Shown: piece after piece, positions 1 to 64,000 of the stretch | Layout of the letters: every line of letters starts with the position of its first letter | Position numbering within the stretch: position 1 is the stretch's first letter | Translations under genes and position numbers: made by a program | Assembly: GCA_008011715.2 (NCBI GenBank) | Contig: CP136508.1 | Span: 3,906,001-3,970,000, forward strand | DNA length: 64,000 nt | From: [Empedobacter] haloabium | GTDB lineage: Bacteria > Pseudomonadota > Gammaproteobacteria > Burkholderiales > Burkholderiaceae_D | Direction of reading: 5' to 3' | Notes under the pieces: model-generated | The model's input: only the letters and a program-made list of their open reading frames with translations | Database searches by the model: none | What the model was told of the DNA's origin: nothing

Positions 1-1560
1 TGGATCGTAGTGGCTGTTCTTGTAGCCCGGGCCGACCCAATCGAGGTCGCCGTTCTCGACGTTTTTCGTCCACATGCCGCCGGCCGCCTGCAGCTCCTTG
101 TAGTTGTCCGTATCGGCGTAGAACTTGCCCCAGATCGAGAACATGATGTGGGCATTCTGGCGGTGCACTTCGTCCACCATGCCTTTCGGGTCCGGGAAGC
201 GCGCCTTGTCGAAGTCGTGCGAGCCCCAGCCGTTTTCCGGCCAGTAGAACCAGTCCTGCACGATGTTATCCAGCGGCCAGCCGCGCTGGCGGTACTGTTT
301 CACCGTGTCCAGCAGCTGCTGCTGCGTTTCGTAGCGCTGGCGCGACTGCCAGAAGCCGAACGCCCATTTCGGCATCATCGGCTGCTCGCCCGTCAGCTGG
401 CGGTAGCCGCCGATCACGCCGTCCATGCTGGTGGCGCGGATCACGTAGTAGTTGATGGCCTCGGCCACCTCGGAAGACAAGGTCAGCGAATGGCGCTCCG
501 GCGCCGGCAGCGGATCGTTGTGCGTGACGGCGATCATGCCGTTCTCCGGCTTCCAGTCCAGGTGGAACTTGACCGGCTTGTCGGACGCGAAGTCCACCTC
601 GAAGTTGTGATACCACGGGTTCCAGCCCTGGCGCCAGACGTCCAGCACCTGCTTGCCGTCGATGCTCAAGGTAGCGTAGTCGGACGAATACAGCTGCATC
701 TTGTGGCGGCCGGGCTTGGACGAGGCCAGCGTGCCTTCCCATACCACGCGCACGTTCTTCAGCGACTTCAGCGGACCCAGCTCCTTCGGCCAGAACTCGG
801 CCACGTCCTTCAGGTACTGGTAGCGCAGGTCATCCTCGCGCCGCGTCAGCGCCAGCTTGCCGTCCACGTAGTAGCGTGCCGTCAGCGCGCCCGGCTTGCC
901 GTCCGCGTCCGCCAGCCGCAGGTCGCGCTTCATCGGCCCGTAGGGTCGCGCGTCGCCGAAGCGCGAGATGCCGTTGTTGTCCCACAGGACGCCGTAGTTC
1001 TTGTCCGAGACGACAAACGGCACGGCGATGTCCATATTATGCTGCTGCAGCAGCACGTCCTCGCCGTTCAGGTTCATCTGGCCGTTCTGGTGCTGGCCGG
1101 TGCCGTAGAAGGCATCCTTCGTGCCGTGGTTGAAGCCCTGCTTCACCGTGACGAAGGGCTTGCCGCCCAGGGTGACGGGTGCGATGCTTTCACTGGCCTG
1201 GCGCAGGAACACGCCGCCCTTCGGATCGGCGAAGCGCACCTGCCCATCCGCCAGCGAGACCGTGGCAACGACGCTCTTGGCCGCCAGCACCACGTCATTG
1301 CCCGCCTTCTTTACCGTGAACGCGCAGGCGCACGGCTGCGCCACCGTCATCATGGACGGTGTCAGCTGCTTGCCGGCCTGGTCCACCTTGACGACGTGGA
1401 CGATATGGTCGGCCATGAGTTCCAGCCGGATTTCCTTCGCCGCGCCGCCATCCGGCAGCACCGTCACGCCGCTGGCCGTCTGCTGGAAGGTGCCGGCCCA
1501 GGCCGGGCCGCAGGCCAGCGCGAGCGTCGCGCAGGCCAGGCTGATCGTCTTCATCTGCAT
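1..1560 (-). CDS. GH31 alpha-xylosidase, 3' end outside the window
   Basis: About 520 N-terminal residues are visible; the rest lies beyond position 1. The start at 1560 has AGGGGA about ten bases upstream, and residues 1-22 form a signal peptide, so the enzyme is exported. A galactose-mutarotase-like N domain (GTGQHQNGQMNL region) is followed by a PA14-like insert (about residues 225-370, with WRQGWNPWYHNF) and the start of the GH31 barrel (KWAFGFWQSRQRY, then QDWFYW). The PA14 insert is characteristic of Cellvibrio japonicus Xyl31A-type enzymes, which remove non-reducing-end alpha-xylose from xyloglucan oligosaccharides. The catalytic aspartates lie in the missing part. It is the last visible gene after the receptor and GH35 genes on the same strand. 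The xyloglucan role is inferred from family and context. Confidence 0.88.
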   Translation of the reverse strand, partial: MQMKTISLACATLALACGPAWAGTFQQTASGVTVLPDGGAAKEIRLELMADHIVHVVKVDQAGKQLTPSMMTVAQPCACAFTVKKAGNDVVLAAKSVVATVSLADGQVRFADPKGGVFLRQASESIAPVTLGGKPFVTVKQGFNHGTKDAFYGTGQHQNGQMNLNGEDVLLQQHNMDIAVPFVVSDKNYGVLWDNNGISRFGDARPYGPMKRDLRLADADGKPGALTARYYVDGKLALTRREDDLRYQYLKDVAEFWPKELGPLKSLKNVRVVWEGTLASSKPGRHKMQLYSSDYATLSIDGKQVLDVWRQGWNPWYHNFEVDFASDKPVKFHLDWKPENGMIAVTHNDPLPAPERHSLTLSSEVAEAINYYVIRATSMDGVIGGYRQLTGEQPMMPKWAFGFWQSRQRYETQQQLLDTVKQYRQRGWPLDNIVQDWFYWPENGWGSHDFDKARFPDPKGMVDEVHRQNAHIMFSIWGKFYADTDNYKELQAAGGMWTKNVENGDLDWVGPGYKNSHYDP

Positions 1561-1578
1561 TGTCTGTTGTCCCCTGTT

Positions 1579-3222
1579 TTAATAAGTGCCCAGTTTCACG
1601 CGCAGCACCGCCGGGCGTGCCATGAAATTGAGGCCGTAGTCGGTCTGGTCGCCATTCCAGTTGCGCTCCATGACCCAGCGGCCCTGGCTGTCGAACTGGC
1701 CCTCCTCCACGCGCGCATACATCGACGGCTTGCCGGCATTGGCGCCGGCGCCCTCGAACTTGATACGGGCGTGCTGGCCGACGACGATGAATTCGTTGTC
1801 GCCGACCTGGGCGACGGCCACGCCGCCGTTCGGCGCCTCGGTGCCGGCCGGCTTGTCCTGGATGTGCTTGAAATACTGGGCCTCGCCGAACTGCCACTCG
1901 CGGAACGACACCGTGGCCTTCCAGCCGCGCAGCGCGATGGTTTGCGGGGCGCGATCGTCGCCCTCGGCCACGCCGCGCGTGCGTCCCTCGAACGCCCACT
2001 GTGCCCACTGCCGCGCCATCGGCCGGAACGCGCCGAAGATCGTGCCGAACGGGGCCACCATCGTGCGATCCGTCGCCTTGGAGCCCAGCGGGAAATTGCT
2101 GTAGTCGGCGTAATCGATGCCGAACGGCGCGAAGCCGATGCCGCCCCGTCCCAGCACGGCGAACGCGTAGCGCGGATAGACGGTGGAATTGCCGATCTCC
2201 GGCACGAACAGCGCGTTGTCCGGGCGCTGGAACTTGTCCAGCGTGGCCATTACCTTGGGCGAGGCCGGCTCATAGATATCCGGCCCCGCCACGTCGATGT
2301 GCGGCGCGGCGGCCTTGTAGATGCCGATCACGTCGTAGGTCGGTCCGCCGCTGGCGAAGTTCTTCCGCCACGGCGCCAGCGGCTCGACCGGATCACGCAG
2401 CGCGTTGTTGACGAACATCGGCAGGTCGTACACGGCGCGCCCGGCCTTGGCGATCTCCTCGATGTAGCTGGCGATGGCCCAGGTGTGGAAGTACTGCTCG
2501 GCGTAGTCGCCGTATACCTGCTGCCAGGTACCGCTGGCGGCGCCCTGCACGGGTGACTTCTGCTGCTTCAGCACCGCAGCCGGCACCGCGCCGGCAAAGG
2601 CCTTCTGGCCCGCCGGGCTGTAGTCGCGCGCGTAGCCGTAGGTGCCGACCTCGTTCTGCACCTGCACCATGATCACGGTATGACGGTCGCCGTCGATCTG
2701 CTTCAGGTGTGTCATCAGCCGCACGAACGCGTTGCGGTCGGCCTTCAGCGTCTCGGTCCCGTGCGGCGACAGGCAGTAGATCGGCTTGCCCTGCTGGTCG
2801 AGCATGCGCGGGAAGCGCGCGTTGTCGAACTTGACCCATTCCGGCACGTAGCTGGGCCCCGTGTTCTTCCAGGTGCCGAACCACAGCAGCACCAGGCGCA
2901 CGTTGCGTTCGCGCGCCTGCTGTACCAGGGTGTCGACGTAGCCGAAGTCGAATTTGCCCTCGGCCGGCTCGATCTGCTCCCACGCCACCGGAATCTCCAG
3001 CGTGTTGGCGTTGGCGTCCGCCAGCGCGGCCCAGACCTTGGGCAGCGCCGCCACGTAGTTGCTGGAGTTGTGCGCCTGCGCGCCCAGCATCAGGTAGGGC
3101 GCGCCGTCGACCAGCAACGCGTGGCGACCGTCCTGCGTGACGAGACGGGGCAGCTCCACCGCCGCGGCCTGGAACGCAGCCGCCAGCGCGGCCGCGGCAA
3201 TCAGTTTAGAAAACGTTTTCAT
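1579..3222 (-). CDS. GH35 beta-galactosidase with DUF5597-type C-terminal domain
   Basis: A 547-residue exported glycosidase. The start at 3222 (MKTFSK) is preferred over in-frame ATGs at 3228 and 3240 because it gives a compact signal peptide ending near AAAVE. The GH35 barrel shows the acid/base glutamate in VQVQNEVGTYG and the nucleophile glutamate in FVPEIGNS. The C-terminal third is the beta-sandwich seen in Bgl35A-type enzymes. In Cellvibrio and Xanthomonas xyloglucan loci such enzymes release galactose from xyloglucan side chains. The gene starts just after the TonB-receptor stop (3230) and is followed 18 bases later by the GH31 gene, so the three are probably one transcript. The family call is firm; the substrate is inferred from neighbours. 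Confidence 0.9.
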   Translation of the reverse strand: MKTFSKLIAAAALAAAFQAAAVELPRLVTQDGRHALLVDGAPYLMLGAQAHNSSNYVAALPKVWAALADANANTLEIPVAWEQIEPAEGKFDFGYVDTLVQQARERNVRLVLLWFGTWKNTGPSYVPEWVKFDNARFPRMLDQQGKPIYCLSPHGTETLKADRNAFVRLMTHLKQIDGDRHTVIMVQVQNEVGTYGYARDYSPAGQKAFAGAVPAAVLKQQKSPVQGAASGTWQQVYGDYAEQYFHTWAIASYIEEIAKAGRAVYDLPMFVNNALRDPVEPLAPWRKNFASGGPTYDVIGIYKAAAPHIDVAGPDIYEPASPKVMATLDKFQRPDNALFVPEIGNSTVYPRYAFAVLGRGGIGFAPFGIDYADYSNFPLGSKATDRTMVAPFGTIFGAFRPMARQWAQWAFEGRTRGVAEGDDRAPQTIALRGWKATVSFREWQFGEAQYFKHIQDKPAGTEAPNGGVAVAQVGDNEFIVVGQHARIKFEGAGANAGKPSMYARVEEGQFDSQGRWVMERNWNGDQTDYGLNFMARPAVLRVKLGTY

Positions 3223-3229
3223 ACGCATC

Positions 3230-6200
3230 TCAGAAAGCATAGCGCAGTTGTGCCGTATAGCGCCGGCCGGACACGAACCAGGCCCGTCCCATCATGCCGA
3301 TCCCTTGCTGCATCAGCTGCTTGGCCTTGGCGTCCGTCAGGTTCTGTGCTTCCACGCCCAGCGAGGTGCGCTCGTCGAGCTGGTACGACAGCGAGCCATC
3401 GAGCTGGCCATAGGCGTCGGACCACAGCGGCAGCGCCCAGCCGACATTGCGCTGGCCGAAGGTCGGGCTGGCGGGATTGGTGTCGGTGCCGTCGCCACCG
3501 CGGGTGCCGTTGACGTTCAGCCCCTGCAGGTTCTTCGAGCGCCAGCTCCAGGCCAGGCGCGCCGACCACGGCCCCTTGTCGTACAGGAGGGCGAGGTTGT
3601 ACGAGTTGCGCGACAGGTATTGCAGCGGCAGGTTGCCGAAACCGCGGCCGTCCGTGTCGCAGCCGTTCTGGTTCAGGTTCAGGTTGGCCGCCGTGTTGCC
3701 GCCCGAGCAGTAAGGCGAGAAGGTGGGGCGGTACGGCTTCGTATTGCTGTCCACGAAAGTGTAGTTGACCTGCACCCCGAGGCCGGACAGCGCGCCGGGC
3801 AGCTTGTCGAAGTACTGCTGGTAGGCGATCTCCACGCCGGTGGCGCGGCCGCTGGCGCCGTTCACCGGCCCCGTGACCGTGAAGTTCTGCATCGTGCCGT
3901 TGACGTCCGGGATCTGGTAGTCATAGGTTTGCTGGACGATGACGTCCTTCAGCCGCTTGTTGAACACTGCGACCGTCAGCGAATTGGAACGGCCGAAGTA
4001 CCACTCGGCCGTCAGGTCCACCTGCGTGGCCGTGGTAGGGCGCAGCAGCGGATTGCCCTTGCCCTCGCCCGTCAGGGTCATGCTGTTGACGACGGTGCGG
4101 TTCTCCAGCGGGAAGTTGGTCAGCTTGACGTCCTGCGTCAGCGTGGCGTAGCCCTGCAGGTCCTTGAAGTCGGGCCGCGAGATGGCTTTCGACAGCGCGA
4201 AGCGGAACTGCAGGTCGTCGCGCGCCTTCATGCGCAGGTTCAGGCTGGGCAGCACGTTGTGGTACGAGTTCTCGTATTGCTGGTCCGCGGAGAAGGCGGG
4301 AATCACCGGCACGGCAGGTCCCGGCACGGTGTTCCCCGGCGGGACCGTGACCGACGGCGGCGTGAACACCGTATAGCCGCGCGCCTCCATCTCCGTCTTC
4401 ACGTAGCGCACGCCCACGTTGCCGTCGACCGGATACTTCCAGTCGTCGAAGCCGAAGCGCAGCTGGCCGAACAGCGCCTTCGTTTTCTCCGACTGCTCGT
4501 TGATGCCGGAGGGGTTGCCGCCGAACTTGGCCGGGCTCCAGGTGGCGCAGTTCTGTGCCTGGCCGGTGCGCGCGGCGCGCTCGGCGCACAGGATGTTGTG
4601 GAACTCGTGCAGCGCCGCGTACGAACCCGGGAAGCCGGTGGCCCACGAGGTATCCGGGAACACGAGCGATGGCACGTTCGCCTTGCCGTTGAAGAAGTTG
4701 GGGAACGTGGTCAGGTGCGTGGCGCCCGAGAAGCGCGGGTCGGCCAGCCAGGCCAGGTTGTCGATATTGTTACCGAGCTGCCAGGTCTGCGAGATCGGCG
4801 ACCAGTTGTAGTCGGGGTTCGAGGTCTCGTTGACGGAGTCGCGTTTGGCAAAGCGCACGCCGAAGCGCAGGTCGCGCAGGAATGGATGGTCGAAGGTGTA
4901 CTTGGCGTCGCCCTTCCACGCCTTCGAGCTGGCGTCGCTGCGGTCGAGGTGCTCCTGCGTGAAGGCCCAGTAGTAGCTGTTCGGATTGGCCAGGTAGGCG
5001 CGCTGGGCATCGGTGAAGACCAGGTTCGGCACATTGCCGGACAGGTCGATCTGCTGTTCCGGCATCAGCACGCCCGTGGCCACGGTGGAGTCCAGCCCGC
5101 GCGTCTTTGCCTTGATGCGCTGCAGGTCGGAGGTGAACGACCAGCGCTCATTGGCACGCCACGTCACGTTCCACGAGATGTCGGTGGTGTCCGACTTGCG
5201 GGTGGCGATGCGGGTGTCGTCGCCGAAGTTGATGCCAGGGTCGACGCGGTCGAACATCGTGCCGGTCAGCAGCGCCCCGGACGGGCTGTAGGTGGCGCCC
5301 GGCCGCAGGCCGATATTGTAGGGGTTGGACGCGGCGAACAGCGCCTGCTCGTCCCACTGCATCTCGTACTTCGACTTGAAGTACGTCAGGTGCGAGCGCA
5401 GGTCGGCGTTGGCCTTCCACTGCAGCGCGCCGTACAGGCCCTGGCGCTTGCGGTCGAAGTTCAGGGTGCGCCATTGCGTGCCTTTCGGCACCCACACCGT
5501 CTTGCCCGGCTCGATGTCGTTGCGCGGGTAGTACGGCTCGACCTGGAAGCCATCCGTGCGGGTGCCGCTCTCGGAGTAGGCGTAGTCCACCAGCGCGCCG
5601 ATCTCGCCGATGCCGGTCTTCCAGCGGTTCGACAGCAGCGCCGAGCCGGACGGCGACCATTTGCCCTTCCGCAGTTCCGAATACGTCGACTGGGCCGAGA
5701 TGCCGACCTTGGCGCCCTTGAAGTCGAACGGCAGCGCCGTGCGCAGGTTCACGAGGCCACCGATGCCGCCCTCGATTTGCTCGGCGGACGGGTTCTTGTA
5801 GACATCCAGGCCCGCCATCAGTTCGGGCGGCACGTCTTCGAAATTGAGCGAGCGGCCGCCGTTGGCGGAGAACGAGTCGCGTCCGTTCAGCTCCGAACGC
5901 ACCAGCGACAGGCCGCGAATCGACACGCCCGAGCCTTCCACCGAATAGTGTTCCGGGTCGCCGCGGCTCATGGTGCGGTCGATCGTCACGCCGACCACGC
6001 GCTGCAGCACCTCGGTGACGGAGCGGTCGGGCAGCTTGCCGATGTCCTCGGCCACGATCGAGTCGACGATCTCGTCGGAATCCTGCTTGATCTTCTGCGC
6101 CGACTCGATCGAGCCGCGCTGGCCCGTGACGACGACGGTGACGGGGGCATCGGCCGCCTGGCCGGCCTGGGCATGGGCGCCCTGCGACGACATCATGGCG

Positions 6201-6247
6201 ATCTGCGCGGCAGCCAGCGCGATCGCGGTCAGCTTGAACTGTTTCAA
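3230..6247 (-). CDS. TonB-dependent receptor, probable xyloglucan-oligosaccharide importer
   Basis: Outer-membrane receptor of about 1005 residues. I chose the TTG at 6247 because AGGAG lies five bases upstream and the protein then begins directly with a signal peptide (KQFKLTAIALAAAQ) cut near AHAQA. The frame stays open to an ATG at 6322, but that would add a charged tail before the signal peptide. After cleavage come VTVVVTGQRGSI (TonB-box and plug start), a plug domain (PDRSVTEVLQRVVGV; SIRGLSL) and a 22-strand-type barrel ending in the aromatic LRYAF. It resembles receptors that import plant-glycan oligosaccharides in Xanthomonas and Cellvibrio. It overlaps the region where the GH35 gene begins. 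The substrate is inferred from GH95/GH35/GH31 neighbours. Confidence 0.9.
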   Translation of the reverse strand: MKQFKLTAIALAAAQIAMMSSQGAHAQAGQAADAPVTVVVTGQRGSIESAQKIKQDSDEIVDSIVAEDIGKLPDRSVTEVLQRVVGVTIDRTMSRGDPEHYSVEGSGVSIRGLSLVRSELNGRDSFSANGGRSLNFEDVPPELMAGLDVYKNPSAEQIEGGIGGLVNLRTALPFDFKGAKVGISAQSTYSELRKGKWSPSGSALLSNRWKTGIGEIGALVDYAYSESGTRTDGFQVEPYYPRNDIEPGKTVWVPKGTQWRTLNFDRKRQGLYGALQWKANADLRSHLTYFKSKYEMQWDEQALFAASNPYNIGLRPGATYSPSGALLTGTMFDRVDPGINFGDDTRIATRKSDTTDISWNVTWRANERWSFTSDLQRIKAKTRGLDSTVATGVLMPEQQIDLSGNVPNLVFTDAQRAYLANPNSYYWAFTQEHLDRSDASSKAWKGDAKYTFDHPFLRDLRFGVRFAKRDSVNETSNPDYNWSPISQTWQLGNNIDNLAWLADPRFSGATHLTTFPNFFNGKANVPSLVFPDTSWATGFPGSYAALHEFHNILCAERAARTGQAQNCATWSPAKFGGNPSGINEQSEKTKALFGQLRFGFDDWKYPVDGNVGVRYVKTEMEARGYTVFTPPSVTVPPGNTVPGPAVPVIPAFSADQQYENSYHNVLPSLNLRMKARDDLQFRFALSKAISRPDFKDLQGYATLTQDVKLTNFPLENRTVVNSMTLTGEGKGNPLLRPTTATQVDLTAEWYFGRSNSLTVAVFNKRLKDVIVQQTYDYQIPDVNGTMQNFTVTGPVNGASGRATGVEIAYQQYFDKLPGALSGLGVQVNYTFVDSNTKPYRPTFSPYCSGGNTAANLNLNQNGCDTDGRGFGNLPLQYLSRNSYNLALLYDKGPWSARLAWSWRSKNLQGLNVNGTRGGDGTDTNPASPTFGQRNVGWALPLWSDAYGQLDGSLSYQLDERTSLGVEAQNLTDAKAKQLMQQGIGMMGRAWFVSGRRYTAQLRYAF

Positions 6248-6382
6248 AGCGTCTCCTCGTTTTATTCGTGACGAACCTGCTGTTGTGCGCAACATTGTGT
6301 GTTCGCGGCTTGCATGGGGCAATTGCGAAAATCACCAAAGCTCGAAACGATATTTCACCGGGCTTGGACTCGGGCTGCCGTC

Positions 6383-6515
6383 GATGAAAACCGGGGTCAG
6401 TCCCCTGCGGGGACAGACCCCAAGCCTTGATGCGCCGGGGGATCCTCGCCAGCCGTCTCACTGGCGTCTCGGGCTCAGGGTCTGTCCCTCCAGGGACTGA
6501 CCCTGGTTTTCATCA
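6383..6515. repeat. Inverted pair of near-palindromic intergenic repeats
   Basis: Unit A (6383-6421) and unit B (6477-6515) are reverse complements over about 39 bases. They share an outer flank GATGAAAACC followed by GGGTCAGTCCC, a few bases, then GGGACAGACCC. Each unit is itself an imperfect palindrome. A related pair lies at 54770-54865. Unit B reaches into the 3' end of the GH95 gene, supplying its last 13 codons and the stop. The pair sits between the GH95 gene and the TonB-receptor gene on the minus strand, so the transcript could fold into a large stem-loop. Confidence 0.85.
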
Positions 6516-8874
6516 CCGGCAGCAATGCAGCGTTCCCCGGCGTTACCCGCAGCCGCGTGGCCTTGCCGGCGTGGCGAACCAGTACGGTGCGTGGACCGCC
6601 GGCCACCGCCCGGATCGTCGCCGCCGTCAGCTGGCCACCCGCCCACGCGATATCGACCTCGTAGCCACCCCGTGCGCGCAAGCCGCGTACCGCGCCATCC
6701 GGCCACGCCGGCGGCAGCGCCGGCAGCAGGTCGATGGCGCCGTCATGCGATTGCAGCAGCATCTCGACGATCGCCGCCGTGGCGCCGAAATTGCCGTCGA
6801 TCTGGAACGGCGGGTGCGCGTCCAGCAGGTTCGGATACACGCCGCCAGCGTTGTTGTGCTCCGTACCCTGCGACGCCTGCGCGGCAGCGCGCACACCGGG
6901 CTTGGCCAGCAGCCCGCGCAGCATCGTGTAGGCGCGTTCGCCGTCGTGCAGGCGGGCCCAGAACGCCATCTTCCATGCCATCGACCAGCCCGTGCCGGCG
7001 TCGCCGCGCGCAGCCAGCGACTTGCGCGCGGCCGCGGCCAGCGCCGGCGTGCCGAGCGGCGTGATCTGCCGGCCCGGGAACACGCCGAACAGGTGCGACA
7101 CGTGGCGGTGCGTGTCCGTTGGCGTATCCAGCACCGGGTCGTGCTTCTCCTCCAGCCATTCCAGCAACTGGCCCCAGCTGCCGACACGCGGACCGGCCAG
7201 GCGATCGCGTGCCGCCGCCACTTGGCGCGCGAAGGCAATGTCGCCCAGGATGCGCGCCGCCCGCGCCGTGTTGTCGAACAGGTCCCACACCAGTTGCTGG
7301 TCGTAGGCCACGCCATCCTCGACGGGGCCGTGCTCGGGCGACCAGCCATTCGGCGCCACCAGCCGGCCATCCGGCAGGCGCTTCAGGTAGTCCAGCCAGA
7401 ACCGGCTCACTTCCTTCATCAGCGGGTAGGCCGTGGTGCGCAGGAACGCCCGGTCCTGGGTGAAAGCGTAATGTTCCCAGAAGTGCTGCGCGTACCAGGC
7501 ATTGGCTGTCTTGTTCCAGCGGTAGCCCGTGTAGCCGAACGGGTTCGATTCCGTCCGGACCGTCCAGCCGCGCACGGGCCGGCCGTCGGCGCGCCGGAAC
7601 GACTCGACCGGCTCGGCTTCCGCTGGCTGGCTGGCGTCGCCCGCGTTCGACGGCGGCGGACCGTGGCGCGCGCTGTCGGCCACCAGTTGGCGATAGGCCG
7701 GTACCAGCGCCTGCACGAAGCCGAACAGGGGCTGCGCCAGCTCGGACAGGTTGGCCGTCTCCGCCGGCCAGTAGTTCATCTGGATGTTGATGTTGGTGTG
7801 GTAGTCGGCGTTCCACGGCGGCGTCAGGCTGTTGTTCCACAGGCCCTGCAGGTTGGCCGGCAGCGGCCCGCGCGAGCTGGCGATCAGCAGGTAGCGGCCA
7901 TACTGGAACAGTTGCGCCTCCAGTTCCGGGTCCTGGCCCTGTGCCGTATAGGCTTCGATGCGGCGGTCCGTGCTGAGCGCGCGGCGCTCGGGCGCGCTGG
8001 CGCCGACATCGAGGGCGACGCGCCCGAACAGCGCGCGATGGTCGCGCTCGTGCGCGGCCTGCAGCGCTTGCCAGCCTTGCGCCGCCGCCCGCGTCACCTG
8101 GGCCGTCACGCGTGCCAGCGGATGTTCGCCCTGGAAGCGGCGCGCGGCGTCCGGCACGTAGCTGGTGCCGGCGCCCAGCACCAGGGTGACGCTGTCGCAG
8201 CCTTCGAAGCGGATGGCGGCTTGCTCCATCGTCACCTTGCCGCCTTGGTGCAGCACCTGCACCTGGCTGGCGTAGTCCATCGCATTGGCGGATGGCGGCT
8301 GATGCGCCGGCGTCCATTGGTTGCCCAGTTCCGGCGTGACGACGAAGCCGGCCAGCGAGCCGGTGGCGTAGAGGCGGTCGCCTGCCACGCGCACATGGGC
8401 GCCGTGCATGTCGGTCAGGCGCACCATGCCACTCTGGGCGCCGGGGCGGTCGGCCGTCAGGCGCACGGCGATCACGTCCGCCGGATGGCTGGCCAGCACT
8501 TCGCGCGTGTAGCGCACGCCGGCGTGCGTGTACGTGACCGTGTGCAGCGCGCGTCCCAGGTCCAGCGTGCGGCGATAGTCGGTGGCGTGCTCGTGGCCGG
8601 GCAGCTCGACGTACAGGTCGCCGAACGGCTGGAACGCGCCCATGGTCTTCTCGTCGCCGGTCCACAAGGTGATGTCGTTGAACGCCAGCTGCTCGCGGCC
8701 CGGCTGGCCGAACACCATCGCGCCGATGCGGCCATTCCCGACCGGCAGGGCCTCGCGCTCCCAGCCTTCGGCCGTCGCGGCGGCGGGGCGGTCGTAGCGC
8801 AGGGTCAGGTCGGGTGCCGCGCACGCCTGCGCCGCCGCCAGCACGGCGGCCGCCGCGAGCAGCCGTGCCGTCAC
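6475..8874 (-). CDS. GH95 alpha-L-fucosidase
   Basis: A 799-residue exported glycosidase. The GTG at 8874 overlaps the stop of the upstream esterase (GTGA) and begins a signal peptide ([15 protein letters not shown]). The N-terminal domain has [11 protein letters not shown] and [11 protein letters not shown]. The (alpha/alpha)6 barrel contains [20 protein letters not shown], typical of GH95 substrate-binding asparagines, and [15 protein letters not shown]95 enzymes are inverting 1,2-alpha-L-fucosidases (some act on L-galactose); Afc95A-type members defucosylate xyloglucan. The last 13 codons ([12 protein letters not shown] and stop) come from the intergenic repeat at 6477-6515, so the native C-terminus was probably replaced. 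Co-transcription with the esterase is likely. Confidence 0.9.
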
Positions 8875-10205
8875 GGTGCGACCACGCCATCCCGGCGCTG
8901 ACTGGCCAGCAGTCGTTGCAGCACGGGTTCCATCGCCTCGCCCCACAGCGCGTAGCCGCGCGCGTTCGGGTGCAGCAGGTCCGGCATCACGTCCTTTGGC
9001 AGCACGCCATGCGCGTCCAGGAACGCAGGCGAGACGTCGTGGTAGAACACGTGGCGGTGGTCGGCCAGGCCGGCGATGATGCGGTTGATGTCGTCGTTGA
9101 TGCGGCGCTGGCGGCTGTCCGGCCGGGCGTCGCGCGGGAAGATGCCCAGTACCAGCACCTTCGATTCCGGCAGCCGCTGGCGCAGCTCGGCCACGATGCG
9201 TTCCAGGCCGGCGGCGGTCGTGCGCGGGTCTTCCTGGCGGTGCCCCGTGTTGTTGGTGCCGGCCATCAGCACCACGACCTTGGGCGCCAGGCCGTCCACC
9301 TCGCCATGCTGGAGCCGCCACAGGATGTTTTCGGTGCGGTCGCCGCTATAGCCCAGGTTCAGAGCATGGTAGCGCGCGTAGCGGCGCGCCCACTCGTCCT
9401 TGCCCTCCTTTTCCCAGCCCTGCGTGATGGAGTCGCCCAGGAAGACGATCTCGGGCAGCGTGCCGCTGGCGCGGCGCGCGGCGATTTCCTGCAGCTTCTG
9501 CTGGTGGCGCGGCAGCCACCAGTCCAGCGACCAGGGCTCGCTGAGCGGCTCCGGCGTGACGGACACCGTGCGGTAGTCGGGGCAGCCGGCGTTGGGTTTG
9601 CCGTGCTGCCGGAAGCGCACGTTGGCGACGGCCACCTCGCCGGAGCCGTTGGCCTCGATCGAGAACGGCCGGCGGATCGCCGAAAAATCGTCGCCCGCGC
9701 GCATGAAGCAGGACAGTGCGAATTCGAGGTGCCGCCAGCCCTTGCCGGCTTGCGCGCGCGACTGCAGCACGTATGGCACCTTGCGCTCGCAGTCCTTGCC
9801 GCAGCCCAGCTGGATATGGATGCCGCCCTTGCTCATCGCGCGCACGTCCAGGTCGAAGGCCAGCACGCCATCCGGTGCATAAGGTCGCAGGTCGCGCGCG
9901 CCGGCCCGGTCGTTCTCGTCGCCTTCGATGCGCAGGCTGGCGTACCAGGTGTCGCGAAAGTCCAGCACCAGCGCGTCGCGCTGGCCGGCCTTGACGGCAG
10001 CGACGCGCACGACGGCGGACGGCTGCTTCGGGTTGGGCGGCACGGTGATCGAGCGGCCCGTCAGCACGGCCTGGCCCTCGGAATGCGCGGCGCTGACGTG
10101 CCAGCCGGGGGCGGGCTTGCCGTTGTAGACGTTCAGGTCGGGCGTCGCGGCGTGCGCGTGCAGTGCGGCCAGGGCGAGCAGGCCGGCTGGGAGGATGCTG
10201 GGCAT
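8871..10205 (-). CDS. SGNH/GDSL esterase with N-terminal carbohydrate-binding-like domain; candidate xyloglucan acetylesterase
   Basis: 444 residues; the ATG at 10205 starts a signal peptide ([15 protein letters not shown]). Residues about 22-220 resemble the galactose-binding-like jelly-roll domain found at the end of ExoP-type glucanases, with cysteines in CGKDCERK. Residues about 240-440 are an SGNH hydrolase: block [11 protein letters not shown] with the nucleophile serine, block III AGTNNTG, and block [11 protein letters not shown] with the Asp-His pair. It is sandwiched between xylF and the GH95 gene (4-base overlap with the latter), so removal of acetyl groups from xyloglucan side chains in the periplasm is the best guess. 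The fold is certain; the substrate is an inference. Confidence 0.82.
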
Positions 10206-10235
10206 TGCGTATCCAATGGATGAGAGAGAACCCGA

Positions 10236-10288
10236 GGGGTCGGGCACCTGATTGCGGCTCGCAGGGCCGCGATCAGGTGCCCGACCCC
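10236..10288. repeat. Perfect 17-bp-arm inverted repeat between xylF and the esterase gene
   Basis: Arms 10236-10252 and 10272-10288 are exact reverse complements (GGGGTCGGGCACCTGAT); the inner bases TGCGGC and GCCGCG extend the stem. It starts eight bases after the xylF stop and ends about 30 bases before the esterase start. There is no T-run, so it looks like a REP-type stem-loop that may protect the 3' end of xylF mRNA or lower downstream expression, not an intrinsic terminator. The core GGTGCCCGACCCC resembles GTGCCTGACCC in the repeats inside recO. Confidence 0.8.
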
Positions 10289-10296
10289 GGTGCTTC

Positions 10297-11301
10297 TTAC
10301 TTGCCGGCGAGCTGCGCGCTGGTGTAGAAGCCGTCCTTGACCAGCAGGTCGACATTGTCCTTGGTCAGCGCGGTCGGTTTCAGCAGCAGCGAGTCGACCT
10401 TCTTGAAGCCATTGTCGTACTGCGAATTGAACGCCGGTTTCTCCTTGCGCACCAGCTGCACCGACAGCTTGGCGGCCTCGCTGGCGATGGCCTTCAGCGG
10501 CTTGTACACCGTCATCGACTGGGTCCCGGCCACCACGCGGCGCACCGCGGCCAGATCGGCATCCTGGCCGGACACCGCGACCTTGCCGGCAAGTTTCTGC
10601 GCGCCCAGCGCCTGGATCGCGCCGCCAGCCGTGCCATCGTTGGAAGCCACCACGGCGTCGATCTTGTTGCCGTTCGCCGTCAGCGCATTCTCCACGATCG
10701 CCAGCGCCTCGCTCGGACTCCAGTCCTTGACCCACTGCTTGCCGACGATCTTGATGGCGCCCTTGTCCACCAGCGGCTGCAGCACGGCCATCTGGCCTTC
10801 GCGCAGGATCTTGGCATTGTTGTCGGTCGGCGCGCCGCCCAGCAGGTAGTAGTTCCCCTTCGGTACCCGCTCCACCAGCGCGCGCGCCTGCATCTCGCCC
10901 ACCGCCTTGTTGTCGAACGAGATGTAGGCGTCCAGGTCGGCGTTCAGGATCAGCCGGTCATACGAAATCACCTTGATGCCCGCTTTCTTGGCTTCCTTGA
11001 TAGCGTTACCAAGAACGGTCGCGTTGTAGGGCACGATGACGATCGCGTCGACGCCGCGCGCGATCAGGTTCTCGACCTGCGAGATCTGTTTTTGCTCGTT
11101 GCCGTCGGCCGACTGCACGAACACCTTGGCACCCAACTGGGTCGCGGCCGCCACGAAATAGTCGCGGTCGCGCGCCCAGCGCTCCAGCCGCAGGTCGTCG
11201 ATCGAGAACCCGATTTTCGGGTTTTTCGCGTCGGCGCTGGCCGTGCCGCTGGCCAGCAACAACATCGATGCCGCGACGGCGGCCGCCATGATTCTTTTCA
11301 T
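10297..11301 (-). CDS. xylF: D-xylose ABC transporter periplasmic binding protein
   Basis: 334 residues with a signal peptide ending near ASADA. It closely follows the E. coli XylF pattern: SIDDLRLERWARDRDYF, SADGNEQKQISQVENLI, GNYYLLGGAPTDNNAK, VVASNDGTAGGAIQAL and GQDADLAAVRR. It therefore binds xylose in the periplasm. No ATPase (XylG) or permease (XylH) is adjacent: the next genes are galM upstream and the esterase downstream. It may pair with a transporter encoded elsewhere or act as a xylose scavenger after GH31 action. It lies 25 bases after galM on the same strand, and AGGAGACAAGC precedes its ATG, a good ribosome binding site. Confidence 0.93.
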   Translation of the reverse strand: MKRIMAAAVAASMLLLASGTASADAKNPKIGFSIDDLRLERWARDRDYFVAAATQLGAKVFVQSADGNEQKQISQVENLIARGVDAIVIVPYNATVLGNAIKEAKKAGIKVISYDRLILNADLDAYISFDNKAVGEMQARALVERVPKGNYYLLGGAPTDNNAKILREGQMAVLQPLVDKGAIKIVGKQWVKDWSPSEALAIVENALTANGNKIDAVVASNDGTAGGAIQALGAQKLAGKVAVSGQDADLAAVRRVVAGTQSMTVYKPLKAIASEAAKLSVQLVRKEKPAFNSQYDNGFKKVDSLLLKPTALTKDNVDLLVKDGFYTSAQLAGK

Positions 11302-11326
11302 GCTTGTCTCCTCTTGGGTTGGTTAT

Positions 11327-12376
11327 TCAGCATTGCAGCGACAGCCGGTACACGGTGGTCTGCCGGTACACCTGGCCGGGGCGCAGGATCACGGCGGCCG
11401 CGAACTGGCCGTTGAGCTGGTCGGGATAGGCGCCCGCCTCCAGGCAGAAGCCGTCGTGGCGGGCATATGGCTGGCGGCTGCGTCCCTGCACGCCTTCCAG
11501 GCAGTTGCCGCTGTAGAACTGCAGTCCCGCCTCGGTCGTCGCCACCTGCAGCTGGCGCCCGGAGCCGGGGTCGTACACGCGCGCGACGGTGCGCAGCGCC
11601 TGGGCGCCGCCGGGCGCGCCGTCGGACAGGCAATAGCAATGATCGAAGCCACCGGCCAGGTGGATCTGCGCATCCGGCCAGCGCAGGCGCGGGCCGATCG
11701 CCGCCGGCTGGCGGAAGTCGAACGGCGTCCCCCCGACGGCGACGCGGCCGACCGGGATGCCGGCCGGATCCACCTGCAGGTAGTAATCGGCGTCGATCTG
11801 CAGCATGTGGTCGCCCACGTCGCCGACGCCGCCGTTCAGGTTGAAATACGGGTGCGACGTCAGGTTCAGCGGCGTCGGTGCGTCCGACGTGGCCTGGTAT
11901 TCGATCGACAGGCAGCCGTCGTCGTCGAGCTGATAGAACACCTGCACCTCGACGTTGCCGGGAAAGCCGCCCTGCCCGTCCGGCGACACATGGCGCAAGG
12001 TCAGGCCGCCGTGCGCCAGCACGCCGCGCCAGTGGGCGCAGTGGAAGCCGGTATCGCCGCCGTGCAGGTGGTTGCCGCGGTCGTTGACGTCCGCCTGCAC
12101 GGGCCGGCCGTCCAGCATGAAGCGGCCGTGCGCGATGCGGTTGGCCCAGCGCCCGATGATGGCGCCGAAGTACGACCGATTGTGGCGGTACTGGGCGTCG
12201 CTCGGATAGCCGAGCAGCACGTCGGCCATGCGGCCGTAGCGGTCCGGCGCCCACCACGACACCAGCGCGGCGCCCCGTTCGCTGACGGTGACGCGCATGC
12301 CGTAGGCGTTACGCAAGGTGAACAGCTGGGCCTCGGTGCAGGGCATGGGAACGGTCGGTGCGGATTTGAAGTTCAT
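11327..12376 (-). CDS. galM: Aldose 1-epimerase (galactose mutarotase family)
   Basis: 349 residues with no signal peptide, so cytoplasmic. The family motifs are present: GRWANRIAHGRF, RGNHLHGG with the first histidine, TSHPYFNLNG with the general-acid histidine, and the late glutamate in TTEAGLQFYSGN. It interconverts alpha and beta anomers of galactose, glucose or xylose, which fits the sugars released by this locus. It lies ten bases after xylR and 25 bases before xylF on the same strand. Which sugar it prefers cannot be read from the sequence. Confidence 0.92.
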   Translation of the reverse strand: MNFKSAPTVPMPCTEAQLFTLRNAYGMRVTVSERGAALVSWWAPDRYGRMADVLLGYPSDAQYRHNRSYFGAIIGRWANRIAHGRFMLDGRPVQADVNDRGNHLHGGDTGFHCAHWRGVLAHGGLTLRHVSPDGQGGFPGNVEVQVFYQLDDDGCLSIEYQATSDAPTPLNLTSHPYFNLNGGVGDVGDHMLQIDADYYLQVDPAGIPVGRVAVGGTPFDFRQPAAIGPRLRWPDAQIHLAGGFDHCYCLSDGAPGGAQALRTVARVYDPGSGRQLQVATTEAGLQFYSGNCLEGVQGRSRQPYARHDGFCLEAGAYPDQLNGQFAAAVILRPGQVYRQTTVYRLSLQC

Positions 12377-12386
12377 ACCTGCGCTT

Positions 12387-13607
12387 TCAGGCTTGGAGAT
12401 CGGGGATGCCCAACGTGGGCAGCCCCAGTGCCGGCGCGCCGCCGCGGGCGCGCTCCTGCCAGGCGCGCGGGGTGCAGCCCAGTTCGCGCTTGAAGACCGA
12501 ATGCATGTACTGGCTGGACGTGAAGCCGCATTTGATGGCCACGTCGGTCAGGTTGCAGTCGCCCCGGTCGAGGTAGGCGATGGCCGCTTCCAGGCGCAGG
12601 CGCAGGATCTCGTCGTGCACGCTGCAGCCCAGCTCCTGGCGGAAGTAGCATTCCAGGGTGGAGCGCGAGATGCCCACGTAGTCGGCCACCTGGTCCGTCT
12701 TGATGCCCTGGCAGGCGTACTGGCGGATGAAATGGCGTGCCCGCATCACGTGCGGATGCTTGGCGCGTTCGTGCTTGCTGGAGGCCAGCACGTTGATGCC
12801 GGCCGGCGGCACCAGGATGCGGGTGTCGGCCAGGCGCACCCCGTGCAGCATCTGGTCCAGCAGGTGGGCCGCCGTGCGCCCCATCTCCTCGGCGCCCTGG
12901 ATCACGGAACTCATCGGGATGCGCGTCAGCATGCGCGCCAGCGGGTCGTTGTCGATGCCGATCAGCGCAACCTGTTCCGGCACCTCGATGCCGGCCAGGG
13001 CGCAGGCCTGCAGCAGCTGGCGCGCGCGGGCGTCGGTGACGGCGATGATGCCGACGGGTTTGGGCAGGCTGTGCAACCAGGCGATCTGCTGCTCCACTGC
13101 CTCGTTCCACAGCGGCGCGCTGGTGCACTGGCCACGGTAGACCTCCGGTTCCAGCTTGTCGCGCTTCATCAGGCGGCAGAAGGCTTTTTCGCGTTCCTGC
13201 GCCCAGCGGTTTTCCTGCGCTTCGGGCAGGCTGAACAGGGCCAGGTTGCGCAGGCCGGCCTCGATCAGGTGGTCGTAGGCTAGCTTGATCAGCTTGAAAT
13301 TGTCGGTAGCTACGTACGGTACGCCGGGCGGGTAGTCGGTAGCGCTCTCATAAGAGCCGCCCACCGCCACCACGGGCACGCGGCAGGCGGCCAGCGCGTC
13401 GGCCACGGCAGGATTGTCGAAGTCGGCGATGATGCCGTCGCCCTGCCACTGGTCGATGCCGGACAGGCGGGCGCGAAAATCCTCTTCCAGGAACAGGTCC
13501 CACGCGGTACGCGTGCTGGCCAGGTAGCCGGCGATCCCCGTGATGACTTCGCGGTCGAATATTTTATTGGCATTGAAAAGCAGCGCGATGCGATGCGTTC
13601 TCAGCAT
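12387..13607 (-). CDS. xylR: XylR-type AraC-family transcriptional regulator
   Basis: 406 residues. The first ~280 resemble a LacI/periplasmic-binding-type sugar-sensing domain (RIALLFNANKIFDREVITG; VALIGIDNDPLARM). The last ~100 are two AraC-type helix-turn-helix motifs (VADYVGISRSTLECYFRQE and DVAIKCGFTSSQYMHSVFK). This arrangement is that of E. coli XylR, a xylose-responsive activator. It is the first gene of the minus-strand group xylR-galM-xylF and so probably controls the whole locus. The 263 bases upstream, shared with a divergent acyl-CoA ligase gene, should hold its promoter; I did not identify a convincing XylR site there. Confidence 0.9.
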   Translation of the reverse strand: MLRTHRIALLFNANKIFDREVITGIAGYLASTRTAWDLFLEEDFRARLSGIDQWQGDGIIADFDNPAVADALAACRVPVVAVGGSYESATDYPPGVPYVATDNFKLIKLAYDHLIEAGLRNLALFSLPEAQENRWAQEREKAFCRLMKRDKLEPEVYRGQCTSAPLWNEAVEQQIAWLHSLPKPVGIIAVTDARARQLLQACALAGIEVPEQVALIGIDNDPLARMLTRIPMSSVIQGAEEMGRTAAHLLDQMLHGVRLADTRILVPPAGINVLASSKHERAKHPHVMRARHFIRQYACQGIKTDQVADYVGISRSTLECYFRQELGCSVHDEILRLRLEAAIAYLDRGDCNLTDVAIKCGFTSSQYMHSVFKRELGCTPRAWQERARGGAPALGLPTLGIPDLQA

Positions 13608-13870
13608 GGTTGTCTCCCCTCACTCCGAGTTGCACCATTGTAAAGTTTTATGCTGGTGCCGTAGCGGGCCGTGTTGCATTTTGCTTACATCGGGCGTGGG
13701 TTTCAATTATGAAATCCAACGACTGCCATTGCGATTCTGGGTACGCCTTCCAGCCTGGAATCGGCGCATTGGGCTGCTCAACCGTGCAGCCTTGGCCTGT
13801 GCGCCCAGGAGTGCTAGGCTTGACGGTGCTGAAACAATTCAGCAATGAATAACAAGACACAGGAGACAGC

Positions 13871-15553
13871 ATGCAGCAATCCAGTTACGTCCATGGCGCC
13901 CACGACGTGCCGCTGATCGGCGCGACCATCGGCCGCCATCTGGCCGACGTGGCCGCGCGCCACGCCGACAACGAGGCCCTGGTGGTGCCGCACCAGGGTA
14001 TCCGCTGGACCTACCGCGAGTTCGACGCCCGCGTGACGGCGCTGGCGGCCAACCTGCTGGCGCTGGGCCTGCGGCCGGGCGAGCGGATCGGCATCTGGTC
14101 GCAGAACTGCGCCGAATGGGTGCTGGTGCAGTTCGCCACGGCCAGGGCGGGCCTGATCCTCGTCAACATCAACCCGGCCTACCGCCGCGCCGAGCTGGAG
14201 TACGTACTGGACAAGGTGCAGTGCAGCGCCCTGGTCCTGGCCCCGTCGTTCAAGTCGAGCGACTACCTGGCGATGGTGCGCGATGTGGTGCCGGAGCTCG
14301 CTGCCGCGCGTGACGGCATGGTACGCAGCGCGAAGTTGCCGGCACTGCGCCACGTGATCCGGCTGGGCGCGGGCAGCACGCCCGGCATGCGCAACTTCGA
14401 CACCCTGCTGGCCGCGCCGGAGGCCGCCTTGCTGGAGCGCCTGCGCGCGCTGGATGACGAGTTGCAATTCGACGACGCCGTCAATATCCAGTTCACCTCC
14501 GGCACCACCGGCGCGCCGAAGGGCGCCACGCTGACCCACCACAACATCCTGAACAATGGCTTCTTCGTCGGCGAGGCGATGCGCCTGACGCCGCGCGACC
14601 GCCTGTGCATCCCGGTGCCGCTGTACCACTGTTTCGGCATGGTGCTGGGCAACCTCGCTTGCGTGACGCATGGCGCCACGATGGTGTTCCCGGGCGAAGG
14701 CTTCGAGCCAAAGGCGGTGCTGGCGACGGTGCAGGCGGAGCGCTGCACCGGCCTGCACGGCGTGCCGACGATGTTCATCGCACTGCTGGACCATGCCGAC
14801 TTCGGCCAGTACGACCTGGCGACCCTGCGCACCGGGATCATGGCCGGCTCGCCCTGCCCGGCCGAGGTGATGAGCCGCGTCATCGAACGCATGCACATGA
14901 AGGAGATCACGATCGCCTACGGCATGACGGAAACGTCGCCGGTCAGCTTCCAGAGCTCGGTGGACGATCCGGTGCTGCTGCGCGTCACCACGATCGGCCG
15001 CGTGCATCCCCACCTGGAAGTGAAGATCGTCGATGCGGACGGGCGCATCGTGCCGCGCGGCGCCACGGGCGAGCTGCTGACGCGCGGCTACTCCGTCATG
15101 CTGGGCTACTGGGGCGACGAGGAAAAGACGCGCGAAGCGATCGATCCTGCCGGCTGGATGCACACGGGCGACCTGGCCGTGATCGACGCGGACGGCTTCG
15201 CGACCATCGTCGGCCGCTCGAAGGACATGGTGATCCGCGGCGGCGAGAACATCTATCCGCGCGAAGTGGAGGAATTCCTGTACCGGCATCCGATGGTGCT
15301 GGACGTGCAGTGCGTCGGCGTGCCGGACCAAAAATACGGCGAGGAGCTGTGCGCCTGCATCGTCGTGCGGCCCGGCCACGTGGCCGACGAAGCAGCGATC
15401 CGCGCGTTCTGCAATGGCCAGATCGCGCACTACAAGATCCCCCGCTACATCCGCTTCGTCGAGGCGTTCCCGATGACCGTCACCGGCAAGATCCAGAAGT
15501 ACCTGCTGCGCCAGCAGATGGCGGCCGAGCTGGAAAAAGCCCGCACTCCTTGA
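13871..15553 (+). CDS. Acyl-CoA synthetase (AMP-forming), ACSF2/FadD-like
   Basis: 560 residues, starting at the ATG after GGAGACAGC. The AMP-binding fold is complete: P-loop-like [16 protein letters not shown], the A5 motif YGMTETSP, the hinge [22 protein letters not shown] and the A10 lysine in TVTGKIQKY. The enzyme adenylates a fatty or other carboxylic acid and transfers it to CoA. The sequence style matches medium-chain ACSF2-type ligases, but the chain length is not readable. It is transcribed away from xylR and is unlikely to belong to the sugar locus. A repeat-like stem-loop follows its stop. Confidence 0.9.
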
Positions 15554-15599
15554 AGCATCGGGGACAGGCCCGCTTCTGCGAGTCTGTCCCTCGGGCTTC
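15552..15599. repeat. Stem-loop related to the GGGACAG repeat family
   Basis: GAAGC and GGGACAG (15561-15567) pair with CTGTCCC (15584-15590) and GGCTTC, forming an interrupted stem immediately after the acyl-CoA ligase stop. It is a degenerate relative of the GGGACAGACCC units at 6383 and 54770. It may act as a 3' stabiliser; no T-run follows it. Confidence 0.55.
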
Positions 15600-15676
15600 C
15601 TCCGCATGACTTCCAGCACTCCCAAGCCGGGCCGCGCGCGGCATACAATGCCGTTCCGCCAACGAAAGCCTTGCCC

Positions 15677-16918
15677 ATGTACCGACTCGTGACCGACCTG
15701 CGCGTGCGCCGCATGCCGCCGTGGATCATCGCCACCGCGATCGCGGCGCTGTTCGCCCTCCTGCACATCGCCGCCATCCTGGCCGCCGGTCCCGGCCAGA
15801 CCCCGCTGCACAACCCCATCGGCCTGGCCACCATCACGGTCGTGCCACCGCTGACGATCGGCAGCCCGGAGCCGGCCCGCATCCAGGCAGTGTTCCAAAC
15901 CTACACGCTTGGCAAGCTGCTCGCGGTGCTGGCGATGACGGCCGCCGTGGCCGTGGCCTGCCGGGCGCGGGCCAGGCGCCGCACGATGGCGCTGGCGCTC
16001 CAGCTGGCCTGCGTAACGGTGCTCGACGCCCTGCCCTTGCACGTGGTGCTGGCGGTGCAGCTGGCGATGCTGCTGCCGTGGCGTGCCGGCCTGGCATGGC
16101 TGGCCGCGCAGTACCTGCTGGGCGTGCTGGTGGACACCGCGCTGGTGCTGGACCTGGCCGGCCGCGAGCACACGCCGCCGCAATGGGCGCTGCTGGCCTA
16201 CCTGTCGGCCGAGCGCACCGTGCTGGCGGCCGCCTTCCTGATCGGCCGCCTGGTGCAGCGTGAACACCGCCTGCGCGCGACGCTGGCGCACGCGCACGCG
16301 CAGGTGCTGGCGACCCAGGCGCTGCTGGGCGAAACGGTGCGCGGCGCCGAACGCCTGCGCATCGCGCGCGACCTGCACGACAGCATCGGCCACCACCTGA
16401 CGGCGCTGAACCTGCACCTGGACCTGGCTACGCGCCAGGCCGGCACCGGCGCGCCCGCACTGGCGACGGCGCGCGCCGTCAGCGCCGACCTGCTGGCGCA
16501 GGTGCGCAGCGTGGTCTCGCACACGCGGCACGACCAATCGATCGACCTGGCGGAGGCACTGCGCGCGCTGTGCGCCGGCCTGCCGACGCTGCCGGCCAGC
16601 TTGCATATCGAGCCGGCCGCGGCACGCCAGCCGGCGCCGGTGGCGCATGCGCTGTACTGCTGCATGCAGGAGGCGATCACCAACGCGCTGCGCCACGCCT
16701 GCGCCAGCCGCCTGACGGTGGAGCTGCTGCACGACGACAGCCGCACGCTGGCGCGTATCACGGACGACGGCCAGGGCGGGTCCGCTCTTGTCGAAGGCAA
16801 TGGCTTGCGCGGCATGCGCGAACGGCTGGCCGAACTGGGTGGAGCGCTGCAGCTCGAAGCGCGCAGCCCGGGGCTGGCGGTCGTGATGACCGTGCCGCAC
16901 CGCGGGAGCGCGGCATGA
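15677..16918 (+). CDS. NarL-type sensor histidine kinase
   Basis: 413 residues. The ATG at 15677 is eight bases after GAAAG; a TTG six bases earlier is too close to that site. The N-terminal half has about five or six membrane segments (about residues 17-36, 80-96, 103-133, 138-162 and 176-192). A HisKA_3 dimerisation helix follows, with the phospho-acceptor His234 in IARDLHDSIGHH, then an HATPase domain (EAITNALRH, DDGQGG, GNGLRGMRERL). There is no obvious periplasmic sensor domain, so the signal is probably sensed within the membrane. The stop overlaps the start of the response regulator (ATGA), showing they work as a pair. Confidence 0.92.
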   Translation: MYRLVTDLRVRRMPPWIIATAIAALFALLHIAAILAAGPGQTPLHNPIGLATITVVPPLTIGSPEPARIQAVFQTYTLGKLLAVLAMTAAVAVACRARARRRTMALALQLACVTVLDALPLHVVLAVQLAMLLPWRAGLAWLAAQYLLGVLVDTALVLDLAGREHTPPQWALLAYLSAERTVLAAAFLIGRLVQREHRLRATLAHAHAQVLATQALLGETVRGAERLRIARDLHDSIGHHLTALNLHLDLATRQAGTGAPALATARAVSADLLAQVRSVVSHTRHDQSIDLAEALRALCAGLPTLPASLHIEPAAARQPAPVAHALYCCMQEAITNALRHACASRLTVELLHDDSRTLARITDDGQGGSALVEGNGLRGMRERLAELGGALQLEARSPGLAVVMTVPHRGSAA

Positions 16919-17541
16919 TACGCGTTGCCTTGATCGACGACCAGACCCTGGTACGCAGCGGCATCCGCGGCCTGCTCGACCTGACCGAAGACATCCGCGT
17001 GGTGGCCGAGGGCGCGGACGGCACCGACGCGTCACGCCTGCTGGCCCGGCATGAGGTGGACGTGCTGTTGCTGGACGCGCGCATGCCCGGCTGCGGCGGC
17101 ATCGAACTGCTGCGCGCGCCACCCTTGCCGCTGCCGCCGACGATCGTGCTGACCACGTTCGACGACGACGCGGCGCTGTTCGATGCGATGCAGGCCGGCG
17201 CACGTGGCTTCCTGCTGAAGGATATTTCGCTGGAGCGGCTGGCGGACGGCATCCGCGCCGTGGCGGCCGGGCAGACCCTGTTCCGGCCGGTGCTGACGGA
17301 ACGCACGCGCGCCTCGTTCCGCCGCGCCCAGCCGGGCGAAGCGACGCGTGCCGTGCTGACGGCACGCGAAACGGAGATCCTGGCGCTGATGGCGGCTGGC
17401 CTGTCGAACGGCGAGATCGCCGCGCACGTGGGCTCCAGCGAGGGGACCGTCAAGAATCACGTGTCGAGCGTCTTGTCGAAACTGGGCGTGCGCGACCGCG
17501 TGCGCGCGGTGTTGCGGGGCATCGAGCTGGAACTGATCTGA
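16915..17541 (+). CDS. NarL/LuxR-family response regulator
   Basis: 208 residues. The ATG at 16915 overlaps the kinase stop by four bases; the frame is open further upstream only because of high GC. The receiver domain (1-120) has the acidic pair in ALIDDQ, the phospho-acceptor aspartate in LLLDARMPG and the conserved lysine in FLLKD. The C-terminus is a LuxR helix-turn-helix (LTARETEILALMAAGLSNGEI and EGTVKNHVSSVLSKLG). It is the cognate partner of the upstream kinase. Its targets are unknown. It converges on the outer-membrane protein gene with a gap of 13 bases. Confidence 0.93.
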   Translation: MIRVALIDDQTLVRSGIRGLLDLTEDIRVVAEGADGTDASRLLARHEVDVLLLDARMPGCGGIELLRAPPLPLPPTIVLTTFDDDAALFDAMQAGARGFLLKDISLERLADGIRAVAAGQTLFRPVLTERTRASFRRAQPGEATRAVLTARETEILALMAAGLSNGEIAAHVGSSEGTVKNHVSSVLSKLGVRDRVRAVLRGIELELI

Positions 17542-17554
17542 TGCCCCTGCCCCA

Positions 17555-18115
17555 TCAGTAATCGAAGCGCAGGCCCAGCTGCAGCAGCGAGTGCGACATG
17601 TGCGAGCGGCGCGTGGCCACCTTGCCGTAGCTGGCCACTTCGGCGGTGGCCGCCACGTGCGGCGTGAACGCATACTCGACACCCAGCGCCGCCATCGGTC
17701 TGACCTTGTGCGCCTTCTCGGTCGCATTGCCCGTCTCCGTCACTTCCAGCGTATTGCGCGCGACGCCGGCCTTGGCATACCAGGCGACCGACTCGCTCAA
17801 GGGCCGGCGCCAACGCGCCGCCACGTAGCTGGCGCCCGATTCGGCCGACGACGACCTGCCGTCATGGGCGAAGTCGGCATCCATCAGGCGCGCGTGGCCC
17901 GCTTCCACAGCCCAGTGCTCGTCGATGCGCCAGCCGGCATGCACGATGACGGGCGACTTGCGCTCCGACGGGCCGACCGATACGCCGCTGACGGGGTCCC
18001 GCCAGTGCTGCGAGCCGCGCGAGCCGGTGGCGATGCCGCCGTAGGCCTGCGCCAGCGCGGCCGATGTCGAGAGAGTGAGTACGAGCGCGAGGGCGCCCTT
18101 GGCGTAGCGATGCAT
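17555..18115 (-). CDS. Small outer-membrane beta-barrel protein
   Basis: 186 residues with a signal peptide ending ALAQA. The mature part is a run of alternating amphipathic strands (APVIVHAGWRIDEHWAVEAGH-like segments) ending in LQLGLRFDY, the aromatic C-terminus expected for barrel insertion by BamA. The size suits an eight-stranded OmpA/OmpW-like barrel without a peptidoglycan-binding domain. No specific function can be assigned. It is convergent with the two-component genes and has an upstream gap of about 140 bases before the next minus-strand gene. Confidence 0.75.
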   Translation of the reverse strand: MHRYAKGALALVLTLSTSAALAQAYGGIATGSRGSQHWRDPVSGVSVGPSERKSPVIVHAGWRIDEHWAVEAGHARLMDADFAHDGRSSSAESGASYVAARWRRPLSESVAWYAKAGVARNTLEVTETGNATEKAHKVRPMAALGVEYAFTPHVAATAEVASYGKVATRRSHMSHSLLQLGLRFDY

Positions 18116-18254
18116 GATGTCCTTTCACGTGCGCCGCGACCGGACGTTCCGGCCGCACGGCTTCGCCAGTGTAGGGATGCCGCGGATGCGGCGCATGTGC
18201 CGTTCGTCATGGGTGCCTGATACCAGGGGTCTCGATGGCCAGCGGTAGACTCGA

Positions 18255-18779
18255 CTACCTGTTGGCCAAGCACCACTGCCCGTCCTTCTTCTCGACCAGC
18301 TCGTGCCCCGCCCATCGTTCCAGGGCTGGCAGCAAACCAGCTTGCGAGAAAAAGTACATGCTGTCGGACGGTTTGCCATTATCGGCCCAACCGTGGATGC
18401 GGTTGTTCCGATGTTCGGCACCACCGAAGGTGAATCTGACCGTGGCGCCGTTGCGCAACTTGAGGAACACGCCGTTGCGCAGAACGAAGCGGGTGACGTC
18501 GCCATCGTCGCTTTGCAGGTTGCTCTTCAAGACATCGAGCAGCGCGGCGATCCGCCCAGGGTCTTCGCTGACATGGCAGCCGGATGCCAGCAAGGTCGTT
18601 TCCGTTGGCGCTTTCCTGTAGAAGACGCCCGATGGCGTCAGGGCGATCCTTGCGCTCACCACCTCGGCAGCATCGGGGATCAACTTCGCGACGTCCACGC
18701 CTTGCGCGCTTGCCGCGCCGGCGTTGAAGGCCAGTGCGATGGCGGCGCTCCCGACGCGCCAGGTTCGATGGATCGGCAT
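18255..18779 (-). CDS. Secreted protein of unknown function
   Basis: 174 residues. The ATG at 18779 has AAGG five bases upstream and opens a signal peptide (WRVGSAAIALAFNAGAASAQ). The mature protein begins GVDVAKLIPDAAEVV and contains two cysteines (SGCHVSED and GQWCLANR) that could form a disulfide. I do not recognise the family. It lies alone between an outer-membrane barrel and a lipoprotein gene. Confidence 0.65.
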   Translation of the reverse strand: MPIHRTWRVGSAAIALAFNAGAASAQGVDVAKLIPDAAEVVSARIALTPSGVFYRKAPTETTLLASGCHVSEDPGRIAALLDVLKSNLQSDDGDVTRFVLRNGVFLKLRNGATVRFTFGGAEHRNNRIHGWADNGKPSDSMYFFSQAGLLPALERWAGHELVEKKDGQWCLANR

Positions 18780-18893
18780 ACCTACCTTACTCAGTGAAAA
18801 ATAAAGCATAGCATGCCGACCCCAGGGAAATTCTCGCCAAATATCCCGGTCATCCGCGCACGGACAACTCACGTGGCCGCAGGCTGAACGGCC

Positions 18894-20333
18894 TTACTGC
18901 ACGTTCAGCGGCGCCGGCAAGCGCACCAGGATGAACTCGTCGTCATCCGGCCGGTTGCGCTTGCGCGAGCCGGAGCCGCCCGGGTAGTTGTTGTCGTTGA
19001 CAAGCATCAGCGTGGAGCGATCGACGATGCGCACCGCTTCCACGCACTCCATCGGGAACGTGAAGATGCCGTCGATGGTGGCGGCGCCGCCCAGCTTGCG
19101 CGGGTCGGCGATGCGCATCAGGTCCACCACCAGTTCCTTGACCAGGTAGCCGTTCGCATCGACCTTGTTCAGGTCGATCTTGTAGACCTTCTTGACCCTG
19201 GCCGCGACCCGGTCGGCGCCGCTGGCCGGGAAGCCGGCACGGGCGTCGCCAGCGCCGCGGTCCTTCTCGACGACCAGGAATTCGTGATCGTTGATGGCCG
19301 TCATGTCGTTGACGCTGAAGATCTCCGGCACCGTGGCGCCGGCGGCATTGACGTAGCTGCCCGCATCCACGCGATACGAATACGCGACCGGCAGGTAGGC
19401 GTTGCTGGCGATGTCGAACACGTTCAGGATGCGGCGCTGCGGATCGGTATCGGTGCTCAGGTCCTTTTCCAGCAGCGTGTAGATACGCGTACGGGCCGGG
19501 TTGATCGTCATGCTCTCGAAGCCGCCGGAGTTGGGCAGGTTCGGCGCGGCGCTGCCCAGGGTGGGATTGCTCGGCGATTGAATGAACGGATTGCCGCCCA
19601 GTTTGAGCGTGTTCGGCAGCGGCACGGCCTTGGCCAGTACCTTGCCGGTGCGGTCGGTCTTGACGAGGAAGGGGCCGAACTCGTCGCCGAACCAGAAATT
19701 GCCGTCGGCGTCGATGACCATCGATTCCAGGTCGAGGTCACCGCCCGTCAGCAGGCGGCCCGCCTTGATCGCCGGGTCCACCGGCAGTACCGCGCCGGAC
19801 TGCGTGGTGCCCGGGTAGTTGGCGCCATCGGCCACGATGGCGAAGCCCAGTTTGCGGTCCGGGTCGCGCAGGCGCATATGGCTGTTCGCATCGAAGCCGG
19901 CCAGGTTGTCGCAAGTGGTGAAGTTCGCCGGCGAGACCTTGCCGGACACCCAATCGGGCTTCATCGCGTACACGTGCAGCAGCGCGTTCGGCGAGGCCGG
20001 CTTGCTGCCGAAGCCATTGTCCTGCATGACGTAGAAGCAGCCGGCGGCCGGACCGTTGGCCAGCGCCGAGAAGCCCTGCATCGGCTGCTTGTTGGCGAAC
20101 GGCAGCGTGTAGCCGTAGGTCGCGGTGGCGCTGGTGTAGTCGGCGCCGCTGATGTAGTTGCCGCTGGTGGGGCCATCGACATAGGAGTCGGCCGGCAGGC
20201 TGGCGAAGCCGATCAGCGTGGGAACGGCGACCGGCTCCGAACCGGCCGGCCCGTCGCCGCCGCAGGCGGCAAGCGTCATGGCGACAATGGCGGAGAGGAT
20301 GATGGACGATGTGCGCAGTGTCGGCTGTTGCAT
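18894..20333 (-). CDS. Esterase-like phytase-family lipoprotein
   Basis: 479 residues. The ATG at 20333 starts a lipoprotein signal with lipobox LAAC, so the protein is membrane-anchored. The mature sequence matches the esterase-like-activity-of-phytase beta-propeller family: GFSALANGP, DLESMVIDADGNFWFGDEFGPFLVK, GFESMTINPARTRIYTLLEK and ECVEAVRIVDRSTLMLVNDNN. Acidic loops such as DGNFWFGDE probably bind metal. Members hydrolyse phosphate esters or are of unknown activity; the substrate here is not known. It lies 79 bases after rbsD on the same strand but is unlikely to belong to ribose metabolism. Confidence 0.78.
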   Translation of the reverse strand: MQQPTLRTSSIILSAIVAMTLAACGGDGPAGSEPVAVPTLIGFASLPADSYVDGPTSGNYISGADYTSATATYGYTLPFANKQPMQGFSALANGPAAGCFYVMQDNGFGSKPASPNALLHVYAMKPDWVSGKVSPANFTTCDNLAGFDANSHMRLRDPDRKLGFAIVADGANYPGTTQSGAVLPVDPAIKAGRLLTGGDLDLESMVIDADGNFWFGDEFGPFLVKTDRTGKVLAKAVPLPNTLKLGGNPFIQSPSNPTLGSAAPNLPNSGGFESMTINPARTRIYTLLEKDLSTDTDPQRRILNVFDIASNAYLPVAYSYRVDAGSYVNAAGATVPEIFSVNDMTAINDHEFLVVEKDRGAGDARAGFPASGADRVAARVKKVYKIDLNKVDANGYLVKELVVDLMRIADPRKLGGAATIDGIFTFPMECVEAVRIVDRSTLMLVNDNNYPGGSGSRKRNRPDDDEFILVRLPAPLNVQ

Positions 20334-20412
20334 GGTCACGATTGGTAGTTCACGGACCGTGCAGTCTAGGGCCGGGGCATGACGGTGTGATGACAGCCGC
20401 CCTGGTTTACGG

Positions 20413-20805
20413 TCAGAACACCACGCCCGCCACCAGGATGATGTTGGCGTACGGCGTGCATTCGCCGGTGCGCACGATGGCACGCGCGCTTGCGGTGAGG
20501 CGCTTGAACTCGTCGTGCGGCACGCTGTCGCGTCCCGGCAGGCCAAGCGCGGCGATCCCCGCGGCCACCTTCATATTCTTGGCGGCCAACTCGTCGGCCA
20601 GCACGTGACGCTCGACCTGCATCTCGGCCAGCACCGTGGTCAAGGTCTGCAGGAAGCCTGGCACGCCATGCGTCAACGCCAGGTCGATCACCGGCACGCC
20701 AGGGGGCACGGGCAGGCCGGCATCGCCGATGACGACCATGTCGCCATGGCCCAGCGAGGCGATCAGCCGCGACAGCGCGATATTCAGGACAGGGCCTTTT
20801 TTCAT
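20413..20805 (-). CDS. rbsD: D-ribose pyranase
   Basis: 130 residues, the normal RbsD length. It begins MKKGPVLNIALSRLIASLGHGD, with the family's catalytic histidine, followed by GDAGLPVPPGV and ending in TGECTPYANIILVAGVVF. It converts beta-pyranose ribose to the furanose form used by ribokinase. It is the last gene of the ribose operon; its start overlaps the rbsK stop by four bases. Confidence 0.95.
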   Translation of the reverse strand: MKKGPVLNIALSRLIASLGHGDMVVIGDAGLPVPPGVPVIDLALTHGVPGFLQTLTTVLAEMQVERHVLADELAAKNMKVAAGIAALGLPGRDSVPHDEFKRLTASARAIVRTGECTPYANIILVAGVVF

Positions 20806-21698
20806 GTGGGTTCCAGCTCGTTCAGGTAAGGGATGGAAGTCTGGGCGCCGTGGCGCGTGACGCCGATGGCGGCGGCGCGCTGGCCCAGGTCGATGGCGCT
20901 GGCGGGATCGGCGCCGCCCGCCAGCGCGGCGACGAAGCCACCGATGAAGGTGTCGCCGGCGGCCGTGGTATCGACCGCCGTGACGGCGCGCGCGGGGCAG
21001 TCGCGGCTGCCGTCCGCCAGCGCCGCGTGCACGCCCTGCGCGCCCAGCGTGACCAGCACGTTGCGGCAGCCCATGGCCCGGAGGGCGGCGGCGCTGCCCG
21101 CATGGTCGTCGGACGCGGCGGCACCGAGCAGCATGGCGGCTTCGATCTCGTTCGGCACCAGGTAGTCCACCTGGGCCAGCAGGCCCGCCGGCAGGCGCGC
21201 GGCCGGCGCCGGATTGAGCACCACCGTCTTGCCCATGCCGTAGGCCGTGGCGATCGCGTGGCGCACCGTGTCCAGTGGCGTTTCAAGCTGCAGCACGACG
21301 ATGCTGGCGCGCGCCAGCAGCGGCAGCGCGGCATCGATGTGCGCCGGGGTCAGCTGGTCGTTGGCACCGCCGGCGATGACGATGCTGTTCTGGCCGTCCG
21401 CATCGACCAGGATCGAGGCGACGCCGGTCGCCACGCCCGGCAGCACGCTGACGTGGTCGACGTCGATGCCGTCCGCGGCCAGCGCCGCGCGCAAGGTCGC
21501 GCCGAACGCATCGTCGCCGACGCAGCCGATCATTGCCACTGCGCTGCGGCCGAGGCGGGCGCAGGCCACGGCCTGGTTGGCGCCCTTCCCGCCCGGGATG
21601 GTGCGGAAGGCGCCGCCGCTCAGCGTCTCGCCCGGCAGGGGCATGCGCGGCACGCGCAGGACGAGGTCCATATTGATGCTGCCGATGACGACGATCAT
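20802..21698 (-). CDS. rbsK: Ribokinase
   Basis: 298 residues, PfkB family. The first signature is GGKGANQAVACARLG and the second is TTAAGDTFIGGFVAAL with the catalytic aspartate. The N-terminal VVIGSINMDLVLRVPRMPLPGET is typical of RbsK substrate contacts. It phosphorylates ribose to ribose-5-phosphate, which enters the pentose phosphate pathway. Its start overlaps the stop of rbsR (ATGA) and its stop overlaps the start of rbsD, indicating translational coupling. Confidence 0.95.
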   Translation of the reverse strand: MIVVIGSINMDLVLRVPRMPLPGETLSGGAFRTIPGGKGANQAVACARLGRSAVAMIGCVGDDAFGATLRAALAADGIDVDHVSVLPGVATGVASILVDADGQNSIVIAGGANDQLTPAHIDAALPLLARASIVVLQLETPLDTVRHAIATAYGMGKTVVLNPAPAARLPAGLLAQVDYLVPNEIEAAMLLGAAASDDHAGSAAALRAMGCRNVLVTLGAQGVHAALADGSRDCPARAVTAVDTTAAGDTFIGGFVAALAGGADPASAIDLGQRAAAIGVTRHGAQTSIPYLNELEPT

Positions 21699-22723
21699 GG
21701 CTTGGTTCCTGGTGAAGTAGTCGAGGATGGGTGGGCGCCGGCCACGCTGGAGCCGCGCACGTTGAGCACGGGGACGATGCGGCGCCGCTGCGGCGGCTGC
21801 TCCGGCGTGGCGATGCGTTCGAGCAGGCAGGTCGCCGTGATGTTGCCCAGCGCGCGCGTGCCCTGCGACACGCTGCTCAGGGGCGGATGGACGAACTGGG
21901 CCAGGTCGATATCGTCGAAGCCCACCACGGCCAGCTCGGCCGGCACCGCGATGCCCAGTTCGGCGGCGGCGCGCAGCGCGCCGATCGCCATCATGTCGTT
22001 ACAGCAGAACAGCGCGTCGGGACGCTGGCCGGCCGGCCGCGCCAGCAGGCGCAAGGCCGCCGCGTAACCGCCGGCGCTGCTGAAATCGGCCGTCTCGCAC
22101 AGGCTGTCGTCGAGCGTGCCGCCCAGTGCGCGGCGCAGGCCGGCGATCCGCTGCTCGGACACTTCGAGCTCGCGCGGGCCGCCGATGCAGCCGATGCGTG
22201 CGCGGCCCAGCGCCAGCAGGTGCTGGCCGGCCAACTCGCCGCCGGCCAGGTTGTCGACGCCGACCACGTCGTACTCCAGCCCTTCCGGCGCGCGGTCGAT
22301 GAATACGGCCGGCACGCGCCGCTGGCGCAGCAGTTCGGCGTCCGTCTGCGCCAGCGCCGCCATGATCAGGCCATCGCAGCGCTTGGTCAGCAGTACGTTC
22401 AGGTAGTCGCGCTGCTTGGCCGGATCGTCGTCCGAATTGCACAGGATGACGCTGTAGCCGGCCGCCCAGCAGGTGTCCTCGATGCCGCGCGCCACCTCCG
22501 AAAAGTACGGGTTGCTGTTGTTCGGAATGATCATGCCGATCGTGCCCGTGGTCTGGCTGCGCAGCGAGCGCGCCAATGCGCTGGGCACGTAATGCAGCGC
22601 CGCGGCGGCGGCCAGCACGCGCGCGCGCGCGGCCGGGCTGACCGGGCGGGTGTCGTTCAGCACATGCGAGACGGTGGTGTAGGACACCCCGGCCGCCTGC
22701 GCCACTTCCTTGATGGTTGCCAT
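21695..22723 (-). CDS. rbsR: LacI-family repressor of the ribose operon
   Basis: 342 residues. The N-terminal helix-turn-helix is classic LacI (TIKEVAQAAGVSYTTVSHVLNDTRPV), followed by the hinge (YVPSALARSLRSQTTGTIGM) and a sugar-binding domain. It lies between the transporter genes and rbsK-rbsD inside the operon, so it is probably autoregulated. The perfect palindrome at 26373-26386, ahead of rbsB, is its likely operator. Ribose should release it from DNA, as for E. coli RbsR. Confidence 0.9.
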   Translation of the reverse strand: MATIKEVAQAAGVSYTTVSHVLNDTRPVSPAARARVLAAAAALHYVPSALARSLRSQTTGTIGMIIPNNSNPYFSEVARGIEDTCWAAGYSVILCNSDDDPAKQRDYLNVLLTKRCDGLIMAALAQTDAELLRQRRVPAVFIDRAPEGLEYDVVGVDNLAGGELAGQHLLALGRARIGCIGGPRELEVSEQRIAGLRRALGGTLDDSLCETADFSSAGGYAAALRLLARPAGQRPDALFCCNDMMAIGALRAAAELGIAVPAELAVVGFDDIDLAQFVHPPLSSVSQGTRALGNITATCLLERIATPEQPPQRRRIVPVLNVRGSSVAGAHPSSTTSPGTKP

Positions 22724-22736
22724 GTTCGGTTACACG

Positions 22737-23696
22737 TCAGGCGCGTTCGCCGCGGCGGCGGTAGGTGTCCAGCACCACGGCGGCGACGATCACCAGCCCC
22801 GTGACGATGCGTTTCATCGGCTCGCTGACGCCGATCTGCGCCAGGCCGGCCTCCAGCACCGAGATGATCAGCACGCCGATGAAGGTGGCGTAGACGGAGC
22901 CGCGTCCGCCCATCAGGCTGGTGCCGCCGATGACGACGGCGGCGATCACCTGCAGCTCCATGCCGACACCGCCGTTCGGGTCGGCCGCTTCCAGGCGCGA
23001 CACCTGGAACAACGCGCCCAGGCCGGACAACAGGCCCATCAAGGCGAACACCAGGATCTTGGCGGGCCGCGGGTTGATGCCGGACAGGCGCACCGCTTCC
23101 TCGTTGGTGCCGATGCCGATCCACTGGCGCCCCAGCACCGTCTTGGTCAGCACCAGCTGGCCGATGACGGTCACCGCGATGGCGGTCAGGAAGGCCGGCG
23201 ACATGCCGAGGAAGATCGGCGCGCTGATGCCGTCCACGGCGCTGCCGATGTATTCGGTGCGCGAATCGGTGACCTGGTAGGCGGCGCCGCGTGCCATCTC
23301 CAGCACGCCCAGCGAGACGATGAACGACGGGATGCGCCAGTGGACCGAGATCATGCCGGTGACCAGGCCGCACAGCGCGCCCACCAGCAGGCCAAGCAGG
23401 CTGGCCAGGTAGACCGGCCAGCCCCAGCGCACCGTCGCCATCGACAGGAACGAGGCCGCGAGCGCCATCACGGAACCGACCGACAGGTCGATGCCGCCGA
23501 CGATCAGGATGAAGGTCATGCCGACCGCCATCACGACCAGGGTCGGGATGTCGTTGGCCAGCGTGCCGAGGGTGGAGAGCGTCAGGAAGTTCTCGCTCAG
23601 GTAGGCGAACAGGCAGCACATCAGTACCAGCGCGCCGATCAGGCCCGCGTAGTTCTTCAGGTCGGCCATGCCGCGTTTCAGGTAGGTAGTAGGCAT
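22737..23696 (-). CDS. rbsC: Ribose ABC transporter permease
   Basis: 319 residues with about eight to ten membrane segments. The ATG at 23696 is preceded by GGGAGAG; an earlier in-frame ATG lacks such a site. Typical family stretches are GGIDLSVGSVMALAAS, the EAA-like cytoplasmic loop IGTNEEAVRLSGIN, and GGTSLMGGRGSV. It forms the inner-membrane channel for ribose with RbsA and RbsB. It lies 19 bases after rbsA and 13 bases before rbsR. Confidence 0.94.
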   Translation of the reverse strand: MPTTYLKRGMADLKNYAGLIGALVLMCCLFAYLSENFLTLSTLGTLANDIPTLVVMAVGMTFILIVGGIDLSVGSVMALAASFLSMATVRWGWPVYLASLLGLLVGALCGLVTGMISVHWRIPSFIVSLGVLEMARGAAYQVTDSRTEYIGSAVDGISAPIFLGMSPAFLTAIAVTVIGQLVLTKTVLGRQWIGIGTNEEAVRLSGINPRPAKILVFALMGLLSGLGALFQVSRLEAADPNGGVGMELQVIAAVVIGGTSLMGGRGSVYATFIGVLIISVLEAGLAQIGVSEPMKRIVTGLVIVAAVVLDTYRRRGERA

Positions 23697-23715
23697 AGTT
23701 CTCTCCCGCGGCGTG

Positions 23716-25275
23716 TCAGGCCGCGGCGGTGGAATGATCGGAAGGGGCGGCACCGCCCTGCGTCAGGTAGCCGCTGAAGGCTGCGGCCAGCAGCTGGTCC
23801 TGGCTCCAGGCGCCGCGCTCGAAGGTATCGGCGATGCGGCCCGCGCTCATCACCGCGATGCGGTCGCAGATCAGCATCAGTTCGCGCAGGTCGCTCGAGA
23901 CGATGACCAGTCCCTTGCCCTGGCGTGCCAGGTCGGCGAGCACGTTGTAGATGTCGAACTTGGCGCCGATGTCGATGCCGCGGGTAGGCTCGTCGAACAG
24001 CATCACCGGGCAGTCGCGGTGCAGCCAGCGCGCGATCACGACCTTCTGCTGGTTGCCGCCGGAGAGTTCACCGACGGCCTGCTGGCCGTCGCGCGAGCGC
24101 ACACCCAGCTTGCGGATGTAGTCGCCGGCCAGCGCGTGTTCCGCGCCATGGTCGATCCAGCCGGCCGTGCTGACCGCGCCCAGCGTGGCCAAGGTCGTGT
24201 TGACGGCAATCGACTGGCGCAGCAGCAGGCCCTGCCCCTTGCGGTCCTCGGTGACCATGGCGATGCCGGCGCGGACGGCGGCCCCGGGCGAGTCGAGGCG
24301 CGCCGGCGCGTCGTCCGCCCCGACGATTACGTGGCCGGAATCGGCCCGGTCGGCACCGAAGATCAGGCGCAGCAGCTCGGTGCGGCCCGAGCCGACCAGC
24401 CCGGCGATGCCGAGGATTTCGCCGGCGCGCAGGTCGAACGAGGTCGGGTGCACGACCCCAAGCCGGCCCAGCTCGCGCACGCGCAGCAGCGGCGCGCCCA
24501 GCGTGCGACCGGACAGGTCGATCTCGGCGTCGGCCGCGCGGCCCACCATCAGGCGCACCAGGTCGGCGCTGCTGTAATCGCCGATGGCGTCGTCGCAAAC
24601 CAGTTCGCCGTCACGCAGCACGGCGATACGGTCGGCCACGCGCTTCAGTTCTTCCAGGCGGTGCGAGATGTAGACGATCGCCACGCCGGCCGCCTTCAGC
24701 CGCGCCACCTGCGCGAACAGCAGTTCGACCTCGCGATGGGTCAGCATGGCGGTCGGCTCGTCCAGCACCAGCAGGCGGCATTCGCCGATCAGGTTGCGCG
24801 CGATCTCGATCATCTGCTGGTGGCCGATGCCCAGCTCCCCGACCGGCTTCCACGGATCGATGTCGGCCAGGCCGACCTTGGCCATCTGCGCGCGCGCGTC
24901 GCGCTCCAGCCGGCCCCGGTCGATCCAGCCGAAGCGATGCGGCAGCTGGTTCAGGTACAGGTTCTCGGCCACCGACAGGGTCGCAATCAGGTTCAGCTCC
25001 TGCATCACCATGCGGATGCCGAGCGCCTCCGCCTCGGTACGGGAGGCCGGCCGGTACGGCGCGCCATCCAGCAGCATGGCACCCTGCGTGGCCGGCTCCA
25101 GGCCGCAGATGATTTTCGACAGCGTGCTCTTGCCGGCGCCGTTCTCGCCGGTCAGGGCCAGCACTTCGCCGCCGCGCACGGCCAGCGACACGTCGCGCAG
25201 CACCGGCTCGACATAGGTCTTGCCGATGCCGGCCAGCGTCAGCAGCGCGGCGCCCGCGCTTGGATCTGGGGTCAT
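23716..25275 (-). CDS. rbsA: Ribose ABC transporter ATPase (two fused nucleotide-binding domains)
   Basis: 519 residues, the usual length for the double-domain sugar ATPases. The first domain has Walker A GENGAGKST and Walker B LLVLDEPTAML. The second has a degenerate P-loop region (GLVGSGRTELL), the signature LSGGNQQKV and Walker B VMLFDEPTRGID. It powers ribose uptake by RbsC with substrate delivered by RbsB. It lies 68 bases after rbsB. Confidence 0.95.
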   Translation of the reverse strand: MTPDPSAGAALLTLAGIGKTYVEPVLRDVSLAVRGGEVLALTGENGAGKSTLSKIICGLEPATQGAMLLDGAPYRPASRTEAEALGIRMVMQELNLIATLSVAENLYLNQLPHRFGWIDRGRLERDARAQMAKVGLADIDPWKPVGELGIGHQQMIEIARNLIGECRLLVLDEPTAMLTHREVELLFAQVARLKAAGVAIVYISHRLEELKRVADRIAVLRDGELVCDDAIGDYSSADLVRLMVGRAADAEIDLSGRTLGAPLLRVRELGRLGVVHPTSFDLRAGEILGIAGLVGSGRTELLRLIFGADRADSGHVIVGADDAPARLDSPGAAVRAGIAMVTEDRKGQGLLLRQSIAVNTTLATLGAVSTAGWIDHGAEHALAGDYIRKLGVRSRDGQQAVGELSGGNQQKVVIARWLHRDCPVMLFDEPTRGIDIGAKFDIYNVLADLARQGKGLVIVSSDLRELMLICDRIAVMSAGRIADTFERGAWSQDQLLAAAFSGYLTQGGAAPSDHSTAAA

Positions 25276-25343
25276 ACGGAACTCTCGGAACAGAGGGAAA
25301 TGATGCGCACCGGCGCGGTGACGTCACCGCGCCGGCGGGAGGC

Positions 25344-26303
25344 TTACTTGCTGTCCTTGTTGACCAGTGCGACCTTGGTTTCGACCAGGCCGCCCAGCGT
25401 GGCCTGGGTCTTCTTCTCGGCCAGCGCCTTCAGCACGGTCTCGATGCCGAACACGGCCTGCTGCGAGCCGAACTGGTCGACGGTGGCCAGCACGCGGCCA
25501 TCGGCCAGCATCGGCTTGATCGCGTTGATGTTGTCGTAGCCGATCACCTTCACCTTGCCCAGCTTGCCGGCCGCCTTGATGGCGGAGACGGCGCCGATCG
25601 CCATATTGTCGTTCCCGCACAGGAACGCGGTGATCTTCGGATTGGCGTTCAGCATGGCGGCAGCCACCGTATTGCCCGGGGCAATTTCCCACTGGCCGGA
25701 CTGCACGCCGACGACCTTGGCGCCGGCGGCCTTCATCGCGTCCTGGAAGCCCAGGGTGCGCTGCTGCGCGTTGTACGTCGTCGAGACGCCCTCGATGATG
25801 CCGACCTGGTCGCCGGCCTTGAGCTGCTTGGCCAGGAAATCGCCGGCCAGCTTGGCGCCCTTGCGGTTGTCCGGCCCGACGAACGGCACCGTGATGCCCT
25901 TCTCCTTCAGCGCCGCGTCGTCCAGCTTGTTGTCGATATTGACGACGATGACCCCGGCGTCCACCGCCTTCTTCAGCACCGGCACCAGCGCCTTCGAATC
26001 GGCCGGTGCGATCACCAGCGCATTGACCTTCGAGACGATCATCTGCTCGACCAGCTTGATCTGGGCCGACGTATCCGTTTCGTCCTTGATCCCGTTGGCC
26101 AGCAGGTCGTACTTGGCGGCGTTGGCCTTCTGATGCGCCTTGGCGCCGTTTTCCATCGTCAGGAAGAACTCGTTGGCCAGGGATTTCATCACCAGCGCCA
26201 CTTTCGGTTTGGCGGCGGTTTGCGCCATGGCGGGCGCGGCGGGCAGCGCGCACAGCAGGGCGGCGGCGGCGATCAGTTTCAGGCGGGTGCGGGCGGTATT
26301 CAT
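25344..26303 (-). CDS. rbsB: Ribose ABC transporter periplasmic binding protein
   Basis: 319 residues. The ATG at 26303 follows AGGAGACGACC and opens a signal peptide cut near AMAQT. Family motifs: KSLANEFFLTMENGAKAHQK, NIDNKLDDAALKEKG, EGVSTTYNAQQRTLGF and CGNDNMAIGAVSAIKAAG. It binds ribose in the periplasm and delivers it to RbsAC. It is the first gene of the operon and is preceded by the promoter and operator at 26373-26421. Confidence 0.94.
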   Translation of the reverse strand: MNTARTRLKLIAAAALLCALPAAPAMAQTAAKPKVALVMKSLANEFFLTMENGAKAHQKANAAKYDLLANGIKDETDTSAQIKLVEQMIVSKVNALVIAPADSKALVPVLKKAVDAGVIVVNIDNKLDDAALKEKGITVPFVGPDNRKGAKLAGDFLAKQLKAGDQVGIIEGVSTTYNAQQRTLGFQDAMKAAGAKVVGVQSGQWEIAPGNTVAAAMLNANPKITAFLCGNDNMAIGAVSAIKAAGKLGKVKVIGYDNINAIKPMLADGRVLATVDQFGSQQAVFGIETVLKALAEKKTQATLGGLVETKVALVNKDSK

Positions 26304-26372
26304 GGTCGTCTCCTGGCTTGCAAGCGCCTCAGTGGGGAGCTTGTCGGGCATCTATCGGGTAAAAACTGGGGG

Positions 26373-26386
26373 CGCAAACGTTTGCG
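26373..26386. promoter_or_regulatory. LacI-family operator (probable RbsR site)
   Basis: CGCAAACGTTTGCG is a perfect 14-base palindrome with the central ACGT half-sites typical of LacI/RbsR/PurR operators. It lies 70 bases upstream of rbsB, directly downstream of a -10-like TATTAT on the minus strand, so a bound repressor would cover the expected transcription start. Confidence 0.85.
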
Positions 26387-26392
26387 AGTTGA

Positions 26393-26421
26393 ATAATAGA
26401 TCAGCTACCGGCTATTGAAAA
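26393..26421 (-). promoter_or_regulatory. Putative rbs operon promoter
   Basis: On the minus strand a -10-like TATTAT (26398-26393) is preceded at about 16-17 bases by TTTTCAA-like sequence (26421-26415) as a weak -35. Transcription would start near 26386, at the edge of the operator palindrome. The arrangement supports simple repression. No start site was measured. Confidence 0.5.
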
Positions 26422-26440
26422 GTGCTTTTCATGAAATGAT

Positions 26441-26469
26441 GGGCCCTGCGAGCTGGACAGCTCAGGCCC
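26441..26469 (-). terminator. GC-rich stem-loop, possible terminator of the 26595-27436 genes
   Basis: GGGCCTGAGCTG pairs with CAGCTCGCAGGGCCC on the minus strand around a two-base loop with a small bulge, giving about 12 base pairs. It is followed by ATCATTTC, a poor T-run. It lies 126 bases after the stop of the RND-like small protein and just ahead of the rbs promoter, which suits a transcript boundary. Confidence 0.5.
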
Positions 26470-26594
26470 TTGGGTGCCTGGCGCGTAATACCCGGCGGAG
26501 CTACGCTGTTGATCCGTACGATCCAGACGGCGACCTGACCAGGCGCGCATCCCGGACAACTACATCCAGCCGGAACTGATCCGGCTGCTCGAAA

Positions 26595-26966
26595 TCAGGG
26601 CCGGCCGTTGCCTGCGGCCGTCGCAAGAGCGACCGTGCGGGACTTCACCTGGATTTCGTCATCGATGGCCAACTCCTCGATCCGCCTGCTCACGGTCGCG
26701 ACATCCTTCTCGGTGGCGCCGCCTTCAAAGCGAAGCTCGATCATGACGCAGCCGGGACTTGCGACGGAGTTCATTTCGATGACTCCGTTGAGCCGTGTCA
26801 GCGCACGCTGGGCCGGCTCGACCAAGGGCTGCACCAGGCGCTCCGGGAATTGTTCACTCACGAGGAAACGGACTGCCACCACCGCGTCCGCCGGCCGGGT
26901 GTCGGACGCGCTTGCACTACCCGCAAGTAGCACGGCCGCCAGGGCAATCGCTGCAGGGTGTCGCAT
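26595..26966 (-). CDS. Small periplasmic protein resembling one RND-efflux porter subdomain
   Basis: About 123 residues. The ATG at 26966 (AGG six bases upstream) gives a normal signal peptide MRHPAAIALAAVLLAGSASA; an ATG at 27002 overlapping the previous stop is also possible. The mature part follows the PN1-type pattern of AcrB/CusA pumps: FLVSEQFPERLVQPLVEPAQRA, then LNGVIEMNSVASPGCVMIELRFEGG and a final helix. No membrane domain is present. It could be a free-standing relative of, or remnant from, an efflux pump subunit. The function is unknown. It sits directly after the DUF4345 gene. Confidence 0.6.
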   Translation of the reverse strand: MRHPAAIALAAVLLAGSASASDTRPADAVVAVRFLVSEQFPERLVQPLVEPAQRALTRLNGVIEMNSVASPGCVMIELRFEGGATEKDVATVSRRIEELAIDDEIQVKSRTVALATAAGNGRP

Positions 26967-26998
26967 TGCATACCTGCTGCCAGGCGCCGCACGCCCGC

Positions 26999-27436
26999 TC
27001 ATGGTCTAGCCGCCAGACCGGCATAGCCGCGGTTCAACGCGGCACCGGAGACCTGGGCGGCGACACGGGCTTGCCAATAGACGAACAACGGCGCCCCAAC
27101 GATTTCCAGGGCCGTGAACGCGATGAAAGGCGCCGGCGGCCAACCCGCGAATCCCATCGAGAGCACGCGGCCGACGCCACCGAGGAAAATCATGCCCCAC
27201 AGGACACGGAACAGGATGCCCTGCGATTCGATGCGCGGCACCAGCCACAGGACCGCGCAGCCCACGCCCAGCCAGACGCCACTCAGGAAGCGCAGATTGC
27301 TGTCGAGGACAGGCGCGTCGGGAATGCCGAGCGATGCGTACAAGGGATCGCTCAAGCCCATCATGCCGACCAACCCGGTGCCAAACGGCACCAGGCCCAG
27401 GAGCGCCGTCACCACCTGCAAAGCCTTTTTCGTCAT
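26999..27436 (-). CDS. DUF4345-family membrane protein
   Basis: 145 residues. The ATG at 27436 has GAGG five bases upstream. Four hydrophobic segments are visible (about residues 6-26, 45-68, 75-95 and 102-122), with DSNLRFLSGVWLGVGC and GFAGWPPAPFIAFTALEIVGAPLFVYW, matching small four-helix DUF4345 proteins. The function is unknown. It overlaps or abuts the following small periplasmic protein gene, suggesting a two-gene unit. A gap of 188 bases separates it from the S41 peptidase gene, so membership of the lanthipeptide locus is uncertain. Confidence 0.72.
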   Translation of the reverse strand: MTKKALQVVTALLGLVPFGTGLVGMMGLSDPLYASLGIPDAPVLDSNLRFLSGVWLGVGCAVLWLVPRIESQGILFRVLWGMIFLGGVGRVLSMGFAGWPPAPFIAFTALEIVGAPLFVYWQARVAAQVSGAALNRGYAGLAARP

Positions 27437-27624
27437 GCATGCCTCATCGCTGGTACATGGGGTCGATCGAGCGCCGGTGTCCCGCAATGGACAGCAATGC
27501 CGGCCAGCCGGTCCGGTGCCGGCACCTGCGCGCAACATCCGCTCGAGCCAGCCGCCATCATACACGCGGATGCGCGGCCACCCAAGCGGCCATGCGGGGC
27601 GAAACGCCGGCGCGCACGGCGCGC

Positions 27625-29856
27625 TCACTCGCCGTCCAGCACCCGCAGCGCGCGCGCCAGCACTTCGTCCCTGCCGGCGCGCAGTCCGACGAAGGTGGGC
27701 GACGCGGGCACGTGTGGCTGCAAGCCCACGCGCTGCAACTGCCGCCCGTCGGCATGCACGACTTCGAGACCGGAAAACGAGACGGTCACCTTGCCCGGCA
27801 GGACGACATGACGCAAGTCGCCGTCGGCACCGACGGTGGGGCTGCCGACGAACGTTACCGCGCTCGCCGCTTCCAGCAGCAAGGCGGTATGCTCGGCCTG
27901 GCTCATGGTGCGTTCATCGATCAGCACGACGACCTTGCCGTTGTAGCGCGGTCCAGGCCAATTGTCGACGCCCTGGCTGCGCTCGAGCCGCATGCGCCCA
28001 CCCCCGGCGACGCCGGTGACGAAGGTTTCGTACAGCCGCAACGCGCCAGCCGCGCCATGGGCCAGGCGCGGCGCGATCGACCACGCGGTCTGGCGCGGAT
28101 AGCCACGCAGGTCGAAGATGACGGCCCTGGTCGTACCGATCGTGTCGAACATCGACGCGACCTCCGAGCGCTCCAGCCGATCGAGATCGACATACCCGAC
28201 ATTGCCCGGCAAGATCCGCACGGCGTCGCCGGCCGGTCGCTGCGGCCGCTCGTCATCGATGCGCCGGCGCGGCAGGGCGAATTCCCTGACCGCCCCTTCG
28301 CGCGCCACCCGCAGCAGCGCGACCGAACCTTCCGGACCCGCGGTCAGCCACTCGAGCGCCGTGCGCAGGCCGCCGGCCGCGGTGGACGCCGAAACCTGGG
28401 GCAGCAGTTCGTCGAGCCGCTGACGTACGCCGACGCCGTCGATGGCCAGCAGCTCGTCGCCAGCCAGCAGACCGGCCGCGGCGGCAGGGTCGTCGGCGAA
28501 GCCGGTCACCGCGATGCGGCCCTCGACCTGCGCCAGCCGCACGCCGGGTTGTGCCCTGCCGCGCGCCGTGTCGAGGGCGCGGCTGAACACCCGCACATGG
28601 CTGTCGCCGGCGGCGGCCGCCATGCGCTGCAGCGCCAGGCCATAGGCGAGTTCCGTGTCGGCGGCCGCCATGCCTTTCAGGCAGCGCAGCAGCGCTTCAT
28701 CCCAATCGCCGGGGAACAGGCGGCGCGCCGGATGCGCCATGTCCAGCGCTGCCCATAATTCGATGGCGGCCGCCTGGCGCCACTGCGGCGGCGGCAGGCG
28801 CGGCCCGTCCCGGCCCTGCCGCACGACCGCTAGCGGCAGCCCGCCCGGCTGCGCCGCCGCCACCCGGCGCGAAGGACGCGACAGGGTCCGATAGGCCGCC
28901 CGCACGGCGGCGCTGCCGATGCCGCTCTCCGTCGCGGCCGGCACCGTGCCGTCGACCTTGCAGGGAACGAGACCGGCCGAGTCGACCAGGCTGCCGGCGC
29001 TGAACTCGACGCGCAACGCCCCCACGCGCAGCAGGCGTGACGGCCCGCACCGGCTGCGGCTGCCGGCGGGTGCCAGCAGTACTGCCTGGCCGCGCCGTTG
29101 CAGTGCCAGCGCCACCGCTGGCACTGCCGCCACATCGTCCACCAGGAAGGCGAGCGCTCGCCTGGCGGCGCCCGCCACCGGCACCAGGCGCGACGACTCC
29201 AGTGTCAGCAAGCCGCCGTGCAGCGCGGCGCCACCGCCGGTGCCCGCCAGCGGTCTTGTTCCGGCGGCGAACCGGTACTGCTCGGCGGGCAGCACGAGCG
29301 GGCCGTCGACGACGCGGGCGGCCATGGCGCTCAACGCATCGGCCGTTTCCCCCATGTCCCACGCCACGGCGCGCAGGTCGACAACGACGCGCCGCGCCGG
29401 ACCAAGCTGGTCGAGCGCGGCGCGCCACCGGGCCGGATCGGGCGCGCGCCCGGCGTGCAGGTGCAGCAGCGCGGTATCAGGCGCCAGCCATTCGATCAAG
29501 GGCGCCGCCGCCGGCCAGGGCACGAACGACACATCGCGCCGGGTCCACAGTCGCACACCCGGATCGTGCAGGGGAGCCATCAGCCGGCGCACGCCCTGCT
29601 CCAGTTGTGCCGGCGTGCTGGCATCGAGCAGTGCCGGCATGGCGTCGGCCAGCGCCGCATCCCAGGCCACCTCGCCACCCGCCAGCGCGGGGTGCAGCGA
29701 ACCGACGTCGCGCCACAACCTGGCGATGCCGAGCAACTCCTCGTCGGTCGGCGCGGCCGCGACCGGACCGCCGGCGCAGGACAGTGCGAGGCCGGCCATG
29801 GCTGCCAGCGCGCGGAGCCGGCCGGCCGGCGCACGCGCCTGGCGCCGCGCGCGCAT
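27625..29856 (-). CDS. Tandem S41-family peptidase, first unit degenerate
   Basis: 743 residues. The ATG at 29856 has GGGGGAG seven bases upstream and an arginine-rich signal peptide, so the protein is exported. Residues about 36-300 and 385-740 have the same layout: a helical start (ARLWRDVGSLHPALAGG / DMAHPARRLFPGDWDEALLR), then an S41 core. The second unit has a PDZ-like part (GLLAGDELLAIDGVGV) and the nucleophile-serine region IDERTMSQAEHT. The first unit reads VDDVAAVPAVALAL at that place and lacks the serine. One active and one pseudo-protease unit are thus fused. The gene follows the cupin gene by two bases at the end of the lanthipeptide operon, so a role in leader removal or clearance is plausible but unproven. 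Confidence 0.82.
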   Translation of the reverse strand: MRARRQARAPAGRLRALAAMAGLALSCAGGPVAAAPTDEELLGIARLWRDVGSLHPALAGGEVAWDAALADAMPALLDASTPAQLEQGVRRLMAPLHDPGVRLWTRRDVSFVPWPAAAPLIEWLAPDTALLHLHAGRAPDPARWRAALDQLGPARRVVVDLRAVAWDMGETADALSAMAARVVDGPLVLPAEQYRFAAGTRPLAGTGGGAALHGGLLTLESSRLVPVAGAARRALAFLVDDVAAVPAVALALQRRGQAVLLAPAGSRSRCGPSRLLRVGALRVEFSAGSLVDSAGLVPCKVDGTVPAATESGIGSAAVRAAYRTLSRPSRRVAAAQPGGLPLAVVRQGRDGPRLPPPQWRQAAAIELWAALDMAHPARRLFPGDWDEALLRCLKGMAAADTELAYGLALQRMAAAAGDSHVRVFSRALDTARGRAQPGVRLAQVEGRIAVTGFADDPAAAAGLLAGDELLAIDGVGVRQRLDELLPQVSASTAAGGLRTALEWLTAGPEGSVALLRVAREGAVREFALPRRRIDDERPQRPAGDAVRILPGNVGYVDLDRLERSEVASMFDTIGTTRAVIFDLRGYPRQTAWSIAPRLAHGAAGALRLYETFVTGVAGGGRMRLERSQGVDNWPGPRYNGKVVVLIDERTMSQAEHTALLLEAASAVTFVGSPTVGADGDLRHVVLPGKVTVSFSGLEVVHADGRQLQRVGLQPHVPASPTFVGLRAGRDEVLARALRVLDGE

Positions 29857-29857
29857 G

Positions 29858-31027
29858 CTATTGCTCCCCCAGCGCGAGCGACACGCATGCCGCGATATCG
29901 CGGCGCATCAGGTCGTCCAGTGCCAGGCGCAGTTCGCTTCTGCCGATGTCGCCGTGCGCCGCCCGCAATGCGTCGAAGCTCAACGGCTGCGCCGCCGCGG
30001 CCAGTGTGCGGATCAGCGCCGGCCCGTGCGGACTGGCGCCGACATGGGTCCCGTTCAATGTGCGCGCCGTGCGTGCCGCATCGGCACCGAAGCGCGAATT
30101 GATCGTATAGTGGCCGGCCTCGATATCGGCGCACAGGCTGGCGCGAAACTCGCGCGCCACATTGAACGGCGAGGCGACCCGTTCGACATCGACCTGGTGA
30201 CGCACGTATTGTGCGAAGCTGTCTTCGGAAAACAGCGCCGCGCAGAGCTCCTCGCGCGCTTGCGCGATCGTCTGCTGGCCAGTGCTGTCGTGCCGCACGG
30301 CCCGGCGGCACGACAGCTGTTGTGGCAGCAGATGCTTCACTGCCCACGTCACGTAGTCGGCCACGGTGTGGGGGTGCGTGCCGATGGCCACATGGAACGT
30401 CTCTTCCTGCAGCGGTATCGCGGTATGCCACCACCCGCGCGGGATGTACAGCACGTCGCCGGCGTGCAGGATCTCGTCGATGACGGGCTGCGGCGGACAT
30501 TCGTGCTTGTGGTGCAGGCTGGTCTGTCCGCTCAGCGGCAGCGGGAAGGTCGGTTCATACACAAGCCAGCGCTTGCGGCCGATCAGCTGCAGCGCGAATA
30601 CGTCGTGCGTGTCCCAGTGATTGCCGAACGTCTCCTTGTCGCCGAACGAGATGTAGCCGTTGGCCACCGCCGGGGCACCAGCGAATCGCGCCACCTGGTT
30701 GCACAGCGCGCGGATCGGTGGCGAGACGCCCTCGATCCGGTTGTAGATGATCGACGCGCCTTCCTCCAGCATCGCGCTCAACAGCGGCTTGATGATGCGA
30801 TGGCGGATCACGCCAAGCTCCACGCAGGTCTCGGTATAACGGGATTCGTCCACGAAGCCGTCCTTGTGCACCCGGATGTTGGCGTTGCTGGTCTCGCCCA
30901 CGTACAAGGCGCGATCGATCTCGCTCCAGTCGATCGCGCCCGCTGCCAGGGCGCCCCGGTGGATGAACGGTCGCTGCTCAAAATACTCGCTGAAAAACTG
31001 CTCTCTCGACAAGCCAAAATCCAACAC
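29858..31027 (-). CDS. JmjC/cupin_4-type Fe(II)/2OG oxygenase
   Basis: 389 residues from a GTG at 31027 with GAGGA eight bases upstream; upstream codons in this frame are a shadow of the exporter gene. It resembles the RoxA (YcfD) ribosomal-oxygenase family in length and layout. The iron triad is His137 and Asp139 in NHWDTHDVF and His201 in IPRGWWHT. A C-terminal winged-helix-like domain (LSFDALRAAHGDIG) follows. RoxA hydroxylates an arginine of ribosomal protein L16. This copy lies between a lanthipeptide exporter and a peptidase gene (38- and 2-base gaps), so peptide hydroxylation is the likelier role. That assignment is an inference. Confidence 0.85.
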   Translation of the reverse strand: MLDFGLSREQFFSEYFEQRPFIHRGALAAGAIDWSEIDRALYVGETSNANIRVHKDGFVDESRYTETCVELGVIRHRIIKPLLSAMLEEGASIIYNRIEGVSPPIRALCNQVARFAGAPAVANGYISFGDKETFGNHWDTHDVFALQLIGRKRWLVYEPTFPLPLSGQTSLHHKHECPPQPVIDEILHAGDVLYIPRGWWHTAIPLQEETFHVAIGTHPHTVADYVTWAVKHLLPQQLSCRRAVRHDSTGQQTIAQAREELCAALFSEDSFAQYVRHQVDVERVASPFNVAREFRASLCADIEAGHYTINSRFGADAARTARTLNGTHVGASPHGPALIRTLAAAAQPLSFDALRAAHGDIGRSELRLALDDLMRRDIAACVSLALGEQ

Positions 31028-31065
31028 GATATGTTTCCTCAAAGGTGATCCCGTGGCCAAGCGGC

Positions 31066-33192
31066 TCAGGCGGTCTGCATCTGCAGCGGGGTGAAAGACG
31101 AGACCACGGTGCCGCGATCGATCGTCAGAATCCGGTCGGCCGAAGCGATCGTCTCCGGCCGGTGGGCGATGATAATGCGGGTCATCTTCAGGGCCGCGAC
31201 GGCCTCGTTGACCTGCTTCTCGCGCAACACGTCGAGATGGCTGGTGGCTTCGTCCAGGAACAGGATGCGCGGCCGCTTGTAGAGCGCGCGCGCCAGCAGG
31301 ACACGTTGCTTCTGCCCGCCAGACAGCACAGTGCCCATGTCGCCGACCAGCGTATTGAAGCCCATCGGCATGGCCTTGATATCGTCCAGCACCGCCGCCA
31401 CGGCGGCGCACTGCTCCACCCAGTGCATGTCGACTTGCGCGTCGAAGAAACTGATGTTGTCGCGGATCGATCCGGCGAACAGCACGTCGTCCTGCAACAC
31501 GGTCCCGACCATCGCGCGAAACGCATCCATGCCGACCTGGCGCACATCGTGGCCGCCCACGGCAATGGTACCTTCCTGGGCCGGAACGATTCCCAGCATC
31601 ACGCTCATCAGCGTGGACTTGCCGCAGCCCGATGGTCCGACGATCGCCACGGATTCCCCCGCATCGATGTCCAGGTCGACGCCGTTCAGGACCCATGGCT
31701 CCTGCTCGCCGTAACGAAACTTGAGGCCCCGCACCCGCAGCGAGGGATCGAGCACGGTCTCGTGTTCGCTCACGCCTCCCGCGTCCTCGGGCTCCGTCAG
31801 CACGATGTCGCCCAGGCGCTCGCCCTGCAGCTGCAGCATGCGGAATTCCAGCAGCTTGTCGATCAGCGAACTGGACCGATCGATGAACTGTGCCTTATAG
31901 GCGAGGAAGGCGACCAGGATGCCGACGCTGAAAGCCCCGTCCATCACATACATCGCTCCCAGTGCCGTCAGGAACAGACCTTCCAGGCCGAAGCCGATAC
32001 CATTGACCACCCTGAAATACAGATTCAGTTTTTGTACGCGCAGGCCCGCATTGATCTCGTTGGTGACGAGCGACAGCCAGGATGCGCGCCGCTGGTCGTG
32101 TTTCGAAAACAGCTTGATCGCCTTGACCCCGCGAATGGTCTCGAGAAAGTGGGTATTCTGCTTGGCGGCGCTGATGATCTCCTTCTCGCTGGCGCTGCGA
32201 GTCGGATAGTACCAAGCCCAGCGAACCGCGCCATACAGGGCGACGGCGACGACGCACACCGCCGTCATCGCCGCGCTGTAGTACAGCATCAGGCCCAGCG
32301 TGATCAAGGCCATCAGGCCATCGAGCACCGCTTCCAGGAACGAGGTGGTGAGGGTACGCTGGATCTGGTCGGCGGCACCGAAGCGCGACACGACATCGCC
32401 CAGTGTGCGCTTTTCAAAGTACTGCAGGGGCAAGCGGACGAGATGAGTAAAGATGTTCGAGCGCCATTGCAGCCGGATCGACGTCGACATGTACATGATG
32501 ATCCACGAGCGCATCGTGCTGATGGCAACTTGCAGAACGAGCAGCAGGCCGAACCCCAGGGTCAGCAGATACAGCAACGGCTTGTCGTGCGACATCAGCA
32601 CATCATCGATAATCACCGTCATGAAATAGGGGCTGATGAGGGAAAAGACCTCGAGCGCCAATGCCAGCAGCAGGATCTGCACCGCGGAGCTGCCAAGTCC
32701 GTGCACCGAGCCGATCAGGTCGCGCATCCGCACGGCCGGCGCCGGCGGTTCACGACGGAACTGCGGATTCGGCCACAATTCCAGCGCGACCCCCGTGAAC
32801 GACTTGGACACCTCGGCCAGCGTCAGGCGGCGCTCGCCGAACGCCGGGTCGAGAACGGTCGCACCCTGGGCGCTAACGGAGGTCAACACGACGAAATGGT
32901 TGAAGTTCCAGTGCAGGATGCACGGCAGGCGCAGTTCCCCCAGGTCCTCCAGGTCGAGCCGCAGCGGCCGCGTGCCAAGGTCGACCTTGGTGGCGATCTG
33001 CACCAGGTGCGCCAGCGCCGCGCCCTTGAGCGATACCGAGAACCGGCTGCGCATTGCCGCCAGATCGACCTGGTTGCCATAATGGTTGAGTATCATGGTC
33101 AGGCAGGCCAGTCCGCACTCGGCCGCCTCGATCTGCAGCACCAGCGGCACCTTGGGAGATCGCCCGAAGTTCAATTTGTCAGTCAATACCAT
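31066..33192 (-). CDS. lanT: Peptidase-containing ABC exporter (C39 peptidase, LanT-like)
   Basis: 708 residues. The N-terminal C39 peptidase (1-130) has Gln20, the nucleophile Cys26 in AAECGLACL, His99 in HWNFNHFVVL and Asp115 in LDPAFG, so it is predicted active. A six-helix transmembrane domain follows (about 160-440), then an ATPase with Walker A GPSGCGKST, signature LSGGQKQRV and Walker B ILFLDEATSHLD. Such exporters cut leaders after a Gly-Gly motif while exporting the peptide. The precursor at 38895-39146 has that motif. The upstream HlyD gene (42-base gap) supplies the periplasmic adaptor; no TolC homologue is nearby. Confidence 0.95.
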   Translation of the reverse strand: MVLTDKLNFGRSPKVPLVLQIEAAECGLACLTMILNHYGNQVDLAAMRSRFSVSLKGAALAHLVQIATKVDLGTRPLRLDLEDLGELRLPCILHWNFNHFVVLTSVSAQGATVLDPAFGERRLTLAEVSKSFTGVALELWPNPQFRREPPAPAVRMRDLIGSVHGLGSSAVQILLLALALEVFSLISPYFMTVIIDDVLMSHDKPLLYLLTLGFGLLLVLQVAISTMRSWIIMYMSTSIRLQWRSNIFTHLVRLPLQYFEKRTLGDVVSRFGAADQIQRTLTTSFLEAVLDGLMALITLGLMLYYSAAMTAVCVVAVALYGAVRWAWYYPTRSASEKEIISAAKQNTHFLETIRGVKAIKLFSKHDQRRASWLSLVTNEINAGLRVQKLNLYFRVVNGIGFGLEGLFLTALGAMYVMDGAFSVGILVAFLAYKAQFIDRSSSLIDKLLEFRMLQLQGERLGDIVLTEPEDAGGVSEHETVLDPSLRVRGLKFRYGEQEPWVLNGVDLDIDAGESVAIVGPSGCGKSTLMSVMLGIVPAQEGTIAVGGHDVRQVGMDAFRAMVGTVLQDDVLFAGSIRDNISFFDAQVDMHWVEQCAAVAAVLDDIKAMPMGFNTLVGDMGTVLSGGQKQRVLLARALYKRPRILFLDEATSHLDVLREKQVNEAVAALKMTRIIIAHRPETIASADRILTIDRGTVVSSFTPLQMQTA

Positions 33193-33234
33193 CGTGCTTC
33201 CACATTCTTTCGCGTTGCCGGCGAGCGACGCATG

Positions 33235-34494
33235 CTAGCGGTCCGACCGGACCGCATTCAATTCGTAAAACGGTACGAACAACCACTGATACAGGCGGCG
33301 GGTTTCCGACAGAATATCGGCGTCCAGCAGCATCCCCGGCGGCAATGGCCGTTCGACTCCGGCGACGAGTATCGTCTGCCGTGCCAGTTCGACCACGATC
33401 TCGTACTGCGCGGCAGGCGGCTGTACGGTGCCGGCGTTCAGCGCGACCGTGACCGCGACCGGCGCGCGCGAGATCGAGACCACCCTGCCCTCGGCCAGCC
33501 CGAAGCGTTGATACGGGAATGCCTCGTAGCGCAGCTTGACCTGGTCGCCGACGGCGATAAACCCGATGGCCTTGCTGGGCGCATACAGGCGTGCCTGCAG
33601 CCGCGAGCCGGACGGCACGATGCTTGCCAGCGCCGTGCCTGCCGTCACGGTCTGGCCTGCCTCCACCGCGATCCCGGTCGCGACGCCAGCGCGCGGCGCG
33701 ACGATCACTTCGCGGCGCCGCAATTCGGCCGCGCTCCAGTCCTGCCGGTTCTGCGACAGCTGCCGGGTCAGCGCAGCCGCGTCGCTGGCATGGCGGGCCT
33801 GAAGATCGGCCAGCTCGTCCTGCTTTTCGTCGATGCCGCGCGACACAACCATGCGCTCCCGCTGCAGCGCGGTCAGCCGGCTCTTCTGGTCAAGCAGCTG
33901 CCCCTGCTTTTCCTTCAGCAGTTCGCCCGAAACATAGCCGGTGTTGAACAGCTCCTGGTAACGCGCGGCGGTCGCCGCCTCCAGCGTCAGGCGCCGGCCC
34001 TGGTCGACGATCTGCTCGTCCGCCCTTGCCAGTTCATCGCGCAACTTGCCGATGGCGCGCCCGATACGGCGCTCCTGGTCGCGCAGCACCTCCTGTTTCG
34101 TGGCCAGTTCCGCCTGCACGGAGTCGCGCCTCGCCGCGAGTTCGCGGCTGATCGCCATCTGCGTGTCGGCCTCGGTGCCGCTCTGGCGTTCGCCGGAGAT
34201 TGCGTACATCGCCTGGCCGGCCCGCACGGGCTCGCCTTCGGCAACGTAGCGCTTGACGACGATGCCGGCCTGGTTGGTGTAGACCTGGACCAGGCCCGCC
34301 GCCGGCACCAGCCTGCCGCTGACCGGCGTGCGGCGCGTGTATTCGCCGCATCCCAGCAGCAGCAACAGACCCGCCAGGACCGCCGCGGTCAGGCAGGACA
34401 CCAGTCGCGCCGAAGGCGGCTGGATGACGACGATATCGCCCAGCCAGTGCGGCTGGTTGGCTTCGATCGCTTCGCGCCGGAACAGCGAACTCAT
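33235..34494 (-). CDS. HlyD-family periplasmic adaptor of the peptide exporter
   Basis: 419 residues. The ATG at 34494 overlaps the LanB stop (ATGA). One membrane helix lies near residues 30-50 (SCLTAAVLAGLLLLLGC), followed by a biotinyl-lipoyl-like half (GLVQVYTNQAGIVVKRYVAEGEPVRAG), a long coiled coil (about 110-240) and the second lipoyl half (VIVAPRAGVATGIAVEAGQTV). This matches the adaptors of type I and bacteriocin exporters (MchE/CvaA type), which bridge the ABC protein to TolC. Its place between LanB and the C39 exporter supports that role. Confidence 0.92.
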   Translation of the reverse strand: MSSLFRREAIEANQPHWLGDIVVIQPPSARLVSCLTAAVLAGLLLLLGCGEYTRRTPVSGRLVPAAGLVQVYTNQAGIVVKRYVAEGEPVRAGQAMYAISGERQSGTEADTQMAISRELAARRDSVQAELATKQEVLRDQERRIGRAIGKLRDELARADEQIVDQGRRLTLEAATAARYQELFNTGYVSGELLKEKQGQLLDQKSRLTALQRERMVVSRGIDEKQDELADLQARHASDAAALTRQLSQNRQDWSAAELRRREVIVAPRAGVATGIAVEAGQTVTAGTALASIVPSGSRLQARLYAPSKAIGFIAVGDQVKLRYEAFPYQRFGLAEGRVVSISRAPVAVTVALNAGTVQPPAAQYEIVVELARQTILVAGVERPLPPGMLLDADILSETRRLYQWLFVPFYELNAVRSDR

Positions 34495-37400
34495 GCCGCA
34501 GCCGCCAGTGCGCCCCGCTCGCGGCCCAGGGCGGAACGGTACAGCCGTTCCAGCGCGTCGTAGACCAGCACTTCGTAGCCGCGCGGATGGTGACCGAACA
34601 GACGGATGCAGCACATGTGCAGGTGGCTTTGCAGGACCCGCTCGAATTGCGGGGTGTCGAGCTCACCTGGTCGTGCCGTCCGTGCCTGCGCGAACAGCGC
34701 GCGCCGCCGCGCGCGCAACGGGGCCGCTGCCGCGAACGCCGCGGCCCACCGGGGCGCCGGCGGCTTGTCGTCCAGCAGGTCGAACAGCGCGGCGCGTTGC
34801 ATGCGGAAATGACGTCCCAGCAGATCGCGCTGATAGCTGCCAAGTCCGAACTCGGCGCGATAACTCTCGGCCATATGCCGCGCGATGCGATGCCGCACGT
34901 CGGGCGCGCAGCCGAAGTCGGCGATCAGTGCGGCACACGACCACACGGCAGCTTGCCACCGCGCTTGCTCGCCCGCGGCACTGTGCGTCAGGAGCGCGAG
35001 AGCCAGCTCGCTGTCGATGCCGAACAGCCGTTCCGACAGCGGCAGCAAGGCCGCTCCGCCGTAGCGCGCCATTTCGCGCTGATACGGCGCGAACGCATAT
35101 TGTGCAATCCGTCCGGCCCGTTGCTGCGCGTCCAGGGCGAGGACGAATTGCGCCATCACATGGGCCAGCGCAGCCGGCGTTGCGACGAAGATGCGCAGGC
35201 GCAGGTGGTGTTCCGGGTCGGCGTAGCGGATAAAGAACCAGTCCTGCAAGGCCCCGTCGCGGCGCAGTGCCCGCAGCAAGGGAGCGCAATGCTCGACCAG
35301 GAAGTCATCGGTGTCCGCCACGGCAAGGTAGATCTTGACGAAGACGACTTCGCCCATCGGCGCGAGCGGCAGGTCGCGCACCGGCAGCGGCGGAGCCGCC
35401 ACCTGGGGAGCGACCTTGCTCGTGTGCGCGAACGGCAACAGCACCTCGTGCCGTACCGGATGGCGGCCTGACTGATGGCCGACGACCTCGCGCAGGACCA
35501 GCCGGCGCCGGCGCATCAGGATGCGGTAGAGCTGCTCCAGGTCGATCGGGTCGGTACGGTCGAGCAGCAGCGTATTGTCGAATTCCTTCAGTTCGACCAA
35601 CGCCGGGACACCCTGGCTGTCGAGGTGTGCGGAGAAGGCGGCCCGGCTTTGTTCCGCCGTGGCGCCCTTCGCGACCTTGTATTGGCGCGGTTCGATCAGC
35701 CAGCGCGCCGGCGCCAGCACGATATCGTCATATTCGATACGCGGCAGGAACGGGTACTCGACAAAGAAATTGCTCCACCCGAAGTGAGCGAAGTAGCGCG
35801 GGTACATCCCGATATTGCGCAGGAATGCATAGGCCTTGGTGCTGCTGCTGTGCTCGACATTATGTGCGCAGGTCATGTGCGGCATGATGCGCCGGTCCAG
35901 GCTGCGCGACCACAGCTGCATTTCGCCACCCACGACGGCGACATCGATGTCGCTCAGCCCGATTTCACTGTCGGATGGGCGCGCATCGGCCTCCACCAGG
36001 TTGATGCGATAGGGCCACAACGCCGGACGCGTCATGATATTGGCCATATGGCCGGCTGGGCGGTAGCAGATTTCGGCGTGGATCCAGTCCGGATTCTCGT
36101 CCTGCGTGGCGCGCGCCATCGCTTGCAATGCATCGGCCATCGCCGGCTGCGCGTAAGCGAAGCGGCCCGACCACGAGCTGACCCCGGAATTCGAAATGCC
36201 CTGCAGCCAGGTGCGCGGCGCGGCGCCGTCTCCGGTGGGCGGCAACACGGTCATGATGGCGAACAGCTGGGAGGGGAAGACCTTGCCGCGCGGGCGCAGG
36301 GCCCGCACTTCCTCCGCTGTGATCCGGATGACCTGTTCGCCGGCCGTGCCGTCCATCCGCAACAGCTTTCCGACGAGAAAGCGGTCGAACGGTCGCATCG
36401 GCCCAGCCGGGGATCGTTCGCCAGCGCCGACCGGACTGTCGATGCCGAATTTGCGCAGCATCTCGTGGTTATGACTGTGGTCGTCCGATCCGAACAGCAT
36501 GTCGTCTTCCAGCAGTTCGCTCAGCGGCACCCGGCTCTTGCCGTAGCGCCGCTCGAACTGCTGCGCCATGATGTCCAGCGACGTCTCGCGCTCGCTGAAG
36601 CGCGACACCAGCAGACCCAGCTCGTCGGTCACGTGATCACAGTAACCGCGGTCCAGGCGGAAGTCGGCATCGCGGAAGCTGTCCACGCGCAGGCATGTCT
36701 TCGCCGCGGTGGCGGGCAGAAGTGCCTGCAGCGTGGCGTCAAGCCGGCGGTAATCGTCCAGTTCGACATGTTCGGCACGGTTGAGCAGGTCCAGTTCCGC
36801 CAGCACGGCCAGCAGGGTGGCGCTGACATGGGCTTCGCCCGGTATCTCTCCCAGGGCCGTTGCCAGCGCCCGAGCCGGATCGTCCGCCAGCAGGTCCACG
36901 CCCAACGTGGGCAGCAACACGCGGGCGGCGACCAGGTCGTCGACCAGTGCGCGCGCCTGCTCCGGTGCGAGCTCCGGGCAGGCCTGCAGCAACCGTTGCG
37001 CCAGTTCAGGCGGCGTGCTTGCGGTCGTGGCGCTCAACGCCAGTACTTGCAGGATCGCGGGGTGGGCATCGATTTCAGCCAGCTGGTAATTGCGGCCGTT
37101 GGCCTGCGTCGCGACCCAGTCGGTATATTTCAGCTTGCCATGGGCGGCGTACACGGAGCGGTTGCCGAGATAACGCAGCGCCGATGCCCGCGCCGCGATC
37201 GCCCGGTCGCACAGCGCATGCAGGAACGCCGCGTCGATGCGCACGTGCCGGCGCCCGGAACCGTCGCCAGCGAAGCCTGCCACAGGCGTCGGCCCGGCCG
37301 CCGCCTCGACGCGCCCATGCGATACCGTGGCGAACATTCCGAACGGGGTGGCACGGAAGCACATGCGGTTCAAGTAGCGCTCGAACGCCAGCAGCACCTT

Positions 37401-37646
37401 GCGGCCGTTTTCCGAATCGGCATCCCAGCGACCTTCGCTCATGCGTGCATGCAGGTTGGCGCTGGCGAGGTAGATCGCTTCGCTGATGCGCGGCTGGCGG
37501 AACAGCTGCTGCGCCGCCGCTGCGCGCGCGGCCCAGCCCGGCCCCGCTGCGCGATACGCGGCCCAGGTTGCCGGCGCCAGGAATGGCGCGCGCAGGATAA
37601 AGAAATCTCCGTGGGAAAACCGTACTTCAGTAGTCATGTCGATCAT
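34491..37646 (-). CDS. lanB: Class I lanthipeptide dehydratase, full-length LanB
   Basis: 1051 residues, carrying both LanB domains. The N-terminal glutamylation domain has RATPFGMFA (98-106); the C-terminal elimination domain (SpaB_C type, about 770-1040) has DWFFIRYADPEHHLRLRIF and ends with RLFGHHPRGYEVLVYDALERL. In the family it uses glutamyl-tRNA to activate Ser and Thr of the precursor and then eliminates glutamate to give dehydroalanine and dehydrobutyrine. The start is uncertain: ATGs at 37646 and 37637 both lack a clear ribosome binding site. It lies 24 bases after lanC and overlaps the HlyD gene. Confidence 0.95.
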   Translation of the reverse strand: MIDMTTEVRFSHGDFFILRAPFLAPATWAAYRAAGPGWAARAAAAQQLFRQPRISEAIYLASANLHARMSEGRWDADSENGRKVLLAFERYLNRMCFRATPFGMFATVSHGRVEAAAGPTPVAGFAGDGSGRRHVRIDAAFLHALCDRAIAARASALRYLGNRSVYAAHGKLKYTDWVATQANGRNYQLAEIDAHPAILQVLALSATTASTPPELAQRLLQACPELAPEQARALVDDLVAARVLLPTLGVDLLADDPARALATALGEIPGEAHVSATLLAVLAELDLLNRAEHVELDDYRRLDATLQALLPATAAKTCLRVDSFRDADFRLDRGYCDHVTDELGLLVSRFSERETSLDIMAQQFERRYGKSRVPLSELLEDDMLFGSDDHSHNHEMLRKFGIDSPVGAGERSPAGPMRPFDRFLVGKLLRMDGTAGEQVIRITAEEVRALRPRGKVFPSQLFAIMTVLPPTGDGAAPRTWLQGISNSGVSSWSGRFAYAQPAMADALQAMARATQDENPDWIHAEICYRPAGHMANIMTRPALWPYRINLVEADARPSDSEIGLSDIDVAVVGGEMQLWSRSLDRRIMPHMTCAHNVEHSSSTKAYAFLRNIGMYPRYFAHFGWSNFFVEYPFLPRIEYDDIVLAPARWLIEPRQYKVAKGATAEQSRAAFSAHLDSQGVPALVELKEFDNTLLLDRTDPIDLEQLYRILMRRRRLVLREVVGHQSGRHPVRHEVLLPFAHTSKVAPQVAAPPLPVRDLPLAPMGEVVFVKIYLAVADTDDFLVEHCAPLLRALRRDGALQDWFFIRYADPEHHLRLRIFVATPAALAHVMAQFVLALDAQQRAGRIAQYAFAPYQREMARYGGAALLPLSERLFGIDSELALALLTHSAAGEQARWQAAVWSCAALIADFGCAPDVRHRIARHMAESYRAEFGLGSYQRDLLGRHFRMQRAALFDLLDDKPPAPRWAAAFAAAAPLRARRRALFAQARTARPGELDTPQFERVLQSHLHMCCIRLFGHHPRGYEVLVYDALERLYRSALGRERGALAAAA

Positions 37647-37670
37647 CGATTGAGTGCGCGTGGCGCTTGT

Positions 37671-38816
37671 TCAGAAACCCATGCAGAGGCAGACGTCCCA
37701 GTGGTGACGCCCGCGTGCCACGCCGTCCTGCAGCGCCAGCAGGACACCGCCACTGCCTTCCAGCAAACCGGTGTGGCCGGCAAGTGGTTGCGCGCCGTCG
37801 GCGATGGCAGCACGCCACGCCGCCATGCGCCGCAGATAGACGGGTTCGGCCCGCTCGCGCGCCATCTTGCCGACCAGATGCAGTACGCCTGCGTGCCCAT
37901 GGCACAGCGCGTGGTCGGCCAGCCCGAACGATTCGTCCGGCTGGGCCAGGCGCTCGGCCACGAGCACATGTGCCGTCTCGCCGAGCGCCGGGTCGGACAG
38001 CGCGGCGCCGGCGGCGTGCAGTGCGAAGCCAACGCTGAGGTCGCCATAGCACCAGGCAAGCCGGCTGCCGCCGCGCTGGCTGCTGTAGTAGGGATAGCAC
38101 GCGCCGTCCACCGGCTCCCCCCGCAGCGCGACCAGGGCGGCAGCTCCCTCGCGCAAGTAGCGGGTGGTGTCGCCGGTAGCGAGGCCGTGGCGCAAGGCGC
38201 CCGCGAGCAGCAGCACGACGCCGGGCAGGCCATGCGCCACACCCAGGTCGACATGGCCATGCTTACGTGATTCGGCCGGGGCGAGCGGTCCCAGGAAACG
38301 GCCTGCAGTGCGCCATACGCGGCCGGCGGCGGCGCTTTCGGATTGTTCGGCCAGCACCGACTCGACGGTGCGGTACAGTTCGCGGGCAGCGCCGCCGTCG
38401 CTGCGCATCAGCGCATACGTACCGATGCCGGCGAGGCCGGTGATGAGGTCGAAGCCCAGCGACGCGTCGCGCCGCGCGACGTACCCGGCGAGCAGCTCGT
38501 CTATGTCCGCCACGAAAGCGGCGACCGGGGACGGCAAGAGCGCGGGATCGACGGCGTGCGCGTATTCGAATGCATACAGAATTCCCACCAGCCCCGTCCA
38601 CAGCGTCACCGGCAAGTCGCGCGATTGGACCGCGGCCACCAGTACCTCGATCGTTTCGGCGATGCGCGCACGGCGCGCGGCGGTCGGCGCCAGGCCGTAC
38701 AGGTGTGCCTGCAGCAGCAGCGTCCCGGCCGCGCCGTTTGCCAACGATATTTCTTCCGGCCGGGCCAGCATGGCGTCGTGCTGTGCCTCTTCGGTATTCA
38801 GGTCTGCAGGGCTCAT
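37671..38816 (-). CDS. lanC: Lanthipeptide cyclase LanC
   Basis: 381 residues, the normal LanC length. The alpha-toroid repeats show glycine-rich signatures GFDLITGLAGIG, DLGVAHGLPGVV and HTGLLEGSGGVLL. The zinc ligands are Cys256 in AWCYGDLS and Cys305-His306 in ALCHGHAG; His195 in VAHGLPG fits the catalytic histidine. The enzyme adds cysteine thiols to dehydrated residues to form (methyl)lanthionine rings. It lies between the precursor gene and lanB. A hairpin just upstream (38856-38881) may lower its expression relative to the precursor. Confidence 0.95.
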   Translation of the reverse strand: MSPADLNTEEAQHDAMLARPEEISLANGAAGTLLLQAHLYGLAPTAARRARIAETIEVLVAAVQSRDLPVTLWTGLVGILYAFEYAHAVDPALLPSPVAAFVADIDELLAGYVARRDASLGFDLITGLAGIGTYALMRSDGGAARELYRTVESVLAEQSESAAAGRVWRTAGRFLGPLAPAESRKHGHVDLGVAHGLPGVVLLLAGALRHGLATGDTTRYLREGAAALVALRGEPVDGACYPYYSSQRGGSRLAWCYGDLSVGFALHAAGAALSDPALGETAHVLVAERLAQPDESFGLADHALCHGHAGVLHLVGKMARERAEPVYLRRMAAWRAAIADGAQPLAGHTGLLEGSGGVLLALQDGVARGRHHWDVCLCMGF

Positions 38817-38855
38817 TGCGTTGTCAACTTGGTTCTGCGGTGGTTCTCGAAAATT

Positions 38856-38881
38856 GCCGGATGCCGGCGCCAGCACCCGGC
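38856..38881 (-). terminator. Attenuator-like hairpin between precursor gene and lanC
   Basis: On the minus strand GCCGGGTGC pairs with GCATCCGGC (one G-T pair) around a GC-rich loop, followed by AATTTTC. It starts 13 bases after the precursor stop and ends about 40 bases before lanC. Partial terminators in this place are well known in lantibiotic operons and give more precursor than enzyme mRNA. The short T-run suggests read-through. Confidence 0.65.
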
Positions 38882-38894
38882 AGCTTGTTACCGA

Positions 38895-39146
38895 TCAGTC
38901 ACCCGAGTTCGGGCAGCAGACGCGGTTGGCCGTCGGCGGGCAATTCGTCGACCGCAGTGGACATTGCTCCGTCACGCAAGGGCAGTCCGACGGGATGGTG
39001 TTCGGCTTCGGGGGCGGCGGTGGCGGGTTCTTCGGCGCGCCGCCGTTCGGGTCCTCGTCGCCGTCTTCGCTTGCACCGCCCACCAGTTCAAGCTCGCTCA
39101 TCGAAAGCGTACGCAAGGTACGCTTGTGCAGTTCAATTTTTTCCAT
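38895..39146 (-). CDS. lanA: Lanthipeptide precursor with double-glycine leader and Pro/Cys-rich core
   Basis: 83 residues; AAGG lies six bases before the ATG. Residues 1-24 are the leader (TLRTLSMSELELVGG), resembling class I leaders with a C39 cut after Gly23-Gly24. A second Gly-Gly-Ala lies at 35-37. Residues 25-54 are acidic then proline-rich, with six consecutive prolines (41-46). The core has six cysteines (55, 57, 62, 69, 77, 78), four of them followed by proline, and Ser/Thr at 50, 53, 59, 66, 67, 72 and 81 as ring partners. Fifteen prolines in all make it a natural target for the nearby prolyl-hydroxylase-like enzyme. The identity as substrate of LanB/LanC is inferred from position and composition; the ring pattern cannot be predicted. 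Confidence 0.88.
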   Translation of the reverse strand: MEKIELHKRTLRTLSMSELELVGGASEDGDEDPNGGAPKNPPPPPPKPNTIPSDCPCVTEQCPLRSTNCPPTANRVCCPNSGD

Positions 39147-39296
39147 TGGATACCTTAAAAGGTCTTTTCAAAAAGCGAACCAGTGCAGGCCACTCATCGT
39201 TTCTTCGATTCTGGCTTCCGACGAGCGGAACGAGTCAAAGCTCCAACTGCAGCCCGACATGGTCCACCGTGTTGCCCAAAAAATAATGGGCTGCGC

Positions 39297-39422
39297 ATGC
39301 TAACAAACCCACGCCAGGAAGTAAATAAAATAATTACCGAAAGTCCAGGCATGGAAATTTGGGATTTATTCCAGTACTATAATGGCGCCTCCTGCCCCAT
39401 ACTAATCGAACCTTATTTATGA
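39297..39422 (+). CDS. Possible 41-residue peptide ORF coupled to the downstream oxygenase
   Basis: The frame runs from ATG 39297 to a TGA (39420-39422) that overlaps the ATG of the 2OG oxygenase gene. The peptide ends MEIWDLFQYYNGASCP then ILIEPYL. Against it: the codons ATA, TTA and CTA are rare in this genome, there is no clear ribosome binding site, and a TATAAT box lies inside it. It may simply be the AT-rich promoter region. Confidence 0.22.
   Translation: MLTNPRQEVNKIITESPGMEIWDLFQYYNGASCPILIEPYL
39378..39383 (+). promoter_or_regulatory. Consensus -10 box upstream of the 2OG oxygenase gene
   Basis: A perfect TATAAT lies 35 bases before the ATG at 39419, within an AT-rich stretch in an otherwise GC-rich region. 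The -35 region is weak (AAATTT or TTGGGA at unfavourable spacing). It is the most likely promoter of the plus-strand oxygenase gene, in the 272-base gap it shares with the divergent precursor gene. Confidence 0.4.
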
Positions 39423-40489
39423 AACGTGAAACGCCGGCCGCAGACCAAGCTATCCAGATTCTCGATGATATCGTTCCCCGCGAACTTTACCGTTCACTCG
39501 TCGAATCCTCTCTTACACTGGACTGGCAATTCGGCTGGAAAACCATGTCGAACCCGCATATGCGTTACTGGCATCACGAAGTCGGCTATGGAACGAAGGA
39601 AAACACGGAAGACTGCATGGCCCAGGTCAGCCGTCACCGGCTGGCGGTGTTCGGGCTGTACCAGACATGGCTGACGACGCACGTCTTCCCGGCCGGCACG
39701 CGCATCCTGCGCTTCTATCTGAACGGCCATACGTACGGCTCGGAAGGCTGGCCACATACCGACAGCGACCGCCCCGGCGAAGTGACCACGGTGCTGTATC
39801 TGAACGAACAATGGCAAGCCGGCTGGGGCGGCGAAACAGTCATCTACGATGCCGCCGGCGATATCGCCTGCGCCGCGCTGCCCCGCCCCAATCGCCTGGT
39901 GATCTTCCCCTCCGACCGACTGCACGGGCCGCGGCCGCTGTCGAAGGCGTTCGACGACTTGCGCGTCGTGCTGGTGGTGAAGGTGGCGCTGCCAGCGGCC
40001 GACGCGGCAGACGAGCACGAGCCGGACCCGGCCCTCGTGGCATTCCTGCGCGATGGCGGCTGCGCGGGCCTGGCGCATTCGGGACGGGATCTGCTGACTC
40101 ACCTCATCGGCACCTACCGGATCCTGCGCCGGCGCGGCGCGGCCGAGGCAGTCTGCCTTGCGGGTTTGTTCCACAGTATTTATGGGACGTCGATCATGCA
40201 CTGCACGCTTCCGCTCGAGCGCGCCGCGGTACGGGTGCGGATCGGCGAACATGCCGAGCGGCTGGCCTGGTTGTTCTGCATGATGGACCGGCCGCGCTGC
40301 TGGGCACTGCCAGCCACGGCAGTGCCGCTGCGCACCGGTGCGCGGGTCGTGGTCGCCGCCAACGACTGGCGCGATCTACGCCTGATCGAGGAAGCCAACC
40401 TGACTGAACAAGGCGTGCTGGACACCCGGCGCTGGGACGCACTGACCCACGCCCCGGACACGGCGGGGGCGCAGTCGGATCGGACTTGA
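39419..40489 (+). CDS. 2OG-Fe(II) oxygenase fused to a DUF6817 (HD-like) domain
   Basis: 356 residues. The N-terminal half (1-190) is a prolyl-hydroxylase/EGL9-like double-stranded beta-helix: His113 and Asp115 in GWPHTDSD, His169 in DRLHGPRP, and the 2OG-binding Arg182 in DDLRVVLVV. The C-terminal half (about 205-350) matches DUF6817, with HSGRDLLTHLIGTYRIL and LAGLFHSIYGTSI, whose histidines suggest a second metal site. It is the only plus-strand gene in the lanthipeptide region, divergent from the precursor gene and convergent with the MBL gene with a one-base gap. A tailoring oxygenase for the peptide is plausible; what the HD-like half does is not known. Confidence 0.85.
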   Translation: MKRETPAADQAIQILDDIVPRELYRSLVESSLTLDWQFGWKTMSNPHMRYWHHEVGYGTKENTEDCMAQVSRHRLAVFGLYQTWLTTHVFPAGTRILRFYLNGHTYGSEGWPHTDSDRPGEVTTVLYLNEQWQAGWGGETVIYDAAGDIACAALPRPNRLVIFPSDRLHGPRPLSKAFDDLRVVLVVKVALPAADAADEHEPDPALVAFLRDGGCAGLAHSGRDLLTHLIGTYRILRRRGAAEAVCLAGLFHSIYGTSIMHCTLPLERAAVRVRIGEHAERLAWLFCMMDRPRCWALPATAVPLRTGARVVVAANDWRDLRLIEEANLTEQGVLDTRRWDALTHAPDTAGAQSDRT

Positions 40490-40490
40490 T

Positions 40491-41894
40491 TTACGCGGCC
40501 GTGCCGTCGGCAATAACGGCTCGGCCGAACGGGACCGCACTGCCGATATTAATCTCGGCAATATCGCAATCCACTTGCATGGCGGCCAGGCAATCGCGCA
40601 ACTGGCTTATCAGGGCGGCCTGATTTTTCGACGGGTGGTTTATCTCACCCCACCAATCGGCATAGGGAATAAACCTCCTGCCGGCACATGCAGCAATTAA
40701 ATCGGCGACGCCCGACGGTCCTAATGTCAGGCATTCCGATTTCAGGTCCGCAAAATTCTCCGCGTCGGAATTTGTAAGGCATGCCCAATATGTTCCAGAC
40801 CCTGTAATATAGGTAGGCATCCTTGCATGAAACTCGGCCAGATTCGAAGCGACATGGTCGACGGGGCCGAATTGGCGCAAAACACGGGTCGCCACATCTT
40901 TCATATTACCAGCCACCTCATTGCCGGTATCGACGACAAACCAGCTGCGGTCCACCGGCGTTTCGATCAAATAGGTATTGCCGATATTGCGCAGACGCGG
41001 ATCGCGCATGCCTCCCCGCGAGCGCGGCTGTTCGCCGTAGAACGGCAGGGCCGTTACCGTCATGTCGCCCAGGCGGAGCGCGGTTTCCCACCAGCGGGCT
41101 TCGATGATCGTCGTGAAACCCATCGCGCGCAATGGCGCGACGAACGACGGCGTCAGGATATTGGTCTGCGCGACCCACGGCACCACGACCGGAATGTGGC
41201 GCGGGAAGAAGGCCAGCGACGACGGCTCGAAGTGGTCGCCATGGGAATGGGAGATGAGGATGGCCGAACAATGGCGCGCCGCCTGCAGCAGGGGCCAGTC
41301 GTCGGCGCCGCCGCCATAACCGATGGTATGCAACACGGGATCGATCAGCACCGATCGCCCGCCGTGCGCGTACAGCAGCGACGCGTGCTGCAGGCGGTGA
41401 ATGCCCGCCCCGACAACCGCAGCTGGCGCCCGCTCCTCGGTCGGGCTCAGGCAACCCGCCTGCTCCAGTGACGCGACCAATGCCGCCGACGGCGGCTCCG
41501 TGCGCTGGTCACCTGCCAACCACAATAATGTGTCCGCCGCGAGCCTGACCATGGCGGCGTCCGGCAGCGACAAGTAAAGCCGTTCGGCGTAGGCATTGTC
41601 GCGGCGCTCGTCGACCGACACCACGAGCGTATCGAGCGGCGGGTCCTCGGGAAACAGCCAGGCCGGCCGCGGCGCGAACGTGGCGGCGGGATCGCGCGCA
41701 TCGAACGTGAAGAAATGATCGAAACGGGGCAAGGTGGCGGCCGCCATGATTGCCGAACCGAAGTGTCCGGTCGCCACGGTACGGTCTGCAATAGCTTGCA
41801 CGATCACGCTCAAGGCGGCCTGGTCATCCGTGTGCGCCTGGTTGATCAGCCGGAACGCACAATGGGGCGCCAGCCGCTTGCGCTCAGTGCTCAT
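40491..41894 (-). CDS. Metallo-beta-lactamase-fold protein with extended N-terminus
   Basis: 467 residues. From about residue 155 it is an MBL-fold hydrolase with the metal motif HSHGDH (216-221) and later NTYLIETPVDRSWFVVDTGNE; it looks like the UlaG/NAPE-PLD branch. The first 150 residues are not typical of that fold: a segment (MVRLAADTLLWLAGDQRTEPP) vaguely recalls a PqqD-like winged helix, but I am not sure. Its start lies eleven bases inside the 3' end of the prolyl-hydroxylase-like gene, so the two are co-translated. A function beyond metal-dependent hydrolase or oxygenase cannot be given. Confidence 0.75.
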   Translation of the reverse strand: MSTERKRLAPHCAFRLINQAHTDDQAALSVIVQAIADRTVATGHFGSAIMAAATLPRFDHFFTFDARDPAATFAPRPAWLFPEDPPLDTLVVSVDERRDNAYAERLYLSLPDAAMVRLAADTLLWLAGDQRTEPPSAALVASLEQAGCLSPTEERAPAAVVGAGIHRLQHASLLYAHGGRSVLIDPVLHTIGYGGGADDWPLLQAARHCSAILISHSHGDHFEPSSLAFFPRHIPVVVPWVAQTNILTPSFVAPLRAMGFTTIIEARWWETALRLGDMTVTALPFYGEQPRSRGGMRDPRLRNIGNTYLIETPVDRSWFVVDTGNEVAGNMKDVATRVLRQFGPVDHVASNLAEFHARMPTYITGSGTYWACLTNSDAENFADLKSECLTLGPSGVADLIAACAGRRFIPYADWWGEINHPSKNQAALISQLRDCLAAMQVDCDIAEINIGSAVPFGRAVIADGTAA

Positions 41895-42819
41895 GCTTCG
41901 CTCGCGCTACCGGACCTTCACGGAACCACTTCGTCATGATCCATTTCTCGCCGCCGCGCACGGGATCGCCGCCGTGCAGGGTGCCGCTTTGCGCGCTGGG
42001 GATCGGGTAGGCAAAAAACAACGCGCTGCCCTTGCGTGGCATCACGCGCATGCCGAGGTTGGCGAAGTAGGTGGCACCGCCGGCTTCAGGCTGGCGCAGA
42101 TAGATGATCAGCGTCGCCAGGCGCTGGCCGCCGAACTTGAGCTCCTTGTCATAGTAGCGCGACTTCTTCATGAAGAAATCGTAGTGTGGCTCGAACTTGC
42201 CGTTTTCCCGGTAGCGCTGCACCTGCAGCGGTTCGCCCCACGCTTGCGGCCACGCCGTCAGCTCCTCGATGCGGCGCTCGACCACGGCCACGACCGGCGA
42301 ATCCGTCGTGGCCAGCCCCATCACGTCACAGTCGCGGACACTCTTGAGCAATACGCCCTCGACATGCCCGGCGTCGTAGACGGTGGCCTCTTCCAGGGAC
42401 GCCTGCGCCACCTGGCAAAGCTCGTCGCACTCCTCGTCGCTCAAGAAGCCATCCAAGAGGACCATGCGCGGCGTGCATTGTTCGAAGGCGATGGTCACGC
42501 GACGATCCGCCAGCTCGATCACCGTGCGCTCGCCGCTCGTGTCTATTTCCGGCAAGGCGGAGCCATCGGCCGTGCAACCTGGCGGCAGTCGGCAATCGTT
42601 GCCGCCGCAGTCCAGAACCGCCTCGACGATGCGCTGCGCGACATGCTGCGAGTAGCCGCTCTGCACCGCCAGCGCGATGACGATCTGGGAAAAATTCTTG
42701 CCGTCGGCATGCTGCCGTTCTACGTACTGCTGCAACTCTTGAAGATAATGCAATGCTACCCCGTTGGTGGACGCCTCGCCCTTACTGCAAATGCAGTGGC
42801 GAATGAGAGTGATACGCAT
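41884..42819 (-). CDS. Prolyl-4-hydroxylase-like 2OG-Fe(II) oxygenase
   Basis: 311 residues as drawn. The C-terminal half is a P4H-type catalytic domain: FLSDEECDEL start, iron ligands His212 and Asp214 in EPHYDFF, His282 in GTLHGGDP, and the 2OG-binding Lys292 in GGEKWIMTKW. The N-terminal ~110 residues form a helical part and a linker with cysteines. Such enzymes hydroxylate proline in peptides. The precursor 2.7 kb away carries 15 prolines, making it the obvious candidate substrate. The start is unsure: the ATG at 42819 has no ribosome binding site and lies inside an inverted repeat; a TTG at 42753 with GGGG five bases upstream is an alternative. It overlaps the MBL gene by eleven bases. 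Confidence 0.85.
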   Translation of the reverse strand: MRITLIRHCICSKGEASTNGVALHYLQELQQYVERQHADGKNFSQIVIALAVQSGYSQHVAQRIVEAVLDCGGNDCRLPPGCTADGSALPEIDTSGERTVIELADRRVTIAFEQCTPRMVLLDGFLSDEECDELCQVAQASLEEATVYDAGHVEGVLLKSVRDCDVMGLATTDSPVVAVVERRIEELTAWPQAWGEPLQVQRYRENGKFEPHYDFFMKKSRYYDKELKFGGQRLATLIIYLRQPEAGGATYFANLGMRVMPRKGSALFFAYPIPSAQSGTLHGGDPVRGGEKWIMTKWFREGPVARAKHEH

Positions 42820-42916
42820 TCATTAAATGAAATGCGACTGCGCAGCGGCGCACCCGGTGACCTCATCTGAACACGTGGAACCGACGGCATTATGCCAGAG
42901 CAAAATAGCAATAATT

Positions 42917-43813
42917 CTATCGATTTGTCACGCGACAACATCTTTCGGGCCGGCTGGATTCGTGCATGCCACTGTCGCTCCACTCGAACCACCCACCGTC
43001 GTACACGGCAATGTCCGGCCACCCCATCAGCCACGCGTAGTAGAACGCCAGCGATGCGCGCCAGCCGGTGCCGCAATAGAACGCCGTGCGCAGGCCGCGG
43101 CGGATGCCCTGCTCGCGCCACATCGCCTCGATGGCTTCGCCCGGCAGCATGCGCCCGGCCGCATCCTGGTAGTCGCTCATGCTGTTGACGTCGCCCTCGC
43201 GCCCCGCCCTGCCCCAGCGCGCGCCGGGGATGTCGCCGCGCGCCCTGATGTAGCTGTAGCCGGACGTGACGCCCGTGTGCTCGCTCCAGGTGCGGATGCT
43301 GGCCAGCACGGCATCGTCGCGCGCCAGCAGTGCGCGGGCGCCGGCCATGTCGACCAGGAAGTCGGGGCGGCCGGGGAACGGCGCGCCGAAGCTGGTGGCG
43401 CGGCGTGGCGGCGGCTCGCCCCCGGCGGCGGCGCTGCGGCCCTCGGCCTGCCACGCGGCGAAGCCGCCATCGAGCAGGCGCACGTCCGCCACACCCGCGT
43501 ACAGCATCAGGTGCGCGGCGCGCGCCGCCGCCAGCGTGCTGCGGCCGTACAGCAATACCGTGCTGTCGTGGCGGATGCCCAGCGCCAGCAGGACCTCCAG
43601 CAGGTCCGCGTCCGGCACCTTGTTGAACAGCGGTGGCGCCTCCAGCGCGGCGGTATCCAGATACCGGGCGCCAGGAATGTGCGCGGCCCGGTACTGGGCA
43701 TGCGTGCCGCAACCCACTTCGATCAGCAGCGCGCCAGCCCGCACCTGCGCGGCCAGGGCGGCAGGCGTCAGCAGGTGCGCCAGGCGCGACGGCGGGTCAT
43801 GGGGTGCGTTCAC
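42917..43813 (-). CDS. Two-domain rhodanese (thiosulfate sulfurtransferase)
   Basis: 298 residues. The frame is open to a GTG at 43843, but that codon lies within the terminator stem of the tRNA array, so the GTG at 43813 (GGA seven bases upstream) is taken. Two rhodanese domains are visible; the first (LIEVGCGTHAQYRAAHIPGA) appears non-catalytic and the second carries the active-site loop Cys in AFYCGTGWRAS. The enzyme transfers sulfane sulfur to cyanide or another acceptor. It sits between the tRNA array and the P4H-like gene, on the same strand as both, with no sign of belonging to either. Confidence 0.85.
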   Translation of the reverse strand: MNAPHDPPSRLAHLLTPAALAAQVRAGALLIEVGCGTHAQYRAAHIPGARYLDTAALEAPPLFNKVPDADLLEVLLALGIRHDSTVLLYGRSTLAAARAAHLMLYAGVADVRLLDGGFAAWQAEGRSAAAGGEPPPRRATSFGAPFPGRPDFLVDMAGARALLARDDAVLASIRTWSEHTGVTSGYSYIRARGDIPGARWGRAGREGDVNSMSDYQDAAGRMLPGEAIEAMWREQGIRRGLRTAFYCGTGWRASLAFYYAWLMGWPDIAVYDGGWFEWSDSGMHESSRPERCCRVTNR

Positions 43814-43828
43814 GGTGCGTCCGAATGC

Positions 43829-43856
43829 AAAAAGGGCAGCCACACCGGCTGCCCTT
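43829..43856 (-). terminator. Rho-independent terminator after the tRNA array
   Basis: On the minus strand AAGGGCAGCC pairs perfectly with GGCTGCCCTT over a five-base loop, followed by TTTTTGC. It lies nine bases beyond the 3' end of the last tRNA-Gly and fixes the end of that transcript. It also excludes a longer reading frame for the rhodanese. Confidence 0.88.
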
Positions 43857-43864
43857 CTTCAATA

Positions 43865-43940
43865 TGGAGCGGGAGAAGAGTCTCGAACTCTCGACCTCAA
43901 CCTTGGCAAGGTTGCGCTCTACCAACTGAGCTACTCCCGC
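43865..43940 (-). tRNA. tRNA-Gly (anticodon GCC), copy 4
   Basis: 76 bases including an encoded CCA. The acceptor stem is GCGGGAG with CTCCCGC, the D-loop contains AGCTCAGTTGGTAGAGC, the anticodon loop is CTTGCCAAG and the T-arm is GAGAGTTCGAGACTCTT-like. It is identical to the three copies upstream. Confidence 0.97.
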
Positions 43941-43981
43941 ATGGAGCTGTTACCACAATAAAGCTTTTACCACGATGACCT

Positions 43982-44055
43982 TGGAGGCGAGGACGGGAGT
44001 CGAACCCGTCTAGACGGCTTTGCAGGCCGCTGCATAACCGCTTTGCTACCTCGCC
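43982..44055 (-). tRNA. tRNA-Cys (anticodon GCA)
   Basis: 74 bases with encoded CCA. The acceptor stem is GGCGAGG with CCTCGCC, the anticodon loop is CCTGCAAAG and the T-loop is GGGTTCGACTCCC. It sits between glycine copies three and four. Confidence 0.97.
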
Positions 44056-44113
44056 AGAGGAAACTTTTACTGCCAGACCCCAGCGCGGTTAACCGCTGCG
44101 ACCCTCTAAATTC

Positions 44114-44189
44114 TGGAGCGGGAGAAGAGTCTCGAACTCTCGACCTCAACCTTGGCAAGGTTGCGCTCTACCAACTGAGCTACTCCCGC
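44114..44189 (-). tRNA. tRNA-Gly (anticodon GCC), copy 3
   Basis: The same 76-base tRNA as at 43865-43940, with encoded CCA. The spacers between copies differ in sequence, so only the tRNA itself has been duplicated or kept identical. Confidence 0.97.
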
Positions 44190-44228
44190 TTGGAGTGTGT
44201 AACTTTTTTGCTACTCCGGTCTTTCGAC

Positions 44229-44304
44229 TGGAGCGGGAGAAGAGTCTCGAACTCTCGACCTCAACCTTGGCAAGGTTGCGCTCTACCAACTGAGCTACTC
44301 CCGC
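44229..44304 (-). tRNA. tRNA-Gly (anticodon GCC), copy 2
   Basis: Identical to the other copies over 76 bases, with encoded CCA. It lies 39 bases upstream of copy 3. Confidence 0.97.
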
Positions 44305-44378
44305 ATTTCAGGAACCGCATTATCGCAGAAACATCCGTGAATGCCCAGCGAATTGTTGCCATAACTGCTCGCAGACTT

Positions 44379-44454
44379 TGGAGCGGGAGAAGAGTCTCGA
44401 ACTCTCGACCTCAACCTTGGCAAGGTTGCGCTCTACCAACTGAGCTACTCCCGC
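44379..44454 (-). tRNA. tRNA-Gly (anticodon GCC), copy 1
   Basis: First tRNA of the array in transcription direction, 105 bases after pgsA. It is identical to the other three glycine copies, with encoded CCA. Confidence 0.97.
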
Positions 44455-44559
44455 ATCATCGCAGCACTTACTTCCTGCTACGCTTTTTTGCTGCGTCGTC
44501 ATCAACAACAGGCCAGCATTATAGAGGATCAATTCCGGCTGTCAAGGGCAACATTGCAT

Positions 44560-45144
44560 TCAATTCAAAGTTCCCGCTTTTTCCTTGATCAGTGGCCAGG
44601 CCTTCTTCAGGTAATAGAACATCGACCATACCGTCAGCACGCTGGCCAGCCACAGCAGCTTCTCGCCCCAGAAGCGCGTATCGATGGCGCCCAGCACGAC
44701 GTCGTAGTACAGCAGCGCGGGAATGGCCGTCATCTGCGCGGCCGTCTTGATCTTGCCGATGGAATTGACGGCCACCGATTTCGACGCGCCGATCTGCGCC
44801 ATCCATTCGCGCAGCGCCGAGATGGTGATCTCGCGGCCGATGATGATGAAGGCGATGATCGCGTTGCAGCGGTCCAGCTGCACCAGCACCAGCAACGCGC
44901 CGGCCACCATCAGCTTGTCCGCGACCGGGTCGAGGAAGGCGCCGAACGCGGAGGTCTGGTTCCAGCGCCGGGCCAGGAAACCATCGAACCAGTCGGTGAC
45001 GGCAGCCACGATGAAGACCAGGGTGGCGGCCAGGTTGCGGTCCTGCAGCGGCAACCAGGCAGGCGGCAGGTAGTACACGCCGACGACCAGGGGAATCAGC
45101 GCGACGCGCAGCCAGGTCAGCAGGATCGGAATATTAAATGGCAT
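44560..45144 (-). CDS. pgsA: CDP-diacylglycerol-glycerol-3-phosphate 3-phosphatidyltransferase
   Basis: 194 residues, an inner-membrane enzyme with about four or five membrane helices. It makes phosphatidylglycerol phosphate, the committed step to phosphatidylglycerol and cardiolipin. The CDP-alcohol phosphotransferase signature runs from DWFDGFLARRW to GAFLDPVADK with all metal-binding aspartates. It follows uvrC on the same strand after 143 bases, the usual proteobacterial uvrC-pgsA-tRNA arrangement, and may be co-transcribed with the tRNA genes downstream. Confidence 0.95.
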   Translation of the reverse strand: MPFNIPILLTWLRVALIPLVVGVYYLPPAWLPLQDRNLAATLVFIVAAVTDWFDGFLARRWNQTSAFGAFLDPVADKLMVAGALLVLVQLDRCNAIIAFIIIGREITISALREWMAQIGASKSVAVNSIGKIKTAAQMTAIPALLYYDVVLGAIDTRFWGEKLLWLASVLTVWSMFYYLKKAWPLIKEKAGTLN

Positions 45145-45287
45145 AACGGCGGGGCATAAAGCAAGGCATGAGGGCAGCGTCTGTGAAATGGCGCATATGA
45201 AATTTTATCAATGCGCCGCTAGTCTACCCTGCCGCCGGGCACAATGCCAGCAAGCACGATACGTTGAGGTCCGCCTTGCCGTGTCCG

Positions 45288-47150
45288 TCAGTGCAGGCGG
45301 CGATAGATTTCCTCGGCCAGCTTGCCCGAGATGCCCTCGACCGACATCAGATCTTCCACGCTGGCATTGGCCACCCCGCGCAGGCCGCCGAAGCGGGCCA
45401 GCAGGCGCTGGCGCCGCTTGGCGCCGATGCCCTCGATCTCCTCCAGCTGCGAGGTCTGGCGCGCCTTGGCGCGCTTGGCACGCATGCCCGTGATGGCGAA
45501 GCGGTGCGCCTCGTCGCGGATCATCGCCACCAGCATCAGCGCGGCCGATTCCTTGCCCAACTCCTGCGGCGCGCGGCCGTCCACGAAGATCAACGTCTCG
45601 AGGCCCACGCGGCGGCCCTCGCCTTTCGCCACGCCGACGATCAGGCTGATGTCCAGCCCCAGCTCGACGAAGACCTGGCGCGCCATCTCGACCTGGCCCT
45701 TGCCGCCGTCGATCAGTACCACGTCCGGCATCACGCCATCGCCGTTTGCCACTTTCTCATAACGCCGCATCAGCACCTGGCGCATCGCCGCGTAATCGTC
45801 GCCCGGCGTGATGTCGTTGATGTTGTAGCGACGGTACTCGCCGTTCTGCATCGCGTGATGATGGAACACGACGCAGGAGGCCTGCGTAGCCTCGCCCTGC
45901 GTGTGGCTGATGTCGAAGCACTCGACGCGCAGGGTATCGAGGTCGTCGCATTCGATGCCCAGCGCGTCGACCAGCGCGCGCGTGCGCGACTGCTGCGAGC
46001 CCTGTTCCGACAGCAGCCGCGCCAGCGAGATCTCGGCGCCTTTTTGCGCCAGCTCCAGCCACTGGCGCCGCTGGCCCTGCGGCTGGAACAGCAGGTTGAT
46101 GCGGTGGCCGCACTGCTCCTGCAGCGCGATCATCAGTTCCGGCTGATCGAACTCGATGTTCAGGATCAGCACACCCGGGATGTATTTTTCCGTGTAGTGC
46201 TGCACCAGGAAGGCGGCCAGCACCTCGACCTCGATGGCCTGTTCGGCCACCGCCTCCGCGTCCATCACGTGGGTGGGGAAGTAGGCGCGGTCGCCCAGGT
46301 GGCGCCCACCCCGCACCATCGCCAGGTTGACGCAGGCGCGCCCGCCCTGCACCACCACGGCGATGATGTCCACGTCGGCGTCGCCCGTCGTCTCCATGCT
46401 TTGCTGGTGCAGCACTTTCGACAGCGCCTGGATCTGGTTGCGCACGCCGGCGGCCTGCTCGAACTTCAGGTCGGCCGCGTAGCCGTGCATCTTCTGCTCC
46501 AGCTCGGCCATCACCTCGCCGGTGCGGCCGCGCAGGAAGCGCGCCGCGTTGTTGACGTCGGTGCGGTAGTCCTCGGGCGTGATGGCGCCCACGCAGGGCG
46601 CGCTGCAGCGGCCGATCTGGTTCAACAGGCACGGGCGCGTGCGGTTCTGGTAGACGCTGTCCTCGCAGGTGCGCAGGTGGAACACGCGCTGCAGGATCTG
46701 CATCGATTCCTTGACGGCCCACGCCGACGGGAACGGTCCGAAATACTGGTTCTTCTTGTCCACCGCGCCGCGGTAGTAGGCCATGCGCGGCACGTCCTCG
46801 CCCGTCAGCTTCAGATAGGGGTAGGACTTGTCGTCCCTGAACAGGATATTGAAGCGCGGCTGCAGCGTCTTGATCAGGTTGTTCTCTAGGATCAGCGCTT
46901 CCGCTTCGCTGTGCGTGACCGTCGTCTCCAGCCGGGCGATGCGCTCGACCATCATGGCGATGCGCGGGCTCGCGTGGTTCTTCTGGAAGTAGCTGGACAC
47001 GCGCTTCTTCAGGTCGCGCGCCTTGCCGACGTAGAGCACCTTGTCCTCGGCGTCGAAGTAGCGGTACACGCCCGGCAGGTTGGGCAGCTTGGCCACGGTC
47101 GCGAGTACCTGTTCGCGCGCCGTGATCGAGGGTTGCATCGGTTCTGTCAT
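45288..47150 (-). CDS. uvrC: Excinuclease ABC subunit C
   Basis: 620 residues. It has the GIY-YIG nuclease ([20 protein letters not shown]), a UVR/UvrB-binding segment near residues 200-240, the RNase-H-like second nuclease ([30 protein letters not shown]) and C-terminal helix-hairpin-helix motifs ([18 protein letters not shown]). It makes both incisions in nucleotide excision repair with UvrA and UvrB. Its ATG overlaps the acpS stop by four bases. Confidence 0.96.
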
Positions 47151-47545
47151 TCGCTTGCCTGTTCCACGATCGCGAAGGCGACCGCGTAATCCTCTTCATC
47201 GCTGACGGAGACCTGGGCCGTCAACCGGTTCGCTTCCATGTAGTCCTTCAAGGCGCCTTCCCAGACGAAGGCGGGCTTGCCGTTGTCGCCATTGAGCAGC
47301 TGCGCCGCGGGCCACGTCATCGGCGCGCGCAGGCCGATACCGAGCGCCTTCGACAGCGCCTCCTTGGCCGCGAAGCGCGTCGCCACGTAGCGCACGCCCC
47401 GCTGCGGGTGGCCGGCGCTGCGCGCGCGATACACCTCCATCTCGCGCGGCCCCAGGATCTTCTGCGCGAAACGCTCGCCGTGCCGCGCCAGCGCCTGGGC
47501 GATACGGGGGATCTTGCAGATGTCGGTGCCGACGCCGTGGATCAT
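47147..47545 (-). CDS. acpS: Holo-[acyl-carrier-protein] synthase
   Basis: 132 residues. [12 protein letters not shown] carries the metal-binding aspartate and [14 protein letters not shown] the glutamate and lysine of the phosphopantetheinyl-transferase family. It attaches 4'-phosphopantetheine to apo-ACP (acpP at 60166). The ATG at 47545 overlaps the pdxJ stop (ATGA), and the acpS stop overlaps uvrC, so the three are translationally coupled. Confidence 0.95.
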
Positions 47546-48300
47546 CGCGCTCCCAGCCGCGTGGCGACCATGATCGCCTTCATCTCGCGCACGGCGTTTT
47601 CCCAGCCGACGAACACCGCATGGCCGACGATGGCGTGGCCGATGTTCAGCTCCGCGATGTCGGGAATGGCGGCAATGGCCTGCACATTGGTGTAGTGCAG
47701 GCCGTGGCCGGCATTGACCTTCAGGCCGTGCTGCACGCCCCAGCGCACGCCGCGCTTGATGCGTTCCAGTTCTTCCTGCTGCGCCGCGCCTTCGGCGTCC
47801 GCATAGGCACCCGTGTGCAGCTCGATGACGGGCGCGCCCACGTCCGCCGCGGCGGCGATCTGCGCCTCGTCCGCATCGATGAACAGGCTGACGCGGATGC
47901 CCTCGTCCTGCAGCTGCTTGACCGCCTTCGATACCTCGGCGTGGAAGCGCACCACGTCCAGGCCCCCTTCCGTCGTGATCTCGGTGCGCTTCTCCGGCAC
48001 CAGGCACACGTCCGCCGGCTTGATGCGGCAGGCGAAGTCGATCATTTCCTGCGTCACGGCCGCTTCCAGGTTCATGCGCGTCAGCAGCTGCGGCGCCAGG
48101 TTGACCACGTCCGCGTCCTTGATGTGGCGGCGGTCCTCGCGCAGGTGCAAGGTGATGCAGTCGGCGCCGGCCTGCTCGGCCAGCAGCGCGGCGCGGATCG
48201 GGTCGGGATAGGCCGTCCCGCGCGCGTTGCGCAGCGTGGCGACGTGGTCGATGTTGACGCCCAGGTCGATGACCGGGCCGGCGGGATTGAGGAAGCTCAT
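47542..48300 (-). CDS. pdxJ: Pyridoxine 5'-phosphate synthase
   Basis: 252 residues, the usual length. The pattern is [51 protein letters not shown] and [12 protein letters not shown]. It condenses 1-deoxyxylulose-5-phosphate with 3-amino-2-oxopropyl phosphate to make vitamin B6 phosphate. It lies eleven bases after recO and overlaps acpS, a conserved proteobacterial order. Confidence 0.96.
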
Positions 48301-48311
48301 ATTGTTCTTTT

Positions 48312-49400
48312 CTACAGTTGCATCAGGTCGATGAGAATCTGGCGGGTATTGAGCGGCGCGCCGTTCAGGTGGTACGCCAGCAGGAAGCGCATCAGCTGCT
48401 TGCTCTGGGCCTGCGTGGCCGCGTCGCGATAGTCCTCGCGTTCCATGTCGAGCAGCGTCTTGCCGGAGACGCGCGGCGCCGTGTCGTCCGGCTGCACCGG
48501 GCGCGGGCCCCGTTCGGGCTCCACCACGTACTGTACCTCGGCCAGCACCTTCGCGCGGGTGCTGGTGCAGCGCGTCAGGTCGGCCGCCACGCCCGTCTCC
48601 TTAAGTAGGGCCGTTTCGAATTTGCGCAAGACGATGGGCGGCGATTCCTGGTGCGCCAGCTGGTTCAAGGTGGCGACGTAATGGTCGAACAGCTTCGGGT
48701 GGGCATCGTCGCGCGCCAGCAGCTTGACCAGCAGCTCGTTCAGGTAGAAGCCGCACAGCAGCGCCGTCTTCTCCAGCGGCAGCATGCCGCCGACCCAGTC
48801 GGCGTCCGTCAGGGTACGCAGCTCGTTCTTGCCGGTCCAGCCGGCCGACAGCGGTTGAAACGTCTGCAGCACCCCGCGCAGCTGCGAGTGCGGCCGCTTG
48901 GCGCCCTTGGCGATCAGCGCCACGCGGCCGAAGTCGCGCGTCAGCAGCTCGACGATGAGGCTGGTTTCCTTGTACGGGTAGCTGTGCAGCACGAAGGCCG
49001 GCTGGCCGTGCACGCGGGTGCCGATGGTACGCGGTGGCGGGCGCTTGCGCGGTGGTTGGGGGGGCTGGGGCGCCGCCACGGCCGGGGCCGTGTCAACAAT
49101 GGTGCCTGACCCGAAAGCTGACACGGGCTGGGCTGTAACGTCGTACGTAGCGGCGCGATCGCGGACCGCCACGGCCGGGCTCGTGTCCTCCGTGGGGGCA
49201 GAGGGGGAAATCCGGGTAGCAACGCTCCCCGCCTCCGGAGCGGCTGTTGGCTTGCAAGCCAATAGCCCTTCAGACCCCGACAAGGACACGGGCTCATCTA
49301 TGGCCGGGCCGTCAACTGCTGGGTTCGTGTCAGTTTTCGTGCCTGACCCCGCGGTTGCCGAAATTGACACGGGCTCGGCCGTGGGGCGGCGTTTCGCCAT
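48312..49400 (-). CDS. recO: DNA repair protein RecO with long repeat-bearing N-terminal extension
   Basis: 362 residues against about 240 for E. coli RecO. The conserved core starts near residue 132 ([22 protein letters not shown]) and continues through [27 protein letters not shown] and the C-terminal helical region. RecO loads RecA on SSB-coated DNA with RecR. The first ~130 residues are low-complexity, Pro/Ala/Ser/Thr-rich, with three imperfect repeats that start PVS and end DTxPAV (residues 10-29, 37-77, 92-108). The DNA contains GTGCCTGACCC palindromic units, so intergenic repeats seem to have entered the reading frame. The start at 49400 is four bases after the era stop; a start nearer the core cannot be excluded. 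Confidence 0.9.
49077..49373 (-). repeat. Palindromic repeat units within the recO 5' coding region
   Basis: Two clear units (49314-49373 and 49077-49127) contain GTGTCA, GTGCCTGACCC and then TGACACGGGCT, an inverted GTGTCA/TGACAC pair around a conserved core. A third, more diverged unit lies between (49170-49292). They resemble the GGTGCCCGACCCC repeat at 10236-10288 and are translated in frame. Confidence 0.7.
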
Positions 49401-49404
49401 GGAC

Positions 49405-50304
<900 letters not shown>

Positions 50305-50317
50305 GATTGAATCTCGG

Positions 50318-51127
50318 TTATTTGTTGGCGAGCTTGGGGTCCGCCGGCTGGTCGTTCTGGACCGTGGCGATGCCCGCCAGCTTCAGCTGGGCGGCGCGCG
50401 GCTTCGATTTGCGGGCCGCCGGCGGCGCCTTCAGCAGCGCCTGCTCGGCCACCTCCAGCGCCAGCTTGGCCGCGGCCTGCTCGCCGGCACGGCGGCTGCC
50501 GCCGCGGCCATACACCTGGATGCCCAGCTTGGGCACCAGGCATTCGATCTCGAATTCCTGGCTGTGCGCGGCGCCGTGCGTGGCTACCACATTGTACAGC
50601 GGCAGGGAAATTTTCTTACTCTGCAGGAACTCCTGCAGCAGGGTCTTGGCATCCTTGCCCAAGGTGCGCGGGTCGACGGAGTCCAGGATCGGGATGTAGA
50701 AGGCACGGATCACGGTGGCGGCGGCGTCGAAGCCGGCGTCCAGGAAGATCGCGCCCAGCAGCGCTTCGAGGGTGTCCGCCAGGATCGACGGCCGGCGGAA
50801 GCCGCCCGACTTCAGCTCGCCCTCGCCCAGGCGCAGGAATTGCGACAGGTCCAGCTTCTGGGCGATTTCGTACAGCGACTGCTGCTTGACGAGGTTGGCA
50901 CGCAGGCGCGACAGGTCGCCCTCGTCGATGGCAAGGTAACGCTCGTACAGGATCGACGCGACCACGCAGTTCAGGATCGAGTCGCCCAGGAATTCCAGGC
51001 GTTCGTTATGCAGACTGCTGTGGCTGCGATGCGTCAGGGCCTGCTGAAGCAAGCCGGCATCCTTGAACGTGTGGCCCAGCCGGGTCTGCAATAACTGTAA
51101 ATTCATCGTCTGGTGGTTTCCTGTCAT
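50318..51127 (-). CDS. rnc: Ribonuclease III
   Basis: 269 residues as drawn. The RNase III signature is [13 protein letters not shown] with the catalytic acidic residues, plus [14 protein letters not shown]. The dsRNA-binding domain (about 165-235) has [20 protein letters not shown], and a basic tail of about 35 residues follows. It processes rRNA precursors and double-stranded RNA. The ATG at 51127 overlaps the DUF4845 stop (ATGA); an internal ATG at 51106 ([12 protein letters not shown]) with AGGA twelve bases upstream is an alternative start and fits homologues better. Confidence 0.96.
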
Positions 51128-51477
51128 TTCTTGGCGGTCGAGCCGCTGTATTCGAGCAGCAGGCTGGCCGGGCCGGCCAGGTGGATCTTGCGCTCGTAGG
51201 CGAAAGACACCTGCTGCTCACCGTCCACGCGCTCGATTTCCAGGTCGCGGCCGCTGATGGACGTAATGTAACCGGCCTCGGCTGCACGGTCGAACGCGGC
51301 GCGGATCTCCTGCGGCGTGCCGCCGGCGGCCTTGGCCTTGACGATGGCGGACGAGACGGCGCGGTATTCCGAGTACGCCGGTATGATCTGCATGGCCAGC
51401 AGCCCCAGCACACCCAGCAGCGCCAGCACGACGATCAGGCCGGTGAGGGAAATGCCGCGCTGTCCGGTCGTCCGCAT
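51124..51477 (-). CDS. DUF4845 membrane-anchored protein
   Basis: 117 residues. One N-terminal membrane helix follows a short basic head ([26 protein letters not shown]), resembling a pilin-like anchor. The periplasmic part has [27 protein letters not shown] sequence. DUF4845 proteins lie between lepB and rnc in many beta- and gammaproteobacteria; the function is unknown. It begins nine bases after lepB and overlaps rnc. Confidence 0.88.
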
Positions 51478-51486
51478 CGCGGCTCC

Positions 51487-52403
51487 TTACTGAATGCCGC
51501 CGATGCGGCGCATGTTCGAGAAGTTCATCCACACGGCCACGGCCTTGCCGACGATGTTCTTGTCGGGCACGAAGCCCCAGTAACGGCTGTCGGCACTATT
51601 GTCGCGGTTGTCGCCCATCATGAAATAGTTCCCGGCTGGCACTACGCAGGTAAATCCTTCCGTCGTGTACGTGCAGGCTTCCTTGTTCGGGAAGTCGCGC
51701 ACGTCGCCCAGGTTCAGGGTCGGCGCCCGGTCGTCGTTCAGGATGCGGTGCGACACGCCCGTCAGGTTCTCCTGGAACTGTTTCTTGTAGACCAGGCTTT
51801 CGTCGTCCAGGTAGTCATCCTGCGCCGTGTAGCTGACCGGCTTGCCGTTCACCGTCAGTTTCTTGCCTTCGTAAGTGATCTTATCACCCGGCACGCCGAC
51901 GACGCGCTTGATGTAGTCCTGGCTCATGTCCATCGGGTACTTGAACACCATCACGTCGCCGCGCTGCGGATCGTTGATCTGGATGACCTTCTGGTTGATG
52001 ATGGGCAGGCGTATGCCGTAGGTGAACTTGTTCACCAGGATCAGGTCGCCCACCAACAGGGTCGGCACCATCGACGACGACGGAATCTTGAACGGCTCGA
52101 ACAGGAAGGAACGCAGCACGAACACCAGGGCAATGACGGGGAAGAAGCTGCCCGAGTACTCGATCCAGGTCGGCTGGCGCAGGTGTTCCGCTTCCAGCTT
52201 CTCGCGCGCGTTCAGTTGGCTGTCGAGGCGGATGCCGTCGGCCGTCAGCTTGGCCGTGCGGGCGTCGTATTCGGCCAGCGCCTTGTCGGCCGCGGCGCGG
52301 CGCTGCTTCGACAGTACGAACACGTCCAGGACCCAGATGATCCCCGTGACCACCATCAGCACGAACAGGATCAGCGCGAAATTGCCCAGGATGCTTTGCA
52401 TTG

Positions 52404-52407
<4 letters not shown>
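51487..52407 (-). CDS. lepB: Signal peptidase I
   Basis: 306 residues. It has an N-terminal membrane helix, a cytoplasmic segment and a second helix ([21 protein letters not shown]). The catalytic serine lies in [16 protein letters not shown] and the catalytic lysine in [29 protein letters not shown] is box E. It cleaves Sec signal peptides, such as those of the sugar enzymes in this window. The start overlaps the lepA stop by four bases; a second ATG lies six bases in. Confidence 0.96.
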
Positions 52408-54197
<1,790 letters not shown>

Positions 54198-54231
54198 TAA
54201 ATTAAAAACGTATCAGACGACAGCAATACAA

Positions 54232-54267
54232 AAAGCGCTCTGGGGCCGGGGCCCTGGCGAGCGCTTT
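54232..54267 (-). terminator. Rho-independent terminator upstream of lepA
   Basis: On the minus strand AAAGCGCTC and GAGCGCTTT form a perfect nine-base stem, extended by the GC-rich loop bases, followed by TTTTTGT. It should end transcripts from the glutaredoxin-like gene and mucD, so lepA needs its own promoter in the remaining 35 bases or read-through. The rest of the 302-base gap (54268-54499) shows no gene. Confidence 0.8.
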
Positions 54268-54499
54268 GAGGAAACCTCTACACCAGTACAGGCCCGCTCA
54301 TGCGGGGCTCAGGCCAGGCACGCGGCGCTTGGGAAGTCCCTGCGCGACGCTGCCTGGCGGCACGGCACACCACAGCGGCGCCGCGCCGGAACACGAAATC
54401 CGGGAATAACCCTCCGCATTTTACCGGATTTCAGAGGGGAAAGCCCGAATTCTGACGTCGCGGACGCGAAAACATGCAAACGTGGAAATTGTCGAGCGA

Positions 54500-54751
54500 T
54501 TAACTGGCTTGCAGGACCGCCCTGACAGCGGCCTCATCGAGGAAGTAATGGCACAGCTCGGGCTGGTCCAGCGCGGCGAACAGCACGGGCACCAGCTCGT
54601 CGAAGCGCTCGACCAGCGCGGGGTCGGCGTCCACGTCGATCACCTCGACGGTAAACGGGTGCTCGGGCGTGCGCAGCTTTTCCAGGGCGGCGAGCATGTC
54701 TTCGCACAGGTGACACCAGCTGCGGGAATAGAGGGTGAAGTGGGTTGGCAA
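54500..54751 (-). CDS. Glutaredoxin-family thioredoxin-fold protein
   Basis: 83 residues. FTLYSRSWCHLCEDMLAALE carries a CxxC redox motif (Cys-His-Leu-Cys); DVDADPALVERFDELVPVLF provides the cis-proline strand, with a valine before the proline. It matches the small DUF836/glutaredoxin-like proteins often found near lepA and mucD in betaproteobacteria. The partner is unknown. A pair of inverted repeats (54770-54865) separates it from mucD. Confidence 0.88.
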   Translation of the reverse strand: MPTHFTLYSRSWCHLCEDMLAALEKLRTPEHPFTVEVIDVDADPALVERFDELVPVLFAALDQPELCHYFLDEAAVRAVLQAS

Positions 54752-54769
54752 GTTGGCTTTAGAGGTGGC

Positions 54770-54865
54770 AGGGTCTGTCCCTCTGGGACTGACCCTGAAG
54801 TGGCGGTGTGAGGCTCCGGTAACGAACGCAAACTTCAGGGTCAGTCCCCCTTGGGGACAGACCCT
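54770..54865. repeat. Second inverted pair of GGGTCAGTCCC/GGGACAGACCC repeats
   Basis: Unit 54770-54801 and unit 54832-54865 are reverse complements. They share ACTTCAGGGTCAGTCCC and GGGACAGACCCT, the same family as the pair at 6383-6515, but here the ACTTC flank lies between the units. The outer end stops four bases from the mucD stop. The transcript would form a long stem-loop between mucD and the glutaredoxin-like gene. Confidence 0.85.
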
Positions 54866-54869
54866 TCGA

Positions 54870-56354
54870 TCAGCGCGCGGTGGGCCGCAGCGACACGAAC
54901 TGCGACGTATCGCCCCGGCGCACCAGCACCACCGACGGCTTCTTCGGATCGAGCTTGGCCACCAGCGCGGCGAACTGCTTGGCGTCGACGATGGCCGTAT
55001 TGTTCAGCTGCAGCAGGATGTCGCCCTGGCGCAGGCCGGCCGCGGCCGCCACACCCTCGGTCGCGTCCACCTTGACACCCGTGCCGCCCAGCTCCTTCTT
55101 CTCGGCGGCCGACAGGTCGCTGACCTTGAAGCCCAGCGCGTTGGCGGCGCCTTCGGCTTTCGGCTTGCCGCGCTCGCCGCCGCGGCCCGGTGCGCTGGCC
55201 TGGTCGGATTCGCGTTCGGCCACGACGACCGGCAGGTCCACCAGGGCGCCGGTGCGCCAGACCGTGACCGTCGCCTTGCTGTTCGGCGCGGTATTGCCAA
55301 CCAGGCGCGGCAGGTCGGACGACTTGTTGATCTCGGTACCGTTGAACTTGACGATGATGTCGCCCGGCTTCAGGCCGGCCTTGGCGGCCGGACCGCCCGC
55401 CTCCACCTGCGACACCTCGGCGCCGCGCGCGCCCTTGAGCCCCAGCGACTCGGCCACCTCGCGGCTGACCTCGCCCACCGAGACGCCGATGCGCCCGCGC
55501 GTGACCTTGCCGGACTTCTTCAGCTGGTCGGCCACGCGCATGGCCTCGTCGATCGGCACGGCAAACGAGATGCCGTTATAGCCGCCGGACAAGGTCGCGA
55601 TCTGCGAGTTGATGCCGATGACTTCGCCGCGCATATTGATCAGCGGGCCGCCCGAGTTGCCGGGGTTGACGGCCACGTCGCTCTGGATCAGCGGCAAGTA
55701 CTCGCCCGTATCGCGCGACTTAGCGGAAATGATGCCGGCCGTGACCGTGTTTTCCAGGTTGAACGGCGAGCCGATCGCGATCACCCATTCGCCCACGCGG
55801 ATCTTGCTGGGGTCGCCCATCGTCAGGGCCGGCAGCTTGCCGCCGTCGATCTTCAGCAGCGCCACGTCCGTGCTGACGTCCGAGCCCAGCACCTTGGCCT
55901 TGAATTCGCGCTTGTCCGTCAAGGTCACGTAGACCTCGTCGGCGCCGGCCACCACGTGCGCATTGGTCAGCACGTAGCCGTCGGCGGAAATGATGAAGCC
56001 GGAGCCGACGCCGCGCTGCACTTCCTGCTCCTGCGGCACGGCGCGGCGGCCGCCACGCGGCGCCTGCGGGCCGCGCGGGGTCGGCATCTGGCCGCCGAAG
56101 AAGCGGCGGAAGAATTCCTGCATCTCGTCCTGGTCCGGACCGTCGTCGCGCATGCGCAGACGTTCGGTGGTGCGGATATTGACGACGGCGGGGCCGACCT
56201 TGTCCACCATGTCGGAGAAGTCGGGCAGACCCGCGACGGCAGGCGCGGCCGCATGGGCCGGCGCCAGGCCAACCATTGCGGGAGCGAACAGGATACCCGC
56301 GCTGACCATCAGCGCCGACAAGGTTTTACTTCCAGCAGAGAAATTGGTTTTCAT
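54870..56354 (-). CDS. mucD: Periplasmic serine endoprotease MucD (DegP/DegQ family)
   Basis: 494 residues from the ATG at 56354, which opens a signal peptide (LSALMVSAGILFAPAMVGLAPAHA region); upstream codons in the frame do not resemble the family. The protease domain has the catalytic histidine in LTNAHVVAGAD, aspartate in TDVALLKID and serine in NPGNSGGPL. Two PDZ domains follow (EAGGPAAKAGLKPGD and EGVAAAAGLRQGDILL). It degrades or refolds damaged envelope proteins and belongs to the sigma-E regulon. It sits in the conserved rpoE-rseA-(rseB)-mucD order, but rseB is absent here. No clear ribosome binding site precedes the start. Confidence 0.94.
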   Translation of the reverse strand: MKTNFSAGSKTLSALMVSAGILFAPAMVGLAPAHAAAPAVAGLPDFSDMVDKVGPAVVNIRTTERLRMRDDGPDQDEMQEFFRRFFGGQMPTPRGPQAPRGGRRAVPQEQEVQRGVGSGFIISADGYVLTNAHVVAGADEVYVTLTDKREFKAKVLGSDVSTDVALLKIDGGKLPALTMGDPSKIRVGEWVIAIGSPFNLENTVTAGIISAKSRDTGEYLPLIQSDVAVNPGNSGGPLINMRGEVIGINSQIATLSGGYNGISFAVPIDEAMRVADQLKKSGKVTRGRIGVSVGEVSREVAESLGLKGARGAEVSQVEAGGPAAKAGLKPGDIIVKFNGTEINKSSDLPRLVGNTAPNSKATVTVWRTGALVDLPVVVAERESDQASAPGRGGERGKPKAEGAANALGFKVSDLSAAEKKELGGTGVKVDATEGVAAAAGLRQGDILLQLNNTAIVDAKQFAALVAKLDPKKPSVVLVRRGDTSQFVSLRPTAR

Positions 56355-56709
56355 AGGAATAGTATTGTTTTTCGTTGGGTCGATCGCCTGGCAAATCGCG
56401 CAGCTTCGCACATGGTAGACGAAATCCGGCGTTGCAGCACACACAAGATGTTGCAAACTGTTAGGAATTTCAAGAGGGGAAAAGCGCAGCTTGGAGCAGC
56501 CGTTTGTTGCAAGATGTTGCAGGCCGCTTACAGGGAAGCACTGGTCAATCATGGTGGCGATCCTGGTCCCGACAAACCGCGCCCGGCGCCCCCCTCTCCC
56601 CCCGCACACGCCGCCTTCCTGGCATGACGGCGCGCTTGCGTCTGGTTGGACAGGGTGTCAGGACTGATCTCATCCACCAGCGATGCAGCAGCGATGTCGC
56701 GGCGCCCCG
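56355..56709. other. 355-base gap where rseB would be expected
   Basis: No convincing reading frame is present on either strand. The left half is AT-richer and contains CAAGATGTTGCA twice (near 56446 and 56508), possibly a promoter or regulator site of mucD. The right half is GC-rich without features I can name. In related bacteria rseB (about 950 bases) normally lies between rseA and mucD, so this may mark a deletion. Confidence 0.6.
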
Positions 56710-57171
56710 CTAGCGCAGCAGCGCCGCGCCATCGCTCGCCGGCGCTGCCGCAGCCGGGTTGGGCGGGACGCCGCCGCCATGGGCGGCCAGCGGCAAGGCG
56801 CCGTCGCTCCCCGCCGCGCCGCCGCCGGTCGCGCCGGCGGCACCTGCACCTGCGTCATCGACCTGCTCCGCCACCGAGGCAGGGTCTTCGGCGGCGGCCT
56901 CGCCAGCGGCGGCACCGGCCCCGACCGCATCAGGCGCCTCCTCGGTTCCGGGCTGCGCGGCCAGCCGGGCGGCCAGCCGGGCGGCAAAGCCTGGCGACGG
57001 GTCGACCGCGGCCGCATCGGTGCGCAGCACGTCGCCGATCAGGCGGTACATATCCCAGGCAGCCCGGCCCTGCGGGTCGGCCAGCGCCGCCATCGTCAGC
57101 TCGATGTCGCAAGCGGGCAACTCGCCATCCGTCAGCGCCGAGATGTTTTCCTGCAGTCGAGTCGTGTTCAT
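56710..57171 (-). CDS. rseA: RseA-like anti-sigma-E factor lacking a membrane segment
   Basis: 153 residues. The N-terminal ~75 match the RseA sigma-binding domain: RLQENISALTDGELPACDIEL and AAWDMYRLIGDVLRTD, then SPGFAARLAARLAAQP. The rest is Ala/Gly/Pro-rich with no hydrophobic helix, whereas RseA proteins normally continue into a membrane helix and a periplasmic part cut by DegS. As drawn it would be a soluble inhibitor of RpoE. It lies 129 bases after rpoE. Deletion of the 3' part together with rseB is the simplest explanation; a sequencing error is the alternative. Confidence 0.85.
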   Translation of the reverse strand: MNTTRLQENISALTDGELPACDIELTMAALADPQGRAAWDMYRLIGDVLRTDAAAVDPSPGFAARLAARLAAQPGTEEAPDAVGAGAAAGEAAAEDPASVAEQVDDAGAGAAGATGGGAAGSDGALPLAAHGGGVPPNPAAAAPASDGAALLR

Positions 57172-57300
57172 AAGCTACCGCCATTGTCGTGCTGCCGTCG
57201 TTCGTCCCGTCGCCCCCGCTCAGCGGTTCCGGTGCTTCCTGCTGACCGCCCCATGTAGCGGCCTCGGCCATGCGATCCGCACAGCGAGAGTGTTCGCCCG

Positions 57301-57903
57301 CTACCAGCGCTTGTCAATCGGCACATCGAGCAAGGGACGCAATTTTTCCGCAATCACCTCGCGGGCGCGGAAGATCCGGCTGCGCACCGTGCCGATGGGG
57401 CAGGACATGATGGCGGAGATTTCCTCATAGCTCATTCCTTCGATCTCGCGCAGGAGGATCGCGGTGCGCAGGTCCACCGGCAACGCATCCATCGCCGCGT
57501 TGACGGTCTGCGCGATCTGCTTACTGGCAAGCACCGACTCGGGCGTGTTGATGTCGCGCGGCCCACCGCCCCCCTCGCCCGCCTCGGCCGCGGCGGCTTC
57601 CACGTCCGCGGCGCCGGACGTGCGCCGGCTTTGCGTGCTCAGGTAGTTTTTTGCCGTGTTGATGCCGATGCGGTACAGCCACGTATAGAACGCGGCATCG
57701 CCGCGGAAATGGCGCAGCGCACGGAACGCCTTGATGAACGTTTCCTGGACCACGTCTTCCGCCTCCGCCGGGTCGCGCACGATGCGCGCCACCAGCCGCA
57801 TCAGCCTGCGCTGATACTTCGATACCAGCAGATCGAATGCCTGCCGCTCACCTGCCTGGACTCGTTCGACCAGCAGCTGATCGCTTTCACGGTCTGTCGT
57901 CAC
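57301..57903 (-). CDS. rpoE: RNA polymerase sigma factor RpoE (ECF sigma-E)
   Basis: 200 residues from the GTG at 57903, chosen because the protein then starts like E. coli RpoE (DRESDQLLVERVQAGERQAFD) and GAGG lies nine bases upstream; an ATG at 57939 adds twelve residues without homology. Region 2 is EDVVQETFIKAFRALRHFRGD with TWLYRIGINTAKNYL; region 4 is LREIEGMSYEEISAIMSCPIGTVRSR. It directs transcription of envelope-stress genes, likely including mucD. Confidence 0.94.
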   Translation of the reverse strand: MTTDRESDQLLVERVQAGERQAFDLLVSKYQRRLMRLVARIVRDPAEAEDVVQETFIKAFRALRHFRGDAAFYTWLYRIGINTAKNYLSTQSRRTSGAADVEAAAAEAGEGGGGPRDINTPESVLASKQIAQTVNAAMDALPVDLRTAILLREIEGMSYEEISAIMSCPIGTVRSRIFRAREVIAEKLRPLLDVPIDKRW

Positions 57904-58030
57904 ACCTTCTGCCCTCGGTGGCGTGCGGCGCGGCGCCATACAGCTATGAGGCGACGTGCCGCATTTGGTTCAGGGGTTGCGAGGATTTTTTTTCGGGCAT
58001 CCTCACGGGTTCGCCAGGTGCGCGTTACCG

Positions 58031-58543
58031 TCAGCCCGTGCCGTGCGCGGCCGGCGCCTGCGCCGCGACGGCGCGCACCGCCAGCGCCAGCCGCCGCCAT
58101 GCTTCCGCGCCCACGCTGTCCGGCAGCACGGCCAGCCACTGCACGGCACCATCGTCGCCGCGCAGCCTTAGCAGCATCAGTCCGGGCCACAGCGTGGAAC
58201 CGGGCAGCAGCCGCACCTCGCGCGCCTGGCCCGCCCAGGCGTCCGGTGGCGCGCGCGCCGCCGCATGCACCGCTGGCGCCGTGCCGCGCGTCGCCGGCGC
58301 ACGCGCCGCTAACAATGGGTATACCGCCAGCCGCATCGCGCCGACACCCGAAATATCAAGTCGCGCGAGATTGACAAGGCCGTGTGCACGGCACGCCGCC
58401 AGCGCCGCTGCTGCCGCCAGCGCCAGCCGCAGTGCCGCATCCGGCGCGCAGGCCGCGGCCAGCAGCACGAGCAGATGCAACAGCGCGTGCAGGCGCCACA
58501 GCCGCCGCGACGGCAGGATCAATGCGGAGACGGCAATCGACAT
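58031..58543 (-). CDS. YgfX/CptA-like small membrane protein
   Basis: 170 residues. The ATG at 58543 has GGGAGAAG upstream. Two hydrophobic helices (about residues 17-36 and 37-55) are followed by a soluble C-terminal part ending AVLPDSVGAEAWRRLALAVR, which matches the LPDS-x-FR-x-LR pattern of YgfX proteins. In E. coli YgfX (CptA) affects the cytoskeleton, and its relatives pair with SdhE; no sdhE is near here. A gene of this kind between fabF and rpoE is common in this family of bacteria. The exact function is unknown. Confidence 0.7.
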   Translation of the reverse strand: MSIAVSALILPSRRLWRLHALLHLLVLLAAACAPDAALRLALAAAAALAACRAHGLVNLARLDISGVGAMRLAVYPLLAARAPATRGTAPAVHAAARAPPDAWAGQAREVRLLPGSTLWPGLMLLRLRGDDGAVQWLAVLPDSVGAEAWRRLALAVRAVAAQAPAAHGTG

Positions 58544-58878
58544 CGGCTTCTCCCAGGGCGCCAGGCCGGCGCAACGCGCGCCGTGCTTCCTTGCGGGCGC
58601 ATGCCGGCACGGACATGCCTGCCGCCGGGCGCCGGTCGTGCGGACGCACGGGCGCCGACGGGTGCGCATATGCTCGCGTCAGCAAGCCTGGCCAATCACT
58701 ACAATCAGGTAACGAAATCGGAAGCGCCGGCCTCTTGCCGGGCGATCGGTCGGGAATGGATACCCCGACGCGGGAGGTGGATCGAAAGGGGCGGCATCGC
58801 TGCCGCCCCCTCCCCACGACTTCTTCTGGCGCTCACTACGGTAAGACCGGAGTGAGCCGAAAAAAGTTCAATGCAAGC
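58544..58878. other. 335-base gap between fabF and the YgfX-like gene, with a stem-loop
   Basis: At 58831-58857 GCTCACT-A-CGGT pairs with ACCG-G-AGTGAGC over a three-base loop. On the fabF strand the T-run (CTTTTTTC) comes before the stem, not after it, so it is not a normal terminator of fabF. The remaining bases show no gene. Confidence 0.55.
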
Positions 58879-60123
58879 TTACACTTTGCCGAACACCAGG
58901 CTGCCGTTCGTGCCGCCGAAGCCGAACGAGTTCTTCACGGCATACTGGATGTGCATCGGCCGGGCGACGTTGGCGCAGAAGTCCAGGTCGCATTCCGGGT
59001 CCTGGTTGAACAGGTTGATGGTGGGCGGTGCCACCTGGTGGTGGATTGCCAGCACGGTAAACACGGCTTCCAGGCCGCCCGCGCCACCCAGCAGGTGACC
59101 CGTCATCGACTTGGTCGAGCTGATCACCAGGTTCTTGGCGTGCTCGCCGAACGTGCGCTTGATGCCCAGTACTTCGGCCACGTCGCCTGGCGGCGTCGAG
59201 GTGCCGTGCGCGTTGACGTACTGCACCTGGTCCGGATTGACGCCGGCGCTCTTCAACGCGGCGATCGTCGCCTTGCTGCCGCCGCTGCCGTCTTCCAGCG
59301 GCGACGTCATGTGGTACGCGTCGCCGCTCATGCCGAAGCCGTGCAGTTCCGCGTAGATCTTGGCGCCGCGCGCCTTGGCGTGCTCGTACTCTTCCAGCAC
59401 CATGACGCCGGCACCCTCGCCCAGCACGAAGCCGTCGCGGTCCTTGTCCCATGGACGGGACGCGGCGGTGGGATCGTCATTGCGCGTGGACAGTGCGCGG
59501 GCCGTGGCGAAACCGCCCAGGCCCAGCGGCGAGACGGTGGCTTCGGAGCCGCCGGCCACCATCGCGTCGGCATCGCCGTACTCGATCAGGCGTGCCGCCG
59601 CGCCGATGCTGTGCAAGCCGGTGGTACAGGCGGTCACGATGGCCAGGTTCGGGCCACGCATGTTGTACTTGATCGAGAGATTGCCGGAGATCATGTTGAT
59701 GATCGAAGCCGGCACGAAGAACGGCGAAATACGGCGCGGACCGCGCTTGTCGTAGTCTTCCTTCTGTTCTTCGATCATCGGCAGGCCACCGATGCCGGAG
59801 CCGATGATCACGCCGATACGATCGGCGTTTTCCTCGGTGACGACCAGACCGGAATCCTCGATCGCCTGAATACCAGCAGCCATGCCGTAATGGATGAAGG
59901 TATCCATATGACGGGCCGCCTTGGCGTCGATATATTGCTCGACGTTGAAGTTCTTGACCTCGCCGGCAAAACGGGTCGAGAACGCACTGGCATCAAACTT
60001 GGTGATGTTGGCGATACCGGATTTGCCCTCGGTAATCGCGCTCCACGCTTCGGCAATCGTATTGCCGACCGGGGCCACGCAACCGAGACCGGTTACCACC
60101 ACACGACGGTTTTTAGAACTCAA
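58879..60123 (-). CDS. fabF: Beta-ketoacyl-[ACP] synthase II
   Basis: 414 residues. The active site has Cys in [10 protein letters not shown], His in [11 protein letters not shown] and His in [12 protein letters not shown]. It elongates acyl-ACP with malonyl-ACP in type II fatty-acid synthesis and governs temperature-dependent formation of cis-vaccenate. It lies 42 bases after acpP and is the last gene of the fab cluster. Confidence 0.97.
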
Positions 60124-60165
60124 GCGATTCTCCTGGAGTCGATCGGGTACGGCTGATTACCTGGC

Positions 60166-60405
60166 TCAGGCCTTGACGTGCGCGGTCGCGTAGTCGATGG
60201 CTTGCTGAACGGTGGTGATCTTTTCAGCTTGTTCGTCAGGGATTTCCATTTCGAATTCGTCTTCCAGTGCCATGACCAGCTCAACGGTGTCGAGGGAGTC
60301 GGCGCCCAGGTCATCGACGAAGGACGATTCGTTCTTGATGTCTGCTTCGGCGACGCCCAGTTGTTCGGCGACGATCTTCTTAACGCGTTGTTCGATATCG
60401 GACAT
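60166..60405 (-). CDS. acpP: Acyl carrier protein
   Basis: 79 residues, highly acidic. The phosphopantetheine serine lies in the invariant [10 protein letters not shown]. It carries the growing acyl chain for FabD, FabG, FabF and FabH. The 190 bases between fabG and acpP are long for this cluster and may hold an extra promoter, as is usual for this abundant protein. CAATGGAGCC just upstream gives a plausible ribosome binding site. Confidence 0.98.
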
Positions 60406-60595
60406 GTTATGGCTCCATTGTGGATGTTACGGAAAGCGCGCATTTTATCAGGTTTGCGCGTTGAAAAACTAATTTCGGCATCTGTGCTCAGCTTTACCGA
60501 AACCGTTCGTAAAAGACGGGATCGTGCCTCTAAAGCACTGCGCGACCCCATCGATTCTTGCCTGTGGACACCGAATATAAACGGTGCCGGCCGGC

Positions 60596-61342
60596 TTATC
60601 CCATGTACATGCCGCCGTTGACGTGCAGCGTGGTACCGGTGATGTAATTGGCTTGCGGCGAGGCCAGGAAAGCGACCGCCGCGGCGATGTCTTCCGGCTT
60701 GCCCAGGCGGCCCAGCGGGATCTGCGTCAGCAGCGCCGCGTGCTGCTCCTCGCCCAGCACCTTCGTCATGTCGGTGTCGATGAAACCGGGCGCGATGCAG
60801 TTGACGGTGATGTTGCGGCTGCCGATCTCGCGCGCCAGCGCGCGGCTCATGCCTTCCACGCCCGCCTTGGCGGCGGCGTAGTTCATCTGGCCTGGATTGC
60901 CGGACGAGGCGACCACCGACGTGATGTTGATGATGCGGCCGGCCTTGGCCTTCATCATGCCGCGCAGCACGCCGCGCGACAGGCGGCCGACGGCGGACAG
61001 GTTGGTCAGGATGACCTTGTCCCATTCCTCGTCCTTCATGCGCATGGCCAGCTGGTCGGCCGTGATGCCGGCGTTGTTGACGAGGATGCCGACGGCGCCA
61101 TATTCCTTGGCGATCTCGTCGAGGATGGCCGTGCAGCGCTCGGCGTCGGTGACGTTCAGGACGGCGCCCTTGCCGGCTTCCGGACCGATCTCGGCCAGGT
61201 AGGCGGAGATCGCCTGCGCGCCCGCCTCGGTGGTGGCGGTGCCGACGACTTTCGCGCCCTGGCGCGCCAGCTCGATGGCGATGGCCTTGCCGATGCCGCG
61301 CGACGCGCCCGTGACGAGGGCGACTTGATTGGACAGGTTCAT
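60596..61342 (-). CDS. fabG: 3-oxoacyl-[ACP] reductase
   Basis: 248 residues from the ATG at 61342, which has AAGGG nine bases upstream; an ATG at 61351 is too close to that site. It is a short-chain dehydrogenase with TGASRGIG (NADP-binding), LVNNAGIT, the catalytic serine in NITSVVASSG and YxxxK in NYAAAKAG. It reduces 3-oxoacyl-ACP with NADPH. It lies 58 bases after fabD. Confidence 0.97.
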   Translation of the reverse strand: MNLSNQVALVTGASRGIGKAIAIELARQGAKVVGTATTEAGAQAISAYLAEIGPEAGKGAVLNVTDAERCTAILDEIAKEYGAVGILVNNAGITADQLAMRMKDEEWDKVILTNLSAVGRLSRGVLRGMMKAKAGRIINITSVVASSGNPGQMNYAAAKAGVEGMSRALAREIGSRNITVNCIAPGFIDTDMTKVLGEEQHAALLTQIPLGRLGKPEDIAAAVAFLASPQANYITGTTLHVNGGMYMG

Positions 61343-61400
61343 GGTTGACATCCCTTCTTTGTGGAATTTGTTGGCGGCCCGGCGCTGCCGGGCCGGCGCA

Positions 61401-62342
61401 TCACTTGAGCGTGGCCAGCACGCGTTCGAGCGATGCCTGGTCGACGATCGCGTCGCCCACCAGGTTCGGGTCGATCCGCTTGACCAGGCCCATCAGCACC
61501 TTGCCGGGACCGCACTCGATCACCTGCGTGATGCCGCGGCCGGCCACCTGCTGCATGGTCTCGACCCAGCGCACGGGGCTGGCGGCCTGGCGCACCAGCG
61601 CATCCTTGATGCTGGCGGGATCGGTCAGCACGGCGACGTCGACGTTGTTGATCAGGTCGATCCGCGGCGCCTCGAAATGCAGGTTCGCCATGTAGTCGCG
61701 CAGGCGGTCGGACGCAGGTTTCAGCAGCGACGAATGGAACGGCGCCGACACCGGCAGCCGCATCGCGCGCTTGGCGCCCTTGGCCTTGGCGAATTCGCAG
61801 GCCTTCTCGACGGCGGCCGTGTGGCCGGCGATGACGACCTGGGCCGGCGCGTTGAAGTTGACGGCCTCGACCACCTGGGTCGGATCAAAGGCCAGCGCCT
61901 CGGCGCAGGCGGCACGCACGTCGTCGTCCGACAGGCCCAGCACGACGGCCATCGTACCCTGCCCCACCGGCACCGCTTCCTGCATGGCCTGGGCGCGGAA
62001 GCGCACCAGCGGCACGGCGTCCTTGAACGGGATCACGCCGGCGGCCACCAGGGCGGAATATTCGCCCAGGCTGTGACCGGCAACGACGGACGGCACCGGG
62101 CCGCCGGCGGCGATCCAGGCGCGGTACACGGCCACCGCCGCCGTCAGCATCGCCGGCTGCGTGTTGGTGGTCAGGTCCAGCTCTTCCTTCGGACCTTCCT
62201 CGATCAGCTTGCCGAGGTCGAACTGCAGCGCGTCGGAGGCCTCGGCCACCGTTTGCGCCACCACGGGATTGCCGGCAAAGCCGGCCAGCATCGCGACAGC
62301 CTGGGACCCCTGGCCCGGGAATACAAATGCAAATTTGGTCAT
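61401..62342 (-). CDS. fabD: Malonyl-CoA:ACP transacylase
   Basis: 313 residues. FPGQGSQAVAML is the N-terminal signature and the catalytic serine is in GHSLGEYSALV; the partner histidine is in SAPFHSSLLKPA. It moves malonyl from CoA to ACP to supply extender units. It follows fabH after 120 bases and precedes fabG. Confidence 0.97.
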   Translation of the reverse strand: MTKFAFVFPGQGSQAVAMLAGFAGNPVVAQTVAEASDALQFDLGKLIEEGPKEELDLTTNTQPAMLTAAVAVYRAWIAAGGPVPSVVAGHSLGEYSALVAAGVIPFKDAVPLVRFRAQAMQEAVPVGQGTMAVVLGLSDDDVRAACAEALAFDPTQVVEAVNFNAPAQVVIAGHTAAVEKACEFAKAKGAKRAMRLPVSAPFHSSLLKPASDRLRDYMANLHFEAPRIDLINNVDVAVLTDPASIKDALVRQAASPVRWVETMQQVAGRGITQVIECGPGKVLMGLVKRIDPNLVGDAIVDQASLERVLATLK

Positions 62343-62462
62343 GTTGTCTCTTTCTGATTAGCGGCGCAAGGCTAACGCGCCCGGCACCGGCGCGGCTACG
62401 GCTGGCTGGTAGAACACTAATTCTAAATCGGCGCGCATTGTACACCGCCGCGAGCGCTTTGC

Positions 62463-63449
62463 TTACATCCGGGCCAGCACCGCGCCCCACGTGAAGCCGC
62501 CGCCCACGCCTTCCATCATTACCGTGTGACCCGGCTTGATGCGGCCGTCGCGCACCGCGGCATCGAGCGCCAGCGGGATCGACGCGGCCGACGTATTGCC
62601 GTGCTGGTCCACCGTCACCACCATTTTTTCCAGTGGCAGGCCCAGTTTTTTCGCCGTGCCGTTCATGATGCGGATATTGGCCTGGTGCGGGATCAGCCAG
62701 TCGACCTGATCGGACGTCATGCCGGCATGGTCCAGCGCTTCGTGTGCGACCTTCTCCAGCACGGACACGGCCAGCTTGAACACGGCCTGGCCGTCCATGT
62801 ACAGGAACGCGCTGCCGGCCACGGCGCCGCCGGCCACATTGCCGGGCACCGACAGGATGTCCGCATGGCGGCCATCGGCGTGCAGCTTGCAGGCCAGCAC
62901 GCCCGGCTCGCTGGATGCGGTCATGACGACGGCGCCGGCGCCATCGCCGAACAGCACGCAGGTGGTGCGGTCTTCGAAATTGAGGATGCGCGAGAACACC
63001 TCGGCGCCGATCACCAGCACGTTCTTGTGCATGCCGGACTTGATGAAGCTGTCGGCCGACGCCACCGCGTAGACGAAGCCGCTGCAGACGGCCTGCACGT
63101 CCACCGCCGCGCTGTGGTTGCTCATGCCCAGCTTGCGCTGCACGATGCAGGCGGTGCTGGGGAAGCTGCCGAAGAAATCGGGCGTCGAGCTGGCGACGAT
63201 GATCAGGTCGATGTCGTCGGGGCGCAGGCCAGCCATCTCCAGCGCGCGCTGGGCGGCAATCACGCCCAGGTCGGACGACACCTGCTCGGACGCCGCGTAG
63301 TGGCGCGCCTTGATGCCGCTGCGCGACGAGATCCATTCGTCCGACGTCTCGATGCCCTTGGCCGCCAGTTGCTCGGCCAGGTCGAAATTGGTCACACGCC
63401 GTTCAGGCAGGTAGCTGCCGGTACCGATAATTTTGCTGTACAAAGTCAT
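62463..63449 (-). CDS. fabH: Beta-ketoacyl-[ACP] synthase III
   Basis: 328 residues. The ATG at 63449 overlaps the plsX stop (ATGA); the longer open frame upstream is not homologous. The triad is Cys in [11 protein letters not shown], His in [11 protein letters not shown] and Asn in [13 protein letters not shown]. It starts fatty-acid synthesis by condensing acetyl-CoA with malonyl-ACP. The order plsX-fabH-fabD-fabG-acpP-fabF is the classic one. Confidence 0.97.
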
Positions 63450-64000
63450 GCAGTCTCGTCCGATTTCGTTGCGTTCGGTTGGGGTTCGCGCGGCATCAGC
63501 TCGGCGATCATGTCCGCCAGCTGCTGCTGCACGTCGTTTTTGGCGGCCTCGAAGGCGCGGCGGATGGCCCATTCGAAGGCTTCCGCGTCCGCGCCGCCAT
63601 GGCTCTTGAACACCAGTCCGCGCAGGCCCAGCAGGCTGGCGCCATTGTAGCGCGCGGGATTCAGGCGCTTCGTGATGCGCTTGAGGGCGCTGCGGGCGAT
63701 CACGGCGCCCAGCATCGTCAGCGGCGTGCGCTTGAATTCGGTCGTCAGCACCAGCTTGAAGAAGCGCGCCAGGCCTTCGATGGCCTTCAGGGTGACGTTG
63801 CCGACGAAGCCGTCGCAGACGACCACGTCCGTAGTGCCCTTGAAGATATCGTTGCCTTCGACGTTGCCGAAGAAGTTCAGCTTGCCGCGCTCGTGATCGG
63901 CACGCAGCAGCAGCGACGTGGCCTTGACCACTTCGTTGCCCTTGATGTCTTCCGTGCCGACGTTCAGGAGGCCGATCGTGGGCCGGGCGATGCCTTCCAT
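63446..64000 (-). CDS. plsX: Phosphate acyltransferase PlsX, N-terminal part outside the window
   Basis: The C-terminal ~184 residues are visible; the gene continues past position 64000, so any start within the window would be artificial. The PlsX pattern includes [43 protein letters not shown] and [19 protein letters not shown]. PlsX makes acyl-phosphate from acyl-ACP, linking fatty-acid synthesis to phospholipid synthesis. Its stop overlaps the fabH start. Confidence 0.95.

Follow-up and report, generated by a model that had tools for sequence, protein, structure and literature searches.

A likely class I lanthipeptide cluster with up to four predicted iron oxygenases in [Empedobacter] haloabium

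Do ten neighboring genes of the betaproteobacterium [Empedobacter] haloabium, in which lanthipeptide machinery lies beside several predicted oxygenases, encode the pathway of a single peptide? The genes occupy positions 27625..42819 of the window, by which we mean the whole 64,000-nucleotide stretch of contig CP136508.1 that was analyzed. We consider it likely that they are a biosynthetic cluster for a class I lanthipeptide whose set of oxidative tailoring enzymes, up to four iron oxygenases, is unusually large, the chemistry being predicted from the genes. A search of the accessible literature returned no earlier report of lanthipeptide genes combined with such a mix of oxygenases.

Layout of the locus and the lanthipeptide core

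The ten genes listed in the initial annotation were all found in place, by coordinates and Pfam domains:

27625..29856, minus strand: S41-family peptidase, closing the seven-gene run (a single Pfam S41 domain, 2.5e-11)
29858..31027, minus strand: JmjC_2 (PF08007) Fe(II)/2OG oxygenase, NO66/MINA-like (JmjC_2 5.5e-29; NO66 1.7e-12)
31066..33192, minus strand: C39 peptidase-ABC exporter (Peptidase_C39 1.5e-34, ABC_membrane, ABC_tran)
33235..34494, minus strand: HlyD-type adaptor (HlyD_3 4.5e-15, scored on a longer frame)
34491..37646, minus strand: LanB, full-length class I dehydratase (Lant_dehydr_N 6e-101, Lant_dehydr_C 3e-54)
37671..38876, minus strand: LanC cyclase (LANC_like 1.3e-28)
38895..39146, minus strand: precursor, 83 aa (6 database relatives and two more copies in genome G320)
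39419..40489, plus strand: 2OG-Fe(II) oxygenase (prolyl-hydroxylase fold) fused to DUF6817 (DUF6817 9e-22, 2OG-FeII_Oxy_3 2.8e-11)
40491..41894, minus strand: MBL-fold, CmlA-like protein, predicted diiron oxygenase (Lactamase_B_2 7e-8; CmlA 4jo0 5.6e-14)
41884..42819, minus strand: prolyl-4-hydroxylase (P4H)-like 2OG oxygenase (2OG-FeII_Oxy_3 1.6e-15; bacterial P4H 5iax 3.2e-33)

Seven of these genes are contiguous on one strand, from the precursor through LanC, LanB, HlyD, the C39 exporter, and the JmjC oxygenase to the S41 peptidase, with intergenic gaps of 18, 24, -4, 42, 38, and 1 bp in that order. The ATG of the HlyD gene overlaps the stop codon of LanB, and the JmjC gene reads from a GTG at 31027 with GAGGAA just before it. 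Upstream of the run lie the P4H-like, MBL, and 2OG-DUF6817 genes, the last on the opposite strand. A promoter/terminator search of 38800-39500 gave no match, and an Rfam scan of 26000-45000 found tRNAs alone.

A rhodanese gene (42917-43843) adjoins the locus and has a homolog in 8 of 12 genomes of the genus (7 besides its own). As none of 19 other window proteins tried matched around the 7 homologs fetched (E 1e-10), these homologs are not syntenic with the window; a genomic-island test through this neighbor was dropped, no empty site being demonstrable.

The initial claim that a betaproteobacterium has class I lanthipeptide machinery and a double-glycine precursor is supported by the Pfam domains and by the precursor family (6 relatives, E 6e-17 to 3.5e-28). 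LanB carries both the glutamylation and the elimination domains (NisB 4wd9, 1.5e-25) and keeps several catalytic positions of NisB, namely R83, R87, T89, R784, R786, E823, and R826, as read off the alignment by hand. LanC matches NisC (7.7e-9), and the Cys and Cys-His motifs of the zinc site align. A search for related loci among genome contigs found one distant LanB only, in Ktedonobacter (27%), while plasmids yielded 62 LanB records, every one below 60% identity.

In G320, a genome of another genus, all seven genes of the run are kept in identical order, with LanC beside LanB, two precursor copies, and homologs of the C39 exporter (68%), the JmjC protein (61%), and, in the equivalent position, the S41 peptidase (39% over most of its length). 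The JmjC and S41 genes therefore belong to the core. The description of the peptidase as a tandem S41 protein did not hold, as Pfam finds one S41 domain and BLASTP does not align one half of the protein to the other; the protein has a sub-threshold PDZ-like region and an N-terminus that looks signal-like by eye. Since S41 homologs on Hymenobacter plasmids had no adjoining RiPP genes annotated in 3/3 stretches viewed (5 records matched), the link of the peptidase to the cluster rests on G320.

The precursor consists, in order, of a leader (MEKIELHKRTLRTLSMSELELVGG), an acidic ASEDGDEDP segment, a Pro/Lys linker, and a Cys-Pro-rich C-terminal region. It adjoins lanB and lanC and contains Cys and Ser/Thr, as a class I cluster requires (6 Cys and 7 Ser/Thr after DGDEDP). 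In the family alignment the leader is near-invariant, with an invariant core, and five Cys are invariant in 7/7 sequences. The NCBIfam model lant_leader_L1a gave a sub-threshold match to one relative (P0002, E 0.11) and no match in the other three precursor sequences scanned. Several Ser/Thr stand directly before or after Cys in these precursors (SxC, CCPNS/T), which is unusual for lanthionine rings, and the Cys-Pro repeats look similar to those of disulfide or metal-binding peptides. Both features would suit a product other than a typical lanthipeptide, in which LanB and LanC form few rings or dehydroamino acids, with the Cys serving mainly in disulfides or metal binding, but the intact LanC zinc ligands and the conserved LanB-LanC pair of G320 make this very unlikely in our judgment.

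Oxygenases of the 2OG/Fe(II) type

The three 2OG/Fe(II)-type oxygenases proposed initially are borne out by the JmjC_2 match and by 2OG-FeII_Oxy_3 in both the P4H-like and the 2OG-DUF6817 proteins. The JmjC protein keeps HxD and the distal His. The P4H-like protein aligns to 5iax with its HxD...H motif kept; its gene shares 11 bp with the MBL gene, and its start may lie ~22 codons downstream (the database copy, P0008, has 289 aa). The fold-match rows for the 2OG-DUF6817 protein span residues 1-195 only, so that the lack of a match for DUF6817 does not point to a new fold.

The lanthipeptide pathway could comprise only the seven-gene run, JmjC included, with the P4H-like, MBL, and 2OG-DUF6817 proteins as neighbors acting on something else. 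The three genes are in transcription units separate from the run, and none of them was found in the 34 kb of G320 or in 8 other LanB neighborhoods, within the stretches fetched, some of which were short. Conservation of oxygenase genes apart from lanthipeptide genes, which the initial annotation had named as evidence against its reading, was seen for P4H, as homologs (45-52%) stand without lanthipeptide genes in 3/3 other genomes of the family having one (E 1e-50), and for 2OG/DUF6817, pairs of which adjoin pilus genes on the two plasmids viewed. On the other side, JmjC and S41 are kept in the operon of G320, and closer oxygenase homologs (60-63%) have contig sizes equal to those of precursor relatives. 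P4H and 2OG-DUF6817 homologs (62-63%) and a precursor relative are all placed on a 14,112-bp metagenome contig of an independent record, and a P4H homolog and a precursor relative on a 16,133-bp contig of Undibacterium rugosum, co-location being taken in both cases from equal contig size in bp. The P4H members of these contigs (60-62%) fall with that of the window in a strongly supported clade of 8, in a tree that included 55 of 226 matches. The same clade holds P0012 of Pseudoduganella sp. R-32 (6.87-Mb contig), which, like P0132 of Duganella violaceipulchra (575-kb contig), a 59% 2OG-DUF6817 homolog, has no precursor relative listed on an equal-sized contig. Weighing these contigs, together with the recurrence of the MBL family beside lanthipeptide synthetases (below), we regard a pathway confined to the seven genes as unlikely and favor one that draws on all ten.

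The product had also been called proline-rich. The window precursor does have 14 Pro after DGDEDP, vs 5-12 in eight other sequences, but the Pro run is specific to it and the claim is weak. The count is 8 in U. rugosum and 12 in the relative on the 14,112-bp contig, both with P4H on an equal-sized contig, and 5-10 in the six remaining sequences; one G320 precursor is without two of the Cys-Pro prolines. A proline-rich core as a general P4H signature was rejected, as the run is not conserved and Pro counts do not track P4H cleanly.

The CmlA-like MBL-fold protein

The tenth gene had been described as encoding an MBL-fold protein; the fold stands, but the count of oxygenases was understated, as the protein is CmlA-like. 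Its only PDB matches at E 1e-3 are CmlA 4jo0 and 8a90 (1.2e-4), another diiron monooxygenase. A four-member profile scored the two at 8.6e-22 and 4.2e-16, vs 4.4e-8 for the next family, ranking them at least 8 orders of magnitude above NAPE-PLD and further above other hydrolases. The CmlA iron ligands are kept, namely HxHxDH and a Glu and an Asp that we take to be ligands; MBL hydrolases usually have His where CmlA has the Glu. HxHxDH is given as the CmlA-type ligand motif in an excerpt of PMC9248904. Since the closest structures are CmlA and a diiron monooxygenase and the iron ligands, Glu included, are kept, the protein is probably the fourth iron oxygenase of the locus.

Its six plasmid relatives are all part of natural-product loci: lanthipeptide synthetases accompany two of them (LanB/LanC in Streptomyces, LanM in a cyanobacterium), an NRPS accompanies one, and three belong to chloramphenicol-type clusters. 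No homolog of this MBL gene was found in any other of the 373 family genomes searched. CmlA is itself an enzyme of chloramphenicol biosynthesis, and FrsH is a published relative of it (excerpt of PMC7794379).

An ordinary MBL-fold hydrolase, acting for example in self-protection or maturation, would agree with the Pfam and NCBIfam labels (MBL or metal-dependent hydrolase only), with the first ~150 residues, which do not align to CmlA, and with a single-sequence structure model that was unusable (pLDDT 38.8). The structural and profile matches, the kept Glu, and the three relatives that come from chloramphenicol-type clusters, of which they are the MBL gene, speak against this, and we think it improbable that the protein is such a hydrolase rather than an oxygenase. 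Condensation, adenylation, and carrier domains were absent from the ten locus proteins scanned, and characterized CmlA-type members act on a carrier-protein-bound amino acid. Therefore, we name the protein CmlA-like, not a CmlA member, and its substrate would be a ribosomal peptide.

We tentatively suggest, as a possibility short of an even chance, that CmlA-like diiron oxygenases are a recurrent tailoring family of ribosomal peptides made by lanthionine synthetases (LanB/LanC in this betaproteobacterium and in Streptomyces, LanM in the cyanobacterium). They would bring carrier-bound amino-acid chemistry to a peptide chain, which in this cluster would also be modified by the JmjC enzyme and by both enzymes of the prolyl-hydroxylase type.

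Predicted pathway and comparison with known systems

Judging by homology and kept active-site residues, LanB would dehydrate Ser/Thr of the precursor within its C-terminal Cys-Pro-rich part, and LanC would close thioether rings. The JmjC enzyme, encoded in the run, would hydroxylate the peptide, and the P4H-like, 2OG-DUF6817, and CmlA-like diiron enzymes would add further hydroxyls. The P4H-like and 2OG-DUF6817 enzymes would most likely act on Pro, and the CmlA-like one on the beta-carbon of a residue in the core. The C39 exporter would cut after the GG-type leader and export the peptide together with HlyD; the S41 peptidase, to go by its signal-like N-terminus, probably trims the conserved acidic segment outside the cytoplasm. 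The product would most likely be a secreted antagonistic or signaling peptide. If this is true, diiron MBL-fold hydroxylation reaches beyond NRPS carrier-bound substrates and includes ribosomal peptides, and the lanthipeptide toolkit gains more peptide oxygenases and a directly testable four-oxygenase pathway.

Hydroxylated lanthipeptides are known, including ones with hydroxylated Pro, as predicted here: an excerpt of PMC10373908 covers duramycin (2OG hydroxylase DurX) and NAI-107 (P450 hydroxylation of Pro) and, unlike the window cluster, describes no JmjC, P4H-type, or CmlA-like enzyme for them. A JmjC oxygenase also acts in a RiPP pathway of a different class, as BipG, the gamma-ornithine hydroxylase of biphenomycin biosynthesis (excerpt of PMC12707348). 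With the diiron beta-hydroxylase CmlA, the window protein shares the MBL fold and the HxHxDH, Glu, and Asp ligands; its N-terminal region does not align to CmlA, and there is no NRPS or carrier gene among the ten. A JmjC-type cupin on Moraxella catarrhalis pLQ510 (38%) and another on an Acinetobacter plasmid (29.5%) adjoin, as here, HlyD, an exporter of the C39 type, and a small peptide whose leader is GG-like, whereas no LanB/LanC is annotated in the stretches viewed. Since JmjC is paired with HlyD and C39 in double-glycine loci of both the lanthipeptide and the non-lanthipeptide kind, exported peptides of the bacteriocin type may undergo JmjC modification more widely than has been realized. 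The nearest class I lanthipeptides with GG leaders are those of the pinensin type (Bacteroidota), which share LanB/LanC chemistry, a leader of the K-x-L-x-K...L...EL..V.GG kind, and a C39 exporter with the locus. The pinensin LanB is split (excerpt of PMC7268733); the present locus is set apart by a full-length LanB, a new precursor family, a JmjC, two P4H-type, and one CmlA-like oxygenase, and a betaproteobacterial host.

Gene arrangement and lanthipeptide core

The window (G000:C1:3906001-3970000) is part of a 6.48-Mb single-contig genome, and its cluster genes are arranged as follows.

27625-42819, mixed strands: ten cluster genes
Minus strand: seven-gene run of precursor, LanC, LanB, HlyD, C39-ABC, JmjC, and S41
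Plus strand: 2OG-DUF6817 gene, upstream of the precursor and convergent with the MBL gene
Minus strand: MBL and P4H genes, with an 11-bp mutual overlap

Because the intergenic gaps along the run are, in order, 18, 24, -4, 42, 38, and 1 bp, the seven genes likely form a single transcription unit. LanB possesses both dehydratase domains (Pfam, 6e-101 and 3e-54) and aligns with NisB (1.5e-25). Among the positions compared, it keeps the glutamylation-site Arg/Thr as well as the elimination-site RLR and ExxR. LanC aligns with NisC (7.7e-9) and carries the Cys and the Cys-His zinc motif.

A protein search with the precursor returned seven proteins, the window's own and six relatives (E 6e-17 to 3.5e-28). 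Across all seven, the invariant positions comprise five Cys, E-D-G-D-E-D-P, and the greater part of the leader (MEKIEL.KRTLRTL..SEL). The window precursor had no match of note to known family models; among the four members scanned, P0002 alone gave matches, both below threshold: lant_leader_L1a ("class I lanthipeptide") at E 0.11 and Type-A lantibiotic at E 0.19. As the known models miss it, the precursor belongs to a new family whose GG leader is class I-like. The LANTHIPEPTIDE core of the cluster is real. The initial annotation of a class I lanthipeptide cluster was borne out, with LanB, LanC, the precursor family, and the gene run all seen in the sequence, and the ten-gene locus is a genuine, unusual cluster of this class. 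Sequence comparison likewise shows that a second genome retains JmjC and S41 and that the MBL protein has CmlA-like ligands; the reactions of the cluster enzymes, the modification sites, the order of steps, and the biological role are predicted.

At 43865-44454 of the window, about 1 kb off the cluster edge, lies a group of five tRNA genes (Gly, Cys, Gly, Gly, Gly) that could plausibly serve for integration. Separating these tRNA genes from the cluster is the rhodanese gene, which is without synteny in seven congeners. A further gene partially matching Lant_dehydr_N (3e-17) occurs elsewhere in this genome, at G000:C1:223703-225547 (9287-11758 of locus L031), and the 19.5 kb viewed there gave no match to the precursor, JmjC, P4H, the CmlA-like protein, or 2OG-DUF6817.

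Distribution of the cluster and the JmjC oxygenase

LanB relatives (E 1e-10) were detected in 12/392 family genomes and 3/399 order genomes, the own genome counted. The precursor profile matched 1/274 class and 1/74 genus genomes, the own genome both times, 1/40 genomes in the genus of G320 (two copies there), and 0/43 in that of G288. This rare and patchy occurrence is compatible with horizontal spread.

Eleven further family genomes carry LanB, and its neighbourhood was compared in nine of them, all but G044 and G359; the G009 and G362 stretches are just 5-6 kb each. Only G320, from another genus, has the same run with its order kept and the precursor in two copies; identities are 43% for LanC, 39% for LanB, 52% for HlyD, 68% for C39, 61% for JmjC, and 39% for S41. 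Outside G320, JmjC had one weak match, in G288 (23%, E 2e-9). Searching LanB neighbourhoods for the same oxygenases, as initially suggested, thus recovered JmjC in G320, and none of P4H, MBL, or 2OG-DUF6817 (0/9, including the two 5-6-kb stretches). The presence of JmjC and S41 in the G320 run places both in the core of this cluster family, as seen in two genomes; P4H, MBL, and 2OG-DUF6817 are accessory genes.

The nearest solved relatives of JmjC are NO66 and MINA (1.7e-12). Among 165 matching plasmid records, three were viewed. JmjC-type cupin genes adjoin HlyD, peptidase-ABC exporters, and a small peptide whose leader is GG-like in Moraxella catarrhalis pLQ510 (L082, 39-5475) and one Acinetobacter plasmid (L083, 4736-9541), with no LanB/LanC among the annotated genes of these stretches. 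It is possible that these peptides are JmjC-modified double-glycine bacteriocins. Since JmjC here adjoins C39/HlyD without LanB/LanC, the two may form an independent module. The Streptomyces JmjC plasmid locus viewed had no HlyD/peptidase-ABC exporter. Passages of two papers describe a JmjC precedent in RiPPs, the gamma-ornithine hydroxylase BipG (PMC12707348), and bacterial JmjC homologues in RiPP-like contexts (PMC12710340).

Accessory P4H and 2OG-DUF6817 oxygenases

Precursor P0003, P4H homologue P0009 (62%), and 2OG-DUF6817 homologue P0130 (63%) are each reported from one 14,112-bp contig with the same two sources, and precursor P0002 and P4H homologue P0011 (60%) each from one 16,133-bp contig of sequences named Undibacterium rugosum (now Cognatundibacterium). 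The search reports the longest contig per match, and we infer co-location within each set from equal contig sizes. Against a link with the precursor, no 16,133-bp 2OG-DUF6817 match was among the matches listed, and precursor P0004 (longest of nine contigs, 15,747 bp) had no counterpart of that size among the P4H (best 120 of 226) and 2OG-DUF6817 matches listed, the latter drawn from a capped number of candidates. In a tree of 55 of the 226 P4H matches, P0012 (Pseudoduganella sp. R-32, 6.87 Mb) groups with the window P4H, P0009, and P0011 in a clade of eight (support 100/99), and P0132 (Duganella violaceipulchra, 575 kb) is 59% identical to the window 2OG-DUF6817 protein; none of the seven precursor proteins is listed with a contig of either size.

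The initial annotation had named conservation of the oxygenases apart from lanthipeptide genes as evidence against its reading. Such conservation is seen in part: P4H homologues (E 1e-50) stand without other window genes in all three other family genomes having one, the sole exception being a generic ABC ATPase match, and one of the three has an internal stop.

On the Paraburkholderia (L074) and Caballeronia (L075) plasmids viewed, separate 2OG and DUF6817 genes (38-39%) lie side by side at about 5970-7140, next to TcpQ, CAP, and PilV/type IV pilus genes; they are possibly a pilus-linked hydroxylase pair. A Polaromonas plasmid with 2OG/DUF6817 relatives has no RiPP genes.

The CmlA-like protein and known systems

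At E 1e-3, the window MBL protein had no matches among all PDB sequences other than three entries for CmlA (5.6e-14) and 8a90 (1.2e-4), the last described as a "non-heme diiron monooxygenase". A four-relative profile gave CmlA at 8.6e-22 and 8a90 at 4.2e-16, followed by NAPE-PLD (4.4e-8) and other MBL hydrolases (6e-6 or worse). The HxHxDH motif described in PMC9248904 (here H216, H218, D220, H221), E288 (in LPFxGE), and D322 align to the CmlA ligands and are invariant across the four relatives. By these matches and ligands, the protein first annotated as MBL-fold is more specifically CmlA-like. According to a passage of PMC7794379, CmlA was the sole characterised family member before FrsH, and residues tethered to NRPS carrier domains are the hydroxylation substrates.

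Within the sampled family (E 1e-10), the gene was found in 1/373 genomes, the own only. Plasmid relatives occur in six of 72,556 records, each time within a natural-product locus. Three of the six, from Rhodococcus, belong to chloramphenicol-type loci that also encode an AMP-binding protein, pabB, chorismate mutase, and chloramphenicol efflux. In Burkholderia arboris the relative has condensation-adenylation-carrier modules as neighbours, together with a thioesterase and a cupin; the other two are the Streptomyces and Pseudanabaena plasmids described below.

In the open-licence literature, we found no proteobacterial class I lanthipeptides with 2-oxoglutarate enzymes and no lanthipeptides with MBL-fold proteins; an earlier description may exist elsewhere. 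The papers found on CmlA and RiPPs did not concern a peptide-acting CmlA, and terms looked up in PMC9576775 and PMC11002830 gave no mention of such a cluster. For lanthipeptide clusters, the survey PMC7268733 mentions alpha-ketoglutarate oxygenases (PF03171), P450, and radical SAM enzymes; its section 8 does not name JmjC, P4H, or CmlA-like enzymes.

In the Streptomyces sp. ADI95-16 plasmid (L055, 9387-20782), a CmlA-like MBL gene immediately precedes LanC, and the locus also encodes a "thiopeptide-type bacteriocin biosynthesis protein" alongside GrrM and LanB; two Pfam-unmatched proteins nearby are possible 2OG oxygenases. Weaker matches to the Pseudanabaena and Streptomyces proteins include an Agrobacterium locus without NRPS/PKS genes and Janthinobacterium lividum plasmid p356839 (L085, 4239-7958), where the NRPS/PKS cluster includes diaminopropionate genes and has an MBL protein (30% to the Streptomyces one) flanked by two TauD/TfdA dioxygenases. 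Pseudanabaena galeata plasmid pPg_03 (L056, 754-15603) encodes LanM, Nif11-type precursors, a JmjC_2 protein, two 2OG-Fe(II) oxygenases, and two MBL-type proteins, one CmlA-like and the other more distant and lacking the CmlA Glu ligand. Because its precursor contains no Cys, it is possible that the product is not, strictly speaking, a lanthipeptide. By gene content, this oxygenase kit is much the same as that of the window, paired with another synthetase class.
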